Source of the DNA: Litoreibacter roseus
Lineage (GTDB): Bacteria; Pseudomonadota; Alphaproteobacteria; Rhodobacterales; Rhodobacteraceae
DNA: 64,000 nt
Reading direction: 5' to 3'
NCBI RefSeq assembly: GCF_009811795.1
Contig: NZ_BLJE01000002.1
Coordinates: 744,001-808,000, forward strand
Position numbers and translations under genes: made by a program. Below, piece after piece: positions 1 to 64,000 of the stretch. Within the stretch, counting starts at the first letter, position 1. Each line of letters begins with the position of its first letter. The notes beneath the pieces were generated by a model, which was given only the letters and a program-made list of their open reading frames with translations, made no database searches and was not told the origin of the DNA.

Positions 1-1
1 T

Positions 2-1453
2 CCACGGCTTGACGATTATGCCCATGTGATCGGCTATGTCGGGCCGGTCAGTGACTACGACCTCAGCAAGATCGACGATAAAGATCCGTTGCTGCAAATT
101 CCGAAGTTCCAGATCGGTAAGACCGGTGCCGAGGCCAAGCTGGAACGCGATCTGCGCGGTAAGGCAGGCACGAAGCGGGTTGAAGTGAACGCCTATGGCC
201 GCGTGATGCGGGAACTGGGCCGCGACGAAAGCACCAAAGGCTCTGACGTTCAACTGACCGTCGATACGCGATTGCAGAATTTCGTTCAGGCGCGCTTGGC
301 TGGTGAAAGTGCCGCTGTTGTCGTGATCGACGTCAACAACGGGGATTTGCTCTCGATCGGATCGGCGCCTGCCTTTGATCCAAACCTCTTCGTGCGCGGC
401 ATCTCGGTCGCAGACTACAACGGCCTGACCCAGAACAAATACCGCCCTCTGGCCAACAAAGCCGTGCAAGGGGCCTATCCACCGGGATCGACTTACAAGA
501 TGGTCACGGCCCTCGCGGCTCTGGAAATGGGTGTCGTCGGTCCGGAAGAGACCGTGTGGTGCGGCGGTCATACGGAGGTCGCGGGGCGGCGGTTCCACTG
601 CTGGAAACGCGGCGGGCACGGTCACATGAACCTCCGGGAATCGATCAAGTACTCCTGCGACCTCTACTATTACGAGTTGGCGCAGCGTGTTGGTGTCGAG
701 AAGATGAGCGAAATGGCCCGAAAGCTCGGGCTGGGCGAACGCCATGACATACCCATGTCAGCCGTCTCGAAGGGACTGATCCCGACGAAGGCATGGAAGC
801 GCGCCAACCGGGGGGAAGATTGGGTTATTGGTGACAGCCTGAACGCCGCCATCGGCCAAGGCTTTGTTTTGGCGACCCCACTGCAACTGGCCGTCATGAC
901 CGCCCGCATCGCAACCGGCAGATCCGTCAAACCGCGTCTTATCAATGCAATCGCCGGGGAAGAATTTCCGTCAAGCGCGGGCGAACCCTTGGGCATCTCG
1001 ACCAGCGCGCTCAATCAGGCACGGGGCGGAATGATCGCCGTCAGCAACGAACGCCGTGGTACGGCCTACAGCACCCGGATTGCAGAAGACGCGTTCCGCA
1101 TGGCAGGCAAGACCGGAACCTCGCAGGTGCGCAACATCACCAAGGCCGAACGGGCGCGCGGCGTCTTCCGGAATGCCGATTTGCCGTGGGAGCGGCGGGA
1201 CCATGCGCTCTTTGTGGGCTACGCGCCCTTCGATAAGCCGAAATACGCGGTGTCGGTCGTGGTGGAGCATGGCGGTGGCGGTTCGACGGCAGCGGCGCCG
1301 ATCGCACGAGATGTCATTCTGGCAGCGCAATATGGTGGAGTTCCTCCGCTGGCAGCTTATCCGGAATCGCAACATGGTCGGATCAGCACAGCACTTGAGG
1401 AACTCAACCTGCGTGATCCCGCGGATACTCCACCCAAAGGAACCCGCGCGTGA
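2..1453 (+). CDS. mrdA: Penicillin-binding protein 2 (peptidoglycan transpeptidase), 5' end cut by window edge
   Basis: The reading frame is already open at base 2, so this is the C-terminal 483 residues of a protein that is usually about 600-650 aa. It contains the transpeptidase domain: the SxxK catalytic box STYK (bases 488-499), an SCD box in the SxN position, and KTG in AGKTGTS (about base 1109). PBP2 is the class B transpeptidase that cross-links peptidoglycan during lateral elongation, in the inner membrane with its domain in the periplasm. It overlaps rodA by GTGA, the usual mrdA-rodA elongasome pair. The N-terminal membrane anchor lies outside the window. Confidence 0.96.
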   Translation, partial: PRLDDYAHVIGYVGPVSDYDLSKIDDKDPLLQIPKFQIGKTGAEAKLERDLRGKAGTKRVEVNAYGRVMRELGRDESTKGSDVQLTVDTRLQNFVQARLAGESAAVVVIDVNNGDLLSIGSAPAFDPNLFVRGISVADYNGLTQNKYRPLANKAVQGAYPPGSTYKMVTALAALEMGVVGPEETVWCGGHTEVAGRRFHCWKRGGHGHMNLRESIKYSCDLYYYELAQRVGVEKMSEMARKLGLGERHDIPMSAVSKGLIPTKAWKRANRGEDWVIGDSLNAAIGQGFVLATPLQLAVMTARIATGRSVKPRLINAIAGEEFPSSAGEPLGISTSALNQARGGMIAVSNERRGTAYSTRIAEDAFRMAGKTGTSQVRNITKAERARGVFRNADLPWERRDHALFVGYAPFDKPKYAVSVVVEHGGGGSTAAAPIARDVILAAQYGGVPPLAAYPESQHGRISTALEELNLRDPADTPPKGTRA

Positions 1454-2589
1454 GCTATCTCGCCCATTCGGTCAAATCGGTGCCGACCGGGTTTTCTCGG
1501 GTGCTGCACCTGAACTGGCCGATCATTCTGCTGCTCAGCGCAATCGCCAGCGTTGGCTTTTTGATGCTCTACTCCGTCGCGGGTGGGTCCATGACACCTT
1601 GGGCGGAGCCGCAGATGAAGCGGTTTGCCCTAGGCCTTTTCGTGATGTTCTCGGTGGCGATGATCCCGGTCTGGTTCCTGCGCAATATCGCGGGTCTGGC
1701 CTATTTGATCAGCGTCGGGTTATTGGTCGCGGTCGAGTTTGTCGGTGCAACAGGTATGGGCGCCCAACGCTGGATCGATCTGGGCTTCATGCGACTTCAG
1801 CCGTCCGAGTTGATGAAAATCACGCTCATCATGTTTTTGGCTGCCTACTACGATTGGTTGCCTGTCAAAAAGGTATCGCATCCTTTCTGGGTCATCCTGC
1901 CCCTCATCCTCATCGTGATTCCGGTCTATCTGGTGTTGCGACAGCCTGATCTGGGGACTGCCTTACTACTTGTGTTCGGTGGCGGTGGTCTCATGTTCAT
2001 TGCGGGGGTCAGTTGGCTTTACTTCGCCACCGTGATCGGTGCGGGCGTTGGTCTGGTCACAGCCGTTTTCCAGTCGCGCGGAACCGACTGGCAGTTGCTC
2101 AAGGACTATCAGTACAGGCGCATCGATACGTTTCTCGATCCGGCAAGCGATCCGCTGGGCGCGGGATATCATATCACGCAATCAAAGATCGCGCTGGGTT
2201 CGGGCGGCTGGACCGGTCGCGGCTATATGCAAGGCACCCAATCCCGGCTGAATTTCCTGCCCGAGAAGCACACGGATTTTATCTTCACCACGCTGGCCGA
2301 AGAATTCGGTTTCGTCGGTGGGCTGTCCCTGCTGGGTCTTTACGTTCTTGTTCTCATTTTCTGCATAGCGTCCGCCCTCAGCAACAAGGATCGGTTCGCC
2401 TCGCTGATGACCATGGGCATCGCACTCACCTTCTTTCTGTTCTTTGCTGTGAATATGTCGATGGTGATGGGGCTGGCCCCCGTTGTCGGCGTGCCACTGC
2501 CGCTGGTCAGCTACGGTGGATCGGCCATGCTGGTCTTGCTTTTGGCGTTTGGCCTTGTTCAAAGCGCCCATGTCCACCGCCCAAGATAA
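1450..2589 (+). CDS. rodA: Rod shape-determining protein RodA (SEDS peptidoglycan glycosyltransferase)
   Basis: This 379-residue, highly hydrophobic protein has about ten membrane segments and the SEDS-family C-terminal signature (FLPEKHTDFIF, then PLVSYGGS). It polymerises lipid II into glycan strands as the partner of PBP2. The start is GTG at 1450, overlapping the mrdA TGA, which implies translational coupling. Length fits the family. The last 20 bases overlap the start of the next gene. Confidence 0.96.
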   Translation: MSYLAHSVKSVPTGFSRVLHLNWPIILLLSAIASVGFLMLYSVAGGSMTPWAEPQMKRFALGLFVMFSVAMIPVWFLRNIAGLAYLISVGLLVAVEFVGATGMGAQRWIDLGFMRLQPSELMKITLIMFLAAYYDWLPVKKVSHPFWVILPLILIVIPVYLVLRQPDLGTALLLVFGGGGLMFIAGVSWLYFATVIGAGVGLVTAVFQSRGTDWQLLKDYQYRRIDTFLDPASDPLGAGYHITQSKIALGSGGWTGRGYMQGTQSRLNFLPEKHTDFIFTTLAEEFGFVGGLSLLGLYVLVLIFCIASALSNKDRFASLMTMGIALTFFLFFAVNMSMVMGLAPVVGVPLPLVSYGGSAMLVLLLAFGLVQSAHVHRPR

Positions 2590-3514
2590 ACCGCTCAATA
2601 TTCTGTTCGCCGCAAAGCAGGAGCGATGGGCGCAATACGAACAGCCGCTCAAGACGGCGTTTGACGCATTCGGTCTGATAGCTCATCTCGCAACTGACAT
2701 AGCACCGGAAGAGGTAGACTACATTGTCTACGCACCAAACAGCCCGGTGCAGGATTTCTCAGTCTTTCCCGAACTCAAGGCAGTTTTGAACTTGTGGGCC
2801 GGGGTTGAGGATGTAGTGGGCAACAGAACGTTGACTGCGCCCCTGTGTCGGATGGTGGACCCCAGCCTGACCGATGGCATGGTGGAGTGGGTCACCGGCC
2901 ACGTGCTGCGCCATCACTTGGGTATGGACTCACACATTCTGGGACAGGACGGCGTCTGGCGCGCGGGCATCGTGCCGCCGCTGGCGCAAGACCGTAAAGT
3001 GGTTGTTCTTGGGCTCGGGGAACTGGGCCTTGCCTGCGCAAGATCATTGGCTGCGCTGAAGTTCGATGTCCACGGATGGAGCCGGTCGAAAAAAGAAATT
3101 CAGGGCGTCACCCATCATACCGAAGTGGACAACGCATTGGCCGTGGCCGAAATAATTGTGCTTTTGCTGCCGTTGACGCCGGAGACGACCAACCTGCTGG
3201 ACGCACGACGTCTGGGCGTGCTGCCGGAGGGCGCGGTGATCATCAACCCAGGCCGCGGCCCACTGATCGACGATGACGCGCTTTTAGCAGCGCTTGCCAC
3301 CGGGCATGTCGCCCACGCCACGCTCGATGTGTTTCGGCAAGAGCCGCTGCCAAAGGGTCATCCCTTCTGGGCGCATCCGAATGTGACCGTAACGCCCCAT
3401 ATTGCGTCCGAAACCCGCGCTGTGTCGGCCAGTAGGGTTATTGCCGAAAACATCAGGCGCAGCGAAAATGGTCTGCCGCTTCTGCATGTCGTGGATCGAA
3501 CTGCTGGCTATTAG
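2570..3514 (+). CDS. ghrA: D-2-hydroxyacid dehydrogenase, glyoxylate/hydroxypyruvate reductase A type
   Basis: This 314-residue NAD(P)-binding protein reduces 2-oxo acids such as glyoxylate or hydroxypyruvate; the exact substrate is inferred from family resemblance. Seen: the Rossmann GxGxxG in VLGLGELG, the NPGRGPLID motif holding the catalytic Arg region, TLDVFRQEPLP, and the C-terminal VTPHIAS with the catalytic His. The start at ATG 2570 is chosen because residues encoded upstream of it are a shadow of rodA; this start overlaps rodA by 20 bp. Its link to the cell-elongation pair is probably only co-transcription. Confidence 0.88.
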   Translation: MSTAQDKPLNILFAAKQERWAQYEQPLKTAFDAFGLIAHLATDIAPEEVDYIVYAPNSPVQDFSVFPELKAVLNLWAGVEDVVGNRTLTAPLCRMVDPSLTDGMVEWVTGHVLRHHLGMDSHILGQDGVWRAGIVPPLAQDRKVVVLGLGELGLACARSLAALKFDVHGWSRSKKEIQGVTHHTEVDNALAVAEIIVLLLPLTPETTNLLDARRLGVLPEGAVIINPGRGPLIDDDALLAALATGHVAHATLDVFRQEPLPKGHPFWAHPNVTVTPHIASETRAVSASRVIAENIRRSENGLPLLHVVDRTAGY

Positions 3515-3515
3515 C

Positions 3516-4295
3516 CTAGCGCAGGCGGGGTGGCGTATCAGGATTGCCACCCGGGGTCGGACGCACGATTGGATCTTCGACCACAGGAAGATCGAACCGT
3601 AATCCAACCCGCGCCAGTTTTGCCGCGATAGGATCAGACGCATCAAAGAACGCCACGTCCAGTGCACCCGCCTCAATCCCGCTGAAGATCAGCGCTTCAT
3701 TTACGGCGCGCGCCAAAGCCTGCTCACTGCCCGGAACCGGATCGACGAATGCCAGCATGTGAGTTTCGGCACCACCCACGTATCTGACCCCACAAAGATA
3801 GGCGAATTTCGCAAGACCACCGGCCAAGGCGAGTTTTGCGTCCAGCCCGCTGATCAAAACTTCAGGGAGGCCGGTCGGAGCAACGATCTCTTCCGGCGTC
3901 GCCTCGACCTCGGCTGGTGCGTGTCCCAGCGTTTGGGCAAGCCATTTGATCCCGTCAGGGGGCATCAGGAAAGAGGACGGTGCAATGTCGACATTCAGGC
4001 CCAGCCCAAGGTCTGCCGCCGATAGCATATCGAACAAGGCACGGCCGGACAGGGTGGCGTGGGCGGCCTCACCCTCAGAAAACGCAACAAGACGTTCTTC
4101 CCGGTCAAAAGCCAGCGCAAACCGATCTCGCTCGATCTCAAAGAGAGAGGGCGCGATGCTGTCGCCGTCTGCGTCCTGATCCAGCAGAAGAAAGACTTCG
4201 CTTTCCGCGATGCGTTCGTAGAACCGAAGGCGCAGTGCGTCATTCTCGGGCGCGGCCGTCATTGCGGCATGGGCCTGATCCAGCGGTGTGGTCAT
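3516..4295 (-). CDS. SseB-like N-terminal domain protein
   Basis: A 259-residue soluble acidic protein without signal peptide or membrane segment. The N-terminal half resembles the SseB N-terminal fold found in many alphaproteobacterial proteins of unknown function. A low-complexity Pro-rich tail ends the protein. It is the second gene of a minus-strand pair: its ATG overlaps the stop of the uracil-DNA glycosylase gene by 4 bp. It converges on ghrA with one base between the stops. Biochemical role unknown. Confidence 0.75.
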   Translation of the reverse strand: MTTPLDQAHAAMTAAPENDALRLRFYERIAESEVFLLLDQDADGDSIAPSLFEIERDRFALAFDREERLVAFSEGEAAHATLSGRALFDMLSAADLGLGLNVDIAPSSFLMPPDGIKWLAQTLGHAPAEVEATPEEIVAPTGLPEVLISGLDAKLALAGGLAKFAYLCGVRYVGGAETHMLAFVDPVPGSEQALARAVNEALIFSGIEAGALDVAFFDASDPIAAKLARVGLRFDLPVVEDPIVRPTPGGNPDTPPRLR

Positions 4296-4894
4296 GAGTC
4301 CGAAAGAACCTCTTTAAGCGTCGTTTTCAGGTCCGGCAGCAGATCCGTTTCGAACCACGGGTTTCGTTTCAACCATGCGGTATTGCGCCAGGAGGGATGC
4401 GGCAAGGGATAAACGGCAGGCGCGTGTTCGCGCCAGTTTGAGACTGTCGAGGTCACCCCGACCTTTCCACCCGCGCCAAGATGCCATTTCTGGGCATACC
4501 CGCCGATCAGAAGCGTCAGTCTGATCGTGCCAAGCTTTCCAAGGATCTGCTCGCGCCACGTCGCTGCACACACACGCGGCGGAGGAAGATCCGATCCTTT
4601 CGCATCATACCCCGGAAAGCAGAACCCCATGGGGACAATGGCAATTTTCGACTGATCGTAGAACGTTTCGTGTCCGATCCCCAGCCAGTCGCGCAGCCTG
4701 TCACCAGACGGATCGATAAACGGTCTTGTGCCCTTATGGGCGCGCATTCCAGGCGCCTGACTCGCAATCAGAACCCGTGCGCCCTGATTGAACCAGACAA
4801 CCGGGTTCGGCCGATGACGCGTGTGCGTCGCCGCAAAACGATCCGCACAAATCGTACACCCACTCAGTTCTTTTTTTAGCGATGCCAAGGACAT
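4292..4894 (-). CDS. Uracil-DNA glycosylase family protein
   Basis: This 200-residue protein of the UDG superfamily probably removes uracil or related bases from DNA. Seen: two N-terminal cysteines (CTIC), the SQAPGMRAHKGTRPF region corresponding to the family's base-pocket loop (G-x-APG), a central FCFPGYD, and the C-terminal LPHPSW that matches the HPS catalytic/DNA-binding box. The pair with the SseB-like gene overlaps by ATGA, suggesting one transcript. Which UDG family it belongs to cannot be fixed from the sequence alone. Confidence 0.82.
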   Translation of the reverse strand: MSLASLKKELSGCTICADRFAATHTRHRPNPVVWFNQGARVLIASQAPGMRAHKGTRPFIDPSGDRLRDWLGIGHETFYDQSKIAIVPMGFCFPGYDAKGSDLPPPRVCAATWREQILGKLGTIRLTLLIGGYAQKWHLGAGGKVGVTSTVSNWREHAPAVYPLPHPSWRNTAWLKRNPWFETDLLPDLKTTLKEVLSDS

Positions 4895-5005
4895 GAGTGA
4901 TATCTAGGCGCCACCCGGCACGGGAAAAGCATGGACGCGCTAAGAATGTTGCTGTGTCCGTCCGAATGTTCTATCTGCAGCGAAACAAAAACAGCGGAGT
5001 GGGCC

Positions 5006-6271
5006 ATGTATCGCGTTTGGAATTTTGTCACGAACTATTCCCTTCTGCTGATATTCGGTGCGCTGATCGCGCTGGTCTGGGCCAATACGAACCCCGACAG
5101 CTATCACCACTTCGTTGATTTCGTGATCGTCGACCATTTCTTCATTGGCCACGCACATTACGATGAAACAGGTGCGCTCGAGTACCGGACGTTGACGCTA
5201 CATTATCTGGTCAACGACGTTCTGATGGCGTTCTTCTTTGCCATTGCCGCAAAAGAGGTGTGGGAAGCAATCATCCTGAAAAACGGCTCACTACGCGGGA
5301 AAAAGGCCGCAACGCCTTTGTTTGCAACTGCTGGTGGCATGTTTGGGCCAATTGCCGTGTATCTTGGACTTGCCAGCATTATGGGATCCGAGACCTACAA
5401 CGCTGTCGCCAATGGCTGGGCCATTCCAACCGCCACGGACATCGCGTTTTCCTACCTTGTAGGTCGGCTCGTGTTTGGCGCCGGGCACCCGGCGGTGCGG
5501 TTCCTGCTGCTTTTGGCCATCGCCGATGATGCGGCTGGTCTGATCATTCTCGCGATTTTCTATCCTTCGGGCGATCTTGCGCCCGTGTGGCTGTTGTTGT
5601 CGTTGTTCGCCGCTGTTGGTGTGTTCGTTCTGTTCAACTGGCTTCCCCGCAAGATGGACGTCGGAAATCAAGCGCGCCCGAGATCGACATGGGTGCGCAC
5701 TAAACTGGGGTTTTTGCCTTATCTGGTCGCGGCGTGCCTCAGCTGGTACGGTTTTCAGGAAAGCGGCCTGCACCCGGCACTTGGACTTTTGCCGATTGTC
5801 CCGACAATCCCGCATGCCGACCGTGCCTTCGGTATCTTCAGCGAGGCGGAGCAATACCTGACCGACCTCCTCAACCAGATCGAACATGCGTTGAAGCACC
5901 CGGTCGAGATCATCCTCTTCTTCTTTGGCCTGTTGAACGCAGGTGTTGAGATGTCTTCTATCGGCGACGCCACATGGCTGGTTTTGGCCGGGCTTATCAT
6001 CGGGAAGCCTATCGGTATTCTTTTCTTTGGCTGGCTTGCCGCGCGTCCGTTGGGGCTTGGCATCCCGCAAGGCATGCGGATCGTCGATCTGGTGGTCATC
6101 GGCTTTGTGGCGGCGATCGGGTTTACGGTATCGCTCTTTGTGGCATCGGTTGCGTTCGATCCGGGGCTGGTACAAGACGCCGCCAAGATGGGCGCGCTTT
6201 TCTCATTTGCCGCGGCAATCCTGTCAATTATCGCCGGCAAGGTGTTTCGCGTTCAGAAACAGGAGGCCTGA
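5006..6271 (+). CDS. nhaA: Na+/H+ antiporter NhaA
   Basis: This 421-residue integral membrane protein exchanges Na+ for H+ across the inner membrane in pH and salt homeostasis. Seen: about eleven to twelve hydrophobic segments, the TATDIAF motif and the conserved double aspartate in LAIADDAAG that binds the ions. The start ATG 5006 is preferred over 4931 because GGAG lies just upstream and the first hydrophobic helix then begins near residue 5. Length fits the family. Confidence 0.95.
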   Translation: MYRVWNFVTNYSLLLIFGALIALVWANTNPDSYHHFVDFVIVDHFFIGHAHYDETGALEYRTLTLHYLVNDVLMAFFFAIAAKEVWEAIILKNGSLRGKKAATPLFATAGGMFGPIAVYLGLASIMGSETYNAVANGWAIPTATDIAFSYLVGRLVFGAGHPAVRFLLLLAIADDAAGLIILAIFYPSGDLAPVWLLLSLFAAVGVFVLFNWLPRKMDVGNQARPRSTWVRTKLGFLPYLVAACLSWYGFQESGLHPALGLLPIVPTIPHADRAFGIFSEAEQYLTDLLNQIEHALKHPVEIILFFFGLLNAGVEMSSIGDATWLVLAGLIIGKPIGILFFGWLAARPLGLGIPQGMRIVDLVVIGFVAAIGFTVSLFVASVAFDPGLVQDAAKMGALFSFAAAILSIIAGKVFRVQKQEA

Positions 6272-6280
6272 CAAAGGCCT
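6264..6280 (+). terminator. Weak hairpin at the nhaA stop
   Basis: AGGCCT-N5-AGGCCT forms a six-pair hairpin across the nhaA stop codon. No uridine tract follows, so termination here is only possible. Confidence 0.3.
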
Positions 6281-6364
6281 TCTGAGCACCTGATTGTCTC
6301 TTTAACCTGCGGGTTTCTGCCTCTCTGCGCCGAATTCATGCCATATTTACCCTAATCGCGTTGC

Positions 6365-6370
6365 TATACT
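6365..6370 (+). promoter_or_regulatory. Candidate -10 box for the kpsT-kpsE-kdsA block
   Basis: A TATACT hexamer sits about 100 bp upstream of kpsT in the 200-bp spacer after nhaA. No good -35 is visible at 17 bp. Further down, TAATGC (6387-6392) and GCATTA (6405-6410) form an inverted repeat that could bind a regulator. Confidence 0.35.
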
Positions 6371-6468
6371 GGTGATCAACTGGACATAATGCAGCCGCAT
6401 TGGGGCATTAGTTAACAATACCGTTCCGACGAGCAGTTTGCGGGACGCTGAGGTGGGCAACGGGACCG

Positions 6469-7128
6469 ATGATTGAGTTTCGGGATGTAAGTAAGTCGTT
6501 TTGGACAGGGACGCAGCGCAAGGTCATCCTTGATCGCGCTTCTTTCCGTGTGGACCTCGGACATTCTATTGGCATCCTCGCGCCGAACGGCACCGGCAAA
6601 ACCACGATCATCAATATGATGGCGGGGCTCGAAAAACCTGATGAGGGCGAGATCGTGCGGACAAGCCGCATTTCATTCCCGCTGGGGTTCATGGGTGGTG
6701 TCGTTCCCAAACATACTGCGACCGAGAACTGCCGCTATATCGCGCGACTTTATTCGCTGGACCCCGACTATATCGAGGCGTTCTGCCGCTATCTCTGCGG
6801 TCTGGAAGAATACTTCGATATGCCGATCGGCACATATTCAGCGGGGATGCGCGCGCGGTTTACATTCTCGTTGCTGCTGGCGCTGGATTTCGACATCTAT
6901 CTGATCGACGAAGGTATGCCCGGCACGACGGACGTGGAGTTTAACCGCAAAGCAGGCTCTATCCTGCGGGACCGGCTTGAGACCGCAACAGTGGTCGTCG
7001 TGTCCCACCAACCCGAAACACTTGAAAAATTCTGTCAATCCGCAGCTGTCCTGCACAAGGGCAAGCTGGAGATGTTTGACACGCTGGAAGAGGCGAAAAG
7101 GCTCTATGACTACGAAACCCAAAGCTAA
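6469..7128 (+). CDS. kpsT: Capsule polysaccharide export ABC transporter ATP-binding protein (KpsT-type)
   Basis: This 219-residue ABC ATPase energises export of a surface polysaccharide. Seen: Walker A APNGTGKTT, ABC signature YSAGM, Walker B LIDEG (with Gly after the Glu), and the H-loop SHQPE. The length and short signature match the KpsT/ABC-2 polysaccharide class. The membrane partner KpsM is not next to it in this window, so it must be encoded elsewhere. Its end overlaps kpsE by 23 bp. Confidence 0.88.
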   Translation: MIEFRDVSKSFWTGTQRKVILDRASFRVDLGHSIGILAPNGTGKTTIINMMAGLEKPDEGEIVRTSRISFPLGFMGGVVPKHTATENCRYIARLYSLDPDYIEAFCRYLCGLEEYFDMPIGTYSAGMRARFTFSLLLALDFDIYLIDEGMPGTTDVEFNRKAGSILRDRLETATVVVVSHQPETLEKFCQSAAVLHKGKLEMFDTLEEAKRLYDYETQS

Positions 7129-8806
7129 GAAGTTTCGCATTGGCCGAATGGTGGCTGACGGTCAGTCAGATAAACCGACCGAGGCTAAAGAGGCGCAGGG
7201 GAAGCCCGCACCCAATGCGGACGATATGCTGTTCGGCGGACCCACCGATGATGGCTTCGGATCGCAGACCTTTCCGACACGCAAAAAGGGCGTGGCGAAA
7301 TCTCAACCGGCGGAAACCGCAGCCGATGCCAAGGATGCCGCGGCCGCGATGGAGGCCATCCGCCGCGAAGGGCTCACCGGGCGGCAATTGCGCATGGCGC
7401 GCAGGGTTGCTCAGAAGCAGGGGCTAAACCCCACATCGGATTTCGATGCCGTGCGTCTGCTGCGAGAGCAGGGAATTGATCCGTTCAAGCGGTCGAATAT
7501 GCTGGAGCTTGTCGTGACTGACGGGACGAAAGCGGACGAGAAAGCGGCAGCGGCCCCGAAGACGCAAAGCGCGCCCCAGCCGCCCAAAGGCGGGGTTCAA
7601 CTGCCATCGAAAGTGAACACAGAGCCGCCTTTGCCCCCGTCTACCCATGTCGTTCAGGACGATGGTCGCGCACGCGATATCATGAATATCCAGCGCGACA
7701 TCGCGCGCCGCCGCCGCCGCCGCTCTATCATGCTGGCCGTGCGCTTGATGGCTTTTGTAATGCTGCCCACGATTATTGCAGGATACTACTACTACGCTAT
7801 CGCCACGCCGATGTACGCGACGAAATCGGAATTCATCATTCAACAGTCAGAGGCATCAGGCGGAAGCGGGTTCGGCGGTCTTCTGTCGGGTACCGGGCTC
7901 GCGACGTCGCAGGATTCGATCACTGTACAAGGCTATCTTCAGTCCCGCGACGCGATGCTGCGATTGGACGAGGATGCCGGCTTCCGGGAGCATTTCAGCC
8001 AGGACGGTCTCGATCCTCTGACGCAATTGGCGCCTGATGCATCGAACGAAGATCTGTATAAAGCCTATGCCAAGCGGGTCAGGATTGGGTTTGATCCCAC
8101 TGAAGGTGTCATCAAGATGGAAGTCGCGGCCGCGGACCCTGAGACAAGCGCCGAATTCTCCAAAAAGCTCATCGCCTATGCGGAAGAGCGCGTGGATCAA
8201 CTGACCGCCCGCCTGCGCGAAGATCAGATGCAAGGGGCAGAAGAAAGCCGACAGGACGCAAATGCGAAGATGATCGCGGCCCAGCAACGTATCGTTGAAA
8301 TCCAAGAGCGCCTTGGCGTCATGAACCCCGAAAGCGAAGTTGAAGCCGTCTTTACACAGATTGCACAGCTTGAGTCTGAGTTGCTGAACGAACGTCTCGC
8401 CTTGCGGACATTCCTCGACAACCGGCGGCCCAATCAAGCTCGGGTCAGCGCGGCTGAGAACAAGATCGGTGAGTTGGAACGACTGATCGCGGAAAAGCGG
8501 TCCGAGCTGACGCAAAGCAGTGCAAATACCGGTTCTCTCGCCCGCGTATCTGGCGAACTTCTCGTCGCGCAAGCTGATCTTGAAACCCGCCAATCCCTTC
8601 TGGCGCAGGCAGAGGCTCAGTTCGAAGCCGCGCGCCTCGAAGCCACACGTCAGGTGCGATACCTGTCGGTGGGCGTGACGCCCGTTGCACCGGACGAGCC
8701 GACCTATCCGCGTGCGTTCGAGAACACGGCTTTGGCCTTCTTGATTTTCAGTGCGATCTACCTGATGGTCTCGCTCACAGCGTCCATTCTTCGCGAACAG
8801 GTATAG
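7106..8806 (+). CDS. kpsE: Capsule polysaccharide export inner-membrane protein (KpsE/BexC, Wzz-like)
   Basis: This 566-residue polysaccharide co-polymerase/export protein has one membrane helix at about 208-230, a large periplasmic region rich in heptad-like Glu/Gln/Ala coiled coil (about 370-530), and a second helix at about 541-562. It links KpsMT in the inner membrane to the outer-membrane pore. The first 200 residues are a charged, Ala/Lys/Pro-rich cytoplasmic extension with an Arg-rich run just before the first helix. ATG 7106 is chosen because the upstream in-frame residues are antisense-like shadow of kpsT. Confidence 0.87.
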   Translation: MTTKPKAKKFRIGRMVADGQSDKPTEAKEAQGKPAPNADDMLFGGPTDDGFGSQTFPTRKKGVAKSQPAETAADAKDAAAAMEAIRREGLTGRQLRMARRVAQKQGLNPTSDFDAVRLLREQGIDPFKRSNMLELVVTDGTKADEKAAAAPKTQSAPQPPKGGVQLPSKVNTEPPLPPSTHVVQDDGRARDIMNIQRDIARRRRRRSIMLAVRLMAFVMLPTIIAGYYYYAIATPMYATKSEFIIQQSEASGGSGFGGLLSGTGLATSQDSITVQGYLQSRDAMLRLDEDAGFREHFSQDGLDPLTQLAPDASNEDLYKAYAKRVRIGFDPTEGVIKMEVAAADPETSAEFSKKLIAYAEERVDQLTARLREDQMQGAEESRQDANAKMIAAQQRIVEIQERLGVMNPESEVEAVFTQIAQLESELLNERLALRTFLDNRRPNQARVSAAENKIGELERLIAEKRSELTQSSANTGSLARVSGELLVAQADLETRQSLLAQAEAQFEAARLEATRQVRYLSVGVTPVAPDEPTYPRAFENTALAFLIFSAIYLMVSLTASILREQV

Positions 8807-8809
8807 CCC

Positions 8810-9643
8810 ATGAAAACAGTCGCCCTTGGCAATGTGCAGGTCAGCAATGATCTGCCTCTGACGGTGATTGCCGGCCCCTGTCAGCTGGAAGGTCTGGATC
8901 ACGCTCTGATGATTGCCGAGCGCATGGCCGAGGCCTGTGCAAAGGCCGGGGCGGGCTACGTCTTCAAAGCGTCCTATGACAAGGCGAACCGCACGTCCCT
9001 CTCCGGCAAACGCGGTCTGGGCATGGACGAGGGGCTATCGGTTCTGTCGAAGGTACGCGATCAGATCGGATGTCCCGTGTTGACCGACGTCCATGCGCCA
9101 GCGCAATGTGCGCCTGCTGCTGAAGCGGTCGACGTGATCCAGATCCCGGCGTTTTTGTCCCGTCAGACCGACCTCTTGCTGGCCGCGGGCGAAACCGGCA
9201 TCGCGGTGAATATCAAGAAGGGTCAGTTTCTCGCACCTTGGGACATGCCCAACGTCATTTCCAAGGTGGAGGCGACGGGCAACAGCAATATCCTTCTGAC
9301 AGAGCGTGGCGCTTCGTTCGGCTACAACGCACTTGTGGCCGATTTCCGTAGCCTGCCGACCATGGCAAAAACGGGATACCCGGTCATCATGGACGCAACG
9401 CATTCGGTGCAGCAGCCGGGCGGGCAGGGCGGATCAAGTGGTGGCCAGCGAGAGTTTGCGCCTGTCATGGCAAGGGCCGCTGTGTCTCTTGGTATCGGCG
9501 GTGTCTTCATCGAGACCCACGAGGCGCCGGATACGGCACCATCCGATGGTCCGAACATGATACCCCTTGAACAGATGCCCGATCTTGTCGCGTCCCTGAT
9601 GAAGTTCGACGCGCTTGCGAAAGCAGATCCCTGCCGCGTCTAG
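8810..9643 (+). CDS. kdsA: 3-deoxy-8-phosphooctulonate (Kdo-8-P) synthase
   Basis: This 277-residue TIM-barrel enzyme condenses phosphoenolpyruvate with arabinose-5-phosphate to give Kdo-8-phosphate, precursor of the Kdo used in lipopolysaccharide and capsule linkers. Seen: IAGPCQLE near the start, the FKASYDKANRTS motif, NIKKGQF and DATHSVQQPGG, all family signatures. It follows kpsE by 3 bp, so the Kdo pathway is coupled to polysaccharide export. Confidence 0.95.
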   Translation: MKTVALGNVQVSNDLPLTVIAGPCQLEGLDHALMIAERMAEACAKAGAGYVFKASYDKANRTSLSGKRGLGMDEGLSVLSKVRDQIGCPVLTDVHAPAQCAPAAEAVDVIQIPAFLSRQTDLLLAAGETGIAVNIKKGQFLAPWDMPNVISKVEATGNSNILLTERGASFGYNALVADFRSLPTMAKTGYPVIMDATHSVQQPGGQGGSSGGQREFAPVMARAAVSLGIGGVFIETHEAPDTAPSDGPNMIPLEQMPDLVASLMKFDALAKADPCRV

Positions 9644-9648
9644 TAAAC

Positions 9649-10824
9649 CTAAACGACTTGACCCGCGGCCCAGCCGGACGACCATGCCCACTGAAAATTG
9701 TACCCACCAAGCCACCCGGTGACGTCCACCACCTCGCCGATGAAATAGAGCCCGCTGACGTCTTTGGTTTCCATCGTTTTGGCGTTCAGGGCATCGGTGC
9801 TGATCCCACCCATTGTGACCTCCGCCGTCCGGTACCCTTCGGTGCCCACGGGTTTCAGCGCCCAGCTGTGAACAAGGCCAGCCAGGCGCTCCAAGTCCTT
9901 ATTGCTCTGATCAGCCAGCGTGCCCGTCACGCCCGCCAGTGACGTCATCAGCCCCGCCAGCTTTTCGGGCAGTGTGCGGGCCAGCGCGTTCTTGATGGAT
10001 ATCTTGCCCGCGCTTTGTTTGAGGATTTTCAGCGTTTCGCTTACCCGTTCCCCGACACATAGATCGACTGTGATCGCTTGCCCTTCTTGCCAATAGCTGG
10101 AGATCTGAAGGATCGACGGGCCTGACAACCCGCGATGCGTAAAAAGCAGTCCCTCCCGGAATTCGGTGCCGTCAAAACCAACGGCGGCAGAGACCGAGGT
10201 TCCCGCAAGCGGCGCCATATGCGCGAGTTCGTGTTCTGAGAAGGTGAGTGGCACCAATGCGGGGCGGGTGGGGACACAGGCAATGTTGAACTGTGCGGCA
10301 ATGTCGTAGCCGAACCCCGTTGCGCCCATTTTTGGAATGGACTTCCCGCCACTGGCAATCACCAAAGACCGGCACCGCACCTGTCCGCGCCCAGTAGTAA
10401 CGTCGAACCCATGTTCCGTCTTCCGAACCTTCGCGACGGCGGTCTCCAGCCAAAGCGTCACACCTGCCGCTGCCATGTCGTTCAAAAGCAGCGCTATTAT
10501 GTCTTTGGCCGAGCGATCGCAAAACAACTGCCCAAGTGTTTTCTCGTGCCAGGATATGCCCGCAGCATCGACCCGCGCGATGAAGTCCCATTGAGTGAAT
10601 CGTTTCAGCGCAGACAGGGCAAAGCGCGGATTCTCGGATAAGAACCGTTCTGGCGCGATCTCAAGGTTCGTGAAATTGCACCGACCACCGCCCGAGATGC
10701 GGATCTTCTCGCCGGCGGCTTTGGCATGATCGATCAGAAGAACTTTGCGCCCGCGGCGACCTGCCTCGATGGCACACATCATTCCGGCAGCACCGGCCCC
10801 GATGATCACGACATCCAATTCCAT
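9649..10824 (-). CDS. NAD(P)/FAD-dependent oxidoreductase, YhiN/HI0933 (BaiN-like) family
   Basis: A 391-residue flavoprotein. Seen: N-terminal FAD Rossmann motif VIIGAGAAGMM followed by ARG-type basic strand, the RISGGGRCNFTN box typical of the HI0933 family, a mid-protein GGKSIPKMGATG, and C-terminal GEVVDVTGWLGGYNFQWAWSSG where FAD is closed in. The physiological substrate of the family is uncertain. It converges on kdsA with 5 bp between. It is noted because yhiN is a known attachment gene for some Tn7-like elements; here the insertion is on its 5' side and next to a tRNA. Confidence 0.88.
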   Translation of the reverse strand: MELDVVIIGAGAAGMMCAIEAGRRGRKVLLIDHAKAAGEKIRISGGGRCNFTNLEIAPERFLSENPRFALSALKRFTQWDFIARVDAAGISWHEKTLGQLFCDRSAKDIIALLLNDMAAAGVTLWLETAVAKVRKTEHGFDVTTGRGQVRCRSLVIASGGKSIPKMGATGFGYDIAAQFNIACVPTRPALVPLTFSEHELAHMAPLAGTSVSAAVGFDGTEFREGLLFTHRGLSGPSILQISSYWQEGQAITVDLCVGERVSETLKILKQSAGKISIKNALARTLPEKLAGLMTSLAGVTGTLADQSNKDLERLAGLVHSWALKPVGTEGYRTAEVTMGGISTDALNAKTMETKDVSGLYFIGEVVDVTGWLGGYNFQWAWSSGWAAGQVV

Positions 10825-10915
10825 CGGCCTGCCATATCTGCGGCCAAACGCAACGACAAGCCGTGATTTTAGGGTTGAAGTGGATGTCGCGTCCGATTAA
10901 ATCACGCAACACTGT

Positions 10916-10990
10916 TGGGATGTAGCCAAGTGGTAAGGCAACTGTTTTTGGTACAGTGTATCGTAGGTTCGAATCCTACCATCCCAGCCA
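10916..10990 (+). tRNA. tRNA-Gln (anticodon UUG)
   Basis: A complete 75-nt cloverleaf: acceptor TGGGATG pairs with CATCCCA, the anticodon stem ACTGT/ACAGT encloses the loop TTTTGGT with TTG at 34-36, the T arm is GTAGG-TTCGAAT-CCTAC, discriminator G, and CCA is encoded. The Tn7-like transposon begins 12 bp after the CCA (duplication from 7 bp after), so the 3' end of this gene is the likely recognition site. Confidence 0.97.
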
Positions 10991-10997
10991 TTACCCT

Positions 10998-11002
10998 TAT
11001 TT
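10998..11002. repeat. 5-bp target-site duplication, left copy
   Basis: TATTT directly before the left terminal TGT of the Tn7-like element; the identical TATTT follows the right terminal ACA at 45376-45380. Five bases is the duplication size of the Tn7 superfamily. Confidence 0.9.
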
Positions 11003-11080
11003 TGTGCCGTCCGGCATGAATCGCAACTTGTCCGGCGAGAAACGCGACTTTTGTCGGGTAAGAACGCAACTTCGGTCAAA
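11003..11080. repeat. Transposon left (tRNA-proximal) end with three closely packed TnsB-like sites
   Basis: After the terminal repeat, three related segments follow at about 21-22 bp steps: CGCAACTTGTCCGG (11022-11035), CGCGACTTTTGTCGGG (11043-11058) and CGCAACTTCGGTCAAA (11065-11080). Matching segments occur inverted in the other end. The tight array resembles the right end of Tn7, which is also the target-proximal end. The following bases to 11345 hold no gene I can support; one dispersed 13-mer (11198-11210) lies there. Confidence 0.85.
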
Positions 11081-11345
11081 TTTGAAGGATTTTAGAGCCA
11101 TTTGCTCTCGGAACTGGCTTTCAGGTTCGTTTGCAAAATTGCCCCTGCACAAGGCTATCTGGTCCCTCGTGGATTCGGCACCCATCGGGCGGAAAGCGGT
11201 CGTTCGCTGCAGGTTCAAAGGGCGCTCGTGGGGACTTCGAAAACAGACATTCAGTCATTGCAAAAACTACTAGCGCCGGATTTCGGAGGAATACCAGCGC
11301 CGACATTCTTGCAACTCACGCTATAAGCACCAACGACCCATTTGC

Positions 11346-14039
11346 TTAAACCAACAGCCTGATCGCTTTGGCCACTTCGAGCCGAGACTGAATATTGCTA
11401 AAGTCTTCGGGACCGTCAGCGGGGGGCAAATGTTCGGACAGCGCCTCAAATTCAGCGTGGACTGATCGGCGGTTAACTATACCCTCCATACTCGCTCGTA
11501 GCACCGCCTTCTCGGCGCTATCAAAGCCCTCTTTGACGCTAACCGACAGTAGAGACAGAGAGATTGGGACTTCGCCTTCAAAGTATCCTTCATTGATCAT
11601 TGCTTGTGCAACCAGCGACGGCACACCAAACAAGTAGGACAGTTCTGGAACAACGTCTGAGACAAAATCGCGTGCACGTTCGCACGTTTTCAGCAGTGTT
11701 GGTTGGGTCCCTGCTGCGAGTTCAATTCCCCGCAATGCCTCTCCTGACATCCATAAATCGAGTAGCGGAAACAACTTCGCGCAGATGAACTGCCCTTTGG
11801 CATGTTCGTCTTCAAGTGCTTTGTAGGGAGAGCCAAGAAAACTATCGAGCGTTTCACTTCTTATCAGCTTGGGTAACTTGTCATTTTTTCCGGTCAACCA
11901 ATCAGCATACCAATTCCTCCAATCGACGACGCTTGCATCGCTTAACCAACCACCAGCGAACGCTTCCGCCAATTCACGGATAAAGCTAGGCATAAACCCG
12001 ATAGATGCTGACAGCCTGTCTTGCCATGCACTTGATTGATCAAGTGAGTCCATATCAGAGCGGACGCGGTGCACCGCGTCTATTCTGCTCCGAATCCAGT
12101 CAGAGTCACCGCCTTGACGCCGCTTATATGCCGCAAATGATCGGGCCACAATTTGGGAGGTTTTATCGGCAGATCCATCTTCATCGGTGGCACTCAGAGG
12201 CAAGCGACCTACAAGGTACTCAGTCATGGGGTCTTCCGCCGAGGACGTTTCGTGAATCCGGTCCAGCAGTGGCTCGAGTGGGTCTTCGATAGTCAAGCAT
12301 TGGTCGCTTTGCGAAAAAATCCCCCGAAGTTCGGTCCAGTAACTATTAATCCTGCTATTTTCATTGTCAAAGTCCACAACTTTACTCGGGACGACAATGA
12401 CAAAACCGTGCGATCGTTCTCCCGCGCGGCCCGCCCTACCAGCAGCATTTAGCAACTCGTGTGCTTCCAGTCGCGACATTTGTTCCGCATCAAGATCGAA
12501 CCGGCTATCTCCTCCGATGATCACAACGTCACCAGGCAGATTCATCCCTTGAGACAACGTTGAGGTCGCGATTAAAACGTTTAGCCCGTCTTTTCGTTTG
12601 AACAGGCTTTCGTGCAATGAGCGTTCAAAGTTTAGAAGGTGTCCATGATGGCAAGCACTGGAAGACTTGAGCGTATTTGTATCCTCATCGATGCAAATAT
12701 AGAGATGTTTGGCGTCGCCAAGTTCGTCTTTGGTCGCGTCGTAGTTTGCGCGTTCTGTCTCGGTGAGAACGCAGCTTGCTCCAGTAAGATTGGCACATAT
12801 TTTTTTGTTTGCACTAATCGCCCATGGGATCGTTTGCAAAAAGACTATCGTTTTAAGACCCTTCTTAGAAATTTCTTCGGCCAGTTTCTGGGATACCTGC
12901 ACACCGTTTGGTGTCAGATACCAACGCGCAGTTTTATGCGGAGCTCCCTTTGGTAGAAATGACCCGACGGACAAGTTAACCTCCTCATCCAAAAGCTTCT
13001 GAAGGCTGTAGTCCTTCCTATCCGTCGTATTCCAAGTTTGGTTTAAACAAAAAAACGCATATGGCTCCGTTACCATTTTGCGTTTCGTAGACTGAGGAGC
13101 ACCTCTCGTATCATGGGCTTGTCTATCGGCTCGAAGCCTTTCATTGAGCCCTTGGATTTCGGCACCAGAATACACCACACATCCCCTCACCTGTCTTGTA
13201 GGCTTCCAAAGCAAATCTAGCGGAATACATGGCCGGTTAGTCAAATCTTGAATCCAAGATGAAATTTCTTCGCTGTTCTTCATCATAGCAGAGAGAAATA
13301 GGAGATCTGCGTTAGGGGCAGAAATCGACAAGTTGAGAATACACATCATAGCATCGACCGCGCGACGGCTTTTGTCTTCGCTGCGGGGATGCAAGAGATG
13401 ACATTCGTCGAAAACGACAAGTTCTACTTCCGCGAATAGTTCCGGCGCGAAGTTCAGAAACGCCAGGCAGCGTTCTGGCGTAACAACTGAAATGGCAGGA
13501 AGCTCTTGGTCATCAACGTCTACGACCAAATCTGCGGTTTTTTCTCGAAAGACTTCGACATCGGGGAATGCTTCTCCGAGTGCTCGAGTCGTTTGGTCCA
13601 CAAGAGCTAGTGTCGGGGCCAGAAATACGACTTTCTTGCCTCGGAGAACTGCTGTAGCGATTTTGAGCTCCGCCAACGTTGATTTGCCTGCGCCGGTGGG
13701 AAAACTGACTGATGAAGACGTCCCTAGGTCGAGATATCCTTTGGTCAGAGCCTGCCGATGATTGCGCCAAAGAAATGGTCTCCGCTTTGCGAAAGATCGC
13801 ATTTGGCTTAACCAAACCGTTCCATCGATGCCTGTTGGTGGAGGAACGTTCACAATCCCAATATCCAAAAAATCCCCAAAAGCTGCTTGCAGCAGGGTCG
13901 CGAGGTGCAAAGGTCCCGGGTAGACACTGTAGTGGATTGAGCCATCCGATGAAAAATTATGGACCGCTGGTTCAGCGCAAAGCTCTTGGACCCGTTGTAG
14001 AGTTGCTATCGGATCAAGCTCGGACGGTGGTGTTTCCAT
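11346..14039 (-). CDS. hamB: Hachiman-type HamB helicase, C-terminal part (gene split by an IS)
   Basis: These 897 residues are a Ski2-like superfamily 2 helicase. Seen: motif I PTGAGKS, Ia LAPTLAL, II DECH, III SAM, a C-terminal RecA half with TSTLSQGMNLPG, and motif VI AAGRAGRAG. In Hachiman, HamB loads on DNA and unwinds it while releasing or activating the HamA nuclease. The apparent ATG at 14039 is an internal Met: 12 bases upstream the frame runs into an IS, and removing the IS joins this frame to the 15527-14885 fragment without any stop, giving an ancestral protein of about 1115 aa. The remaining part keeps all helicase motifs but lacks the N-terminal 218 residues, so function is doubtful. 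Confidence 0.85.
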   Translation of the reverse strand: METPPSELDPIATLQRVQELCAEPAVHNFSSDGSIHYSVYPGPLHLATLLQAAFGDFLDIGIVNVPPPTGIDGTVWLSQMRSFAKRRPFLWRNHRQALTKGYLDLGTSSSVSFPTGAGKSTLAELKIATAVLRGKKVVFLAPTLALVDQTTRALGEAFPDVEVFREKTADLVVDVDDQELPAISVVTPERCLAFLNFAPELFAEVELVVFDECHLLHPRSEDKSRRAVDAMMCILNLSISAPNADLLFLSAMMKNSEEISSWIQDLTNRPCIPLDLLWKPTRQVRGCVVYSGAEIQGLNERLRADRQAHDTRGAPQSTKRKMVTEPYAFFCLNQTWNTTDRKDYSLQKLLDEEVNLSVGSFLPKGAPHKTARWYLTPNGVQVSQKLAEEISKKGLKTIVFLQTIPWAISANKKICANLTGASCVLTETERANYDATKDELGDAKHLYICIDEDTNTLKSSSACHHGHLLNFERSLHESLFKRKDGLNVLIATSTLSQGMNLPGDVVIIGGDSRFDLDAEQMSRLEAHELLNAAGRAGRAGERSHGFVIVVPSKVVDFDNENSRINSYWTELRGIFSQSDQCLTIEDPLEPLLDRIHETSSAEDPMTEYLVGRLPLSATDEDGSADKTSQIVARSFAAYKRRQGGDSDWIRSRIDAVHRVRSDMDSLDQSSAWQDRLSASIGFMPSFIRELAEAFAGGWLSDASVVDWRNWYADWLTGKNDKLPKLIRSETLDSFLGSPYKALEDEHAKGQFICAKLFPLLDLWMSGEALRGIELAAGTQPTLLKTCERARDFVSDVVPELSYLFGVPSLVAQAMINEGYFEGEVPISLSLLSVSVKEGFDSAEKAVLRASMEGIVNRRSVHAEFEALSEHLPPADGPEDFSNIQSRLEVAKAIRLLV

Positions 14040-14050
14040 TTCCTTATCTA

Positions 14051-14882
14051 GGGTCAGGACTCATAGCCAGTATATGACGAGTGCGGCAAGGGCGATGGCT
14101 GACAGAAAGACCTTCGGGCATCTATCGTATCGCGTTGCCACACGCCGCCAATCCTTCAACCTGCCGAACATGATCTCGATCCGGTTGCGTCGTTTGTAGC
14201 GCCGCTTGTCGTATTTCACGGTCTTCTTGCGTTGCTTTCGACCCGGGATACAGGGACGTATCCCTTTGTCTTTCAACGCTTCTCTGAACCAATCGGCATC
14301 ATAGCCTCTGTCGCCAAGTAGCCAATCGACCTCCGGCAGGCTGCTCAGCAACGCCCGGGCGCCAATGTAGTCACTGACTTGTCCGGCGGTGACGAACAAA
14401 TTCAGCGGTCGGCCCAGGCTGTCGCAGATGGCGTGTAGCTTCGTGTTCATGCCGCCCTTGGTGCGACCAATCAGACGACCACGCCCCCCTTTTTGACGCC
14501 CAAACTGGACGCCGTACGGTGTGCTTTGAGATAGGTCGCATCAATCATCACGGTCGTCTCCTCGCCGTGATCGGCTGCCAGTCCCATCATCATCTTTGCG
14601 AAGATGCCCTTATCGCTCCAGCGTTTCCAACGGTTATAAAGCGTCTTGTGCGGACCGTATTCCTTGGGCGCATCACGCCAGCGTAAGCCATTGCGATTGA
14701 TGAAGATAATCCCACTCAACACACGCCTATCATCGACGCGAGGCTTGCCGTGGGACTTCGGGAAGAAGGGCTCAAGGCGCGCCATCTGCGCATCCGTCAG
14801 CCAGAAAAGATCAGACATGTTCACCGCTCGTTTTTTGAACCGTGAATCATGCCGCCATGCGGAAATCAATGGGTCCTGACCC
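14051..14882 (-). mobile_element. IS5-family (IS427-group-like) insertion sequence inside hamB
   Basis: The element is 832 bp with terminal inverted repeats GGGTCAGGACTCAT / GGGTCAGGACCCAT (13 of 14 identical) and a 2-bp TA duplication (14049-14050 and 14883-14884). It encodes one transposase in two overlapping frames with a slippery run. Size, TA target and frameshift organisation fit the IS427 group of IS5. It is inserted in hamB. Confidence 0.92.
14061..14818 (-). CDS. IS5-family DDE transposase, two frames joined by a -1 frameshift
   Basis: The first frame (14818 to stop at 14471, 115 aa) has the DUF4096-like N-terminal helix-turn-helix region and the first catalytic Asp in MIDATYLKAH. 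The second (ending 14061; first Met at 14450) has the second Asp in LLGDRGYD and the Glu in RNRIEIMFGRLKDWRR. A slippery A5G6 tract (minus strand, 14494-14484) lies in the overlap, and the arithmetic of the two frames requires a -1 slip, giving a 252-residue transposase. All DDE residues are present, so the IS could be active. Confidence 0.9.
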
Positions 14883-15527
14883 TAACATCCTAGCAGCCAT
14901 ACTGATCATCGCTTCCAGGATTTTTTGATACAGTGCGCGCACGGCGGCGTCTTGGCCCGCTGTTCCGAGGATTTGACTGGGTGTTAGGAGCTCAATTCGA
15001 AGCAACGCTGATAAATCACCGGTCGCGAACGACTTAATCGCATGAAGTAGCTTGCTCTCTAGCGGCTCCTTGCCGTCCAATTGGATCAGTTTGGATACCT
15101 CCGCAGCATCTGCGCTTGCCTCAGCACAAAGAAAAAGAATGGTGGCCGAAACGTCTGACGAAATACCTTCAAAGCTAAGGTGGCTCTGTCGCGCGCGCGA
15201 TGTAAGTAAGTTCTCAGCCAGCAAGCATGCATGGTGGGCTGAAGCCGCCACAAACGCTGCAGCGGCCCGATTCTCTCTTTCAATGGACGATGCAACAAAT
15301 GCTTCTTGGGTAAACGCGAGACGGCGCATTCTCTGAATTACCTCAGGCAGTTCAATCTCGGCTGCTTCATCTTCTTGGAGTTCCCGCATACGAATTCTAC
15401 TGGAAACGATCTCTGCGTAGGCTTCTGTGATAGTTTGAGATATACGTTCGCTCTCAAGCCCTTCCAGTTCGGGGGCTTGGTTCATTAGGTTTACGGATTC
15501 CGGATCAAACATTAGCCAAGGCTCCAC
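14847..15527 (-). CDS. hamB: HamB N-terminal fragment, truncated by the IS
   Basis: The frame gives 226 residues, but only the first 214 belong to the original gene; the last dozen are encoded by the IS end. It is an alpha-helical, Glu/Ala-rich domain with no motif I recognise. Its start overlaps the end of hamA by 23 bp. Its codon frame continues exactly into the helicase frame across the IS (Leu-Asp-Lys-Glu-Met at the joint), which shows that this is the N-terminal domain of HamB and not a separate gene. Some annotation would call it a hypothetical protein. Confidence 0.82.
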   Translation of the reverse strand: MEPWLMFDPESVNLMNQAPELEGLESERISQTITEAYAEIVSSRIRMRELQEDEAAEIELPEVIQRMRRLAFTQEAFVASSIERENRAAAAFVAASAHHACLLAENLLTSRARQSHLSFEGISSDVSATILFLCAEASADAAEVSKLIQLDGKEPLESKLLHAIKSFATGDLSALLRIELLTPSQILGTAGQDAAVRALYQKILEAMISMAARMLGSGPIDFRMAA

Positions 15528-16302
15528 TAGATATTTGCGATTTTGCTTTCTCCGCGAGCGACGCTAACCAAGTTCTGATGTCATCTTGGTGGAAGGTCTC
15601 CGCTCTTCGTCTGTTCAAATCGCCAGGAACAACGCTGTCATATCCCTTAAACAGTCTTTTTCGTCCTTTGTCGTTTGAATGGGTTGCGCTGACAGTTATG
15701 GACAGCCGATAACGTCTTGCTTCCTTCCACAAAACCTCCTTGATGGCCTCATCAGAATTCAAACTTGTTTCTGTCCTGATTACAGCAAGAACTTGGGCAG
15801 TGAAAAAAGTGAATCTAAGACCCTCTTCCAGTTCACGGAATTCTTTCCAGACGCCTTCGTCTTCCCGCGTGATCATGTTTCGAGGATTTGTTGTTGCCTT
15901 ATCTTCAAAAACAACGGCGCATTTCACACGACCAGTAGCATCATCAATCTCAATCTGGAGCCCATCAAAGCCTTTGTCTGCGTGCTGCATGTGCGGCGCA
16001 GCAAGTCGTGCTGAAGGATCTGCTCGAATGGCAGCAATCCAAGAAATCGCTTGAAACAGCCATCCATCGCGATGCGACGAGTCATCTCCATCGACGGTCA
16101 GAAGTTGAATGGCGGAGGCCACACCGTCTGCGGGGTAATCAGCATCATAGATGCCAGTTCCTTCGAGAATTTTCCGAACATGATGGGAGTACCCCAACGC
16201 TATAACCGCGATTTGGCGGGCTAGCTCTTCCTCATCCACGACCTGCCATGCGTTCCCAAAGAAACAGCCTTCTTCGGTAAATGGTGTGAGAGTAATTGGC
16301 AT
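15505..16302 (-). CDS. hamA: Hachiman-type HamA nuclease (DUF1837 family)
   Basis: A 265-residue protein with the DUF1837 layout: DGLQIEI around Asp113 and FEDKAT giving Glu133-x-Lys135, the PD-(D/E)XK catalytic pattern. In Hachiman systems HamA is a DNA nuclease held in check by HamB and released when the helicase meets phage-derived DNA structures. The gene order hamA-hamB with overlap is the standard one. The Hachiman assignment is by motif and neighbour, without a profile search. With hamB interrupted, HamA might be orphaned, which matters because free HamA can be toxic. Confidence 0.82.
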   Translation of the reverse strand: MPITLTPFTEEGCFFGNAWQVVDEEELARQIAVIALGYSHHVRKILEGTGIYDADYPADGVASAIQLLTVDGDDSSHRDGWLFQAISWIAAIRADPSARLAAPHMQHADKGFDGLQIEIDDATGRVKCAVVFEDKATTNPRNMITREDEGVWKEFRELEEGLRFTFFTAQVLAVIRTETSLNSDEAIKEVLWKEARRYRLSITVSATHSNDKGRKRLFKGYDSVVPGDLNRRRAETFHQDDIRTWLASLAEKAKSQISSGALANV

Positions 16303-16466
16303 TAGCAGATCCTAAGTAATACGTTTGAAGAAATCAGTTTTTTTGCCAATAGTACGGGTCCTAAACGTTGTCCCGGCTCAGCTTTTAGTCTGGAGGTTAG
16401 GGCCGCCTGTGCGACACTCAGAACACGTCACCTCTGTGATGCTGCGCCACAGTGGATGTCATTAAC

Positions 16467-16814
16467 CTACACTGAAGCCGCTATTTGCTTTGCATGAGAT
16501 CTGGAAAAAAGCGAGCCATTCACAGGCATCGCGCCGCGCGAGAAATCCAATAGAATAATGTCTTTTTGGTACTTTCTAGCGGTTTCCAGCTCAAACTGAA
16601 CCCAAGGAGATGCAGAAAATGCAGGGGATCTTAGACCCAAGAACAGGTCGCAATTCGCGATTTCCAGCTCGATCCTTTTCTGAACATCGGGCCAGTCGTT
16701 ATGAAACAAGTCAACGAATGGTCGAGTGGAGACCGGCAGGCTGTCCAACAACTCTCGAAGTGACAGTTCATCAATAAGCCCGTCGCGCGTTGAATAACAA
16801 ATGAACAGCTTCAT
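16467..16814 (-). CDS. TIR-domain protein
   Basis: A 115-residue, single-domain TIR protein. Seen: the opening strand MKLFICYSTRDG, the BB-loop area, CDLFLGLRSPAFSASPWV (the S-x-x-S-x-W box) and Glu75 in WVQFELE, the position of the NADase catalytic Glu. TIR proteins in defence make or destroy NAD-derived molecules. The start at 16814 is chosen because its ATG overlaps the upstream gene's TGA (ATGA). Whether it makes a signal or directly depletes NAD cannot be told. Confidence 0.82.
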   Translation of the reverse strand: MKLFICYSTRDGLIDELSLRELLDSLPVSTRPFVDLFHNDWPDVQKRIELEIANCDLFLGLRSPAFSASPWVQFELETARKYQKDIILLDFSRGAMPVNGSLFSRSHAKQIAASV

Positions 16815-17239
16815 CTGAAAGTCAGCCACAGCACGAAGATCACGGCAAGTAAGACGGAATACAACGCCATCGATCTATTGAAAATTGCTGCCCACATAGT
16901 TGGGGCTTCCAAGCTAGCTTCGGTTTCTGCACCGTTTCGCTCTGCGATCTTGTTGAGTTTTGATGTCATCGTTCGCCTCAGAGAGCGCTGATAGAAATAT
17001 GCAGTAGCGTCTGCGAACCAGAACCCTAGGCAAACGAGTCCACACACCGCAAAAACGAACTGCAAATTGTCTGCAGACCCGAACCGTACCATGAGTGCGA
17101 TCACCCCTGCCACAACCGCGACGCAGAGCTTTTTATACTCAAAGCAGTCGTTACTTATCTTTAGAGTCGCATCGTGCAACTGATCGACAATTTTCCAATC
17201 GATTTCGTCGCTAGTCTTTGCGGCTTGGTCATCTGGCAT
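16811..17239 (-). CDS. Small three-helix membrane protein paired with TIR
   Basis: A 142-residue protein with membrane helices at about 40-56, 61-82 and 122-141, a charged cytoplasmic N-terminus and a basic middle. It precedes the TIR gene with a 4-bp overlap and has AAGGTGA as ribosome binding site. The pairing suggests an effector/sensor couple, the membrane protein being a possible pore-forming partner as in SLATT-type effectors; that is inference and no family is recognised. Confidence 0.72.
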   Translation of the reverse strand: MPDDQAAKTSDEIDWKIVDQLHDATLKISNDCFEYKKLCVAVVAGVIALMVRFGSADNLQFVFAVCGLVCLGFWFADATAYFYQRSLRRTMTSKLNKIAERNGAETEASLEAPTMWAAIFNRSMALYSVLLAVIFVLWLTFR

Positions 17240-18035
17240 ACGGTCACCTTCCTACGTTCTCCTTGCTTACCTTAAAGCACTTGATGCAACTGCCAATACA
17301 GATCGCACACAAATCCATGTAGGGGCGTGGATCGTGCCAGTTGCAATCAGGTCATAGACTTACCGATGTAAACCGCAGCTTGGCCTTGCCCGCCTCGGCA
17401 GTCGCGCAAATGTTGATAGAGCAGCGAACGGCCGGTTCGGGAAAGCTGCGCTGAAGCATCAGATGACCGACCAAGGTCCGGTTTGGGCCGTGCACGACAG
17501 TCAGGAGATTTGTCGTCGTGCACAATTCTGCGCGGCCTCCGATGACCGTATCGACCCCATATCTACAAAGCCGTACGCAAACGGAATGGCGGTTTTGTTC
17601 GGTCCGGACATAATGTAGCTGCGTATTCCGATAACCTACAGCACCCATCGCGAGTATGATTCAGCACCACATACAGAAATGTGCAACACGTAACAGCATA
17701 GCAAAGGCGGGAGGCGCAGAGACCTCAAATATCGCAGCGCGTCCCGCCTTTGCGGTCGAAAGTGTGATGCTGGTCAATCATTGAGGCGAGAGTGACTGCT
17801 TCATTCAGCATATCCGAAGTGGACGGCCAAGAGTCGACCTCCACCCGTACTCTTTGATGCTGTGGCGCGGCCCGTGTGACCGGTCATTCGCTGCGGTTGC
17901 AAAAGCTTGGACCGGTTGGACTCACAAACTGTGGACATAAAAGACATTTGCTGCAGCTGCGCCAACGCCTGCTTTCGATGTCCGTGCAATAACGGTAGAT
18001 TTCTCCAGTTGCAAAGAAGGATAAGTAGAAAAATG
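17240..18035. other. 796-bp spacer with no supported gene
   Basis: No open frame here shows recognisable protein features. It carries two copies of a dispersed intergenic 13-mer, GGCCGTTCGCTGC inverted at 17421-17433 and GGTCATTCGCTGC at 17882-17894, in what look like decayed repeat remnants. Confidence 0.5.
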
Positions 18036-19595
18036 CTAGTTCTTGGGAGCGCTCAGTGAAACTGATTGCAGTCTAAATCCGCCTCCGTCCGCGTGTTCAT
18101 CAAAATAGAAAGCCACGCTCCATGCTTGCGTATCCGGGTCTAAGGTGACCAAGTCATAACAAAGCGGTGTGGCTTCCACCCCAGTTGTCGATCCACAACC
18201 TACTACGAGTATTCCATCATCTGTCCAAGCCTGCCGTGGGGAATGTTTGTGTCCGTGCAAAATCAGAGAAACGTCACGATTTTCGCACCACCGATTAAAC
18301 GCCTCATTGTCCTCAAAAGCTACGAACTGATCAGCCGGAAAAATGCTCTGCACCACGCGTTGATAGAGCGCAGTGGCTTCCGGTTCCTCGTCAAATGGTA
18401 GCGGGTGATGATGCACAAGTGCAATCCGAGTATATTCGGCACACTCAGGACTTTTTTGAATTAGCGCATCGATCTGAGAAGCAACCGCGAGGCGTTGATT
18501 TTGCGACACACGCCCTCTTGCAAAACTACCCTCCTCACATGAGTCAAAACAAAGAAAGATCGCTTTCATATCGTGATCAACGACGGTTGGCTGCCAAAGA
18601 TTTGAAAACGCTTTGTAGCTTTCGCCAAGCTTGCCAAAACGATTTCCGCTTGATCGAACATCATGATTTCCAGGGACCAGAATGATGTTATCTTTGGTGA
18701 ATAGTTCCAAATCCGAACGAAAGTCGTCAAACTCCGTTCTGAGTTCAGATGTCGGATTGTCAAAAACATCACCAGTCAGCACAACGCGATCTACCTTTTT
18801 GCATACAGAACGAAGTGCTCCTTTAAGGTATTGCCTCTTGGCGGTTACTTGTTTGTTGCCCAAATGCAAATCGCTCAGGTGAAGGACGGTCTTGCGGCTC
18901 TTTTCTGACCTCTTTTTTCGTATTGCTGAAAAAAGGCGTCCAAACATGCCCTTTGGGTTCTCAAAAATCGGTTGTAGTGTTGTGAAGTAAAACTCAATGC
19001 CTTCTTCAAGTCCAAGTGTAACGGCTTCACTTACTGGTAGAGGCCGCATTCCCTTCAGATATGGCATCGCGATCTCTTTAGGTGTCCAGAATGTGACAGA
19101 GGGATACTCTGTGGGCATACGTGACAGAGCTGACGCTGCGGAGAGTGGGTCGAGGAAATTGAGGTTCTCTGAAAATCCTTGCGGCTTGAGAAAAAGACCA
19201 TGAGGTCCAGATGCTCTAGCGGCTTCATGAAAAAACTTGGTCGCTTCATGTTCTCCAGTTTGGTCATCTTGCGAAACTAAAAGTAACGAAAAAAGCGCAA
19301 AACCTGAAAAGTGCTCACGAAATGGCTTCAACAACAGGGTACATCTTTGATCTGGTAAGGGACTGTCGGGAAGACGCTCAAGCGCCTCGATTACTTTCAG
19401 TGCAGTTGATTGTATACCCGACTGCCATTCTCCGTCCAAGCCGGAGATTAGGGTCTCTCGAGGATCACCGGTTGGTTCCGCCAACGAACGTACAAAGCTC
19501 AACACTTCTTTTTTAGTGCTTCGTGGTGGCTTTCCTTTCCGATCCAACACAAAGCTAACCAAATTTGTATGCTTCGCCTCAAATGCGTACCCCAT
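18036..19595 (-). CDS. Metallophosphoesterase with long unknown N-terminal domain
   Basis: A 519-residue protein. The C-terminal half is a calcineurin-like phosphoesterase with all five motifs: DLHLG (about 240), GDVFD, GNHD, HHHP and GHKH, coordinating two metals. It could hydrolyse nucleic acid ends, cyclic nucleotides or other phosphoesters. The first 230 residues form a separate domain I do not recognise, followed by a basic RKKRSEKSRK linker. It stands alone in the cargo, with spacers on both sides. Confidence 0.78.
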   Translation of the reverse strand: MGYAFEAKHTNLVSFVLDRKGKPPRSTKKEVLSFVRSLAEPTGDPRETLISGLDGEWQSGIQSTALKVIEALERLPDSPLPDQRCTLLLKPFREHFSGFALFSLLLVSQDDQTGEHEATKFFHEAARASGPHGLFLKPQGFSENLNFLDPLSAASALSRMPTEYPSVTFWTPKEIAMPYLKGMRPLPVSEAVTLGLEEGIEFYFTTLQPIFENPKGMFGRLFSAIRKKRSEKSRKTVLHLSDLHLGNKQVTAKRQYLKGALRSVCKKVDRVVLTGDVFDNPTSELRTEFDDFRSDLELFTKDNIILVPGNHDVRSSGNRFGKLGESYKAFSNLWQPTVVDHDMKAIFLCFDSCEEGSFARGRVSQNQRLAVASQIDALIQKSPECAEYTRIALVHHHPLPFDEEPEATALYQRVVQSIFPADQFVAFEDNEAFNRWCENRDVSLILHGHKHSPRQAWTDDGILVVGCGSTTGVEATPLCYDLVTLDPDTQAWSVAFYFDEHADGGGFRLQSVSLSAPKN

Positions 19596-19923
19596 TAAAA
19601 AATCCCTACCTAAATCAACTACTATTGGAAAACTTGGCTAGCTGCCGTGTCTTGATTAACACCTAAATCCCAGTGCAGGTCAACGAACGCAACCAACTGC
19701 ATGTGATCAGCGGCTTTGCTAGTTCTCCTGATCGGGGTACTTCGGGTTCGGGCTAGACCATCAAGTTAGCCGACATTCAATCATCGCGCCGCATAGGTCA
19801 AAATGGGCTCTTCGCGGCCATCGGATGCATCGCTGCATCGAGCCAAACAGGCGCGCTGCCATTAGCGAAGTGGACCGGCGCTGCACTGCGACTTCTTCAA
19901 AGCAGCCATTAAGAAATATAACG
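19596..19923. other. 328-bp spacer, nothing recognised
   Basis: No coding frame, RNA gene or clear hairpin was found. The text is AT-richer near the promoter side of the metallophosphoesterase gene. Confidence 0.4.
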
Positions 19924-20580
19924 TTAGCCTGCTCCCAACGACTTTATCAGTCCGCCCAAGACTGCCCCTACGGCATCACCCACTCGCCAGTAGCTACTGC
20001 TCTTGGCAGGCGGCGACTTAACAGCGACTTCGTCAAGCTTCGCTAACCGTTCCGGCAATTCCTTTTCTTCACTGGGCAAAATTCCTAGATCAGCTTCCGC
20101 AATTGAGACGATTGCGTCGATTTCTGCCTTTGCTTCCTCTGCAGATGTTGAGTTGGCGTCATCCAGTATCGTTTTCATATCACGCAGCAACTCCCTTGCC
20201 GTCTGACCAGAATCAAGTGCGTGTACTACCACTTCTTCACTAACGGCATTCTCCGTTAGGGTAGCAATGCGCCTGCTATTGCTCATATGCCGAGCGATTG
20301 CCTTGGCCTCCTCTTTGGTTCTGGCAACGACTGTGTAGGACACCTGATAAGTTCCGTATCCGATCGACCGCAGAACAAACTCGCAATCAAAAGTTCGTGC
20401 GTAGGCCGCGAGCAGCAAGCTCAAAACCGCTTGATCGAAATCTTCATGGCTCTGATAATGCAACAGAAAGCTTGGGCCATCGGGACCAAGCAGGTAAATG
20501 ATCCGTCGCCTCTTCTCGAGGTTTACATACCGATCAAATTGATCAAGGAACTCTGAATAAGAAGTTGGCATTTTTGTCAT
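19924..20580 (-). CDS. Hypothetical protein
   Basis: About 218 residues, no recognised family. The N-terminal 110 residues alternate strands and helices; the middle is acidic and helical; a short C-terminal Gly-rich stretch (VGDAVGAVLGGLIKSLGAG) could be an amphipathic or membrane-inserting helix. Three starts are possible (TTG 20592, ATG 20580, ATG 20571) and no strong ribosome binding site decides. It stands alone in defence cargo between spacers. Confidence 0.55.
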   Translation of the reverse strand: MTKMPTSYSEFLDQFDRYVNLEKRRRIIYLLGPDGPSFLLHYQSHEDFDQAVLSLLLAAYARTFDCEFVLRSIGYGTYQVSYTVVARTKEEAKAIARHMSNSRRIATLTENAVSEEVVVHALDSGQTARELLRDMKTILDDANSTSAEEAKAEIDAIVSIAEADLGILPSEEKELPERLAKLDEVAVKSPPAKSSSYWRVGDAVGAVLGGLIKSLGAG

Positions 20581-21130
20581 AATCCGAAGCAAACAGATGG
20601 TTATGATCAGTATTGCTTAGACGTGGGCTTGTCTATCGGTCCATTCCGGCCATTGATCGGTGGTCCGGAATGCTGCGCTGCGGCCCGTCGAACCGACCAT
20701 TCGCTGCATGAGCAAGACGCAAAGCTAAGTGGGCTTTTGCTACGCTTAAAGCAAAGGCCGCTTCAGACACGATACAGCAAGTGACTAAATGACATGTCGA
20801 GCGACTGGCAGTCCGCGGGTCAAATGAACTATTCGATAATCAATCAATTACTCTCAAGGTCCCAACTTCTTGAAGCTTAACGCTTTCGGTCAGTCCTTAA
20901 ATTCGAATTGCAAAATACTCTGCAACAGACCACCATGATATGGTTTTGGGGTGGGTTTTGCTGGAAAAGGGGCGATTTCCCAGAACGCGCATCGCCTTGC
21001 CGACTGCCTCAGACCGCCTTAGGAGTCATGAGCAAAGGTGCGCCGCTTTTCATCTGTATCCTAGTAACACCTTGTGGTACTTAAATTAATCATGAGCTGA
21101 ACATGCCATTTTTAGGACCTTAGAGAATAG
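20581..21130. other. 550-bp spacer upstream of the GHKL ATPase operon
   Basis: No supported gene. It contains a dispersed 13-mer copy GACCATTCGCTGC (20695-20707) in a decayed repeat-like stretch, and must hold the promoter of the operon that follows; no convincing -35/-10 pair could be picked. Confidence 0.4.
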
Positions 21131-22618
21131 TTGCAGGATTTCGAAGACGCTCCTCCGCCAGCCGACGCACTAGCAGAATCGCTACGCGGATTCGGTTACT
21201 CTGCCGAAACCGCCATTGCTGACATCATTGACAACAGCATTACCGCGCAAGCGAAAAACGTGCGAGTGCAAGTCGCGCTTGCCGCGTCCGCTCCCTTCGT
21301 CAGCATTCTGGATGACGGAAAAGGCATGGATTTAGAATCCTTGCGCAACGCAATGAGGTTGGGCTCCCAAAATCCGCTAATTGCAAGGGCTGTAACGGAT
21401 CTTGGGCGCTTTGGACTGGGCCTGAAAACTGCGTCCTTTTCCCAAGCGCGTAGCCTGACCTTAGCTTCAAAGAAGAGAGGTGGCGAAATCAACGTCCGTC
21501 GTTGGGACCTCGATTTCCTCGCGGAGGCGGAGGGTAGCTGGCGGTTGTTGACCAGTGCCCCCGACGGTACCGAAAAGCACCTCGAAAATCTTGCAAGCCA
21601 GCCTAGCGGAACCCTTGTACTCTGGCAAAAGCTGGACCGGGTCCGACCACGCCTTGGTGGTACGAGAGATGGGGTAAAGTCCCAACTCTTAATGGAGCAG
21701 ATCGAGCATCATCTGGCGATGGTATTCCATCGCTACCTCGAGGGTATCCGGCCGCGCATCAGGCTTTTCGTCAATGAAGCCAGCATCAAGCCTTGGGATC
21801 CGTTTCTAAGCAATCATGCTGCCTGCCAAACGAGTCCCGACGAGACTATCAGTAGTGGCGCGGCTCAAATACGCGTAAAGGGATACGTCCTTCCTAACAA
21901 GGACATGCTTGATGACGAGAATGAGTATGAACTCGCGGGTGGCAGCGAAGGCTGGGTCACGAATCAGGGGTTCTATATCTATCGCAATGACAGATTGCTG
22001 GTCGCTGGCGGCTGGCTTGGCCTCGGCACGACGAAACCATGGGTTCGCGACGAGGCCCACAAGCTCGCCCGGATCCGCATCGATCTGCCAAATTCGGAAG
22101 ACGCTGCCTGGCAGATTGATGTCAAGAAGTCGGACGCAAGTCCGCCCGAGAATGTTCGGACGCGCCTTAGGGATCTTGCTCTCAATATCAGGCAGCAGGC
22201 CCGCTCAGTCTTCGTACACCGCGGAGAGTATGGCAAGCGGCCTGCAGTGGCAGACCTAGCGCGGCCTTGGAAAGCCGTCAGGATCGCCGACCAGTCAGCA
22301 TACCGAATCGAACGCTCCCATCCTATCGCATCTTATGTCCTTACCGAACTGGATGATGATGATCGTTCGATCGCATCTTTCTTCAAGTTACTAGAGAACA
22401 CGGTGCCAGTAGAGAAGATCTGGATCGACACGGTCGAGCAAGGCGAGCTGCCAGCCACCCCATTTTCCGGGGAGTCCCGCGAGCAAATCAGAGGACTGGC
22501 GCGTAACTTGCTGGCCAGCCTGATGCACGGCGGAAGGCTAACTGAAAACGAGGCACGGGCAAAGTTGCGACGCCTCGCTCCGTTCGATCAGTACTCCGAC
22601 ATAATCGACGAAATATAG
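21131..22618 (+). CDS. GHKL (MORC/Hsp90-like) ATPase of a defence operon
   Basis: A 495-residue ATPase of the GHKL fold. Seen: N box AIADIIDNS (about 30-38, with Asp where many GHKL enzymes have Glu), G1 box DDGKGM, G2 box GRFGLGLKT with the lid, then a transducer-like middle. Homologues in restriction-modification-like operons were described as the prokaryotic relatives of MORC ATPases. Start TTG at 21131 is the first codon after an in-frame stop, and no other start precedes the N box closely. It is the first gene of a four-gene operon, 12 bp before the Z1 helicase. Confidence 0.83.
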   Translation: MQDFEDAPPPADALAESLRGFGYSAETAIADIIDNSITAQAKNVRVQVALAASAPFVSILDDGKGMDLESLRNAMRLGSQNPLIARAVTDLGRFGLGLKTASFSQARSLTLASKKRGGEINVRRWDLDFLAEAEGSWRLLTSAPDGTEKHLENLASQPSGTLVLWQKLDRVRPRLGGTRDGVKSQLLMEQIEHHLAMVFHRYLEGIRPRIRLFVNEASIKPWDPFLSNHAACQTSPDETISSGAAQIRVKGYVLPNKDMLDDENEYELAGGSEGWVTNQGFYIYRNDRLLVAGGWLGLGTTKPWVRDEAHKLARIRIDLPNSEDAAWQIDVKKSDASPPENVRTRLRDLALNIRQQARSVFVHRGEYGKRPAVADLARPWKAVRIADQSAYRIERSHPIASYVLTELDDDDRSIASFFKLLENTVPVEKIWIDTVEQGELPATPFSGESREQIRGLARNLLASLMHGGRLTENEARAKLRRLAPFDQYSDIIDEI

Positions 22619-22630
22619 AGGGGCTGGAAG

Positions 22631-25486
22631 ATGGCAGATAGCATTGCGACGAAGATCCGTGGCCAGGTAATGGGAATTCTCGAGGAAATCAGAAAGACCG
22701 AGACCATAACGCGGGAGCGGATTGAACAGGTCCTCGACGGCGTCTGCATGATGTTCCCCAATCTCCCCTCCGATCTCGACCGGAATGACCTGCGAGAGTC
22801 GATCGAAGAGCGCATCAGCATCTGGATCGGCGACGCACAGGAACTGGTGAATAACGAAGACCACGTGGAATGGCTCGTCGAGAGAAAGCCAACGATTGAA
22901 TGGAATTACTGGGACCGGTATCGCACCTTCATCCTTCCCGATATCGGGCTCGACCCGACGACGAAGCTCGATAGCGTCACCGACCGGATCCTTTCCCATC
23001 TCGAGGACCCAACGCGGGAAGGCCCGTGGGATCGAAGGGGCCTAGTTGTGGGCCACGTCCAGTCCGGAAAGACAGCTAACTATACAGGCTTGATCTGCAA
23101 GGCTGCGGACGCTGGTTACAAGATCATCATAGTTCTCGCCGGTATTCACAAGAATCTGCGCTCGCAGACCCAGATCCGCGTAGAGGAAGGTTTTCTTGGT
23201 TATGACAAAAACAGAAGGCCCGACGAGGGCTTCAAGGCGGTTGGAGTGGGGCTTGTCGACCCAGACCCCCGACTAAGGCCTGATTCAGTAACCAATCGTG
23301 CCGATAACGGCGACTTCAACACCAATCGGGCGCAGACTTTTTCTATCAACCCGGGTGGCCGCCCGCTCGTCTTCGTGATCAAGAAACAGTACACGGTCCT
23401 ACAAAACCTAATCGATTGGGTCAAATGGGCACATACTGCTGTCGACCAAGAAACCGGTAGGGAAAGCGTTGCGGGCATTCCACTGCTCGTGATTGATGAC
23501 GAAGCGGACCATGCCTCGGTCGATACAAAGGAAGGTGCATTCGACGAGAACGGCGTGCCGGATCCTGAGCATGACCCATCCAAGATCAACAAGCTCATCC
23601 GCCGTCTGCTTACCCTTTTCCAGCAGAAGGGTTATGTCGGATACACGGCCACACCATTCGCCAACATCTTCATTCACGAACAGGCCGAAACGGCGGAAGA
23701 GGGTCCTGATCTCTTCCCTAGCAGCTTCATCGTTAGCCTTCCGGCTCCCTCGGACTATTTCGGCCCTGTCCATGTTTTCGGCGGAGAAGGAGAGGAAGAT
23801 GCCGAGGTCGATGCAGCCCAGCACCGTTACGTTCGCGAGATCGAGGATCACGCCGACTCCCTGAGCCTCAATGAGAGATCGGGTTGGGTTCCGCCTAGGC
23901 ACAGGAATGGTTGGGTGCCGCGATACATGGGAGAGCTGACACTTCCTCCGTCACTAGTGAGGGCGATTCAGTCTTTCCTCATCGCCACCGCAGTCCGCAG
24001 GGCCCGTGGGCAGGAAAATTCGCACAACTCAATGCTTGTTCACGTCTCGCGCTTCACGAGCGTGCAGAACTTGGTCAAGGAGCAGATCGATGCAGAGGTC
24101 CAAGCCGCTAAACGGGAATTCCGTTATGGCGAGGCCGAGGGCGAACGATCCATACGCCAAGAACTTGAAAACCTCTTTAACGAGGATTTCCTCCCTACCC
24201 TGAAATCCGAATACAATCCGGGCGGGGAAACTCTAGAGTGGAATGATATCGAAACATACGTGGTGAATGCGATCCCGCAGATTGACGTTAAGGAAATCAA
24301 TGGGAGTGCCGGGGACATTCTAGACCAGGAAGGCCAAGGCTCCGAGCATACCCTGACCATCGCCGTTGGTGGCGACAAGTTAAGCCGGGGCCTAACGCTG
24401 AAGGGCCTAACGACCAGCTATTTCCTCCGCGCTTCTCGCATGTACGACACACTCATGCAGATGGGGCGCTGGTTCGGTTACCGTCATGGCTATGAGGATG
24501 TTTGCAGGCTCTTCATGACAGCAGATCTGCGCGAATGGTTCGAGAAGATCACCATTGCCTCGGAAGAGCTTCGCGAGGAGTTCGATCATATGGCCGCAGT
24601 CCGCGGGACGCCGCGCAACTATGGTCTGCGTGTGCGATCCCATCCTGCGCTAATGATCACGTCGAGAGTGAAGATGCGCTCAGGAACGCCAATGAAGCTA
24701 AGTTTCGCAGGCACGATCTCGGAAACGGTAGTCTTCCATTCATCGGAGGATGTCATCAGGTCAAATCTCGCGACGACAGAGACATTCCTTGCGGCCATCG
24801 GCGAGCCGCACGAAGCTGATCCGGTGAGAGACCGCTTGGACGGAGGCAAGCACCAGTGGGCGAATTCGTTCTTCTGGGCGAGCGTTGATGTGTCTTCAAT
24901 TCTGGCGTTCCTGAGCGGATACGCGACGCATGAGGACTCCGTTAAGGCGAACAGCAATTTCCTGCGTCAATTCATTGAAAAGCAGGTCGAGCGCGGAGAC
25001 CTTCTGAAATGGGATGTCGCGCTCCTGTCGGGTCGCGGACCTGCAAAAACGATTGCTGGGCTCGACATTCCTATGGTCCAACGCAAAGCGTTGACGCGCA
25101 CCACCTCGATTCAAGACCAGATCGATGCCAAAAAGTACATTATAGGGCGTCTAGTTTCGCCTCGTGACGAAGCCATTGATCTCGGTGCCTCTGACTATGC
25201 CCGGGCTCTCGAACAAACCCGTAAAACCTGGCATGAAGATGCAGCGCGAAATCGGGCCAAGGGCGAGCATCCTGATGATCCCAGTGGCATGTCCATCCGT
25301 GAGATGAGACCACAGGGTCGCGGGCTTATGCTGCTATACCCGCTAGACCCGGACAATTACGTAACTAGAGTGAAAATCGACATCCCGATCATGGCGATGG
25401 CACTGAGCTTTCCGACTAGTTCTAACGCGACGGCCATCGACTACGTAGTCAACAATGTCTTTGCCCGGACGGAGAGCGAGCTGTGA
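22631..25486 (+). CDS. Z1-domain superfamily 2 helicase
   Basis: A 951-residue protein. Seen: Walker A GHVQSGKT at about 140-147, Walker B DDEADHAS at about 288, and the Z1 signature block GGDKLSRGLTLKGL followed by QMGRWFGYR with the arginine finger at about 611. The Z1 domain is almost only found in operons with GHKL ATPases and nucleases, where it is expected to move on DNA. It overlaps the next gene by 4 bp (GTGA). Confidence 0.9.
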   Translation: MADSIATKIRGQVMGILEEIRKTETITRERIEQVLDGVCMMFPNLPSDLDRNDLRESIEERISIWIGDAQELVNNEDHVEWLVERKPTIEWNYWDRYRTFILPDIGLDPTTKLDSVTDRILSHLEDPTREGPWDRRGLVVGHVQSGKTANYTGLICKAADAGYKIIIVLAGIHKNLRSQTQIRVEEGFLGYDKNRRPDEGFKAVGVGLVDPDPRLRPDSVTNRADNGDFNTNRAQTFSINPGGRPLVFVIKKQYTVLQNLIDWVKWAHTAVDQETGRESVAGIPLLVIDDEADHASVDTKEGAFDENGVPDPEHDPSKINKLIRRLLTLFQQKGYVGYTATPFANIFIHEQAETAEEGPDLFPSSFIVSLPAPSDYFGPVHVFGGEGEEDAEVDAAQHRYVREIEDHADSLSLNERSGWVPPRHRNGWVPRYMGELTLPPSLVRAIQSFLIATAVRRARGQENSHNSMLVHVSRFTSVQNLVKEQIDAEVQAAKREFRYGEAEGERSIRQELENLFNEDFLPTLKSEYNPGGETLEWNDIETYVVNAIPQIDVKEINGSAGDILDQEGQGSEHTLTIAVGGDKLSRGLTLKGLTTSYFLRASRMYDTLMQMGRWFGYRHGYEDVCRLFMTADLREWFEKITIASEELREEFDHMAAVRGTPRNYGLRVRSHPALMITSRVKMRSGTPMKLSFAGTISETVVFHSSEDVIRSNLATTETFLAAIGEPHEADPVRDRLDGGKHQWANSFFWASVDVSSILAFLSGYATHEDSVKANSNFLRQFIEKQVERGDLLKWDVALLSGRGPAKTIAGLDIPMVQRKALTRTTSIQDQIDAKKYIIGRLVSPRDEAIDLGASDYARALEQTRKTWHEDAARNRAKGEHPDDPSGMSIREMRPQGRGLMLLYPLDPDNYVTRVKIDIPIMAMALSFPTSSNATAIDYVVNNVFARTESEL

Positions 25487-26505
25487 CAGGGGACGAAATA
25501 GAGGAAATCTGGAAATCCATCGAGGCCGAGGGGGCATCAAGGACAGGCTGGCACGCCCGCAAGATATCGCGTGGATCGCCTCACGACTTGCTCGCTGGGC
25601 GAAAGATGCCTTCTAGCGCTGTTGGGCTTCTATACGAGCTCGACGCCAGTTCCGTACCGGCTGGCACGGAATGGCCGGACGGAAAGGGGTTCCGGACTGA
25701 CATCGATGTGGTCGAGCCGGGATCCAATGGAAGGTTGCGTGTGGCACTCGAACTCTCGGGCGCGCAGTACCGGGGCGTCTTTGCAGCGCTGTGCGGCGAC
25801 ATCGCGGGTGTAGTCATGGAACAGCCGCCAGGTCGGTCAGGTTTCGGGGCCTTCCTGAGAAGGTTGCAGGCATGGCAGCGTTTCATGCAGCTGCATACCG
25901 ACCGGGGTTTGTCCGAAGAGCAGATCCGAGGGCTGTTCGGAGAAATCACGGTGCTTGAGCAAATTCTGTTTCCCATCCTCGGCGAAGTTGAGGCGACTGC
26001 CACTTGGCAGGGTCGTCATGCCCTTCATGACTTCAATCGACTTGGACACGCCTTGGAGGTTAAAAGCGGTGCTGTAAGCGCGGATTCAGTGATGAAGATC
26101 TCCAGGCTGGACCAATTCGATGAAACGACCGTGCGAAGTCTCCACGTCTGTTTCGTGCCCCTCAAGGAGAATGGTGCCAATGGCATGAGTCTTCCGGTGC
26201 TGGTTGCCCGCCTAAGGGATCGTCTCAAACCGCATCCCGGGTCGCTTCAGCGTTTTGAAGACTTGCTGGTGGCCGCCGGATACCATGACTCGCGCGCAGC
26301 AAACTACTCGGAACCTTGTCTTAGGGCATGCGAATTGCAGGTCTTCCGGGTAGAGGGGGCCTTCCCACGGCTTAGGCGCGAGGAGCTGCACACCGGAATA
26401 GTGGCTGCAAAATACTCTGTTTCAGTGGGAGCATGTTCAGATTTTGAGATCGATGCAACTGCCTTCCAGAACGTTTTTACTGGAGATGACGATGTCGTCG
26501 GCTGA
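25483..26505 (+). CDS. PD-(D/E)XK motif protein (DUF4420/PF14390 type)
   Basis: A 340-residue protein with a restriction-endonuclease-like centre: GLFGEITVLEQ, then HDFNRLGHALEVKS, giving Asp...Glu-x-Lys. It is the typical third gene of Z1 operons and probably the nuclease of the system. Start GTG at 25483 overlaps the Z1 stop. Its 3' end overlaps the AIPR gene by 14 bp. Confidence 0.83.
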   Translation: MTGDEIEEIWKSIEAEGASRTGWHARKISRGSPHDLLAGRKMPSSAVGLLYELDASSVPAGTEWPDGKGFRTDIDVVEPGSNGRLRVALELSGAQYRGVFAALCGDIAGVVMEQPPGRSGFGAFLRRLQAWQRFMQLHTDRGLSEEQIRGLFGEITVLEQILFPILGEVEATATWQGRHALHDFNRLGHALEVKSGAVSADSVMKISRLDQFDETTVRSLHVCFVPLKENGANGMSLPVLVARLRDRLKPHPGSLQRFEDLLVAAGYHDSRAANYSEPCLRACELQVFRVEGAFPRLRREELHTGIVAAKYSVSVGACSDFEIDATAFQNVFTGDDDVVG

Positions 26506-28570
26506 TATCGATATCGCTGCGTTCCGCAGTAGCCTCATCGCCGAAGTAAATGAAGCGAGAACCGGCAGTTCGGCGGCTCTGCCTGATTTCTCAGAGAACA
26601 TTTTCACGGATATCTGCACCAGTTGGCTCTCCGAAGTTGCCGTCACCGAGAATCCGGAAGTCTGTCACTTCGAGCGCAGCTTCGGTACCACGACTGCCCG
26701 ATCGAACGGATATGCCGTCAGTGATGACGAAACCATCATCGATGTCTTCGTCGCTTGCTTCGGCGGGAGCGAGCACCTCGGATCCATCCCACCTGAAGAT
26801 GTCAGGCGAGCCAGCCGTCAGGCTCGTACCTTTCTAGAGAAGGCGAGAGGCGATCTGCTCAACTCACTGGACCCTGCCGCGGCAGATTACGGGATGGTGG
26901 AAAGGGTCAAGCATACAAAAGAAATGGCCGAGAAATACAGGATTATCATACTCACAGATTCAAGGTGTTCGCTTACTGCTATCGAAGCTGATGAAATTGG
27001 TGGTATAGCGCTGTCTTTCGAAGTCATTGACATCGAGAGGCTCTACCGCCTCGTCCAAGCAGGTCTGCCGCGGGACGAGATATTTGTTGATTTCACGGAT
27101 TACGTGCAGGACGGTCTAAGCTGCCTCCATGCTCCCGAAATTTCTGCTGATTACGATGCCTATCTTGCGCTGATTCCGGGCGAGATACTCTACCAACTCT
27201 ATGACCGATACGGTCCACGCTTACTGGAAAAGAATGTGCGTTCGTTCCTGCAAGCGAGAGGAAAAGTGAATAGAGGTATCCGCGACACGCTTCGCGCGCG
27301 GCCGGACAGGTTCCTCGCATACAACAACGGTATCGTTGCTACAGTTGACGAGATCGAGGTTCGCTATGATCGCGAGACAGGTGCGCGCCACATAACACGC
27401 GTTCGGGGACTGCAGATCGTGAATGGCGGTCAGACAACGGCATCGATACATCGTGCAAGGCGCGAGGACAAAGTAGACCTTTCGTCCGTATATGTGCCAG
27501 CAAAGATTTCACTGATTGATGCACGCAGGATCGACGAGATCGTGCCAGCCATTTCGCTCTACGCGAATTCCCAGAACAACATTCAGATGGCAGACTTCTC
27601 CGCCAACGATCCGTACCATGTCGAGATATCCAGGCTGTCCGCGCAGGTATGGTGTCCGGGCGAGCAGACGCGCTGGTTCTACGAACGCACGCGGGGTGAA
27701 TATGAGGTCGAAAAGTCGCGCACGGCCAAAACGCCGGCTCAAGTCCGACGCTTCAACGAGAGGACTCCGCGACAGAGAAAATTCGACAAGGTAGAGCTCG
27801 CAAAGTTCTTGCTATCTTGGGATCAGAGACCGGACAAGGTCAGCTTGGGTGGGCAAAAATGCTTTGCATGGTTCATGCAGGACCTGTCTGAGACGCATTC
27901 AAAGGGTTGGTTGCCCGACGAGTCCTACTATCGCCGGACCATAGCCAAGGCCATCTTATACAAGCAGGCGGTCAGCATTACCCGCAAGGAGGCTTTTCCA
28001 GCCTATCGCGCACAAATTGCGACTTATGTCGTCGCCTATCTTTCGCACAGGACCGGAAGACAGATAGATCTTGACGGCATTTGGAAGGCTCAGGACGTCT
28101 CCGCTGACCTCGTCCAGCTGATGCGCGAATGGTCTTATGAAATCCGCGATGCAATCATTGAGTCCTCCAACGGCAAGAACGTCACGGAGTGGTGTAAGAA
28201 GGCTGATTGTTGGAAAGTCATTAGGAGGCTCGAGCTAGCCCTACCAAGTACTCTCCCGCCCGAAGTCGGTGGCACCAAAACGAGTTCTGAGAAGAACCGG
28301 AACGACAATCCAGATCTGACGCCGACTGAACTAGATGCCATGCACAGGTGTCAGGGGGTCTCGGCTCAGGACTGGATTGCCATCAGCCAGTGGGGCGCCG
28401 AAACAGGGCATCTCAAGGACTGGCAATCGGGCATCGCCGCCACACTCAGTGGATATGCGGCGCGTGACTGGATCAAGGCTCCTTCGCCGAAGCAAGCCAA
28501 GCGAGCTTTGGAAATACTACAGATTGCAGAGGCTGAAGGTGCGCCGTTCGGCAACAATGGGACCGCCTGA
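26492..28570 (+). CDS. AIPR-family protein (abortive infection phage resistance)
   Basis: A 692-residue protein with the AIPR core: LEKNVRSFLQARGKVNRGI, then the YNNGI motif at about 277 and IVNGGQTT at about 310. Members are found in abortive-infection and Z1 operons; their activity is not established. ATG 26492 is preferred over 26486 and 26444 because GGAG lies six bases upstream at 26482-26485. It closes the operon that begins at 21131. Confidence 0.85.
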   Translation: MSSADIDIAAFRSSLIAEVNEARTGSSAALPDFSENIFTDICTSWLSEVAVTENPEVCHFERSFGTTTARSNGYAVSDDETIIDVFVACFGGSEHLGSIPPEDVRRASRQARTFLEKARGDLLNSLDPAAADYGMVERVKHTKEMAEKYRIIILTDSRCSLTAIEADEIGGIALSFEVIDIERLYRLVQAGLPRDEIFVDFTDYVQDGLSCLHAPEISADYDAYLALIPGEILYQLYDRYGPRLLEKNVRSFLQARGKVNRGIRDTLRARPDRFLAYNNGIVATVDEIEVRYDRETGARHITRVRGLQIVNGGQTTASIHRARREDKVDLSSVYVPAKISLIDARRIDEIVPAISLYANSQNNIQMADFSANDPYHVEISRLSAQVWCPGEQTRWFYERTRGEYEVEKSRTAKTPAQVRRFNERTPRQRKFDKVELAKFLLSWDQRPDKVSLGGQKCFAWFMQDLSETHSKGWLPDESYYRRTIAKAILYKQAVSITRKEAFPAYRAQIATYVVAYLSHRTGRQIDLDGIWKAQDVSADLVQLMREWSYEIRDAIIESSNGKNVTEWCKKADCWKVIRRLELALPSTLPPEVGGTKTSSEKNRNDNPDLTPTELDAMHRCQGVSAQDWIAISQWGAETGHLKDWQSGIAATLSGYAARDWIKAPSPKQAKRALEILQIAEAEGAPFGNNGTA

Positions 28571-28743
28571 CCTGCGCCGCCTGTCAGGCGCAGACAAGCA
28601 ATCTGGCGCGCCAAATAGGGCGGCACCGCGTTCAATAGAGCCCCCCAGCCGACGCCCACGACCGCATCAGACTTAGGTCGCCGCCACACTGCGGGTTGTT
28701 ATTCGCCTCCGACTGATTTCGACTGGCCAAGACAGGATCCCTG

Positions 28744-28845
28744 GGTTACAAAACCTGGGTGTTGAAGAGATAAGACCCAGGTTTCGTCACAAACGAACCG
28801 TTACAAAACCTGGGTGTAGGAGAAAGAAGACCCAGGTTCTGTAAC
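28744..28845 (+). promoter_or_regulatory. Two tandem inverted repeats upstream of abiEi (operator)
   Basis: AAACCTGGGT-N14-ACCCAGGTTT (28751-28784) and GTTACAAAACCTGGGT-N14-ACCCAGGTTCTGTAAC (28800-28845, one mismatch in 16) give four half-sites of the same sequence. AbiEi antitoxins bind inverted repeats in front of their own gene to repress it. The last half-site ends three bases before the abiEi ATG, so bound AbiEi would block both transcription and possibly initiation. Confidence 0.85.
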
Positions 28846-28848
28846 GCA

Positions 28849-29469
28849 ATGGCGCAGCAAAGACAATCGCAACGCGAACAATTGACGACGTTTCTCCGCG
28901 CAAACCCGATTGTGCGGGCATACGAACTTCGCAAGGTTGGTATCGCTAGCCAGACGATAAAGCGCGCAGTTAATGACGGAGAAATAATCCGCATCTCGCG
29001 GGGCCTCTATCAACGCGCCGATACCGACGTGGACTCTCAACAGGCACTGGCCGAAGCGGCAAAGCTGGTCCCGAAAGGTGTCATTGCGATGGTCTCAGCG
29101 CTTGCGTTCCATGGGCTTACGGATCAGATGCCTCGCAAAATATGGGTCGCAATAAACACCAAGGATTGGGCGCCAGCACCGGCCTACCCTCCGATCCGCA
29201 TTGTCGAATTCCGAGACAAATACATGCAGCATGGAATCGAATATCACAGGATATCTGGCGTAGATGTGCCTATATTCTCCGTACAAAAGACGCTCGCCGA
29301 CATCTTTCGCAACAGCAAGCTGGTTGACCGCTCGATTGCTGTCGAAGGGTTGCGCGCTGCGCTTGAACAGCGCAAGGCCACGCCCAGCACAATTGCAGAA
29401 GCTGCAATTGGGGGAGGTGCTTGGCGGATCATGCGGCCTTATCTCGAGGCCCTGACGGCGAATGGCTAA
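28849..29469 (+). CDS. abiEi: AbiEi antitoxin (type IV toxin-antitoxin)
   Basis: A 206-residue DNA-binding antitoxin. The N-terminal winged helix (about 1-60) includes the ISRGLYQ motif, and the C-terminal domain has FSVQKTLADIF, both typical. It autoregulates through the operators just upstream and neutralises AbiEii without direct contact in the classical system. No Shine-Dalgarno is visible before the ATG, so a leaderless or very short-leader transcript is possible. It overlaps abiEii by 8 bp. Confidence 0.9.
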   Translation: MAQQRQSQREQLTTFLRANPIVRAYELRKVGIASQTIKRAVNDGEIIRISRGLYQRADTDVDSQQALAEAAKLVPKGVIAMVSALAFHGLTDQMPRKIWVAINTKDWAPAPAYPPIRIVEFRDKYMQHGIEYHRISGVDVPIFSVQKTLADIFRNSKLVDRSIAVEGLRAALEQRKATPSTIAEAAIGGGAWRIMRPYLEALTANG

Positions 29470-30349
29470 AGAGCACACAAATCTAACCGCGTCGATCAAG
29501 CAGAGATTACTGAACCTCGCGCGCAACGAAGGCCGCGTCTATGAGGTCGTGCTGGTGCGCTATGCGCTGGAGCGGCTACTCTATCGCCTCTCGATTTCTG
29601 ACCACCGTGATCGCTTCATCTTGAAAGGAGGCATGCTGGTAACGCTCTGGATCGGGGGAAGTAGCCGCGAAACCCGCGACGCAGACTTTCTTGGATTCGG
29701 CGACTCCAGCACTGAAAACCTTAAGACTTCATTTGCTGACATCATGGCAATCAAGGCAGAAGATGGACTTGTCTTTGATACTCATGCGCTGACCGCATCG
29801 TCAATTCGCGAAGAAATTGAGTACGGTGGCGTCCGCCTACGAACGACTGCATTTTTGGAAAGATCACGCATCCCGGTCACAATTGATATTGGGTTTGGAG
29901 ACGCGATTGCTACCGACGCACAACCATTCGCTTATCCGTCGTTGCTCGGGATGGAGCAGCCACAAATACGTACTTATCCGCCAGCAACGGTAGTTGCAGA
30001 GAAATTTCACGCGATGGTGGAGCTCGGTGTAGCCAACGGTCGCATGAAGGACTATTTTGATCTTTGGGCGATTTCGAAAGCAGTGCCCGTTTCTGAAGGT
30101 GATCTGAACGCAGCAATACGGGCTACATTCGAGCGTAGGCGAACGGCCATTCCTGCAGATCGACCTCCTGGTCTTTCAGAGGGAATGTCGAAGGACCTTT
30201 CAAAGCAACGGCAGTGGCTCGCGTACGCTCGATCAATTGATCTAGCCAATCTTTCGCTAGAAGAGGTAGTTGATGAGGCGTGGGCACTGGTTGGTCCGGC
30301 GTGTATACGCAAAAGCCATCTCGACAAGAACGAGGACGAGGTTCAATGA
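29462..30349 (+). CDS. abiEii: AbiEii nucleotidyltransferase toxin
   Basis: A 295-residue DUF1814-type nucleotidyltransferase. Seen: LKGGMLVTLW, then ETRDADFLG (the D-x-D metal site), and PPATVVAEKFHAMVELG, RMKDYFDLW, the family motifs. The toxin is thought to modify tRNA or bind GTP to stop growth during phage infection. It is convergent with dcm; the two stop regions overlap by 7 bp. Confidence 0.9.
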   Translation: MAKEHTNLTASIKQRLLNLARNEGRVYEVVLVRYALERLLYRLSISDHRDRFILKGGMLVTLWIGGSSRETRDADFLGFGDSSTENLKTSFADIMAIKAEDGLVFDTHALTASSIREEIEYGGVRLRTTAFLERSRIPVTIDIGFGDAIATDAQPFAYPSLLGMEQPQIRTYPPATVVAEKFHAMVELGVANGRMKDYFDLWAISKAVPVSEGDLNAAIRATFERRRTAIPADRPPGLSEGMSKDLSKQRQWLAYARSIDLANLSLEEVVDEAWALVGPACIRKSHLDKNEDEVQ

Positions 30350-31899
30350 CGCTGGCTGACTGTAGTGCCGCGAAGAATTTCAAGAACGAGTTGCGCGATC
30401 TGCCTTGCAAGGAACGGCGGAACTGCGTTTCCGACTTGGACATATTGCTGGGTCCTATTGCCTAGGAACAGGTAGTCGTCGGGGAAGGTCTGCAGCCGAG
30501 CAGCCTCGCGCACGGTTAGGCTGCGGCACTGCATCGGATCAGGATGGATGAAGTAATGTCCATCCTTGGAGATGTGGCTCGTTACGGTAGTCGCGGCCGC
30601 GTCGGCCAGTTGGACTCGAAAACGGTCATTGAAGACGCCGCTGTGCCAGTTCCGATGATCCGGGCTGAGCGCGAGGGGAAAATCGGCAGCCTTCGGGCTG
30701 TAGCCGCGCACTGCCCCGAACACAGCGGCGAACAGATACCGTCCAAGATCTGAGGGCATGTGTCCTCGCGTCTCGTGCTGGGAAATGCCGCGCAGATCCG
30801 ACCGTTCGAGCCACCGCAGCAGTTCATCGTTCGAGGTGCCATAGCCATTCGGCTGGCATGACGCTGTCCGACGGCTCTGTGCTTCCGACTTCATTCGCTT
30901 TGCAACGGATGAGAATGCCTCCCGAAGCGGAGCATTCTCGTTCCCCTTGTGGATTTTGGCCAGAAGTTTCGCCGCTTCGACAACTTCGTCCCGCCACGCC
31001 GATGAATCGTCTCGACCACGACTAATGCCGCTGCGCAGGTCGGGCATCGTCCCGATCACATCGTTGACCGTTCGCGCCAAACCCGAGACCCCAATCTCGG
31101 CATGCGCAGCCTTGCCCGCAAGGTCGGACCGAATTCCGACGATGATCACTCTGTGGCGTCGCTGCGGAACCCCGAATTCTTCGGCGCGCACGATGAAATC
31201 TGACGGTCGAGCTGCTTCTTGCAGGCTGGCTTTTCCATCTTCCACCCGAACAGCCAGCAGCTCGTAGTGATGACCATGGCCCGTGCCGAGCGAGGACAGA
31301 TCCTCCATCAGCATCTCGAAGACAAGTCGGCTTTCGACAGTCGAGGACAGCATGCCCTTGACGTTTTCCATCACGAAGGCGGCGGGACGAAGCCTGTCGA
31401 GCACGCGGATGTACTCTCGGAAAAGGAAGTGCCGCTCATCCTCTTCAGGCACATAGCCGATCTTGCCCTTCGTCCGGGCGCGCCCCACCAAGGAATAAGC
31501 CTGACAGGGCGGTCCGCCAATCAGAATCGTATCGTCATAGTTTTTGCGTAACTTCGCTATGGCACCGTCAATCGCCGTCGCAGCAGCTCCAGTGCCGAGT
31601 TCGAGTGCACGAGCCTCATCAATGGCAAGCTGCCACGCTTCGGCGTCGACTGCTGACCAATCAGGCTCGGTGACAAGCCCCGCATGGAAATCGATGAACT
31701 GGTCGGGCAAGGCGCCGTGAAGAGCTTGGTATTCACGAAGGAACGCGCGCAGCGTCAGGGTGCGATGGGCCGATTCCTCCTTCTCCACCGAGATGCCGAT
31801 CCGGAACGGCGCATGTCCGTCCTCGACGAGAGAGGCAAAGCCCTCGCCCAGTCCGCCTGGACCGGCGAACAGATCGACAATGCCGAAAGTGGCTGACAA
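30343..31899 (-). CDS. dcm: DNA (cytosine-5)-methyltransferase
   Basis: A 518-residue C5 methylase. Seen: motif I DLFAGPGGLGEGF for S-adenosylmethionine, motif IV GGPPCQAYS with the catalytic Cys, motif VI MENVKG, motif VIII PQRRHRVIIVG, and the C-terminal motif X VGNAVPPFLA. The region between VIII and IX is long, holding the target-recognition domain. It is divergent from vsr, as usual for Dcm/Vsr pairs. It could be the self-marking methylase of the GHKL-Z1 operon. Confidence 0.93.
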   Translation of the reverse strand: MSATFGIVDLFAGPGGLGEGFASLVEDGHAPFRIGISVEKEESAHRTLTLRAFLREYQALHGALPDQFIDFHAGLVTEPDWSAVDAEAWQLAIDEARALELGTGAAATAIDGAIAKLRKNYDDTILIGGPPCQAYSLVGRARTKGKIGYVPEEDERHFLFREYIRVLDRLRPAAFVMENVKGMLSSTVESRLVFEMLMEDLSSLGTGHGHHYELLAVRVEDGKASLQEAARPSDFIVRAEEFGVPQRRHRVIIVGIRSDLAGKAAHAEIGVSGLARTVNDVIGTMPDLRSGISRGRDDSSAWRDEVVEAAKLLAKIHKGNENAPLREAFSSVAKRMKSEAQSRRTASCQPNGYGTSNDELLRWLERSDLRGISQHETRGHMPSDLGRYLFAAVFGAVRGYSPKAADFPLALSPDHRNWHSGVFNDRFRVQLADAAATTVTSHISKDGHYFIHPDPMQCRSLTVREAARLQTFPDDYLFLGNRTQQYVQVGNAVPPFLARQIAQLVLEILRGTTVSQRH

Positions 31900-31908
31900 A
31901 TCAGGCTC

Positions 31909-31938
31909 CTGACGAAATTAATTCTGTCGGTGTATACT
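31909..31938 (+). promoter_or_regulatory. Promoter of vsr
   Basis: -10 TATACT (31933-31938) with a CTGACG -35-like hexamer (31909-31914) at 18 bp, in the short divergent spacer between dcm and vsr. Confidence 0.5.
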
Positions 31939-31966
31939 AGGTTCCAGATCGAAGACCAGGGTGCAC

Positions 31967-32410
31967 GTGACCGATATCGTAGACAAACAGACCCGTTCCC
32001 GGATGATGGCCGGGATCAAGGGGAAAGACACGAAGCCTGAACTGGTGCTACGGCGGGCACTTCATGCGCGCGGCTTCCGTTACCGGCTGCATTCGAAGAA
32101 TGTCCCCGGACGACCTGACCTCATGTTTCCAAAACATCACGCAATCGTCTTCGTACACGGCTGCTTCTGGCACCGCCATAAGGGATGCCGCTACACAAGC
32201 ACTCCATCGACGCGTCCGGAGTTCTGGAAAGCGAAATTCGATGCAAACGTCGCGCGGGACCGGGACGTTCAAGACAAGCTCCTTGATTCAGGATGGCGAG
32301 TGGCAACAGTTTGGGAATGCACACTACGGACACCCGAGAAAATCAATGAAACAACCGATCTACTGTCTGAATGGCTCCCGGGTGGCGAAAGCGAAGTCAT
32401 TATTGGCTGA
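31967..32410 (+). CDS. vsr: Very short patch repair endonuclease Vsr
   Basis: A 147-residue nuclease that nicks next to T:G mismatches created by deamination of 5-methylcytosine. Seen: SRMMAGIKGKDTKPE, RPDLMFPKHHAIVFVHGCFWHRH with catalytic Asp and His, and GCRYTSTPSTRPEFW. GTG 31967 is preferred to GTG 31961 because it gives the usual N-terminus (TDIVDKQTRSRMM) and has AGGG five bases upstream. Its place beside dcm is classical. Confidence 0.93.
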   Translation: MTDIVDKQTRSRMMAGIKGKDTKPELVLRRALHARGFRYRLHSKNVPGRPDLMFPKHHAIVFVHGCFWHRHKGCRYTSTPSTRPEFWKAKFDANVARDRDVQDKLLDSGWRVATVWECTLRTPEKINETTDLLSEWLPGGESEVIIG

Positions 32411-32531
32411 GCAGAAAAAAAGCGACGACAAACCGGCCCAAGAGTTTCAAAGTAATTTGGAGTCTCAGTGCTTTCGCGTAGTTGCATTGGCAGCAGTTTC
32501 GAGTTTTCCTGTGTATGAAAGACCAAAGTGA

Positions 32532-33446
32532 GTGACGAAAATGCTTCTACCGAGAGACGAGGAAGGTCGCAAACTGGATGCAGAATTCGCGCTTGAGAAA
32601 ACAAATGATGGCTTCGCTCTAACTGTAGAATCTCGCAGTGGGTCGGATCTTGGACCCAACCGTAGCCGCAATAAGGAATACGCAGCTGGAATGCGTATGC
32701 ACCTATTGCGCATGGCGGAGCACGACATGACTCTTCTTGAGATCCAAGTCGCCAGTGCGAAGGCGCTAAAACTACCGGAGTCTGACCGTGTGGTCGTGCC
32801 GAACGGCTACTCGCTGCCTCTTCAAATGAGCAAAGTGAGCGATTTCGAGCGATTGAGGTTGGCCATCGGGCGGAAATCGGCCGCATTCCAAAACACCTCG
32901 AAGTCCACCGGCAACAACACGAAGAAAATGCATTTGATCGTTCGATCGCCAAGTGCGGCGGCCATGTCCCAGAAAGCGTTGGAGGAATTATTCACTGGCC
33001 GGGCAGAACTGTCAAACTGGACTGAGCAACCGACCGACGACGAAGAAGAACTCCGAAGGCGAGTGCTCAAAGCGCGCCGTCTGGCGCGCATGAAACGCGG
33101 ATCGCGTAGTACAACGCCGGATGGTCAGAGAAATGTTAAAAAGATTAGCGGGGCTTCAAACCGGTTTGTTCGCGATCCGAACGTGATTGCCTGGGTCTTG
33201 GAAGAGGCTAGCGGAACATGCGATGCGTGCGGTCAAAATGCCCCTTTCGAGCGTGATGACGGCGACCCTTATCTTGAAGTTCACCATGTTCGGCCACTTT
33301 CAGAAGGAGGACCTGACACGATCGACAATGCCCTCGCTTGTTGCCCCAACTGTCACCGCGAACTACACTTCGGTCGACAGCGCCACCGTTTTAGATTGGA
33401 AGTTGTTCACCGTATCAATCGGCTCCGGGACTGGCCAGCGAGATAA
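32532..33446 (+). CDS. HNH endonuclease
   Basis: A 304-residue protein. The C-terminal 90 residues are a zinc-supported HNH nuclease: CDACG and CCPNC cysteine pairs around LEVHHVRPLSEGG, then NCHRELHFG. The N-terminal 200 residues are not recognised and could recognise modified DNA. Starts GTG 32532 and ATG 32541 are both possible. It follows vsr by 121 bp on the same strand and is a possible type IV restriction nuclease, by inference. Confidence 0.8.
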   Translation: MTKMLLPRDEEGRKLDAEFALEKTNDGFALTVESRSGSDLGPNRSRNKEYAAGMRMHLLRMAEHDMTLLEIQVASAKALKLPESDRVVVPNGYSLPLQMSKVSDFERLRLAIGRKSAAFQNTSKSTGNNTKKMHLIVRSPSAAAMSQKALEELFTGRAELSNWTEQPTDDEEELRRRVLKARRLARMKRGSRSTTPDGQRNVKKISGASNRFVRDPNVIAWVLEEASGTCDACGQNAPFERDDGDPYLEVHHVRPLSEGGPDTIDNALACCPNCHRELHFGRQRHRFRLEVVHRINRLRDWPAR

Positions 33447-33884
33447 TTCTTGCCATAATAGATGTATCTTTGCCCGAGCATTTGAATTTTCAGCTTTCTC
33501 ATTTTAAATATATTGTTCGCTACTCCGATGCATCTGGATGCGTGCGTATTGTTGAGAAGGGCTTGGCGCGACATGCTGGGTATTTGGGAGCTACAGACTT
33601 CTTCCGAATTTCGTCTTCGCCACATTGCAGAGATGTTGCAGAAAACAGAAATCCGCTCCGAGGGGCGGCCAGTTACTCACCTGTTATCTAACAGAGATTT
33701 TGGCTCAGGCGGTAGGGATTGAACCTACGACCAATTGATGAACAGTCATACTTCTCCCTTTTGGATGGCAGCCTTCGCGAAATATGTATAGAGCATTCGC
33801 ACCCGCCGCGAACTTCCGCTTTCTGCCCTCTAGTCCTCGCACTTTGCAATATCGACCAACCCCGATGTGATCGGTTGATCAAAG
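33447..33884. other. 438-bp spacer with a tRNA 3'-end remnant
   Basis: No supported protein gene. Most of it is AT-rich text; the tRNA-like remnant at 33701-33736 is described separately. Confidence 0.45.
33701..33736 (-). pseudogene. 3' fragment of a tRNA gene
   Basis: Read on the minus strand it gives a T arm GTAGG-TTCAATC-CCTAC, a seven-base acceptor strand CGCCTGA, discriminator G and CCA. No D arm, anticodon arm or matching 5' acceptor strand is present upstream. It looks like the leftover of an attachment site or a broken tRNA, carried in the cargo. Confidence 0.6.
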
Positions 33885-34148
33885 CTACGCCCCTTTTATT
33901 GCGCTGTGCGTTACAGCGGCGCGCTCGACATCACTTACGAACTCGGCAAGCGGGATGCCCAGCTCTCGGCAGATCGCATCCATCACTGTGAGGGTTGGTT
34001 GTCTTCGACATGTTTCCAAAAATGAGATGTAGCTCATGGAAAGATCTGTGCGGAACGCGAGTTCCTCCTGTGACAGGTTCGCGGCCTTCCGCTTTTCGCG
34101 AAGTGTCCGCGCGTATGCGGCTATCAAAGCTTGGTTTTTCCGTTCCAT
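33885..34148 (-). CDS. XRE-family transcriptional regulator
   Basis: An 87-residue helix-turn-helix protein: LREKRKAANLSQEELAFRTDLSMSYISFLETCRRQPTL is interrupted here only for length; key parts are LSQEELA and SYISFLE. ATG 34148 is preferred, though an in-frame start at 34172 exists. It is divergent from the ParA-like gene and faces a 36-bp palindrome, so it most likely represses both directions. Confidence 0.85.
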   Translation of the reverse strand: MERKNQALIAAYARTLREKRKAANLSQEELAFRTDLSMSYISFLETCRRQPTLTVMDAICRELGIPLAEFVSDVERAAVTHSAIKGA

Positions 34149-34180
34149 CCTGACTCTGTCAGGGAACGGCACCGATAACT

Positions 34181-34216
34181 CTAATGACTATAGTAACAAT
34201 TTACTATAGTCATTAG
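34181..34216. promoter_or_regulatory. 36-bp perfect palindromic operator between xre and parA-like genes
   Basis: CTAATGACTATAGTAA, spacer CAAT, then its exact reverse complement. Each arm contains TATAGT, a -10-like hexamer, so one bound dimer could cover divergent promoters of the XRE gene and of the ParA-like operon. Confidence 0.8.
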
Positions 34217-34283
34217 AAGAAGTGGGTCAGAAGCGTGGGTGCGGGAGCGTGCTGCGCGTTTTGAGGTAGAGGAGCAACTTCAA

Positions 34284-34997
34284 ATGGAGCTGCAACTGCA
34301 CACAGTCTCATGCCTCGGCTTCAAGGGTGGGGCGGGTCGGACAACCACAGCGGCTGCGCTGGCTGTCGGTCTAGCATCAATTGGTCAACGCGTTGCGCTT
34401 ATTGATGCGGGATATGCAGTTCCGCTTGAGGAACAACTTGTGTTAACAGGACGCGGCTACGGTGCTGTGCCGGATCACAGCGTCCTTGGTCGATGGGCCG
34501 ACACGGCACATAGTGGCTCATTTTGCGGTGGGGAGCTTCAGTACATTCGAGCGACAACCGCTGCCTATCTAACGGTAGTGCTTGATCAGCTTTGGCGAGA
34601 GAATTGGGCCTACGCCATTGTTGACACCCCAGCTCACCAGACATTGTCCGTTTTTGAAGCAGCGGACCGATCCTCACTACTGATCGTTCCAGCGCGGAGT
34701 GCCTCAGACGCCAAAGAGACCAAGGACCGCCTTCCGGAGGAATTCTTAACCAAGCAAGATAGGCTCAGATGTTTGGTGGCAGGTGCCGAGCAGCCACAGC
34801 ACGTCCGCGCCGCGTTCTCGCCGCTGCCAATACTGAAAACAGAGCTGCCCTTCGACCCAAACTTTATGGCGTTCATTCCGCATCAGAACCGCAGTGAAAG
34901 TCAAAACATGTCGAACAACCATTGGCAGGGGTGGTGCATCCAACTAGCGAATGAAGTCCTGGAATTGATATCTGAACGTGAAAGTATGGTGTCATGA
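34284..34997 (+). CDS. ParA-like P-loop ATPase
   Basis: A 237-residue MinD/ParA-type ATPase. Seen: deviant Walker A KGGAGRTTT (Arg where Lys of GK[ST] is usual), switch ALIDAG, and Walker B AIVDTPAH. No ParB partner is present. ATG 34284 is chosen for GAGGAG about nine bases upstream. It overlaps the next gene by 4 bp. In this context it may act in a chromosomal/transposon accessory module rather than plasmid partition; function unknown. Confidence 0.75.
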   Translation: MELQLHTVSCLGFKGGAGRTTTAAALAVGLASIGQRVALIDAGYAVPLEEQLVLTGRGYGAVPDHSVLGRWADTAHSGSFCGGELQYIRATTAAYLTVVLDQLWRENWAYAIVDTPAHQTLSVFEAADRSSLLIVPARSASDAKETKDRLPEEFLTKQDRLRCLVAGAEQPQHVRAAFSPLPILKTELPFDPNFMAFIPHQNRSESQNMSNNHWQGWCIQLANEVLELISERESMVS

Positions 34998-35581
34998 CAG
35001 TTGTAACGGCGTCACTTGATGTCGTGCGCGGCATCGTGACGGCCTGCAAAAAGCAAATGGACTCGGTGCGCATCAACCAGACTACCGGCTATGGCAAGAT
35101 CAATGGTACGTGCGAGCTGTGGCTGCGGGACAGCGCCGGACATGAGCACCGATATCAGGGCGAGCTGTTCGAAGCCGCGCAGCCCGGCCACGAAGTTGCT
35201 GTCGTCAGTGACCGGACCTCCGGCAAGCTCCTCGCCTTTGCAAACCTAACGACGCAGAAAGTTCACGATGCCGCTGAACTTTCCGTCAAGACAACGCCCG
35301 GCGCTACACTTATCAGCACGTTCGGGTTCAGTCTTCTTCTGGCCTTCCCCGGACTGTTTCCGTGGTTCATGATGTTGGATGCCATCGGTCTCGCCGATAA
35401 CGCCTTCTCGGCCGCTGGCCTCCAAAACTATGTTGTCTTGCTCCTCGGCTGCGTCTTTGCCGGTGTTACCATTTGGTCTAAACGCTACGAAGAGCGCACC
35501 GCGCGCCTGAAAGCCGAGATCAACCGCGTTCTCGGTCAAAAAGAACCAATCGCCTCCACTGCAAATCGGCAAACTGAGTAA
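34994..35581 (+). CDS. Two-helix membrane protein of the ParA-like operon
   Basis: A 195-residue protein: an N-terminal beta-rich cytoplasmic domain with a VRINQTTGYGKINGT pattern (about 25-90), two membrane helices at about 103-127 and 144-160, and a short charged tail. It overlaps the ParA-like gene by 4 bp and precedes a phosphoesterase by 4 bp. No family recognised. Confidence 0.7.
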   Translation: MTVVTASLDVVRGIVTACKKQMDSVRINQTTGYGKINGTCELWLRDSAGHEHRYQGELFEAAQPGHEVAVVSDRTSGKLLAFANLTTQKVHDAAELSVKTTPGATLISTFGFSLLLAFPGLFPWFMMLDAIGLADNAFSAAGLQNYVVLLLGCVFAGVTIWSKRYEERTARLKAEINRVLGQKEPIASTANRQTE

Positions 35582-35585
35582 GACA

Positions 35586-36146
35586 ATGATGAATTGGTAT
35601 ACAGCCGATACACATTTCGGCCACGAGAACATTATCAGGCACTGCGGGCGTCCGTTCCAGTCGGCAGGCCACATGGATGCGGTATTGATAGAGAACCTCA
35701 ACGCGAAGGTTGGCCCCGAGGATGCGCTCTGGATTGTTGGTGACTTCGCCTTCGGTCAGAAGGCAAAGGATCGCAACTGGTTGACGAAGATCTTCGCAAA
35801 GCTGCCGGGGGCGGAACAGCACCTTATCATCGGGAACCACGATGGCGAAGCGACCCAGCAGCTGCCTTGGACCAGCGTGACACCTCTTGCCGAAGTGGCG
35901 GATGGCCAAGGCCCACATTCGGTGCTTTGTCATTACCCGATGATCACATTGCACCGCGCCCGAAAAGGCGCGCTTCACCTGTTCGGCCATGTTCACGACC
36001 AGTGGATGGGAAGCAGGAATGCCGTCAACGTCGGCGTTGATGTCTGGGGTTATGTCCCGATCACAATCCGAGACATCGAACAACGCGCAAAGGCACTGCC
36101 CGAGAACAAGCACTGGCAGGACGTAGAACATAATGCGGAGCTTTGA
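35586..36146 (+). CDS. Calcineurin-like metallophosphatase
   Basis: A 186-residue phosphoesterase. Seen: DTHFGHENI, GDFAFG, GNHDG, CHYPM and FGHVHDQW, the metal-binding set. Proteins of this size in phages and plasmids are often labelled hydrolase or metallophosphatase; substrate unknown. It follows the membrane protein gene closely, and its end lies one base before the next small gene. Confidence 0.85.
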   Translation: MMNWYTADTHFGHENIIRHCGRPFQSAGHMDAVLIENLNAKVGPEDALWIVGDFAFGQKAKDRNWLTKIFAKLPGAEQHLIIGNHDGEATQQLPWTSVTPLAEVADGQGPHSVLCHYPMITLHRARKGALHLFGHVHDQWMGSRNAVNVGVDVWGYVPITIRDIEQRAKALPENKHWQDVEHNAEL

Positions 36147-36147
36147 A

Positions 36148-36357
36148 ATGACCCAAACTGGTGGCAACGCGAAAAGCGATCTCGATGACAGCATCATCGC
36201 ACAATTGATCGAATGCGGCTTGCATGCGCGATACAGCAAAGACGTCAAAGGTGGCTGGTGGGCCAGAGCTCAGATCAGGGAAGAGCTCTTGAAGCGCGGC
36301 TGGACTTTGCCGCCATACACGCATGCGCATGAACTCAACGACAATGCGGAGGTGTAG
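36148..36357 (+). CDS. Small hypothetical protein
   Basis: 69 residues, charged, with a WWARAQIREELLKRGW helix and no known motif. It starts directly after the phosphoesterase stop and is followed 4 bp later by another small gene, so it is probably co-translated. Confidence 0.55.
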   Translation: MTQTGGNAKSDLDDSIIAQLIECGLHARYSKDVKGGWWARAQIREELLKRGWTLPPYTHAHELNDNAEV

Positions 36358-36361
36358 TAAG

Positions 36362-36589
36362 ATGTCACGATCCAGACGCAAGACACCGATCACGGGTATC
36401 ACCAAGGCCGAGAGCGACAAGCGCTTCAAGAAAGTAGAGCACAAGCGAGCGCGCCAGAAACTCAAAGCTGCGGACCTGACAGAATACACGCAACCCGACC
36501 CGAAAGCCTTCGGCAACCCTTGGGCCAGCGACAAGGACGGGAAGCAAAGGATTGACCCGGACAAGTTCCCAGATTTGATGCGGAAATAG
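36362..36589 (+). CDS. Small basic hypothetical protein
   Basis: 75 residues, very basic N-terminal half (SRSRRK, KRARQK), then KAFGNPWASDKDGKQ. ATG 36362 follows GGTGTAGTAAG. It is the last gene of the operon from 34284. The composition is like small conserved proteins carried by plasmids and phages. Confidence 0.6.
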   Translation: MSRSRRKTPITGITKAESDKRFKKVEHKRARQKLKAADLTEYTQPDPKAFGNPWASDKDGKQRIDPDKFPDLMRK

Positions 36590-36717
36590 CTCTCGGGAAT
36601 TGTTCATTTTCAGAGCTCGACTATGGTCAGCGGCTGTTCGCTGTGCCGGCTATTAACTCACAGAATGCGGACGAAGCTGCCTTTCGATTGGCGAATTCGA
36701 AGGTCTGCTCTCGAAAG

Positions 36718-37263
36718 TCAACTGCGCTTTGCGGCGCTTGTCAGCATTGCCTTAAGCGTCTCTCTGCCGGTTTCAGCCGTCGCTTTGGCGGTGATACGTG
36801 CGCTGCCGACGTTCTTGGCCTCTGACAGTGCCGGATGCTCGGACGGCGACACAGCCAGTCCAAGGATCAGACCTTCAGATTTCGACGGTTGCAGAACGGC
36901 AAATTGCCTCGTCGTTTTGAAGCCGGTGTAGGTTTTGCAAGGCGTCACCTCAACCTTGTCAAGCGTCAGCGCATGGGAACGCAGTTCATCATACAGCGCC
37001 ACGTAGGCCGGATCGATCCGGTCCCGTAGCGCCGCCTCCAGATCAGTGGGGTCGGACCACGGCACATCGCCTGTTTTTTCCCGGATCACGGCGACGGCAG
37101 TTTGGTGTCCAAGACCTTGGTCCGACTTCAAAAATGCCATATGGGCCTTTCTGTCGTCACTCACCCTGTCCAGAATATCCAGCCAGTGAGCCAGCGGATG
37201 GCCGGTCTTCTCAGGCAGGTTTTCAATGATACGGGCGTGCATCTCACCGGGGCTGAGGGCCAT
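36718..37263 (-). CDS. DUF4287/DUF5655 domain protein
   Basis: 181 residues: an N-terminal DUF4287-like helical part (KTGHPLAHWLDIL) and a C-terminal DUF5655-like part (VEVTPCKTYTGFKTTRQFAVLQPS), which is predicted to bind DNA or nucleotides. ATG 37263 is used, overlapping the SRPBCC stop by one base (TAATG). It is the fourth gene of the ArsR operon. Confidence 0.72.
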   Translation of the reverse strand: MALSPGEMHARIIENLPEKTGHPLAHWLDILDRVSDDRKAHMAFLKSDQGLGHQTAVAVIREKTGDVPWSDPTDLEAALRDRIDPAYVALYDELRSHALTLDKVEVTPCKTYTGFKTTRQFAVLQPSKSEGLILGLAVSPSEHPALSEAKNVGSARITAKATAETGRETLKAMLTSAAKRS

Positions 37264-37676
37264 TATGCAGGTCCTTTCGATTGTAGATGAGCATGGAGTT
37301 TCTTGCGCAGGATGCGTCCCCAACCTGCCGTGAGGATGGCGCGGGTGGGCAATTGCCGCAGTGCAAATCCGTCATGCACCAGATCAAGTCTCGTGCCGGT
37401 TGTAGTTTCCGTTAGTGTGAAGGAAACGGTCGTATCCAGATTGCCGGCTTTCCAGGAGATCATCAGCCGCTGCGGCGGGTCAAGTTCCAGCACCTCCGAA
37501 TACACCGTGCCGTCGAACCCCGGCGCGGAATTGGTCTGGAACGTGAATTTATGTCCAAGCTCGGGTTCGAAGTCATTGGGCATCAGCCAGACAGCAAGCT
37601 CCTGCGGGTTGATCAGCGCCTCCCAAACCATCTGCCGCGGGAAGGCCAGATCAACGCTTCGTCGTATCGTTCCCAT
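37263..37676 (-). CDS. SRPBCC/AHSA1 domain protein
   Basis: 137 residues with the START-like fold signature: FPRQMVWEALINPQELAVWLMP and DLVHDGF...GWGRIL. It binds a hydrophobic ligand in its cavity. ATG 37676 lies two bases after the arsR stop. ArsR-SRPBCC pairs are common, the regulator controlling the ligand-binding protein. Confidence 0.85.
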   Translation of the reverse strand: MGTIRRSVDLAFPRQMVWEALINPQELAVWLMPNDFEPELGHKFTFQTNSAPGFDGTVYSEVLELDPPQRLMISWKAGNLDTTVSFTLTETTTGTRLDLVHDGFALRQLPTRAILTAGWGRILRKKLHAHLQSKGPA

Positions 37677-37678
37677 GA

Positions 37679-37996
37679 TCAGTTCTTCTTTCTTTTCAAA
37701 AGCTCCGCGAAGGCATCGAGCTTCTTGTCCCAGAAGGCTTGGTATTTCGAGAGCCATCCTGCCACGCTCAGCAAAGGTTCGGCATCAACACTGTAAATGT
37801 TCTGACGCCCGTGCTTGTGGTGTGAAACCAGCCCCGCTTCGCGCAGGATTTGCAAGTGCTGCGAGACGGCGGGCTGCGAGATTGTGAGTCTGTCGCTCAA
37901 CTCTCCGACTGAACGGTCGCTTTCGAGCAGCAAATCCAGCAGCACGCGGCGGTTTTGATCTGCCAGTGCCCGAAAGACTTGGGTTTCCTTATCCAT
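37679..37996 (-). CDS. ArsR-family transcriptional regulator
   Basis: 105 residues with a winged helix-turn-helix: SVGELSDRLTISQPAVSQHLQILREAGLV is the DNA-reading region. No metal-binding Cys pair (ELCVCDL) is seen, so it belongs to the non-metal SRPBCC-linked type. It overlaps the upstream membrane-protein gene by 8 bp. Two palindromes before the operon are its likely operators. Confidence 0.9.
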   Translation of the reverse strand: MDKETQVFRALADQNRRVLLDLLLESDRSVGELSDRLTISQPAVSQHLQILREAGLVSHHKHGRQNIYSVDAEPLLSVAGWLSKYQAFWDKKLDAFAELLKRKKN

Positions 37997-38570
37997 ATGC
38001 CGTTCCCGCCAGTTTGCCGCCCTGCTTCCGGCTCAAGATGAAGGAGGCCGCAGTAGCAGCGATCGTCCAGCCGACAATCAGGTTCGCGCTTTCTCCAACA
38101 GCATAAGCTGGCGCGAGCCCCCACCAGTTTGAAAGAACACCGTAAGTGGCCACCGAGGCTGAAACCGCGCTAAGCGCAATGACTGACAGGCTGCGTCTCG
38201 GCCCAAGAGGGGCCAGCAAGATCAAGAGCGCGACAATCAGGGCAGCAACGACGGCCTGCGTCACCGCTTGCCGCGTCAGGTAGGCCGCACCGTCGTAATA
38301 GGCGATTGGCATTGAGGATATCCACGACACCGTGTTGTCCGTGAACAAGAGGCCCAAACGACCGGAAAACGCTTCGTCGAAAGCTGCTGTCCCGAGCGAT
38401 CCCGGTGCCTCGATCACCGGCGTGCGCAAATGAAACGCACCCAGATCAGGAGAAGTCTCAGTCGAAATGACATGCGCCGTGGACGGACCCCAAGGAAACA
38501 TCTGGGTAATCCCACCCCAGATGAAAAGGGTAAGGCCGGCGGCGGCGGTGGCGACGAGCGGCTTAAGCAT
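37989..38570 (-). CDS. Membrane protein of the ArsR operon
   Basis: 193 residues with hydrophobic helices at about 7-25, 103-122, 128-147 and 158-178 and a periplasmic loop after the first. It is the first gene of the operon, with GGAG seven bases before its ATG. Role unknown. Confidence 0.7.
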   Translation of the reverse strand: MLKPLVATAAAGLTLFIWGGITQMFPWGPSTAHVISTETSPDLGAFHLRTPVIEAPGSLGTAAFDEAFSGRLGLLFTDNTVSWISSMPIAYYDGAAYLTRQAVTQAVVAALIVALLILLAPLGPRRSLSVIALSAVSASVATYGVLSNWWGLAPAYAVGESANLIVGWTIAATAASFILSRKQGGKLAGTAYG

Positions 38571-38580
38571 TTCGAATCTC

Positions 38581-38626
38581 CATAAGCAGTTACTTATGGG
38601 ATTTAATACATAAGTGAATACCTATG
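38581..38626 (-). promoter_or_regulatory. Two operators upstream of the ArsR operon
   Basis: CATAAG-N6-CTTATG (38581-38598) and CATAAG-N6-CCTATG (38609-38626), repeated 28 bp apart just before the first gene. This fits dimeric ArsR repression. Confidence 0.72.
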
Positions 38627-38965
38627 AGTCAACATTTCTTCAATGGTCCTGAAGCATGCATTTTGCTTTTGCGAGCAGCAAAGCCGTCATTCGCTGCAAC
38701 TCAGACTTTTCGAAGGTATGGGCTCTTTTCCCTCTTTCGCCGCGCGCCGAACGAACGACTGGTTCTACTACCTATTGGCTCTGCCTACTCCCAAACTGAT
38801 GCTTTGCGTTTCAGTCAGATACGGAACTTGACCTCAGTCTAATCTAGGAGCTAGATGTTACCATATATTGTGTTCGAATATCCCTTTATGGGCATAGAGG
38901 CGCAATATGTGGTGCATTGATGCCATTTTAAGGGGTTGACATGCCGCCCGCACCGATTCAGCCTT
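38627..38965. other. Spacer between cargo and transposition genes
   Basis: No gene supported. It has a dispersed 13-mer copy CGTCATTCGCTGC (38685-38697) and, at 38936-38941, a TTGACA that could be the -35 of the HTH/tns promoter, although no good -10 lies at 17 bp. No second set of transposon-end repeats was found here. Confidence 0.45.
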
Positions 38966-38986
38966 CTACAAACTTCAGATTTGTAG
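38966..38986 (+). promoter_or_regulatory. Inverted-repeat operator before the HTH gene
   Basis: CTACAAA-N7-TTTGTAG is a perfect seven-base inverted repeat; its right arm touches the ribosome binding site TAGGAG of the HTH gene. It is placed for autorepression by the HTH protein. Confidence 0.65.
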
Positions 38987-38998
38987 GAGTGCGGTGCT

Positions 38999-39250
38999 GT
39001 GTCCGCGAACAATTCAAAGTTAGATCGGGAAAACCATGCCCGGATCCAGTACCTCTTGGCCCTGGCAGGCACGACGTTTTCGGGTGTCGCAGATAGACTG
39101 TCGATTTCACCCTCCGCAGTATGTTCAGCATCGCTGGGGAGGTATCGATCGGCGCGTGTCGAGCAGGAGATTTCTAGAATAGTCGGCTTGCCAGTGTCAG
39201 AAATCTGGCCAGGCCGAACTCCTTCGAAAAAGCAGGAGGACGCAGCATGA
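38999..39250 (+). CDS. Small helix-turn-helix regulator (Nlp/Ner-like) of the tns genes
   Basis: 83 residues with GTFSGVADRLSISPSAV as helix-turn-helix followed by GRYRSARVEQEISRIVGLPVSEIWPGR, the Ner/Nlp family ending also seen in Mu-like phage repressors. Start GTG 38999 is supported by TAGGAG nine bases upstream. It lies before tnsA in the same direction, so it is the likely transposition regulator. Confidence 0.78.
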   Translation: MSANNSKLDRENHARIQYLLALAGTTFSGVADRLSISPSAVCSASLGRYRSARVEQEISRIVGLPVSEIWPGRTPSKKQEDAA

Positions 39251-39268
39251 TCTAGATAGCATCTAGAT
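39250..39268. repeat. Two ATCTAGAT palindromes upstream of tnsA
   Basis: ATCTAGAT at 39250-39257 and again at 39261-39268, 11 bp apart (one helical turn), directly after the HTH gene and before tnsA. A possible regulator site. Confidence 0.5.
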
Positions 39269-39427
39269 GAATGAGCAAAGCCCAGCTGCTTCCGCAACCA
39301 GGCCCGCCTTGATACGCCTCATTCATCCCACCTCAAAATTCAAAAGTCAATGGGTCTGCTCTGGCAGTTAGACCCTTTGCAGCCACCAATCCGGCGTTTC
39401 AGCGACCGGCAACCAGGAAGTTATGTG

Positions 39428-40228
39428 ATGAATGCACTACTTGATCACGCAGTGATGGAGCCCGTTAAGATTCCGGCCATGGATTTGTCGGGTATGCCAG
39501 AGGCGTTCCAGCGGGCATATGGCCCGACCAAACCCTTTGAAAACGAATTTGGCGATCTGACGATGCCAGGCGTTACTCCCATCCCATATCAGGGCAACCG
39601 AAAGATTAATCCCCGCTCGCGAGGTGCATGTCGCATCTTTGCTACTTGGCTGGATTCAGTAGCCCACATACCTAGAATTTACGGTTTCGACAGCCAGGTA
39701 GAATATCACCACGGCGCGCTCACGCTGATCAATCCCAGTGTGGCGCAGGTGCAAGAGCAGTTTGGCCCCATTCCGTTCACTGGAGATGACGGCCGTCCCG
39801 CGAACCACTTTATTGATCTGTTGATTACGCAGCATGATGGGCGTCGTGTCGCGGTCGCCGTCAAACCTACAGAACGCCTCAAATCAGGAAGGTTTTTGCG
39901 GGAGCTGAATGCGCTGGAGAAAACCATGCCTTCCGGCACGGCCGACGAACTGGTTTTGGTCACAGAGAACTGCTTTTCACGTGCAGATGCGTTCAACGCA
40001 GTGATGTACCATCGGTTTGCTTTGTGCCCTGATCCGGCAGTAGATCAACGACTGCACGATGTCCTGAGCACAGTACCTGGTGATATTTCCATCTGCGACT
40101 TGGCCAAACTATGCCGTGCGGGTGGGCGTGCATTTCGCGTCATCGTTCGTGCGATTTTCGAGGGATCACTGCTGAAATTGAGCACTGGTCGCATTTCCCC
40201 TTTCACCGTGGTGCGGAGGCTGGAATGA
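39428..40228 (+). CDS. tnsA: TnsA-like transposon endonuclease
   Basis: 266 residues with a restriction-like catalytic set: Glu in QVEYH (about 91), Asp in FIDLL (about 128) and Lys in AVAVKP (about 146). TnsA cuts the 5' ends of the element so that, with TnsB, it moves by cut-and-paste. ATG 39428 is chosen for AGGAAG seven bases upstream. Its stop overlaps the tnsB start (ATGA). Confidence 0.87.
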   Translation: MNALLDHAVMEPVKIPAMDLSGMPEAFQRAYGPTKPFENEFGDLTMPGVTPIPYQGNRKINPRSRGACRIFATWLDSVAHIPRIYGFDSQVEYHHGALTLINPSVAQVQEQFGPIPFTGDDGRPANHFIDLLITQHDGRRVAVAVKPTERLKSGRFLRELNALEKTMPSGTADELVLVTENCFSRADAFNAVMYHRFALCPDPAVDQRLHDVLSTVPGDISICDLAKLCRAGGRAFRVIVRAIFEGSLLKLSTGRISPFTVVRRLE

Positions 40229-42429
40229 ACCAGAAGATCTATTTTAGCCAGTCTGATCAGTACGCAATCGACCACATACCGTACCATTTTGAGACAAGCG
40301 ATGAACACTCGGCATTCTTCCGTCGCGAAGATGGCTCCGGCGCAATCGAGAGATTTGGCTGGGACGACCTCAACCAAATCGTTGGCAGTGAACGATGGAG
40401 TTGTAAAAGGCGCTCGTTGACAGTTCCTGATGCCAAGCAGGCTCCAGATCTTTACACTTTCGTTTGGGAGCTTCCTTCAAGACAGCAAAAGATGTTGCTG
40501 CGGCGCTGGTTCTTCGTTTCCGCGCTACGAAAGCTCCACGCTGCCGGTGAGGTGAAGTTGACGCCGAGCAGCGTGGAAGCGAATTTCTATGCCATTCTCA
40601 AAGAAGCGACAAAGGAAAGTTTGGCGTTCGATGACCGGTTTGGCGTTCAGTACTTCTGCTCCAAAGACAACAGCCTACCCAGCACTGCAAAACCAGGGAC
40701 TATATTGAGATGGCAGCGGCTTGTAAAAAAATCTGGGGGTAGAATTGACAGCCTGATCGACAAACGGGGCAAGATCTCAAGGATTGACATAGATCCAGAA
40801 AGCTACCGCTTCATCATAGGGTGTCTACGCGAATACTTGTCCGAGGAAAGACACAGCGGCAACGCGATTGCCCAAAAAACCATAAGCGCGATCCGTCTTG
40901 AGAATGAAAAGCGTCGGAAAAGCGGTCAGGCCCCAATTAATGGCCGTTGTAGGTCGGCCTTACACGATTGGATCAGCAAATTTGGAGAATTCGAGATCGA
41001 TCTGGGTCGAAAGGGCAAAGTTTACACTAAAAGAAAGTACTCGGGCGTCGGGAAAACGGAGCGAGCGACACGACCTGGCCAAACATTTCAAGCAGATGAG
41101 TGGGAGGTAGATGCACGAACGCTCATTATGTCCGGGCCAATACGAGAAGGTCTCGAGCAAGAGACACTTGATGCGCTGCCACGCGGTCGGCGTTGGCTAT
41201 ATATCGTCATGGATGTCGCGACCCGCTACATTGTCGGGTTTGGCATTTCTGCAACCCAAAGCTCAGAGGCGGCGGTACGCGCGTTAGAAATGGCAACGCG
41301 TGACAAGGAGGACCTAGCACAAGCTGCTGGCTCAAAGTCAACTTGGCGTGGTTTTACATTTGAATGCTTGGACAACGACACTGGAGGCGGGTTCCTAGGC
41401 AAGACGACCCGGCGTGCTGTGGAAATGATTCAATCAGCGCAATTCTATGGCAAAGTTGGTGAACCCCAATTTCGGGGACCAGTTGAAAGGCTCTTTGGCA
41501 CTTTTTCGGTACGTGCCATGCCCTACATTCCGGCACAAACGTTTCGTAACCCACAAGTGCGCGGCGACTACGACACCGAAGCGAAGGTTGCACTCACTGA
41601 CGATCAGCTTGCCTTGATCTTTATTCGTTTCATTGTCGACGTTTATCATCAATCTGAACATGGAGGTCTGTTTGGAGAGACACCATCATCAGCGCTTGAA
41701 CGCCTTGAGGGAACTATTGGCACACCGCCAAAGCTAACTCCTAAAACGCGACGCAAAGCATTTGGAATCAGGCAGGAGCGAACCGTTACAGCCCGCGGCA
41801 TTCGTTTCCTTGGCATAGATTATGGTGGCAGCAACGAAACACTGCAAAGCATACGCAAGCGTCATGGAACGAACGAACTCGCATTCTATGTCGACCCTCA
41901 AAACCTTGGCACCATCAGCGTATGGGACGACGGAAATTGGCTTGAAGTCCGCTCAAGTATTGAAAACTTTGAGGGAATAAAGTTAACGGACTGGATTGAA
42001 ACCACCAGAATTCTCCGCTCTCGCTACTCTGCGCAAGCTGAATTAAAGGCGAGTGTGGTTTTTGACGGTCTCAATTACATGCGTGCGCGTGCAACTGAGG
42101 CACAGCGCATCATGGGTGTCTTACCCCAGATGCCGACGTCGGCAGACCTGCAAGGACTCGAACGTGAACTCCATTGGGGGCTCTCAGTAGTCGATGACAC
42201 ACCAACGGCCGTGCAAGACTTACCACCCGCGGAAAGCGGTATTGGCTACAAGATTGGCGAAATCTCACCTGCCCCAAATGCCCGTCAGCATCCCACCGGA
42301 GATGAGATGGCAGTCCCTTCATCCCCTCCTGCGGCCCAAACCGATCCGCATCAATACAGCCAGGGCTCCATAGTTAGTGATGAAGATGATGATGACGATA
42401 GCTGGTTTGAGGAGGCCATTAAGCCATGA
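40225..42429 (+). CDS. tnsB: TnsB-like DDE transposase
   Basis: 734 residues with a retroviral-integrase-type core: Asp in QADEWEVD (about 290), Asp in CLDNDTGGG (about 383), Glu in GPVERLFGTF (about 420), preceded by two helix-turn-helix regions and followed by a Mu-type beta-barrel and an acidic tail (DDDDDSWFE) that should contact TnsC. TnsB binds the end repeats and cuts the 3' ends. ATG 40225 overlaps the tnsA stop. Confidence 0.93.
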   Translation: MNQKIYFSQSDQYAIDHIPYHFETSDEHSAFFRREDGSGAIERFGWDDLNQIVGSERWSCKRRSLTVPDAKQAPDLYTFVWELPSRQQKMLLRRWFFVSALRKLHAAGEVKLTPSSVEANFYAILKEATKESLAFDDRFGVQYFCSKDNSLPSTAKPGTILRWQRLVKKSGGRIDSLIDKRGKISRIDIDPESYRFIIGCLREYLSEERHSGNAIAQKTISAIRLENEKRRKSGQAPINGRCRSALHDWISKFGEFEIDLGRKGKVYTKRKYSGVGKTERATRPGQTFQADEWEVDARTLIMSGPIREGLEQETLDALPRGRRWLYIVMDVATRYIVGFGISATQSSEAAVRALEMATRDKEDLAQAAGSKSTWRGFTFECLDNDTGGGFLGKTTRRAVEMIQSAQFYGKVGEPQFRGPVERLFGTFSVRAMPYIPAQTFRNPQVRGDYDTEAKVALTDDQLALIFIRFIVDVYHQSEHGGLFGETPSSALERLEGTIGTPPKLTPKTRRKAFGIRQERTVTARGIRFLGIDYGGSNETLQSIRKRHGTNELAFYVDPQNLGTISVWDDGNWLEVRSSIENFEGIKLTDWIETTRILRSRYSAQAELKASVVFDGLNYMRARATEAQRIMGVLPQMPTSADLQGLERELHWGLSVVDDTPTAVQDLPPAESGIGYKIGEISPAPNARQHPTGDEMAVPSSPPAAQTDPHQYSQGSIVSDEDDDDDSWFEEAIKP

Positions 42430-43370
42430 GTTTTGGACCAAAACATCCTGATGTTTATTCACGACATCAAAAACTAAGGCAGATTTTCATGGAAAACCCC
42501 GACGCAGAACGGATATTTCACGCTATCGGAGATGTCGTTGGTGAACATCGTGCGGCCGTCGATGCTGGCAGCGAAATGGAAGCGCGTGCGGTGGCGATTC
42601 TAGGGAACAGTGGAACGGGCAAGACAAAAAGCACCATCCATGGGCTAGAAAGGCTGGGCCTGAAGGATACGGTCGTTGGTGACAACCCCCGCTCATTCTT
42701 AGTGATCAAGTTGAAAGCAAAGGCTTCGTTACGAGGATTGTGCGCGGGCGCACTCACAGCATATGGATGGCCGGTAAACAAGCGCGACTCTGCCGAGGAA
42801 ATTTGGACCGAGGTAGACGGGTACATCCGCAAATTGCAAACCTCCGTCCTCGTATTCGACGAAATTCAGCATGTCAGATCGGCGGGTGCTGTCGACCGCG
42901 CCGACCTCAGGGACTTCCTCAAGTCCTTAGTGCAACCTGGTCAGAGCATCGTTATTCCGATTGTTGTCGGTACGCCTGATTTTCTTGAGGTCTTAAATTC
43001 GGATGACCAGCTCTTTCGCCGTTGTCGTCAGGTGCATACCCGAACACTTGAAACGGCGATTGATCTAGAGGTCGTCGCAAGAACGCTCAATCAGTATGCG
43101 AAAGCAGCAAACATTCAACTAACAAAGTCGGTTAAGAACCGTGAGTTTGCAGCGAGATTACTGCACGTATCAAAATATGCATTCGGTACAATGTGCGAGT
43201 ATTGCTGCGCAGGGATCAAGCAGGCGATGCTTGAAGACAGCACGGAACTCAAAATTCAACACTTTGAAGATACATATCGGCGGAACATAGATTGTGTCCC
43301 GGCACTGAACCCCTTTGTCGCCGCAGACTTCCAAAACATTCAAATCGGCGAAAAGACCGATTTTCGCTAA
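42426..43370 (+). CDS. tnsC: TnsC/TniB-like AAA+ ATPase
   Basis: 314 residues with Walker A GNSGTGKTKS (about 60-69) and Walker B VLVFDEIQHV (about 144). TnsC forms ATP-dependent filaments that connect the target-bound TniQ protein to TnsAB and impose target immunity. The start overlaps the tnsB stop by 4 bp. The length is shorter than Tn7 TnsC and closer to TniB-like proteins. Confidence 0.92.
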   Translation: MSFGPKHPDVYSRHQKLRQIFMENPDAERIFHAIGDVVGEHRAAVDAGSEMEARAVAILGNSGTGKTKSTIHGLERLGLKDTVVGDNPRSFLVIKLKAKASLRGLCAGALTAYGWPVNKRDSAEEIWTEVDGYIRKLQTSVLVFDEIQHVRSAGAVDRADLRDFLKSLVQPGQSIVIPIVVGTPDFLEVLNSDDQLFRRCRQVHTRTLETAIDLEVVARTLNQYAKAANIQLTKSVKNREFAARLLHVSKYAFGTMCEYCCAGIKQAMLEDSTELKIQHFEDTYRRNIDCVPALNPFVAADFQNIQIGEKTDFR

Positions 43371-43399
43371 CCCATAACCATCCAAAAACGAGCAGTAAC

Positions 43400-45196
43400 A
43401 TGATAGAAATTTTGCCGATCAGGCTAACGGCGTCAGCCGCTGAACCGGGATTCTCAATACTCGCCCGCAATACAGCCGCAAATGCGTCTCGCACAATAAA
43501 GGAGTTTTGCGCCGCGACTGGACTAAACAAGGCGTTGATCTGTGCTGGAGACCCGGAGCAACTGTGCGCACTGGCGAAATTGACGGGGTCAGACCCGGAG
43601 CACCTGCAAAGCAATAGCCCACGGCAGTTGGATAGAAAAACCTCCGTCATCAACGGCAACAAGCTGCTCACACGGTCATTGCGAAAAGCAGATTTGTCAA
43701 TTTGCCCTCAGTGTTGGTTGGAACAGCGCGAAACGCGTGGTTCCCAGTCCTATCAGCTTGCGTTGAACAGCGCCTGGCTTCCACGTTCCGTTCGGACCTG
43801 CATCCGTCATGATGTCTGGCTCATCGAACTGCCCTACAAGGACTACACGTCCTGTTACGACCACCTGTTGCGTTGCAAGCTGACATACGGTTGGCTTGGT
43901 AGCTTAGCTACTATACTAAAAAGGCAACCTTCCAGTAATTTTGAGCGCGCTGTACTGGGCCAAATCCTGCTCAACCAGCCGATATGCCCTTGGTTAGGCG
44001 AGATCCAAGTAGACGTACTCGAACGTTGGTGTCTGGGCCTTGGGCTTTTTTTGGAGACCGGTTCAGGTCGGCTCAACGACTTCGATGAACATGCGCAGTT
44101 TCAAATGATCGACGCTGGGTACGATGTGATGAAGTCAGGAAGGAACGCACTGCATGTCGCTGTCGACGTGGCGTTAGGCAAGCATGGTGTACGACTTGGC
44201 AAGACTTGGCTTTATAACTGGGCCATTCCAAGCCATTCTCCCCCTGAGCGCTCTGTGTTTCGCAGTCAAATGAAAGACATGTGCGACGCCCAAGGCGATT
44301 ATTGCTTGTACACAGTCGCCAGCGCCCCTCCCGTTTCCCGCACCGTCGATCTGCAGCTCAGGAAGCTCTCTCGTCTAACCGGCCGTTCAGTTTCGTGGAC
44401 TAGAAATGTGCTCATGACGGATGGTTACCTGCCAAGTAGCGGCATCCCAGCACAACGGCATGTCAACAGTCAGTTCTATTTCTGGCGGACTCATATCCTA
44501 CGCCTGCACAGTAGCCTGAAGACGAAGGCAGCGGCCAGTCGCTTGGGCCTTGGGGTGAAGGCCTTCGGTAGCCTTGTCCAAGATGGAATTCTGAGCCCTA
44601 TCAAATCTCAGGTTTACGTTAAGCCGAGGTTCGACACGGCCGATCTCGACACGCTAATGGCCAGAGTTCAGCGGCACGTGCATCCAAACCCCGCGTGCCG
44701 CTCCGCTGAATTCGCCTCCATCCCGAAAGCTTGTTTTGAGGTATCGTGCGCGACATCGACGGTCATAAATCTGCTGATGGACGGGCATTTGAAATCCGCC
44801 GCCTGGACGCACCAGGGCAAAGGACTTGCTGGGATCGTTATTTATCCGGTCGAGCTCAAATCAAAACTCGCGTCGTTTTCGAAAACTGGCCTGACTATCG
44901 AGGATTTGAGGGACAGGCTTGGTCTCCAATACACGCAAGTCAAAAAGCTGATCGCGCGCGATCTCTTGCTCGCATTCACGGGCCGAAAGAGCAGTACTGG
45001 CCGGAGGGCGGTACTTGTCGATCCGCCTGATCTCGCCGCTTTCTTGGATGATTTTCAAACCGTCAGGACAGCTGCTGCTCGGCTCGGCATCAGCGAAAAT
45101 GCCGTTCGAGCCGGAATTTCAAATGGTGGTATTGTGCGTGCACCTGAAGGTGACGGCCTGCCCATTTATCGCGCGGCCGTGATTCTCACCGTCTAA
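43400..45196 (+). CDS. tniQ: TniQ/TnsD-like target-selection protein
   Basis: 598 residues. The N-terminal TniQ domain has zinc ligands CPQC (about 101-105) and CIRH (about 134-137) and the SYQLALN helix; the C-terminal 350 residues carry several helix-turn-helix-like repeats (VRTAAARLGISENAV near the end) and should bind the target. The large size is like Tn7 TnsD (site-specific) rather than the short TniQ of CRISPR-associated elements. ATG 43400 follows tnsC by 29 bp. Confidence 0.9.
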   Translation: MIEILPIRLTASAAEPGFSILARNTAANASRTIKEFCAATGLNKALICAGDPEQLCALAKLTGSDPEHLQSNSPRQLDRKTSVINGNKLLTRSLRKADLSICPQCWLEQRETRGSQSYQLALNSAWLPRSVRTCIRHDVWLIELPYKDYTSCYDHLLRCKLTYGWLGSLATILKRQPSSNFERAVLGQILLNQPICPWLGEIQVDVLERWCLGLGLFLETGSGRLNDFDEHAQFQMIDAGYDVMKSGRNALHVAVDVALGKHGVRLGKTWLYNWAIPSHSPPERSVFRSQMKDMCDAQGDYCLYTVASAPPVSRTVDLQLRKLSRLTGRSVSWTRNVLMTDGYLPSSGIPAQRHVNSQFYFWRTHILRLHSSLKTKAAASRLGLGVKAFGSLVQDGILSPIKSQVYVKPRFDTADLDTLMARVQRHVHPNPACRSAEFASIPKACFEVSCATSTVINLLMDGHLKSAAWTHQGKGLAGIVIYPVELKSKLASFSKTGLTIEDLRDRLGLQYTQVKKLIARDLLLAFTGRKSSTGRRAVLVDPPDLAAFLDDFQTVRTAAARLGISENAVRAGISNGGIVRAPEGDGLPIYRAAVILTV

Positions 45197-45223
45197 CGCG
45201 GGTCAAAATGGCCGAATTTCTGC

Positions 45224-45244
45224 ACCGCCACTGGCGGTTTTTTT
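45224..45244 (+). terminator. Rho-independent terminator after tniQ
   Basis: ACCGCC-ACT-GGCGGT stem-loop followed by seven or more T residues, 28 bp after the tniQ stop and just inside the transposon end. Confidence 0.88.
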
Positions 45245-45256
45245 GTGCCTGCATCG

Positions 45257-45375
45257 CACCCAAGTTGCAGTCTTGCCCGGACAAAGTTGCATTTCTAAAT
45301 GGCCGCTAGAAAATTTACGCATTTACATCAAAGGCTTATAAATTCGCCAGACTCTAATTCACGCCGGACGCCACA
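45257..45375. repeat. Transposon right end with spaced TnsB-like sites
   Basis: Read inward from 45375 it starts TGTGGCGTCCGGCGTGAAT. Two inverted copies of the site seen at the other end lie at 45276-45291 (TGCAACTTTGTCCGGG on the minus strand) and 45257-45269 (TGCAACTTGGGTG), 85-120 bp from the tip. The spaced layout resembles Tn7's left end. Confidence 0.85.
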
Positions 45376-45380
45376 TATTT
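45376..45380. repeat. 5-bp target-site duplication, right copy
   Basis: TATTT directly after the terminal ACA; identical to 10998-11002. Confidence 0.9.
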
Positions 45381-45524
45381 AACGCGTTATTTCCGTCTCA
45401 CTATCTGGATGCTGTCGCATCTTAAGAGAGCCTCCCAAGCGGGATGTAAGAGATGCGCCGGCAGGATCAAACGCATTGAGCTGGCGAACCGATGTCCGGG
45501 CGCCAGCCCGTCGTGGACCTATCG

Positions 45525-47012
45525 CTAGTCCGGCACCCTGAGACGCATTCCGGTGACCAGAGCATTCGGATTGCTCATCTTGTCGCGGTTTGCGTTGAAG
45601 AGCTTTTGGTACTGCCGCCCGTCACCATAGATCAGCTTGGCCAGTGTGCCCAAGGTATCGCCAGGTTGGACGGTTACAAATCGCTGGCCACCAATTGTGA
45701 CGACCCGTGTTCCAGGTTCTGCCGGGACCGTTACCGTTATGGCGGAAGCGGTCGCTCCCGCATCTTTCGGCGCCATCACCAACAGGCCGGAGGATTCGGT
45801 CTGAACGGCTGGTGTTAGATCCAGGGAGCCCGTCGATTGCGCTGGCTCCGCCACAGCTTTACGCGGGGCCAGAGCCGTGCCGCCTTTCAGACTGGCTGCC
45901 GTGATTTGCAGATTTGAGGCCGGGAAGGACTGGACCTCGTAGTCAGGAAGCGCCGGCACGTCGGCGGTCAGTTCCGACCCGGACAGGCTTTCCAGAAATG
46001 CCACAAGGTCGTTTTTCTCATCCCGTGTCAAACCCAGTGGCTTGATCAACGGAGATTTCGTGCCGAACACATCCTGCGTCCCGCCGATATTGTAGAATTC
46101 GACGACCTCGTCGAGGGAGTAGAAAATGCCGTTATGCATGTAGGGCGCAGTATATTTGAGGTAGCGCAGGGGCGGGGTGCGGAACATCCCAAGATCGTCC
46201 GGATTCTGTGTCGCCAGATAGCGGCCCGGATCGCGATCCAGCGCCTCGTATACGGCTGGCTCCAACCCTTTGAGCCGCATCAGGTAGCGGAAGGTGACCT
46301 GCCGCAGCGGCTCTTCCGAGAGACCCACGTTCGGGGGAACACTTGTATTGTAGAACTTCTGGTCGCTGATCAGCGCACCATTGTGGCAGCTAGAGCAATT
46401 TGCCTTCCCATCGAACAACGCCATCCCCCGCAAGGCGGCGGCGGACATCGCATTTGACTGGCCGGACATATGCAGATCAAACGGGCTGTCATCCGAGATC
46501 AGGGATTGTTCGTAGGCGGCGATGGCATCCGCGATCTTGTCCTGACTGGGGGCCTCGCCCCAAATACTGCCGAACCGTTCCACATATTCCGGGATCTGGC
46601 GCAGACGTTCTTCGGCGAGGACCGTGTCTATGTTCGCGACGAACCCGGCGCCCATGGCGTCATGGACCTGATCTGACAAGGATGCCAGTCCGGAATCCCA
46701 ATGGAAACCTTCGGTCATAAAGCCCATGTTCACAACTGTTTGGGAGTTGCGCCAGTGCTTTGTTCCGGGATAGCCGCGTGCCAGTTCTGACCCGTCGCTC
46801 CACCCATAGTTAGGGTCATGGCAATCAGAGCAGGCCGTCGAGGCGTCACCGGACAACCGCGGATCAAAGAACAGCATATGGCCGAGTTCGACAACCGCCG
46901 GATCAGCCTGCTTGAGGCCTGCACTGTCCAAGGCCTGTAGCGGCTCGGCGGCGTGCGCGTGGGTGCCGATGGCCGTCAGGGCAAAGGCAATGGATAAGGT
47001 GCGGGTAGACAT
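45525..47012 (-). CDS. Di-haem cytochrome c peroxidase/MauG-like protein fused to LysM
   Basis: 495 residues: signal peptide with AHA-AEP cleavage near residue 21, two c-haem sites CSDCH and CSSCH, the MHNGIF region of the peroxidase family, then a Pro/Ala/Thr linker and a C-terminal LysM domain (TVQPGDTLGTLAKLIYGDGRQY... to the end) for peptidoglycan binding. It probably reduces peroxide or oxidises a protein partner in the periplasm while held on the cell wall. ATG 47012 is chosen for AAAGGAG upstream rather than 47036. Last gene of a three-gene operon. The fusion with LysM is uncommon. Confidence 0.86.
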   Translation of the reverse strand: MSTRTLSIAFALTAIGTHAHAAEPLQALDSAGLKQADPAVVELGHMLFFDPRLSGDASTACSDCHDPNYGWSDGSELARGYPGTKHWRNSQTVVNMGFMTEGFHWDSGLASLSDQVHDAMGAGFVANIDTVLAEERLRQIPEYVERFGSIWGEAPSQDKIADAIAAYEQSLISDDSPFDLHMSGQSNAMSAAALRGMALFDGKANCSSCHNGALISDQKFYNTSVPPNVGLSEEPLRQVTFRYLMRLKGLEPAVYEALDRDPGRYLATQNPDDLGMFRTPPLRYLKYTAPYMHNGIFYSLDEVVEFYNIGGTQDVFGTKSPLIKPLGLTRDEKNDLVAFLESLSGSELTADVPALPDYEVQSFPASNLQITAASLKGGTALAPRKAVAEPAQSTGSLDLTPAVQTESSGLLVMAPKDAGATASAITVTVPAEPGTRVVTIGGQRFVTVQPGDTLGTLAKLIYGDGRQYQKLFNANRDKMSNPNALVTGMRLRVPD

Positions 47013-47032
47013 CTGCAGAACTCCTTTACTGG

Positions 47033-47821
47033 TCATGACAACACGAGATTGAACCCGAGGTCGTCATTCGGGCCGATCGTTAAGGCACCCGTGCGCTCAC
47101 CAAGAACCGGGTGCCAGGCAACGACCTCGTAATTCCCCGGTGGAATGTCGTTGATCTCGAAACGACCTTCGACCGTCGTCACCGCGATGTAGGGGCTTGG
47201 CGATGTGTAGACCCAGGCCGCCATCCAGTTGTGTGCATTGCAGTCGATCGTGACGAGGTGCCCCCGGCGCAGACGCAGGGGAATGAAGTCGACCTGTCCC
47301 GCCTTGGGTTGCGAGAAATTGAACATCGCTCGGCGGATGCCGCTGTGCACCTCATATGCATGTATGTTGTGCAGGATTGGATCGAAATTGAAGATTTCAG
47401 CATCCGCAGTGTTCTTGCCGATCTGAACGAACGGCTGGAAGCTGCAATCAATCTGATAGATCTTCGTCGTATCGAAAACGGGCTGCCATGGCTTGCCGCG
47501 GGTGATCCCTCTGATCTGAACCACGGCATCGGCCAACCCGCCGTCTTCCGCCACCCTCAGGGGTTGAACGGACCGGACACCCTCACCGCAAATGGACGAG
47601 TCCTTCGTGACCCGCATTTCGATAGGTTCGACAGGGGGGCCGGAATACGCAAGCTTGCCGTGGAAGCGTCCCGCATTGGGAATTGCATCTACGGCCTCGT
47701 ATTTTAGCGCGTTCGCGCTGCCCAGGCCTTGCGCGTATGCCGTCCCGAATTGCGACTTTGCGGCTATACTTCCAAGACCTGCAGCGGCGCCCAGCATCAA
47801 AGAACGTCTGTTCAACAGCAT
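47033..47821 (-). CDS. Tat-exported cupredoxin-like protein
   Basis: 262 residues with a twin-arginine-type signal (NRRSLMLGAAAG), then a central ILHNIHAYEV and CNAHNWMAAWV, the His and Cys/His positions of a plastocyanin-like copper site, and a C-terminal beta domain like carboxypeptidase regulatory folds (FEINDIPPGNYEVVAWH). It may carry electrons between the flanking cytochrome and peroxidase. Spacing of 6 bp from the cytochrome gene. Confidence 0.78.
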   Translation of the reverse strand: MLLNRRSLMLGAAAGLGSIAAKSQFGTAYAQGLGSANALKYEAVDAIPNAGRFHGKLAYSGPPVEPIEMRVTKDSSICGEGVRSVQPLRVAEDGGLADAVVQIRGITRGKPWQPVFDTTKIYQIDCSFQPFVQIGKNTADAEIFNFDPILHNIHAYEVHSGIRRAMFNFSQPKAGQVDFIPLRLRRGHLVTIDCNAHNWMAAWVYTSPSPYIAVTTVEGRFEINDIPPGNYEVVAWHPVLGERTGALTIGPNDDLGFNLVLS

Positions 47822-47827
47822 CAGTTC

Positions 47828-48562
47828 TTACTCCTCGTTACTCAACTTGATTACGTATTCTGTGACGGCCCAGATATCTGCGGCCGATGTGTTGCGACCG
47901 AACGCGGGCATGGGTGTGCCGCTCATCCCGGTGTAAATCCTCATCCAGATGTTTTCCGGATCAGCGCCCCCCTTGAAGTGACCTGTTCGAAAGTTCGCAG
48001 GCTTGATCGGCAGCCCGTCATCATCAAGCAGGCCAACCGCAAGATCACCTTGACCGTTTCCGTCATAGCCATGGCATCCGGCACAACTCAGCTCGCGGTA
48101 GAGTTCTTGTGCATGGTCCATGTCCACATTCACGGGGCGAGGGGGTGGGGCAACTGCTACCCCGAATTGGTCAATGCCCGACACGTAGCGCACGACCTCG
48201 ACCAGCGCCAAAAGCTCACGTTCGTTCAGGAAGTCAAAGGACGGCATCGACGAACCATATGATCCGCTGACACCGCGGTTGAGTGTGTCCAGAAGATCGC
48301 TCTGGGTCGGGAACTCGCCAACCCCCGTTGATCGAAACTTGAAACTGCTCTTGGTGAGATCCCTTGGCCGGGGGGAAAATCCCGTGGCCAAGGGCCCTTT
48401 TCCGTCACCCTCTATCCCGTGACAGACCGAACAATGCTCTAGGTAAAGCGCTGTACCTTCCGTGAACAAGCTCGGGTCAACTGTGACCTGCTGCGCAAGA
48501 ACCGAGTGGCTGGTTGCAAGCACAAACCCAATAAGGAGGGCGGACTTTTTAAAGATACACAT
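47828..48562 (-). CDS. Di-haem c-type cytochrome
   Basis: 244 residues: signal peptide (LLIGFVLATSHSVLA-Q), then two cytochrome c domains with CSVCH (about 42) and CAGCH (about 155), and Met ligands such as GSSMPSF and TPMPAFG. A periplasmic electron carrier, first gene of the operon with the cupredoxin and the MauG-like enzyme. Confidence 0.88.
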   Translation of the reverse strand: MCIFKKSALLIGFVLATSHSVLAQQVTVDPSLFTEGTALYLEHCSVCHGIEGDGKGPLATGFSPRPRDLTKSSFKFRSTGVGEFPTQSDLLDTLNRGVSGSYGSSMPSFDFLNERELLALVEVVRYVSGIDQFGVAVAPPPRPVNVDMDHAQELYRELSCAGCHGYDGNGQGDLAVGLLDDDGLPIKPANFRTGHFKGGADPENIWMRIYTGMSGTPMPAFGRNTSAADIWAVTEYVIKLSNEE

Positions 48563-48625
48563 GTTACAGATCCAGTTGACTGTATCTTGTGTCGCAACAA
48601 TTTAGGGCTTTTTATGGGCGCTTGT

Positions 48626-48651
48626 TTGATTAATGACTATTTTTTAATCAA
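48626..48651. promoter_or_regulatory. Palindrome upstream of the cytochrome operon
   Basis: TTGATTAA-N10-TTAATCAA, perfect arms, 64 bp before the cytochrome ATG. The 10-bp centre is too long for an FNR box. The target regulator is unknown. Confidence 0.5.
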
Positions 48652-48775
48652 TAAATAAACAATGACTCTTGCATATTTTGCAACATTCAGCCCGTGGAGT
48701 TCTTGCGGTTTTTTTTGGTTAACCACCTAATATCGCGGAGAAAGCGGCGTTTTCGCGCTGCTTAGGTCCCAACGG

Positions 48776-49111
48776 TCACTGCTTTGGGCAGAACACTTCA
48801 ATGCCTTCATTGTGACTCGCAAAAACTCATCCGCTGTTCACGCCAAGATAGATGCCAGCGAGATCGCAATCATCGCTTGCCATGGCTTGGCGCGCACCAT
48901 GAAGTGGCAGCCCGTTCCGCAAGACATCCTAGGTCTCACCATTGTCCCCGGCCCACATGACGCCGGTTTCCGGATCGCCGACCATGTGACTGATCGGCCA
49001 ACCGTCACAGAAAGGCCCGTCGATTGACCTGTGCCTGTTGTCTTTGTCCGGACGAAGAAGAAACGCGCCTTTTGTCTTACATACGAGGATCGTCAGGTCC
49101 GGTTCTGGCAT
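48776..49111 (-). pseudogene. Decayed sialidase/BNR-repeat type gene
   Basis: One minus-strand frame gives an N-terminal piece (LLRPDKDN, GPFCDGWPI, GDPETGVMWAG), an in-frame TAG at 48929, then a C-terminal piece (LRNGLPLHGARQAMA, DLAGIYLGVNSG), another stop (TGA where Ser is expected) and VFASHNEG. These two pieces are the two ends of proteins of the exo-alpha-sialidase/WD40-like type, with most of the middle deleted. It follows DUF1428 in the same direction. Confidence 0.7.
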
Positions 49112-49145
49112 GGCTTCGTTCCGTAGTTTTGGACCGCTGGCAGCA

Positions 49146-49499
49146 CTACGCCTCGACCACCTGCTGAAAGCTGGCGAAAATCATTCGTTTGCCATCGAAG
49201 GGCATGGGGTTGTCTTCAGTTGCTTGCTGCATCGCCGTCATGACGTTCGACATGTTCGCGTCATGGGTTTCCTTGTCTGGCCAGATCACGTGGGAATAGG
49301 CAACCGTCTCATCTGCTCCGCATTTGACTGCCATCGGAAAGGACGTTGTCTCCCCCTCAGGAACATCGTCGCCCCAAGCGTCGATGGCCGCCAGAGCGCC
49401 GTGTTTGGTAAAGAGAGGCGTCAGTTCCTTTGAATGCGCGATAAACTCGTCCTTCTTCGCTGTAGGTACGGCGTAAATGGCGACGGTGATATAAGACAT
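49146..49499 (-). CDS. DUF1428 family protein
   Basis: 117 residues: MSYITVAIYAVPTAKKDEF at the start, WGDDVPEG, VIWPDKETHD and MPFDGKRMIFASFQ, all typical of DUF1428, a dimeric alpha/beta barrel (YbaA-like) of unknown function. ATG 49499 has GGGACATC upstream. Divergent from the marR gene, which probably controls it. Confidence 0.9.
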   Translation of the reverse strand: MSYITVAIYAVPTAKKDEFIAHSKELTPLFTKHGALAAIDAWGDDVPEGETTSFPMAVKCGADETVAYSHVIWPDKETHDANMSNVMTAMQQATEDNPMPFDGKRMIFASFQQVVEA

Positions 49500-49701
49500 G
49501 GTGATGTCCCTTGTTTTAAGCGCCTGCAAATCCTTCGGCTGAAACGACACTGCCGATTTTGTTTATTTGAAACACGACTTGTCCCATCTTCTGGGTGTCG
49601 CTTGCCAAAATGGGCATCCGACGCGCCAAACAGGTTGATGCCGATGTCCATACAATCCCGCACGAGAGGAATCGTTTTCGTCTTGTATTTAAATTGACAA
49701 A

Positions 49702-49719
49702 TACGTTGATGTCAACGTA
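49702..49719. promoter_or_regulatory. MarR operator
   Basis: TACGTTGA-TG-TCAACGTA, a perfect 18-bp palindrome just before marR, downstream of TTGACA (49694-49699) so that binding covers the promoter spacer. The ATG is only 10 bp after the palindrome, so the leader is very short. Confidence 0.75.
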
Positions 49720-49729
49720 ATGAGCTTTG

Positions 49730-50179
49730 ATGAGATCCGACTTGCCGCTTACAGTGACGCATGAAGTACGAGACAGGTGTCTTTGTCTGCACCTGCAACG
49801 TGCCGCCCGCGCCATTGGCCGGCGCTTTGACGAGGCCCTGCGCCCGGTTGGTCTGACCCACGGGCAATATTCACTTTTAGTGTCCTTAAACCGGCCGGAA
49901 CCGCCCCGGGTGGGGGAACTGGCTCATTTTCTGGCGATGGATCGCACGACAATGACAGCAAACCTAAAGCCCCTAGAGCGGCGCGGATTGCTGGCGATGA
50001 AACCGGACCATGAGGACAGACGAAGCCGACGCATTGCATTGACCGACGCGGGTCGGGACCTGCTTGTCTTGGCGGTGCCGATTTGGCGAAAGACCCATGA
50101 CGATGTCGACAAGGTCCTTGGACGTGACGACAATACGTTATTGAAAGCGGATCTGATGGCGCTGTCTTTTGGCACTTGA
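49730..50179 (+). CDS. MarR-family transcriptional regulator
   Basis: 149 residues with a winged helix: PRVGELAHFLAMDRTTMTANLKPLERRGL and wing PDHEDRRSRRIALT. It most likely represses itself and the divergent DUF1428 gene by way of the adjacent palindrome. The ATG 49730 is used; a TTG three bases before it is also in frame. Confidence 0.9.
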   Translation: MRSDLPLTVTHEVRDRCLCLHLQRAARAIGRRFDEALRPVGLTHGQYSLLVSLNRPEPPRVGELAHFLAMDRTTMTANLKPLERRGLLAMKPDHEDRRSRRIALTDAGRDLLVLAVPIWRKTHDDVDKVLGRDDNTLLKADLMALSFGT

Positions 50180-50498
50180 TCGGGCGCATCGAGATGAAGT
50201 CGCCGGTCTCCAAGGTCTTCGCCTTGAAAGACAGAAACGCGTCACCGATGAAAAGGACTACACCGGTAAGATCGTTCTTCAAGTGCGGTGAATGATCTTC
50301 AGCACGTCGGGCGTCCCACCGCGCCCGGCAGCCAAGCAGGTCGATAACAAACGGCGCTTTGCGCATAATTCGGGCTGAGTTTTTCGCGCTACGCCCTACC
50401 TTCAAGACCAGTTGCACACGCTGATGAGGTTGGACGATGAAAGACCGGGACCGTATTTCCGAAGCTGGCGATCCGCGTCCAAGGCGGACGCATCGGTC
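50180..50498. other. 319-bp spacer, no supported gene
   Basis: No hairpin or RNA gene is clear. On the minus strand a stretch encodes VVLFIGDAFLSFKAKTLE, which reads protein-like but lacks a start, stop context or recognised family; it may be a relic. Confidence 0.35.
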
Positions 50499-51113
50499 AT
50501 GAACCTGTTCGAGACCGCGGATCAGGTGCCGGACAACCTTCTGCCGCAAGATGGGACGGTGCATTATTACGGTCCGATGATGGATCTCGCGACAGCGGAT
50601 CGGTACTTTGATCTGCTGTTGCAGAGCATTGACTGGCAGAACGACGAGGCGATGATTTTCGGCAAGAAAATCGTCACCAAGAGAAAGGTCGCCTGGTATG
50701 CCGACAAGCCGTTTTCCTACACCTATTCCAAGCTGACCAAGACAGCTCATCTCTGGACACCGGATCTTTTGAAACTGAAGTCGCTGGTCGAGAACCACTG
50801 CGGCGAGCGGTTCAACTCATGTCTTCTCAACCTTTATCACGACGGCAGCGAGGGGATGGCTTGGCATAGCGATGGGGAAAGGGATCTGAAGCGCAACGGT
50901 GCGATTGGCTCGTTGAGCCTAGGCGCCGCGCGCAAATTTGCGTTCAAGCACAAGCGCACCGGGCAGACAGTTTCCCGGACACTTGAACACGGCGCGCTTC
51001 TCGTGATGAAGGACGAAACGCAATCCCACTGGCTGCACCGTCTGCCGCCCACAAAGCGCGTGCACGACGCCCGGATCAATCTGACATTCCGGACGATTGA
51101 CGAAAGAACCTGA
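50499..51113 (+). CDS. alkB: Alpha-ketoglutarate-dependent dioxygenase AlkB
   Basis: 204 residues. Seen: the iron ligands HSD in AWHSDGE and the distal His and Arg in HWLHRLP...RINLTFR, and NLYHDGSEG. It removes methyl lesions from DNA bases (1-meA, 3-meC) using iron and 2-oxoglutarate. ATG 50499 gives the usual N-terminus (MNLFETADQV). Confidence 0.93.
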   Translation: MNLFETADQVPDNLLPQDGTVHYYGPMMDLATADRYFDLLLQSIDWQNDEAMIFGKKIVTKRKVAWYADKPFSYTYSKLTKTAHLWTPDLLKLKSLVENHCGERFNSCLLNLYHDGSEGMAWHSDGERDLKRNGAIGSLSLGAARKFAFKHKRTGQTVSRTLEHGALLVMKDETQSHWLHRLPPTKRVHDARINLTFRTIDERT

Positions 51114-51190
51114 CAGCGTTCTCTTTGGGGATCGTGCTCCTACAGCGCAATGCGCGAAGTTTTGCACTGGGCGTTCCTGTGTTTCTAAAG

Positions 51191-51427
51191 TCAACCTTTC
51201 CGGGTCGAGAGGCCGAGCATGTAATACATGCCGCAACGGCTCAGCGCGCCGGTCATCAGCCATGCCAAACCAAAGACAATCAGCGCTGCGACCAGCCATC
51301 CGGGCATCGCGACCGGGCCTGCGAGGGCAAAGAAGACCAGCGCGAGGCCGGACAGTATCCGAAAGATGCGGTCATAGGGGCCGACATTCGGATCAAAGCT
51401 GTAGGTGAAAAGACGGGAAATCTGCAT
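51191..51427 (-). CDS. DUF2892 membrane protein
   Basis: 78 residues with two hydrophobic helices (RILSGLALVFFALAG and LVAALIVFGLAWLMTGA) and the GxCxxY-like end SRCGMYYMLG. Members accompany rhodanese or thiol-peroxidase genes; here it follows an AhpD-like gene by 56 bp in the same direction. Confidence 0.88.
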   Translation of the reverse strand: MQISRLFTYSFDPNVGPYDRIFRILSGLALVFFALAGPVAMPGWLVAALIVFGLAWLMTGALSRCGMYYMLGLSTRKG

Positions 51428-51483
51428 TTGAAGATGCTCCTTTTTAAAAGGGGGGGGCTGGGACCCGTCCCAGCCCGCTGGGG

Positions 51484-52110
51484 TTATTCCGCCGTAACGG
51501 ATTTTGGACGCGCGACCCGCTCTTCCCGGTAGGGCAGATCTGCTGTCAGCGGCGCGAAAGCCTCGTCAACGGGCGTCAGCGCGATCTGGTTTGCATAGTT
51601 CGACATCACCTTGGCGGCGACGCAGGCCACGACATCCAAAGCTGCCTGACGCGAGAACCCGGCGTCGATGAAGCTTTGCAACTGACTGGACGCCATCCGA
51701 CCCTGATTGCGCAGAACCAACAGGGTGAAGTCGCGCAGCGCGTCCATCTTGGCGTCTTCGAAGGGCTTGTCGTGCCGCACCGCATTCAGTTGCTCGTCGG
51801 TGTTGCCGAAGACGTCCATCTTCCCGAAAGCGGTGTGACCGGCCACGCAGTATTGGCATGCATTCGCATGGGCCACGCTGGTCTGGACGACATTGATCTC
51901 CTGCGACGTCAACGCAGCATTGCTCAGCAGATTGTTCTGGGTCTGCCAGTAAGAGGTCAGCAATGCGGGGCTCTCCGCCAGAATACCGGCGAGGTTGGGG
52001 ACCATTCCGAAGGTCTCGGCGTACCAGATCATGGGTGTTTTCGATGCCTCGGGCGCGGTCTCGGCCGTGTGGATCGGAAAATTGCGTTCGGTGTATGTCG
52101 GGGTGGTCAT
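51484..52110 (-). CDS. Carboxymuconolactone decarboxylase/AhpD-like protein
   Basis: 208 residues with the CxxC-x3-H motif in ACQYCVAGHTAFG, which in AhpD gives alkylhydroperoxidase activity. ATG 52110 is supported by GGAGTG upstream. It is divergent from the LysR gene, which probably regulates it. Confidence 0.9.
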   Translation of the reverse strand: MTTPTYTERNFPIHTAETAPEASKTPMIWYAETFGMVPNLAGILAESPALLTSYWQTQNNLLSNAALTSQEINVVQTSVAHANACQYCVAGHTAFGKMDVFGNTDEQLNAVRHDKPFEDAKMDALRDFTLLVLRNQGRMASSQLQSFIDAGFSRQAALDVVACVAAKVMSNYANQIALTPVDEAFAPLTADLPYREERVARPKSVTAE

Positions 52111-52217
52111 CAGACACTCCTGATTTGGGTTGCAAGTCGACGTTAGGTTGCGCGAAAATAAACCAAAATATGCAATTTTGCGGGTGGCGTGGCTCACAAA
52201 TGCACCAGGAGGATGCG

Positions 52218-53111
52218 ATGCAGAACGATTGGAACGACCTTCAGATCTTTCTGGCGCTGGAACGGGCTGGCACCGCACGCGCCGCGGGCGAGCGTCTGAA
52301 GGTCAGCCACTCAACCGTGTCCCGCAGGCTGACAGCAATGGAAGAGCGCTTTGGAACCAAGCTGTTTGACCGGACGCCGGACGGGTTCATTCCCAATGCC
52401 TCGGGCGCCCGGATCCTGGCGCGGGCTCAACAGATTGAAGCTGAAATGATGGAGCTTGAGCGCTTCGTCGTCGGCAATGACATCCGGCTTCAGGGCGATA
52501 TCCGGCTGACCGCCCCGCCGCCAGTAACGGAATATCTCTTGCTGCCGATGCTTGAGCAGTTCCGGGACAAGTATCCGCTGATCACGATCGAACTGCATTC
52601 GACCTTCGGGCAGGCAGATCTGTCCCGCCGCGACGCGGATCTCGCCATTCGCTTTTCCGAAAAACCCGACGATCATCTTGTGGGCCGACGCCTGCCTGAG
52701 TTCCGGGAGACGGTCTACGCCTCACCGGATTACATCGCCGCCCATTGGGATGGCGAGACCCCGATAGATCCCGCATGGATCGGCTGGCACGAAGACGGTC
52801 CGCTGTCCCTCAGGGCGCGCACGGCAAACTTCCCGGAGGCACCGACGGACTGGCGCATGCCGGATCTGAACCTGCATGCTCGGGCTGCGGTGGCGGGGTT
52901 CGGAATGGCCTCGCTTCCCTGCATGATGGGTGATGTGATGGACGGCATCATCCGCGTACCGGGTGCGACTTCGACCAACTCGTACCCCGGATGGCTTCTG
53001 ACCCACCCCGATCTGCGCCGGATGGAGCGCGTGCGCGTGTTCGCCAAATTCCTCGCCGAACAGATCGTTGCCCGCTCGGATTTCATTGGCGGATCAGCGG
53101 GTGCAGGCTAA
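52218..53111 (+). CDS. LysR-family transcriptional regulator
   Basis: 297 residues: N-terminal helix-turn-helix (GTARAAGERLKVSHSTVSRRLTAME) and a periplasmic-binding-fold ligand domain. ATG 52218 is decided by AGGAGG five bases upstream. It is divergent from the AhpD-like gene. Confidence 0.92.
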   Translation: MQNDWNDLQIFLALERAGTARAAGERLKVSHSTVSRRLTAMEERFGTKLFDRTPDGFIPNASGARILARAQQIEAEMMELERFVVGNDIRLQGDIRLTAPPPVTEYLLLPMLEQFRDKYPLITIELHSTFGQADLSRRDADLAIRFSEKPDDHLVGRRLPEFRETVYASPDYIAAHWDGETPIDPAWIGWHEDGPLSLRARTANFPEAPTDWRMPDLNLHARAAVAGFGMASLPCMMGDVMDGIIRVPGATSTNSYPGWLLTHPDLRRMERVRVFAKFLAEQIVARSDFIGGSAGAG

Positions 53112-53345
53112 GGCCAGAGCCGCGGCATATGGCACTGACCGTGGAAGATGTCGCAAATCTTGGCGCGATGGGGTTCCGTAGCGTCGCCAACGCGCCCCAG
53201 CCCTCGGACCATCCCGTCCGACGCCGAGGCCGACCTACACCTGACCCGAAGCTTTATTCTTCTGGCCTGACATACCCTTTGGGTGCGAAGCCTGCGCCGC
53301 GGCCGACTGTCCGATGCCCGCCTGAAAAACAACGCTGAATAAGGC
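53112..53345. other. Spacer between lysR and the rpmC promoter
   Basis: No recognised gene. On the minus strand GAGFAPKGYVRPEE and a stop can be read, like a lost C-terminus, but no start or family supports it. rplP, expected upstream of rpmC in the ancestral order, is absent. Confidence 0.4.
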
Positions 53346-53374
53346 TTGCGTTGAAAAGGCGGCGCCTCTATACG
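53346..53374 (+). promoter_or_regulatory. Promoter of the rpmC ribosomal operon
   Basis: TTGCGT (53346-53351) and TATACG (53369-53374) with 17 bp between. The same pair recurs before rplO. It explains how the spc genes are transcribed without the S10 operon upstream. Confidence 0.75.
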
Positions 53375-53463
53375 GCAGCTTCACTCACGTACTCCACTGG
53401 AATCAGGGTGACCCGCTGCCATCTGGCACAGGGGCCCTCTGGTGATGTTGAAAGGAAATGGCG

Positions 53464-53670
53464 ATGAACGCCCAAGAGCTTCGCGATAAGACCGCGGACC
53501 AGTTGAATGAAGAGCTGGCAAGCCTGAAGAAAGAAGCGTTTAACCTGCGCTTCCAACAGGCGACGGGTCAACTTGAAAACACGGCACGCATGCGCTCGGT
53601 CCGCCGGGACGCAGCCCGTGTCAAAACCATTCTGAACGAAAAGGCGAAAGCCGCCGCGGGGGACAACTGA
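53464..53670 (+). CDS. rpmC: 50S ribosomal protein L29
   Basis: 68 residues starting [13 protein letters not shown], with [20 protein letters not shown], the L29 core. It sits at the peptide-tunnel exit of the large subunit. ATG 53464 with AGGAAA six bases upstream is preferred over 53458. Confidence 0.96.
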
Positions 53671-53671
53671 T

Positions 53672-53902
53672 ATGCCCAAACGTATCCTTCAAGGTGTTGT
53701 CACCAGCAACCAGAACGCCCAGACCGTTACCGTTTCGGTCGAGCGTCGCTTCAAGCACCCGCTGCTTCAGAAGACCGTCCGGAAGTCCAAGAAATATCGG
53801 GCTCACGACGAGACCAACCAATTCAACGTCGGTGACAAAGTCCGCATTCAGGAATGTGCGCCGAAGTCGAAGACCAAACGCTGGGAGGTGATCGCCAGCT
53901 AG
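53672..53902 (+). CDS. rpsQ: 30S ribosomal protein S17
   Basis: 76 residues, PKRILQGVV start and [15 protein letters not shown]-fold pattern; primary 16S rRNA-binding protein. One base after the rpmC stop. Confidence 0.97.
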
Positions 53903-53972
53903 GCGCTCACACCCGGTTTTATCGAAACCCTGGGGCTGGCCAAGCTGGTCCCCAAAGGTCGGGAGAAACCAA

Positions 53973-54341
53973 ATGATCCAGATGCAGACCAATCTGGATG
54001 TTGCTGACAACAGCGGCGCACGCCGTGTTCAGTGCATCAAGGTTCTGGGTGGTTCCAAGCGTAAATACGCATCCGTCGGCGACATCATTGTCGTCTCGGT
54101 CAAGGAAGCCATCCCACGCGGTCGCGTGAAAAAAGGCGACGTCCGCAAGGCCGTCGTCGTACGCACCGCCAAAGAAGTCCGTCGCGAAGACGGCACGGCC
54201 ATCCGGTTTGACCGGAACGCGGCTGTGATCCTCAACAACAACAACGAGCCAATGGGGACACGTATCTTTGGCCCGGTTGTGCGTGAGTTGCGGGCGAAGA
54301 ACTTCATGAAAATCATCTCGCTCGCCCCGGAGGTGCTGTAA
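53973..54341 (+). CDS. rplN: 50S ribosomal protein L14
   Basis: 122 residues, [18 protein letters not shown] start and the usual FGPVVRELR end. Part of the subunit interface. The 70-bp spacer before it has no hairpin of note. Confidence 0.98.
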
Positions 54342-54342
54342 G

Positions 54343-54648
54343 ATGGCTGCCAAACTCAAAAAAGGCGACAAGGTCGTCGTGCTGTCCGGCAAGGACAAGG
54401 GCAAGCAGGGTGAGATCACCGAAGTGATGCCCGCCGCCGGAAAAGCCGTTGTGGATGGGATCAACGTTGCGATCCGCCACGTGAAGCAATCCCAGAACAG
54501 CCAGGGTGGCCGTCAGCCAAAGGCGATGCCGATCCAACTCAGCAACCTCGCGCTGCTCGACAAGAACGGCAAGGCAACCCGCGTTGGCTTCAAAATGGAC
54601 GGCGACAAGAAAGTGCGCTTTGCCAAGACAACAGGGGACGTGATCTGA
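54343..54648 (+). CDS. rplX: 50S ribosomal protein L24
   Basis: 101 residues with a KOW motif ([17 protein letters not shown]). Assembly initiator of the large subunit. One base after rplN, overlaps rplE by one base. Confidence 0.97.
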
Positions 54649-55211
54649 TGCTCGACACAGCAAACTACACCCCGCGTCTGAAGAGCCTCTACAAGGACAG
54701 CATCCGCGCTGCCATGAAAGAGGAATTCAGCTACAAAAACGACATGCAGATCCCGCGCCTGGACAAAGTTGTCCTGAACATCGGCGCTGGTGCTGAATCC
54801 GTCAAAGACAGCAAGAAGGCCGCGAGTGCCGCCGCTGATCTGACAGCGATCGCAGGTCAGAAGGCCATGGTCACACGGGCCAAGAAGTCCATTGCGGGCT
54901 TCCGGGTTCGGGAAGACATGCCGTTGGGTGCGAAAGTGACCCTGCGCGGTGACCGGATGTACGAATTCATGGATCGCCTGATCACCATCGCAATGCCGCG
55001 CATCCGGGACTTCCGCGGTGTGTCCGGCAAATCCTTCGACGGTCGCGGCAACTACGCCATGGGCCTGAAAGAGCACATCGTGTTTCCGGAAATCGACTTC
55101 GACAAGATTGACGAGCCATGGGGCCTCGACATCGTAATCTGCACCACCGCACCCACCGACGCGGAAGCCAAGAGCCTGTTGAAAGCCTTCAACATGCCCT
55201 TCAACAGCTGA
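54648..55211 (+). CDS. rplE: 50S ribosomal protein L5
   Basis: 187 residues, binds 5S rRNA in the central protuberance; [27 protein letters not shown] and [15 protein letters not shown] are family signatures. Starts on the last base of rplX. Confidence 0.98.
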
Positions 55212-55232
55212 TCCGCGGGAAGGACCTAAGAC

Positions 55233-55538
55233 ATGGCTAAGAAAGCAATGATCGAACGCGAGAAGAAGCGGGAACGTCTGGTGAAGAAATACGCCGCCAA
55301 ACGTGCTGCTCTGCTCGAAATCGCAAATGACAAGGACAAGCCAATGGAAGAGCGCTTCAAGGCGCGTCTGAAACTGGCCGAACTGCCGCGGAATTCCTCG
55401 GCGACACGTCTGCACAACCGTTGCCAGCTCACCGGTCGTCCCCACGCTTACTACCGTAAGCTGAAGGTCAGCCGGATTGCTCTGCGGGAACTGGGCTCCT
55501 TTGGCCAGATCCCCGGCATGGTCAAGTCAAGCTGGTAA
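55233..55538 (+). CDS. rpsN: 30S ribosomal protein S14 (long, zinc-free form)
   Basis: 101 residues with [18 protein letters not shown] and IPGMVKSSW. The absence of CxxC pairs shows the zinc-independent type. Confidence 0.97.
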
Positions 55539-55550
55539 GGAGGGCATGCA

Positions 55551-55943
55551 ATGAACGATCCTATCGCTGATATGCTCACCCGGATCCGTAACTCCCAGTT
55601 GCGCGGCAAGGCCACGGTGGAAACACCGGCGTCCAAACTGCGGGCATGGGTTCTGGATGTGCTGGCCGACGAAGGCTACATCCGCGGCTACGAGAAGATC
55701 ACAGGGAAAGACGGTCACCCCGCCCTGATGATCGAGCTGAAATACTACGAAGGCACCCCCGTCATTCGTGAGCTTAAGCGGGTCTCCAAGCCCGGTCGCC
55801 GCGTCTACATGGGCGTCAAAGACATCCCAACCGTCCGTCAGGGCCTGGGTGTGTCGATTGTCAGCACGCCAAAAGGTGTGATGTCGGACGCAAACGCACG
55901 CTCCAACAATGTTGGCGGCGAAGTGCTTTGCACGGTCTTCTAA
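55551..55943 (+). CDS. rpsH: 30S ribosomal protein S8
   Basis: 130 residues, [14 protein letters not shown] start, end GGEVLCTVF. In enterobacteria S8 represses the spc operon by binding its mRNA; no such site was identified here. Confidence 0.98.
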
Positions 55944-55955
55944 GGAGCCCTTGGT

Positions 55956-56489
55956 ATGTCTCGAATTGGTAAAAAACCGGTCGATCTGCCCTCGGGCGTG
56001 GAGGCAAGTGTCTCCGGTCAGACCGTTGAAGTGAAGGGGCCAAAAGGCACCCGCAGCTTCACCGCAACCGACGATGTCACGATCTCCGTGGCAGACAACA
56101 CCGTCACCGTTGAGCCGCGCGGCAAATCCAAGCGCGCGCGTCAGCAATGGGGCATGTCCCGCACCATGGTCGCCAATCTGGTGACCGGCGTGACAGAAGG
56201 TTTCAAGAAAGAGCTTGAGATCAGCGGCGTGGGCTACCGGGCGCAGATGCAGGGCAACACCTTGCGGCTGAACCTCGGCCTTAGCCACGACGTGGACTTT
56301 CAGGTGCCGGAGGGCGTCACCGTGACGGCCCCCAAGCAGACGGAAATCATCGTCGAAGGCAATGATGAGCAGCTTGTCGGTCAGGTAGCCGCGAACATTC
56401 GCGCGTGGCGGAAGCCAGAGCCCTACAAGGGCAAAGGCATCAAGTACAAAGACGAGTATATCTTCCGCAAGGAAGGCAAGAAGAAGTAA
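55956..56489 (+). CDS. rplF: 50S ribosomal protein L6
   Basis: 177 residues, [15 protein letters not shown] start, [11 protein letters not shown] end; two repeated domains near the factor-binding site. Confidence 0.98.
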
Positions 56490-56500
56490 GGACCAGTCAG

Positions 56501-56860
56501 ATGGCAAACAGCAAAAGAGATCTGTTCTTGAAGCGCCGCCTGCGCGTCCGGAACAAACTGCGGAAAGTGAACGCCGGGCGCGTTCGTCTGTCCGTGCACC
56601 GTTCGAACAAAAACATCAGCGTGCAGCTGATCGACGACGTGGCGGGCACAACGCTCGCTTCAGCCTCCACGCTTGAGAAAGATCTGGGCGTTGTGGGCAA
56701 AAACAATGTCGAAGCTGCAAGCAAAGTAGGCACCGCAATTGCGGAACGCGCCAAGAAAGCCGGCGTGACCGAGGCCTATTTTGACCGCGGTGGGTTCCTC
56801 TTTCACGGGAAGGTGAAGGCTCTGGCCGAAGCTGCCCGTGAAGGCGGTCTGAAGATTTAA
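56501..56860 (+). CDS. rplR: 50S ribosomal protein L18
   Basis: 119 residues, basic start [16 protein letters not shown], end [15 protein letters not shown]; 5S rRNA binding. ATG 56501 is chosen because upstream residues are a shadow of rplF. Confidence 0.97.
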
Positions 56861-56872
56861 GGAGAACGCAAG

Positions 56873-57457
56873 ATGGCAAGAGAACCAGGAAACCGGGGAC
56901 GGCGCGATCGGGACGAAACTCCTGAATTTGCAGATCGTCTGGTGGCAATCAACCGGGTGTCCAAGACCGTGAAGGGTGGTAAGCGCTTCGGCTTTGCCGC
57001 ACTCGTGGTTGTGGGTGACCAGAAAGGCCGTGTCGGCTTCGGCAAGGGCAAGGCGAAAGAAGTGCCCGAGGCGATCCGCAAGGCAACCGAGCAAGCCAAG
57101 CGTCAGATGGTCCGTGTGCCTCTGCGCGAGGGCCGCACGCTGCACCACGATGTGGCGGGCCGTCACGGCGCGGGCAAGGTCGTGATGCGCACCGCACCGC
57201 AAGGTACGGGCATCATCGCCGGTGGTCCAATGCGGGCCGTGTTCGAGATGTTGGGCGTTCAGGACGTGGTGGCCAAGTCCATCGGCTCCCAGAACCCCTA
57301 TAATATGATCCGTGCAACGCTGAACGGTCTGGCCAACGAGGCGAGCCCGCGCATGGTCGCACAACGCCGGGGCAAGAAGGTCGCTGACATTCTGCCCAAG
57401 CAGGACGTGGCTGCTCCAACGGACAGCCCCGCCGACATGCAACCGGCAGACGCTTGA
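56873..57457 (+). CDS. rpsE: 30S ribosomal protein S5
   Basis: 194 residues with double-stranded RNA-binding N domain ([18 protein letters not shown]) and C domain; GxGxG run [11 protein letters not shown]. Important for translation fidelity. Confidence 0.98.
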
Positions 57458-57469
57458 GGGATATGACCA

Positions 57470-57658
57470 ATGGCTAAAACGATTGTTGTAAAGCAGATCG
57501 GCTCCCCGATCCGCCGCCCGGAAAAGCAGCGTGCCACGCTGATCGGCCTGGGCCTGAACAAGATGCACAAGACCCGCGAGCTGGAGGACACCCCCTCCGT
57601 CCGCGGCATGGTCAACAGCATCTCCCACCTCGTCGAAATCATCGAAGAGCGCGGGTAA
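57470..57658 (+). CDS. rpmD: 50S ribosomal protein L30
   Basis: 62 residues, [18 protein letters not shown] start. Normally rplO would follow directly; here it is separated by a terminator and a foreign gene. Confidence 0.97.
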
Positions 57659-57694
57659 ACCCGGCTGGGCGCACCGCCCATCCCGCAAAAGATC

Positions 57695-57726
57695 AAACGC
57701 CTCGCGAGCCATCGCGGGGTGTTTTC
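57695..57726 (+). terminator. Terminator after rpmD
   Basis: CGCCTCGCG paired with CGCGGGGTG (two G-U pairs), short loop, then GTTTTC. It ends the rpmC-rpmD transcript. Confidence 0.72.
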
Positions 57727-57729
57727 AGT

Positions 57730-58343
57730 TTAGCTATTATAGCGCAGAGCTTTCAGCGCATCTTTTTTAACGCAGAGGAAAACCTCGATGTCTTCAGCTG
57801 AGTCAAGGCGCTTCACTTCAGCCGGAAAATCGTCTTTTTTCAGTTTCCCATTGGAAGTGTTCAAGCCCAGTGCACGTGCGCCTTCCTTGGCACCCGCGTG
57901 GACGTAAATGAGTTCCGGTTTAACTTCGAGAAATCCAGTCGCAATACGCAAACACACGTCATAGTGCAGAAGCGGGCCAACGCCATGGATGCGATCCTTG
58001 ATGGGCCTGACAAGTTCGTAAAGTTCGTCGAAGTCCTTCAGACTTGCAATTTCTTTGGACTTCTCAACCAACGACCCTGCTAGTTCACATAGGACTTGTT
58101 TGGCACACGAAATTGGTGTGGATGTTTTTTACCGTCTATCTTTCGGGACCAACAGGCAATCTTGATGGCTGACTCCAGATCTTTCGTCTCTTCAAATTCG
58201 GCGATTTGACGAGTGATGCTTCCGTTTTTACCACAGCCCACCGGTGGTCCTGCGCACCCGCTAATTCTACCTTTTCGTTGATCCTCTTGGAACTGCCTAA
58301 CCAATTTGTCCAAGTCTGTGCCAATAGCCTCATGATACGTCAT
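57730..58343 (-). pseudogene. Frameshifted gene of unknown function inside the spc cluster
   Basis: Two adjacent minus-strand frames make one family member. The first (from ATG 58343, AAGGTGG upstream) contains CAGPP, GCGKNGS and KHPHQFRVPNK, then hits a stop at 58080. Two frames over, the text continues VLCELAGSLVEKSKEIASLKDF and the second frame holds GVGPLLHYD and IYVHAGAKEGARALGL, the known continuation in hypothetical proteins with an HPHQ...YD...HAG...GA layout. One missing base in AACAAG at about 58095 explains the break. Either a real mutation or a sequencing error. It runs against the ribosomal genes and is AT-richer. Confidence 0.72.
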
Positions 58344-58455
58344 AACAGCCACCTTAAAAATTCAGATATTCAAAAATGAGCCTTCGACCGTCAATATGCT
58401 AAAGGGTTAACGGCTCGAAGTTTTCAACCTGTTTGATCCAAGAACGCCATACCTC

Positions 58456-58484
58456 TTGCGCCACAGCGCGCGAACACATATACG
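58456..58484 (+). promoter_or_regulatory. Promoter of rplO-secY-adk
   Basis: TTGCGC (58456-58461) and TATACG (58479-58484), 17-bp spacing, the same as before rpmC. It lies after the interrupting gene and about 100 bp before rplO. Confidence 0.75.
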
Positions 58485-58581
58485 CCCCCGGTGGCCCACC
58501 AAAACCACGACTCAAAACCAAGAAATGCCGCGTTTGCCCCCTTTCGCTTCATGGGGCACTTCCGGCCAATGGAGAAGCGAT

Positions 58582-59055
58582 ATGAAACTGAATGAACTGC
58601 GCGACAATCCCGGCGCAACGAAGACGAAAAAACGCGTGGGCCGTGGCCCGGGCTCCGGCAAGGGTAAAACTGCCGGTCGTGGTATCAAAGGTCAGAAGTC
58701 CCGCTCCGGTGTGGCGCTGAACGGGTACGAAGGCGGGCAGATGCCGCTTTACATGCGCCTGCCAAAGCGTGGATTCAACAAGCCGAACCGCAAGAAATTT
58801 GCCGTCGTCAATCTGGGCCTGATCCAGAAATTCATCGACGACAAGAAGCTCGACGCGAAATCCGACATCACCGAGGACGCGCTGATCGAATGTGGCCTCG
58901 TGCGCCGCAAACTCGACGGTGTTCGGGTGCTGGCCAAGGGTGAGTTTTCCGCAAAAGTGACCCTGAACGTCACCGGCGCGTCGAAATCTGCCGTTGAGGC
59001 TGTCGAGAAAGCGGGCGGCTCTCTGACCGTCGCGCAAGCGGCTGCAGCTGAATAA
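58582..59055 (+). CDS. rplO: 50S ribosomal protein L15
   Basis: 157 residues, [14 protein letters not shown] start, Gly/Lys-rich [22 protein letters not shown] is the rRNA-binding extension. ATG 58582 has GGAGA upstream. Confidence 0.97.
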
Positions 59056-59102
59056 CGACTTGTGAGAGGGCCTGCACCCTCTTACATAACTCCAGTGTTT
59101 CC

Positions 59103-59134
59103 GCGCCGCGAATGGGGATCCCATGTCGCGGCGC
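59103..59134 (+). promoter_or_regulatory. Strong hairpin upstream of secY
   Basis: GCGCCGCG and CGCGGCGC form an eight-pair GC stem, with an inner ATGGG/CCCAT stem. No T run follows. It may pause or attenuate transcription or act in the mRNA of secY. Confidence 0.55.
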
Positions 59135-59176
59135 GTGTGCTAGAAGACGCTGAAACAGACAAGGAATAGTCCGACT

Positions 59177-60532
59177 ATGGCATCCGCAGCCGAGCAAATG
59201 GCGCAAAACATGAGCTGGTCCGCCTTCGGGAAGGCCACCGAGCTGAGACAGCGCATCCTTTTCACCATCGGCCTTCTGATCGTCTACCGGCTTGGCACCT
59301 ACATTCCCGTTCCGGGCATCGACGCCGATGCGCTGCGCAACTTCGTGGACCAGCTGTCCACGGGAGTGGGCGGTATTCTGAACATGTTCACTGGCGGCGC
59401 GATCGGGCGGATGGGCCTCTTCGCGCTCGGGATCATGCCCTATATCTCGGCCTCGATCATCGTGCAGTTGATGACGGCGATGGTTCCCCAGCTGGAACAG
59501 CTGAAGAAAGAGGGTGAGCAGGGCCGCAAGAAGATCAACCAATACACCCGCTACGGCACGGTGTTTTTGGCCACGCTGCAGGGCTACGGCCTGGCCGCGG
59601 GTCTCGAAAGCGGCGGTCTGGTCACCGATCCGGGCTGGTTCTTCCGGATTTCCTGCGTGATCACCCTTGTGGGTGGCACGATGTTCCTGATGTGGCTGGG
59701 TGAACAGATCACTGCGCGCGGCATCGGCAACGGCATCTCGCTGATCATCTTCGTAGGCATCATCGCCGAAGTTCCGGCGGCACTGGCACAGTTCTTCGCC
59801 CAAGGCCGCTCCGGCGCGCTCAGCCCTGCGGTCATCATCGGTGTCTTGGTGGTGGTCATCGCCACGATCACCTTCGTGGTGTTCATGGAACGCGCGCTGC
59901 GCAAGATCCACATTCAGTACCCGCGCCGTCAGGTCGGCATGAAGGTCTATGACGGTGGCTCCAGCCACCTGCCGGTCAAGGTCAACCCGTCGGGCGTGAT
60001 CCCCGCCATCTTCGCCTCGTCACTGCTGCTGCTGCCAACAACGCTCAGCACGTTCTCGGGCAACCAGACGGGCCCTGTGATGGCGACGATCCTTGCGTAT
60101 TTTGGCCCCGGCCAGCCGCTTTATCTGTTGTTCTTCACAGCCATGATCGTGTTCTTCGCGTATTTCTACACGTTCAACGTGTCGTTCAAACCCGATGACG
60201 TGGCCGACAACCTGAAGAACCAGAACGGCTTTATTCCGGGTATCCGCCCCGGCCAGCGGACGGCGGAGTATCTGGAATACGTCGTCAACCGCGTGCTCGT
60301 CTTGGGGTCCGGCTATCTGGCGGCAGTGTGTCTCTTGCCCGAGATCCTGCGTGCGCAGCTGGCCATTCCGTTCTACTTCGGCGGGACATCGGTGCTTATT
60401 ATCGTGTCGGTGACGATGGACACGATCCAGCAGGTGCAAAGCCATATGCTGGCCCACCAATACGAAGGTCTGATCGAAAAATCCCAGCTTCGCGGTAAGA
60501 AGCGAGGCAAAAGAGGGACAGCACGCAGATGA
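59177..60532 (+). CDS. secY: Preprotein translocase subunit SecY
   Basis: 451 residues with ten membrane helices; central pore subunit of SecYEG. Seen: [24 protein letters not shown] and the basic C-terminal tail. Overlaps adk by 4 bp. Confidence 0.98.
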
Positions 60533-61173
60533 ACATCATACTCCTTGGCCCGCCCGGCGCGGGCAAAGGTACACAAGCGCGCAAGCTTGTGGACGATCGG
60601 AACATGACGCAACTGTCCACCGGTGACATGCTGCGCGAAGCCCGCACCTCCGGCACCGAGATGGGCGAGAAGGTTGCCGCGATCATGGACGCAGGCGAAC
60701 TTGTCACCGACGAGATCGTGATCGGCCTGATCGAGGAAAAACTGAGCGGCCCCCATGGTGGCGGGTTCATCTTCGACGGCTTCCCCCGGACCTTGGCACA
60801 AGCGGATGCTCTGGGTGCGCTTCTGGAAAAATACGACACAAAGCTCGACGCCGTGATCGAAATGCGCGTGGACGACGATGCGCTCGTGGCCCGGATCACA
60901 GCACGGTCGACCTGTGGCAGCTGCGGTGAGGTCTACAACGATCTGACCAAGCCGATCCCGAGTGATGGGAAGTGTACCAATTGCGGCGGCACCGAGTTCA
61001 AACGCCGTGCCGATGACAACGAAGAAAGCCTGCGCACGCGGCTGATGGAATACTACAAAAAGACCTCACCGCTGATCGGCTATTACTATGCCAAGGGTGA
61101 TCTGTCCGCCATCAACGGACTGGGCGAAATCGACGCCGTCGCAGGCGAAATCTCGGCAGTTTTGAACGGTTAA
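60529..61173 (+). CDS. adk: Adenylate kinase
   Basis: 214 residues: [12 protein letters not shown] loop, STGDMLR, FDGFPRT, and a zinc-type LID with CGSC and CTNC pairs. Balances ATP, ADP and AMP. Overlap with secY indicates coupling. Confidence 0.98.
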
Positions 61174-61195
61174 TCCGCCACAGGCGTCGTCAGCC

Positions 61196-61233
61196 TTGAC
61201 AGCCCTTGACGCCACCGCGATTCGGTCATACAT
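61196..61233 (+). promoter_or_regulatory. Candidate promoter of rpsM-rpsK-rpoA-rplQ
   Basis: TTGACA (61196-61201) and TTGACG (61206-61211) with ATACAT (61228-61233) 16 bp after the second. The 220-bp adk-rpsM spacer has room for an alpha-operon promoter. Confidence 0.45.
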
Positions 61234-61307
61234 CACGCCATCTCGTAAGACTGAGAGTCGCGCTCCAGCCGGTGAAGCTACCCGGCCCCGCGCAACCGAA
61301 ATAAACC

Positions 61308-61337
61308 AAGCCCGTCGGTCAAAAAACCTTCGGGCTT
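61308..61337 (+). promoter_or_regulatory. Hairpin in the rpsM leader
   Basis: AAGCCCG and CGGGCTT, perfect seven-base arms 16 bases apart, 57 bp before rpsM. No T run at the 3' side, so it could be a leader structure rather than a terminator. Confidence 0.45.
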
Positions 61338-61393
61338 CACGTTGTGAAAAAAGGTTCTGGAACGACGGAACCGCAACTGAGAAGGAATGACCT

Positions 61394-61762
61394 TTGGCAC
61401 GTATTGCTGGCGTTAACTTGCCTGATGGGAAGCGGGTTCCCATCGCTCTGACATATATCACCGGGATCGGTCACACATCGGCCGGGAAAATCTGCGAAGC
61501 CGTTGGCATCGACACCTCCCGCCGGATGAACGAACTGAGCGACGCGGAAGTTCTGCAGATCCGTGAACATATCGACGCCAATTACGACGTCGAAGGCGAC
61601 CTGCGCCGTGAAGTTCAGATGAACATCAAGCGTCTGATGGACCTTGGCTGCTACCGTGGCCTGCGCCATCGCCGCAACCTTCCTGTTCGGGGTCAGCGGA
61701 CCCACACGAACGCACGCACCCGCAAAGGCCCCGCAAAGGCCATTGCCGGTAAGAAGAAGTAA
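61394..61762 (+). CDS. rpsM: 30S ribosomal protein S13
   Basis: 122 residues, [15 protein letters not shown] start and [13 protein letters not shown] end. The start codon is TTG, with GAAGGAATGACC upstream; no in-frame ATG fits the conserved N-terminus. A TTG start may limit S13 output. Confidence 0.96.
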
Positions 61763-61777
61763 GGGAGGGCTGATCTG

Positions 61778-62167
61778 ATGGCACGCGAAAAAGTAAAAGC
61801 GAAGAAGAAGGTCCGTAAGAACATCGCCGCCGGTGTGGCGCATGTGAACTCGTCCTTCAACAACACAAAGATCCTGATCTCTGACGTGCAGGGCAACGCG
61901 ATCGCATGGTCGTCCGCTGGTACGATGGGTTTCAAGGGATCGCGGAAGTCCACACCTTACGCGGCTCAGATGGCTGCGGAAGATGCGGGCAAGAAAGCAC
62001 AGGAACATGGCGTGAAGACGCTTGAGGTTGAAGTGCAGGGTCCGGGTTCTGGCCGTGAAAGTGCATTGCGCGCTTTGGCTGCCATCGGGTTCCAGATCTC
62101 CGCAATCCGCGACGTGACGCCGATGGCCCATAACGGGTGCCGTCCGCCGAAGCGCCGCCGCGTTTAA
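61778..62167 (+). CDS. rpsK: 30S ribosomal protein S11
   Basis: 129 residues, ending [12 protein letters not shown], the invariable S11 tail. Binds the platform of the small subunit. Confidence 0.98.
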
Positions 62168-62179
62168 TCCACCAACTCT

Positions 62180-62209
62180 CTCGGGGTCTGCACAGCGCAG
62201 TGCCCCGAG
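62180..62209 (+). terminator. Hairpin between rpsK and rpoA
   Basis: CTCGGGG and CCCCGAG with an inner CTGC/GCAG stem, followed by TCTGTCATTTT. Partial termination would lower rpoA relative to the ribosomal genes. Confidence 0.55.
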
Positions 62210-62278
62210 TCTGTCATTTTAACCTCGGGCGTCCCCGTTTTTGGACATGAAACAGGGACTGGTATGGAGGCGACACAC

Positions 62279-63295
62279 ATGATCCATAAGAATTGGCAAG
62301 AGCTGATCAAACCGACGCAACTGGACATCAAGCCAGGCAACGATCCCGCACGCAAGGCCACCGTCGTGGCCGAGCCGCTGGAGCGCGGGTTTGGCCTGAC
62401 CATGGGCAACGCCCTGCGTCGCGTTCTGATGAGCAGCTTGCAAGGGGCGGCCATCACTTCCGTCCAGATCGACAACGTGCTGCACGAGTTCTCTTCGATT
62501 GCAGGCGTCCGCGAGGACGTGACAGATGTTGTTCTCAACCTCAAAGGTGTTGCGATCCGTATGGAAGTCGAAGGGCCCAAGCGCCTGTCGATCTCTGCCA
62601 AGGGTCCGGCACTGGTCACCGCAGGTGACATCTCCGACAGCGCTGGCATTGAGATCCTGAATCGCGACCACGTCATCTGTCACCTCGACGATGGCGCCGA
62701 TCTGTTCATGGAACTGACCGTCAACACCGGCAAGGGCTACGTCTCTGCCGACAAGAACCGTCCGGAAGACGCGCCCATCGGTCTTATCCCGATCGACGCC
62801 GTGTATTCGCCGGTCAAGAAAGTCAGCTACGACGTGCAACCTACCCGCGAAGGTCAGGTGCTCGACTATGACAAGCTGACCGTGAAGGTCGAAACAGACG
62901 GCTCCATCACGCCGGATGACGCCGTGGCCTACGCTGCGCGGATCCTGCAGGACCAACTTTCGATCTTCGTGAACTTCGACGAACCGGAAAGTGCACGCGC
63001 ACAGGACGATGAGGACGAGCTTGAGTTCAACCCGCTTCTGCTGAAGAAAGTGGATGAGTTGGAACTCAGTGTACGCTCGGCCAACTGCCTGAAGAACGAC
63101 AACATTGTCTACATCGGTGATCTGATCCAAAAGACAGAAGCCGAGATGTTGCGGACGCCGAACTTTGGTCGGAAGTCCCTGAACGAGATCAAGGAAGTGC
63201 TTTCGGGCATGGGTCTGCATCTGGGAATGGACATCGTCGACTGGCCGCCAGAAAATATCGAAGATCTGGCCAAGAAGTTCGAAGACCAATTCTGA
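62279..63295 (+). CDS. rpoA: DNA-directed RNA polymerase alpha subunit
   Basis: 338 residues: [12 protein letters not shown] start, N-terminal dimerisation domain ([13 protein letters not shown]), and C-terminal domain ([24 protein letters not shown]). ATG 62279 fits the canonical start with GGAGG upstream. Confidence 0.98.
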
Positions 63296-63499
63296 TATGT
63301 GTGGCGGGGTTTGGCCCCGCCATGCACTTCGGAATACCGCCGAAAGAAGTCCGACGGTATTCCGATAAAAGTCCGATAGAATTCCGATCGGCAAAATGCC
63401 CCGCAAAGACGGGGGATCATCTGGGCAATCCTGCCCCAAGGAGAGTGGCCGACACGCATCGGACCGCCAGACAAAGTAAAATGAGAAGGAACTGAAAAC

Positions 63500-63913
63500 A
63501 TGCGTCACGCACGGGGCTACCGCCGCCTGAACCGCACCCATGAGCACCGCAAGGCGCTCTTTTCCAACATGGCCGGATCGCTGATCGAGCACGAGCAGAT
63601 CAAGACGACCTTGCCAAAGGCCAAAGAACTGCGCCCGATCATCGAAAAGATGATCACGCTGGCGAAACGCGGTGATCTGCACGCCCGCCGTCTGGCCGCG
63701 TCCAAGCTGAAGCAGGACAAGGACGTTGCCAAGTTGTTCGACGTTCTTGGGCCACGTTACGCCGAGCGCCAAGGCGGCTATGTTCGTATCCTGAAAGCGG
63801 GCTTCCGCTATGGTGACATGGCACCGATGGCCATCATCGAATTTGTCGACCGCGATGTCGATGCCAAAGGCGCCGCCGACAAGGCCCGTCTTGAGGCTGA
63901 AGACGCCGAATAA
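63500..63913 (+). CDS. rplQ: 50S ribosomal protein L17
   Basis: 137 residues, [20 protein letters not shown] start, typical L17. It ends the alpha operon. The 200-bp spacer after rpoA contains repeated CCGAT/ATTCCG text of no known role. Confidence 0.98.
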
Positions 63914-63934
63914 GGTGTTATCGCACTGGTTTTC

Positions 63935-63962
63935 AAGGCCCTGCCATCGGCGGGGCCTTTTG
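63935..63962 (+). terminator. Rho-independent terminator after rplQ
   Basis: AAGGCCCTGCC-ATC-GGCGGGGCCTT, long GC-rich stem followed by TTTT. Marks the end of the ribosomal cluster. Confidence 0.9.
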
Positions 63963-64000
63963 CATTTTGGCTGTCTCAGATAGGCTGTCGGCACCCCAAT

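What the first reader, a model, noticed from the sequence alone, without database searches (positions are those of the whole stretch)
10998..45380. Complete 34.4-kb Tn7-like transposon with readable ends and exact 5-bp duplication
Seen: TATTT on both outer sides, tips TGTGCCGTCCGGCATGAAT and TGTGGCGTCCGGCGTGAAT facing each other, internal repeats of the CGCAACTT-TGTCCGG type at both ends, and intact tnsA-tnsB-tnsC-tniQ. Known: 5-bp duplications, TGT/ACA tips and multiple TnsB sites define the Tn7 superfamily. Inference: one recent insertion delivered the whole defence island as cargo, and the element may still move.
Basis: partly seen in the sequence, partly recalled or inferred. Interest (0 to 1): 0.92.

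Follow-up and report, generated by a model that had tools for sequence, protein, structure and literature searches.

The report
Tn7-like transposon that targets tRNA-Gln
This is a complete 34-kb Tn7-like "jumping" defence island that, like its sisters in other marine roseobacters, inserts a short fixed distance behind one tRNA gene; a sister that landed elsewhere hit a look-alike of that tRNA, which hints at how the target is read.

Summary
A site matrix built without this element puts the window's five best TnsB-like sites at its two ends. A search of 413 genomes for the tRNA-side end found it in 10: eight lie 10-13 nt after the CCA of a whole tRNA-Gln(TTG), two beside a copy of its 3' tip or flank. 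The five machinery-bearing close elements found have matching but different 5-bp duplications: TATTT, TCAAT, CTTGT, CCGAA, TCTCG. The fifth broke an hsdM-like gene at a site resembling tRNA-Gln from anticodon loop to T-arm, in the same register. TniQ is modelled as a TniQ/TnsD core plus winged helices. Best reading: a TnsABC element with one TnsD-type selector homing to tRNA-Gln, a new variant of a known kind. Against or open: no clean empty site for this copy; recency and present mobility untested; most other left ends look like remnants without machinery; the mis-targeting is a single case.

The parts
10916..10990 (+). tRNA-Gln (TTG), the attachment gene
   Evidence: ARAGORN and Rfam; beside the left end in 8 of 10 genomes found by the end itself
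10998..11002 (.). left copy of target duplication TATTT
11003..45375 (.). the Tn7-like element, 34,373 bp
   Evidence: tips, duplication, sites
11009..11072 (+). three TnsB-like sites (11009, 11030, 11052), tRNA-side end
   Evidence: binding by TnsB inferred
11346..14039 (-). DEAD helicase, HamB-like (cargo)
   Evidence: Pfam DEAD; PADLOC HamB1 2.2e-36
14061..14869 (-). IS4/IS5-type insertion sequence in two ORFs (cargo)
18036..19595 (-). calcineurin-like phosphoesterase (cargo)
21131..28570 (+). MzaB, MzaC, MzaD, MzaE homologues (cargo)
   Evidence: no MzaA match among the ten proteins given to PADLOC
28849..30349 (+). AbiEi/AbiEii pair (cargo)
30343..31899 (-). cytosine-5 DNA methylase (cargo)
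31961..33446 (+). Vsr endonuclease and HNH protein (cargo)
39350..40228 (+). tnsA
   Evidence: PF08722; 71 and 61% identity to G218 and G257
40225..42429 (+). tnsB
   Evidence: 59 and 51% identity to G218 and G257; PDB TnsB matches
42426..43370 (+). tnsC
   Evidence: TniB/AAA_22; matches VchTnsC and Tn7 TnsC
43400..45196 (+). tniQ/tnsD, 598 aa, proposed tRNA-Gln selector
   Evidence: PF06527 and HTH_17; model
45262..45369 (-). TnsB-like sites of the far end (45262, 45284, weak 45349)
45376..45380 (.). right copy of target duplication TATTT

Best explanation
An intact Tn7-like transposon of a small roseobacter clade whose single large TniQ/TnsD homes to the tRNA-Gln(TTG) gene. Proposed steps: (1) TnsB binds the site arrays at both ends (inferred). 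(2) TniQ binds the tRNA gene as DNA through a C-terminal row of winged helices, touching a block at the anticodon loop (TTTTTGG) and one at the T-arm (CGTAGGTTCGAATCCT) (inferred from one mis-targeted sister and the model). (3) Its TniQ core recruits TnsC, which brings TnsAB (inferred from Tn7 biology). (4) The tRNA-side end is joined 22-26 nt beyond the T-arm block, 9-13 nt after CCA, with a 5-bp duplication of no fixed sequence (shown by comparison). (5) The tRNA stays whole, so the site can be reused, as the tandem ends in G218 suggest. The defence genes between the ends travel as cargo. The end facing the tRNA is the one upstream of tnsA; that this matches Tn7's polarity is recalled.
For: Exact ends and duplication. 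Left end found in 10 of 413 genomes, backwards control 0; 8 of 10 sit 10-13 nt after a whole tRNA-Gln(TTG); three more at 12-13 nt found from the tRNA side in 7 chosen genomes. Duplications match in 5 of 5 machinery-bearing close elements and differ from each other. Reuse of the site: a second left end abuts G218's right duplication, best site score 27.5 against a null maximum of 13.6 in 2,000 random 200-mers. The G439 C5 element, TniQ 89% identical to that of tRNA-Gln-resident G257, lies in an hsdM-like gene at a site aligning with tRNA-Gln in register: 0 of 300,000 random 87-mers score as well against G439's own tRNA, and usual tRNA-Gln genes are the best of 18 distinct tRNAs. Model: residues 3-306 TniQ/TnsD fold, C-terminal MerR/BldC-like parts.
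Confidence: 0.85

Rival explanations
1. The tRNA-Gln association reflects one ancient insertion kept by descent, not repeated targeting.
For: All left ends share a near-identical sequence and the same gene; ten of the genomes are in one bacterial family.
Against: Duplications differ and distances vary by 9-13 nt; two left ends stand in tandem in G218; 6 of 394 family genomes carry it, scattered over six genera; cargo differs.
Confidence: 0.06
2. TniQ reads only the acceptor end or immediate 3' flank of the tRNA gene, and the hsdM resemblance is chance.
For: G297's end lies beside only about the last 21 nt of the tRNA; the hsdM-like case is single.
Against: G297's whole tRNA-Gln stands elsewhere followed by the same ACCTCCTCT, which fits a later integration between them; the hsdM-like site's alignment stops at the T-arm and does not reach the acceptor end; flanks after CCA differ among carriers.
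Confidence: 0.25
3. The element is a dead relic: complete in outline but no longer mobile.
For: Ala in the TnsA motif; most related left ends lack machinery and a recognisable right end; an IS lies in the cargo.
Against: All four genes open, both ends and the duplication intact; the Ala is shared by five close elements, four of them with an exact duplication of their own, so it did not stop their insertion.
Confidence: 0.25

Closest known systems
Tn7 with TnsD (glmS attachment site)
   Same: TnsA, TnsB, TnsC plus a TniQ-domain DNA-binding selector; 5-bp duplication; insertion at a set distance beside a conserved gene (general features from PMC11406308 and PMC8649781 passages)
   Different: Target is tRNA-Gln, not glmS; no TnsE found among the element ORFs scanned; C-terminal part modelled as MerR-like winged helices; cargo lies between the tRNA-side end and tnsA
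I-B2 and I-D CASTs (PmcCAST, McCAST, CyCAST) with tRNA-targeting TnsD
   Same: A TnsD/TniQ protein directs insertion behind a tRNA gene
   Different: Those have Cas genes, a second small TniQ, and fused TnsAB; CyCAST inserts 30-33 nt past tRNA-Leu, here 9-13 nt past CCA; no Cas gene stood out among the ORFs scanned
Tn5053/Tn402 family
   Same: TnsC matches the TniB family; a single TniQ
   Different: TnsA is present; a tRNA site rather than plasmid resolution sites

Membership tests
Tn7-like transposons | TnsA-type endonuclease | tested here: met
   PF08722 just above cut-off; catalytic activity not tested, motif has Ala
Tn7-like transposons | DDE/Mu-type TnsB | tested here: met
   Mu-transpos_C; PDB TnsB chains E down to 7.9e-32; candidate acidic residues D291, D385, E421 invariant in three, assignment by eye
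Tn7-like transposons | TnsC AAA+ ATPase and TniQ/TnsD | tested here: met
Tn7-like transposons | TGT/ACA tips, several TnsB-type sites per end, 5-bp duplication | tested here: met
Tn7-like transposons | Transposition activity | not testable with these tools
   needs an assay
CRISPR-associated transposons | Cas effector genes in the element | tested here: inconclusive
   Of 30 window proteins given to Pfam none matched a Cas family; one weak PADLOC Cas3b match is within the DEAD helicase; small ORFs and CRISPR arrays were not searched
CRISPR-associated transposons, I-B2/I-D branch | Fused TnsA-TnsB | tested here: not met
   Separate, overlapping ORFs
Tn5053 family | No TnsA | tested here: not met
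   TnsA present

The most novel reading that the evidence does not exclude
A TnsD-type selector reads one tRNA gene through two separated DNA blocks, anticodon loop and T-arm, using a row of MerR-like winged helices. The widely shared T-arm sets the ruler, and the anticodon-loop side gives tRNA identity, so such elements could change tRNA target by swapping winged helices. The insertion in the hsdM-like gene is a natural record of this code.
Probability: 0.4. Interest if true: 0.65.

Novelty: new variant of a known kind. Interest (0 to 1): 0.52.

Why it matters
It gives a Tn7-like attachment site, tRNA-Gln(TTG), that my searches of the held library did not find in print, with exact ends, matching duplications in five elements, a model of the selector, and a natural mis-targeting that turns target recognition into a short testable sequence hypothesis. 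It also shows one route by which defence genes come to lie behind this tRNA in roseobacters.

Tried and rejected
Clean empty site for this copy: not found. The left flank matches 20 of 21 genus genomes, but the right flank matches only G306 (contig start) and G297 (105 bp) among the 20 others; no right-flank protein besides G306's is found behind tRNA-Gln in 16 fetched stretches except one gene at 27-29% identity in two, and secY lies elsewhere. G437, same genus as G257, has its own left end and no recognised right end, so it is no empty site.

A fossil end in G257's right flank, suggested by a 3-mismatch tip, fails the site matrix (best -1.6); the fossil in G218 passes it. Three 3-mismatch tips downstream of left ends in G312, G307 and G294 have no TnsB-like sites behind them (best 0.7), so I read them as chance.

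A TniQ model from 3 sequences was useless (pLDDT 41.2); 19 sequences gave 85.5. TnsA found nothing and TniQ nothing credible by sequence in the PDB. TnsC as one sequence found no relative in genome contigs. TnsB alignment in 385 class genomes at E 1e-90: own genome only. Relatives of the broken hsdM-like gene in plasmids: none.

Earlier null tests for the hsdM-like site had backgrounds holding real tRNA-Gln: 36 of 100,000 (ungapped) and 29 of 60,000 reached the observed score; one search removed those tRNAs.

Full report
What is there. The two 19-nt tips are the only matches to their shared pattern in the 4.47-Mb genome, one per strand. The element is 34,373 bp, GC 53.3% against 58.2 and 57.7% in the flanks. 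tnsA (39350-40228), tnsB (likely start 40225), tnsC (42426-43370) and tniQ (likely start 43400) lie at its right side on the + strand.

Ends. In 14 left ends compared, a 21-nt site lies at tip positions 7 and 28 in 14 of 14 and at 50 in 9 of 14. In five right ends the best sites lie at 7 and 72 in all five (some weak) and clearly at 94 in three. A matrix made without this element ranks its three left and two inner right sites first to fifth of 127,960 positions. That TnsB binds them is inferred.

Target. The tip lies 12 nt after the CCA of tRNA-Gln(TTG). The 34-nt left end, with up to 3 mismatches, occurs in 6 of 394 family genomes and 5 of 21 genus genomes, which is 10 of 413 distinct genomes, with no match to the backwards pattern. 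Eight ends lie 10, 11, 12, 12, 12, 13, 13 and 13 nt behind a whole tRNA-Gln(TTG). G297's lies 9 nt behind about the last 21 nt of such a tRNA. G294's is preceded by 17 nt like the tRNA tip and flank of G439; its whole tRNA-Gln stands 38 kb away beside a serine-recombinase gene. I read both as elements pushed away by later integrations; that is inference. Looking from the tRNA side in seven chosen genomes gave three more ends, at 13, 12 and 12 nt (G437, G438, G439). These three are not an unbiased sample.

Duplications. G000 TATTT, G218 TCAAT, G257 CTTGT. G438, a Roseovarius MAG, shows CCGAA at a left end on one contig and at the right end on another; that they belong to one element is inferred. 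The element on contig C5 of G439 has TCTCG on both sides. These five are all the close machinery-bearing elements I found. The other seven left-end genomes tested have no close tnsB; G231, G294 and G307 have only distant ones (28-35% identity) on other contigs or far away. No credible right end lies in the 58-59 kb behind the left ends of G231, G294, G307 and G312. G297, G306 and G385 run into contig ends within 0.3, 0.3 and 13 kb. So most known ends are remnants, unfinished contigs, or mini-elements moved in trans. In G218 a second left end abuts the right duplication, so the site seems to have been used twice.

A natural mis-targeting. The G439 C5 element has a TniQ 89% identical to that of G257, which sits at tRNA-Gln, yet it lies in a gene with N6-methylase and HsdR-N domains. 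Closing the flanks over one TCTCG gives one frame of 638 + 102 codons. The stretch before its tip aligns with tRNA-Gln from the anticodon loop (TTTTTGG) to the T-arm (CGTAG.TT.GAATCCT) and ends 26 nt before the tip; in the 12 tRNA-side ends holding that block the distance is 22-26 nt. Against G439's own tRNA-Gln 0 of 300,000 random 87-mers from about 70 kb of its chromosome score as well; against G257's, 135 do, 15 of them in register. Of 18 distinct tRNA genes in the fetched DNA, eight usual tRNA-Gln genes score 16-18, Lys 14, the other nine 12 or less, among them one diverged tRNA-Gln at 11. Other tRNAs share GGTTCGAATCCT, so the T-arm alone should not give specificity. This is one event, and the motif edges were drawn after seeing it.

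Cargo. Here: MzaB-E homologues, AbiE, a methylase with Vsr and HNH, a HamB-like helicase, a TIR-like ORF under its Pfam cut-off, and an IS. In the sisters: PD-Lambda-4_A and a TIR-like protein in G218, a NACHT protein in G257, DndC-like and UvrD-like proteins in G439 (selected ORFs only). The machinery is shared; the cargo differs.

Place among known things. TnsD-directed tRNA sites are known for Tn7-like elements and for I-B2 and I-D CASTs; CyCAST inserts 30-33 nt past tRNA-Leu (passages of PMC10293859, PMC8649781, PMC11406308). In the held library, Tn7-like with tRNA-Gln gave 0 papers; Tn7 with TnsD, tRNA and Rhodobacter gave one, on Salmonella mobile elements; Tn7-like with Roseobacter gave one, on marine genomic islands (listings only). 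Spellings such as tRNAGln were not searched, most subscription papers are missing, and the 2022 cyanobacterial survey was not held, so this target may be in print. Close tnsB was seen only in Rhodobacteraceae: 4 close and 5 distant loci, all nine records so named or of its genera, in the species-wide pattern scan, and none but the own genome in 385 class genomes. I file it as a new variant of a known kind.

Limits. Recency, mobility and TnsA activity are open. At the place where E. coli TnsA has Gln (recalled), five close elements have Ala and two distant ones Met.

Noticed in passing
L067 1662-1736; L132 about 1700-1775; L004 about 655-730 (minus strand): tRNA or decayed tRNA-like sequences lie about 160-190 bp inside the left end of some sister elements (a tRNA-Lys in G385; decayed look-alikes in G438 and in G218's fossil end by eye, not by Rfam).
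   Followed up: partly
L025 2581-3039; L034 4773-5228 region of G257; G439 C5 218323-218754: A DUF6634 gene (Pfam in G218; the other two by eye) lies divergent from tnsA in three sisters but was not found in this window.
   Followed up: partly
G000 contig C11 18847-24630 (L037, L038): A second, distant Tn7-like set (TnsB, TnsC, TniQ at 21-27% identity) in the same genome.
   Followed up: no
L009, L012, L126: Distant roseobacter TniQ or TnsB genes lie near tRNA-Arg genes, perhaps sister families with another tRNA target.
   Followed up: no
L041, L044, L048, L051 and others downstream of tRNA-Gln: In other genus members different DNA follows tRNA-Gln directly, several with similar GTGCCCCAAGGAATGCCCC stretches, as if other integrating elements share the site.
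   Followed up: no
window 61307-61426: Alpha-operon ribosome-binding site just above the Rfam threshold (38.8 vs 38) in the ribosomal-protein region.
   Followed up: no
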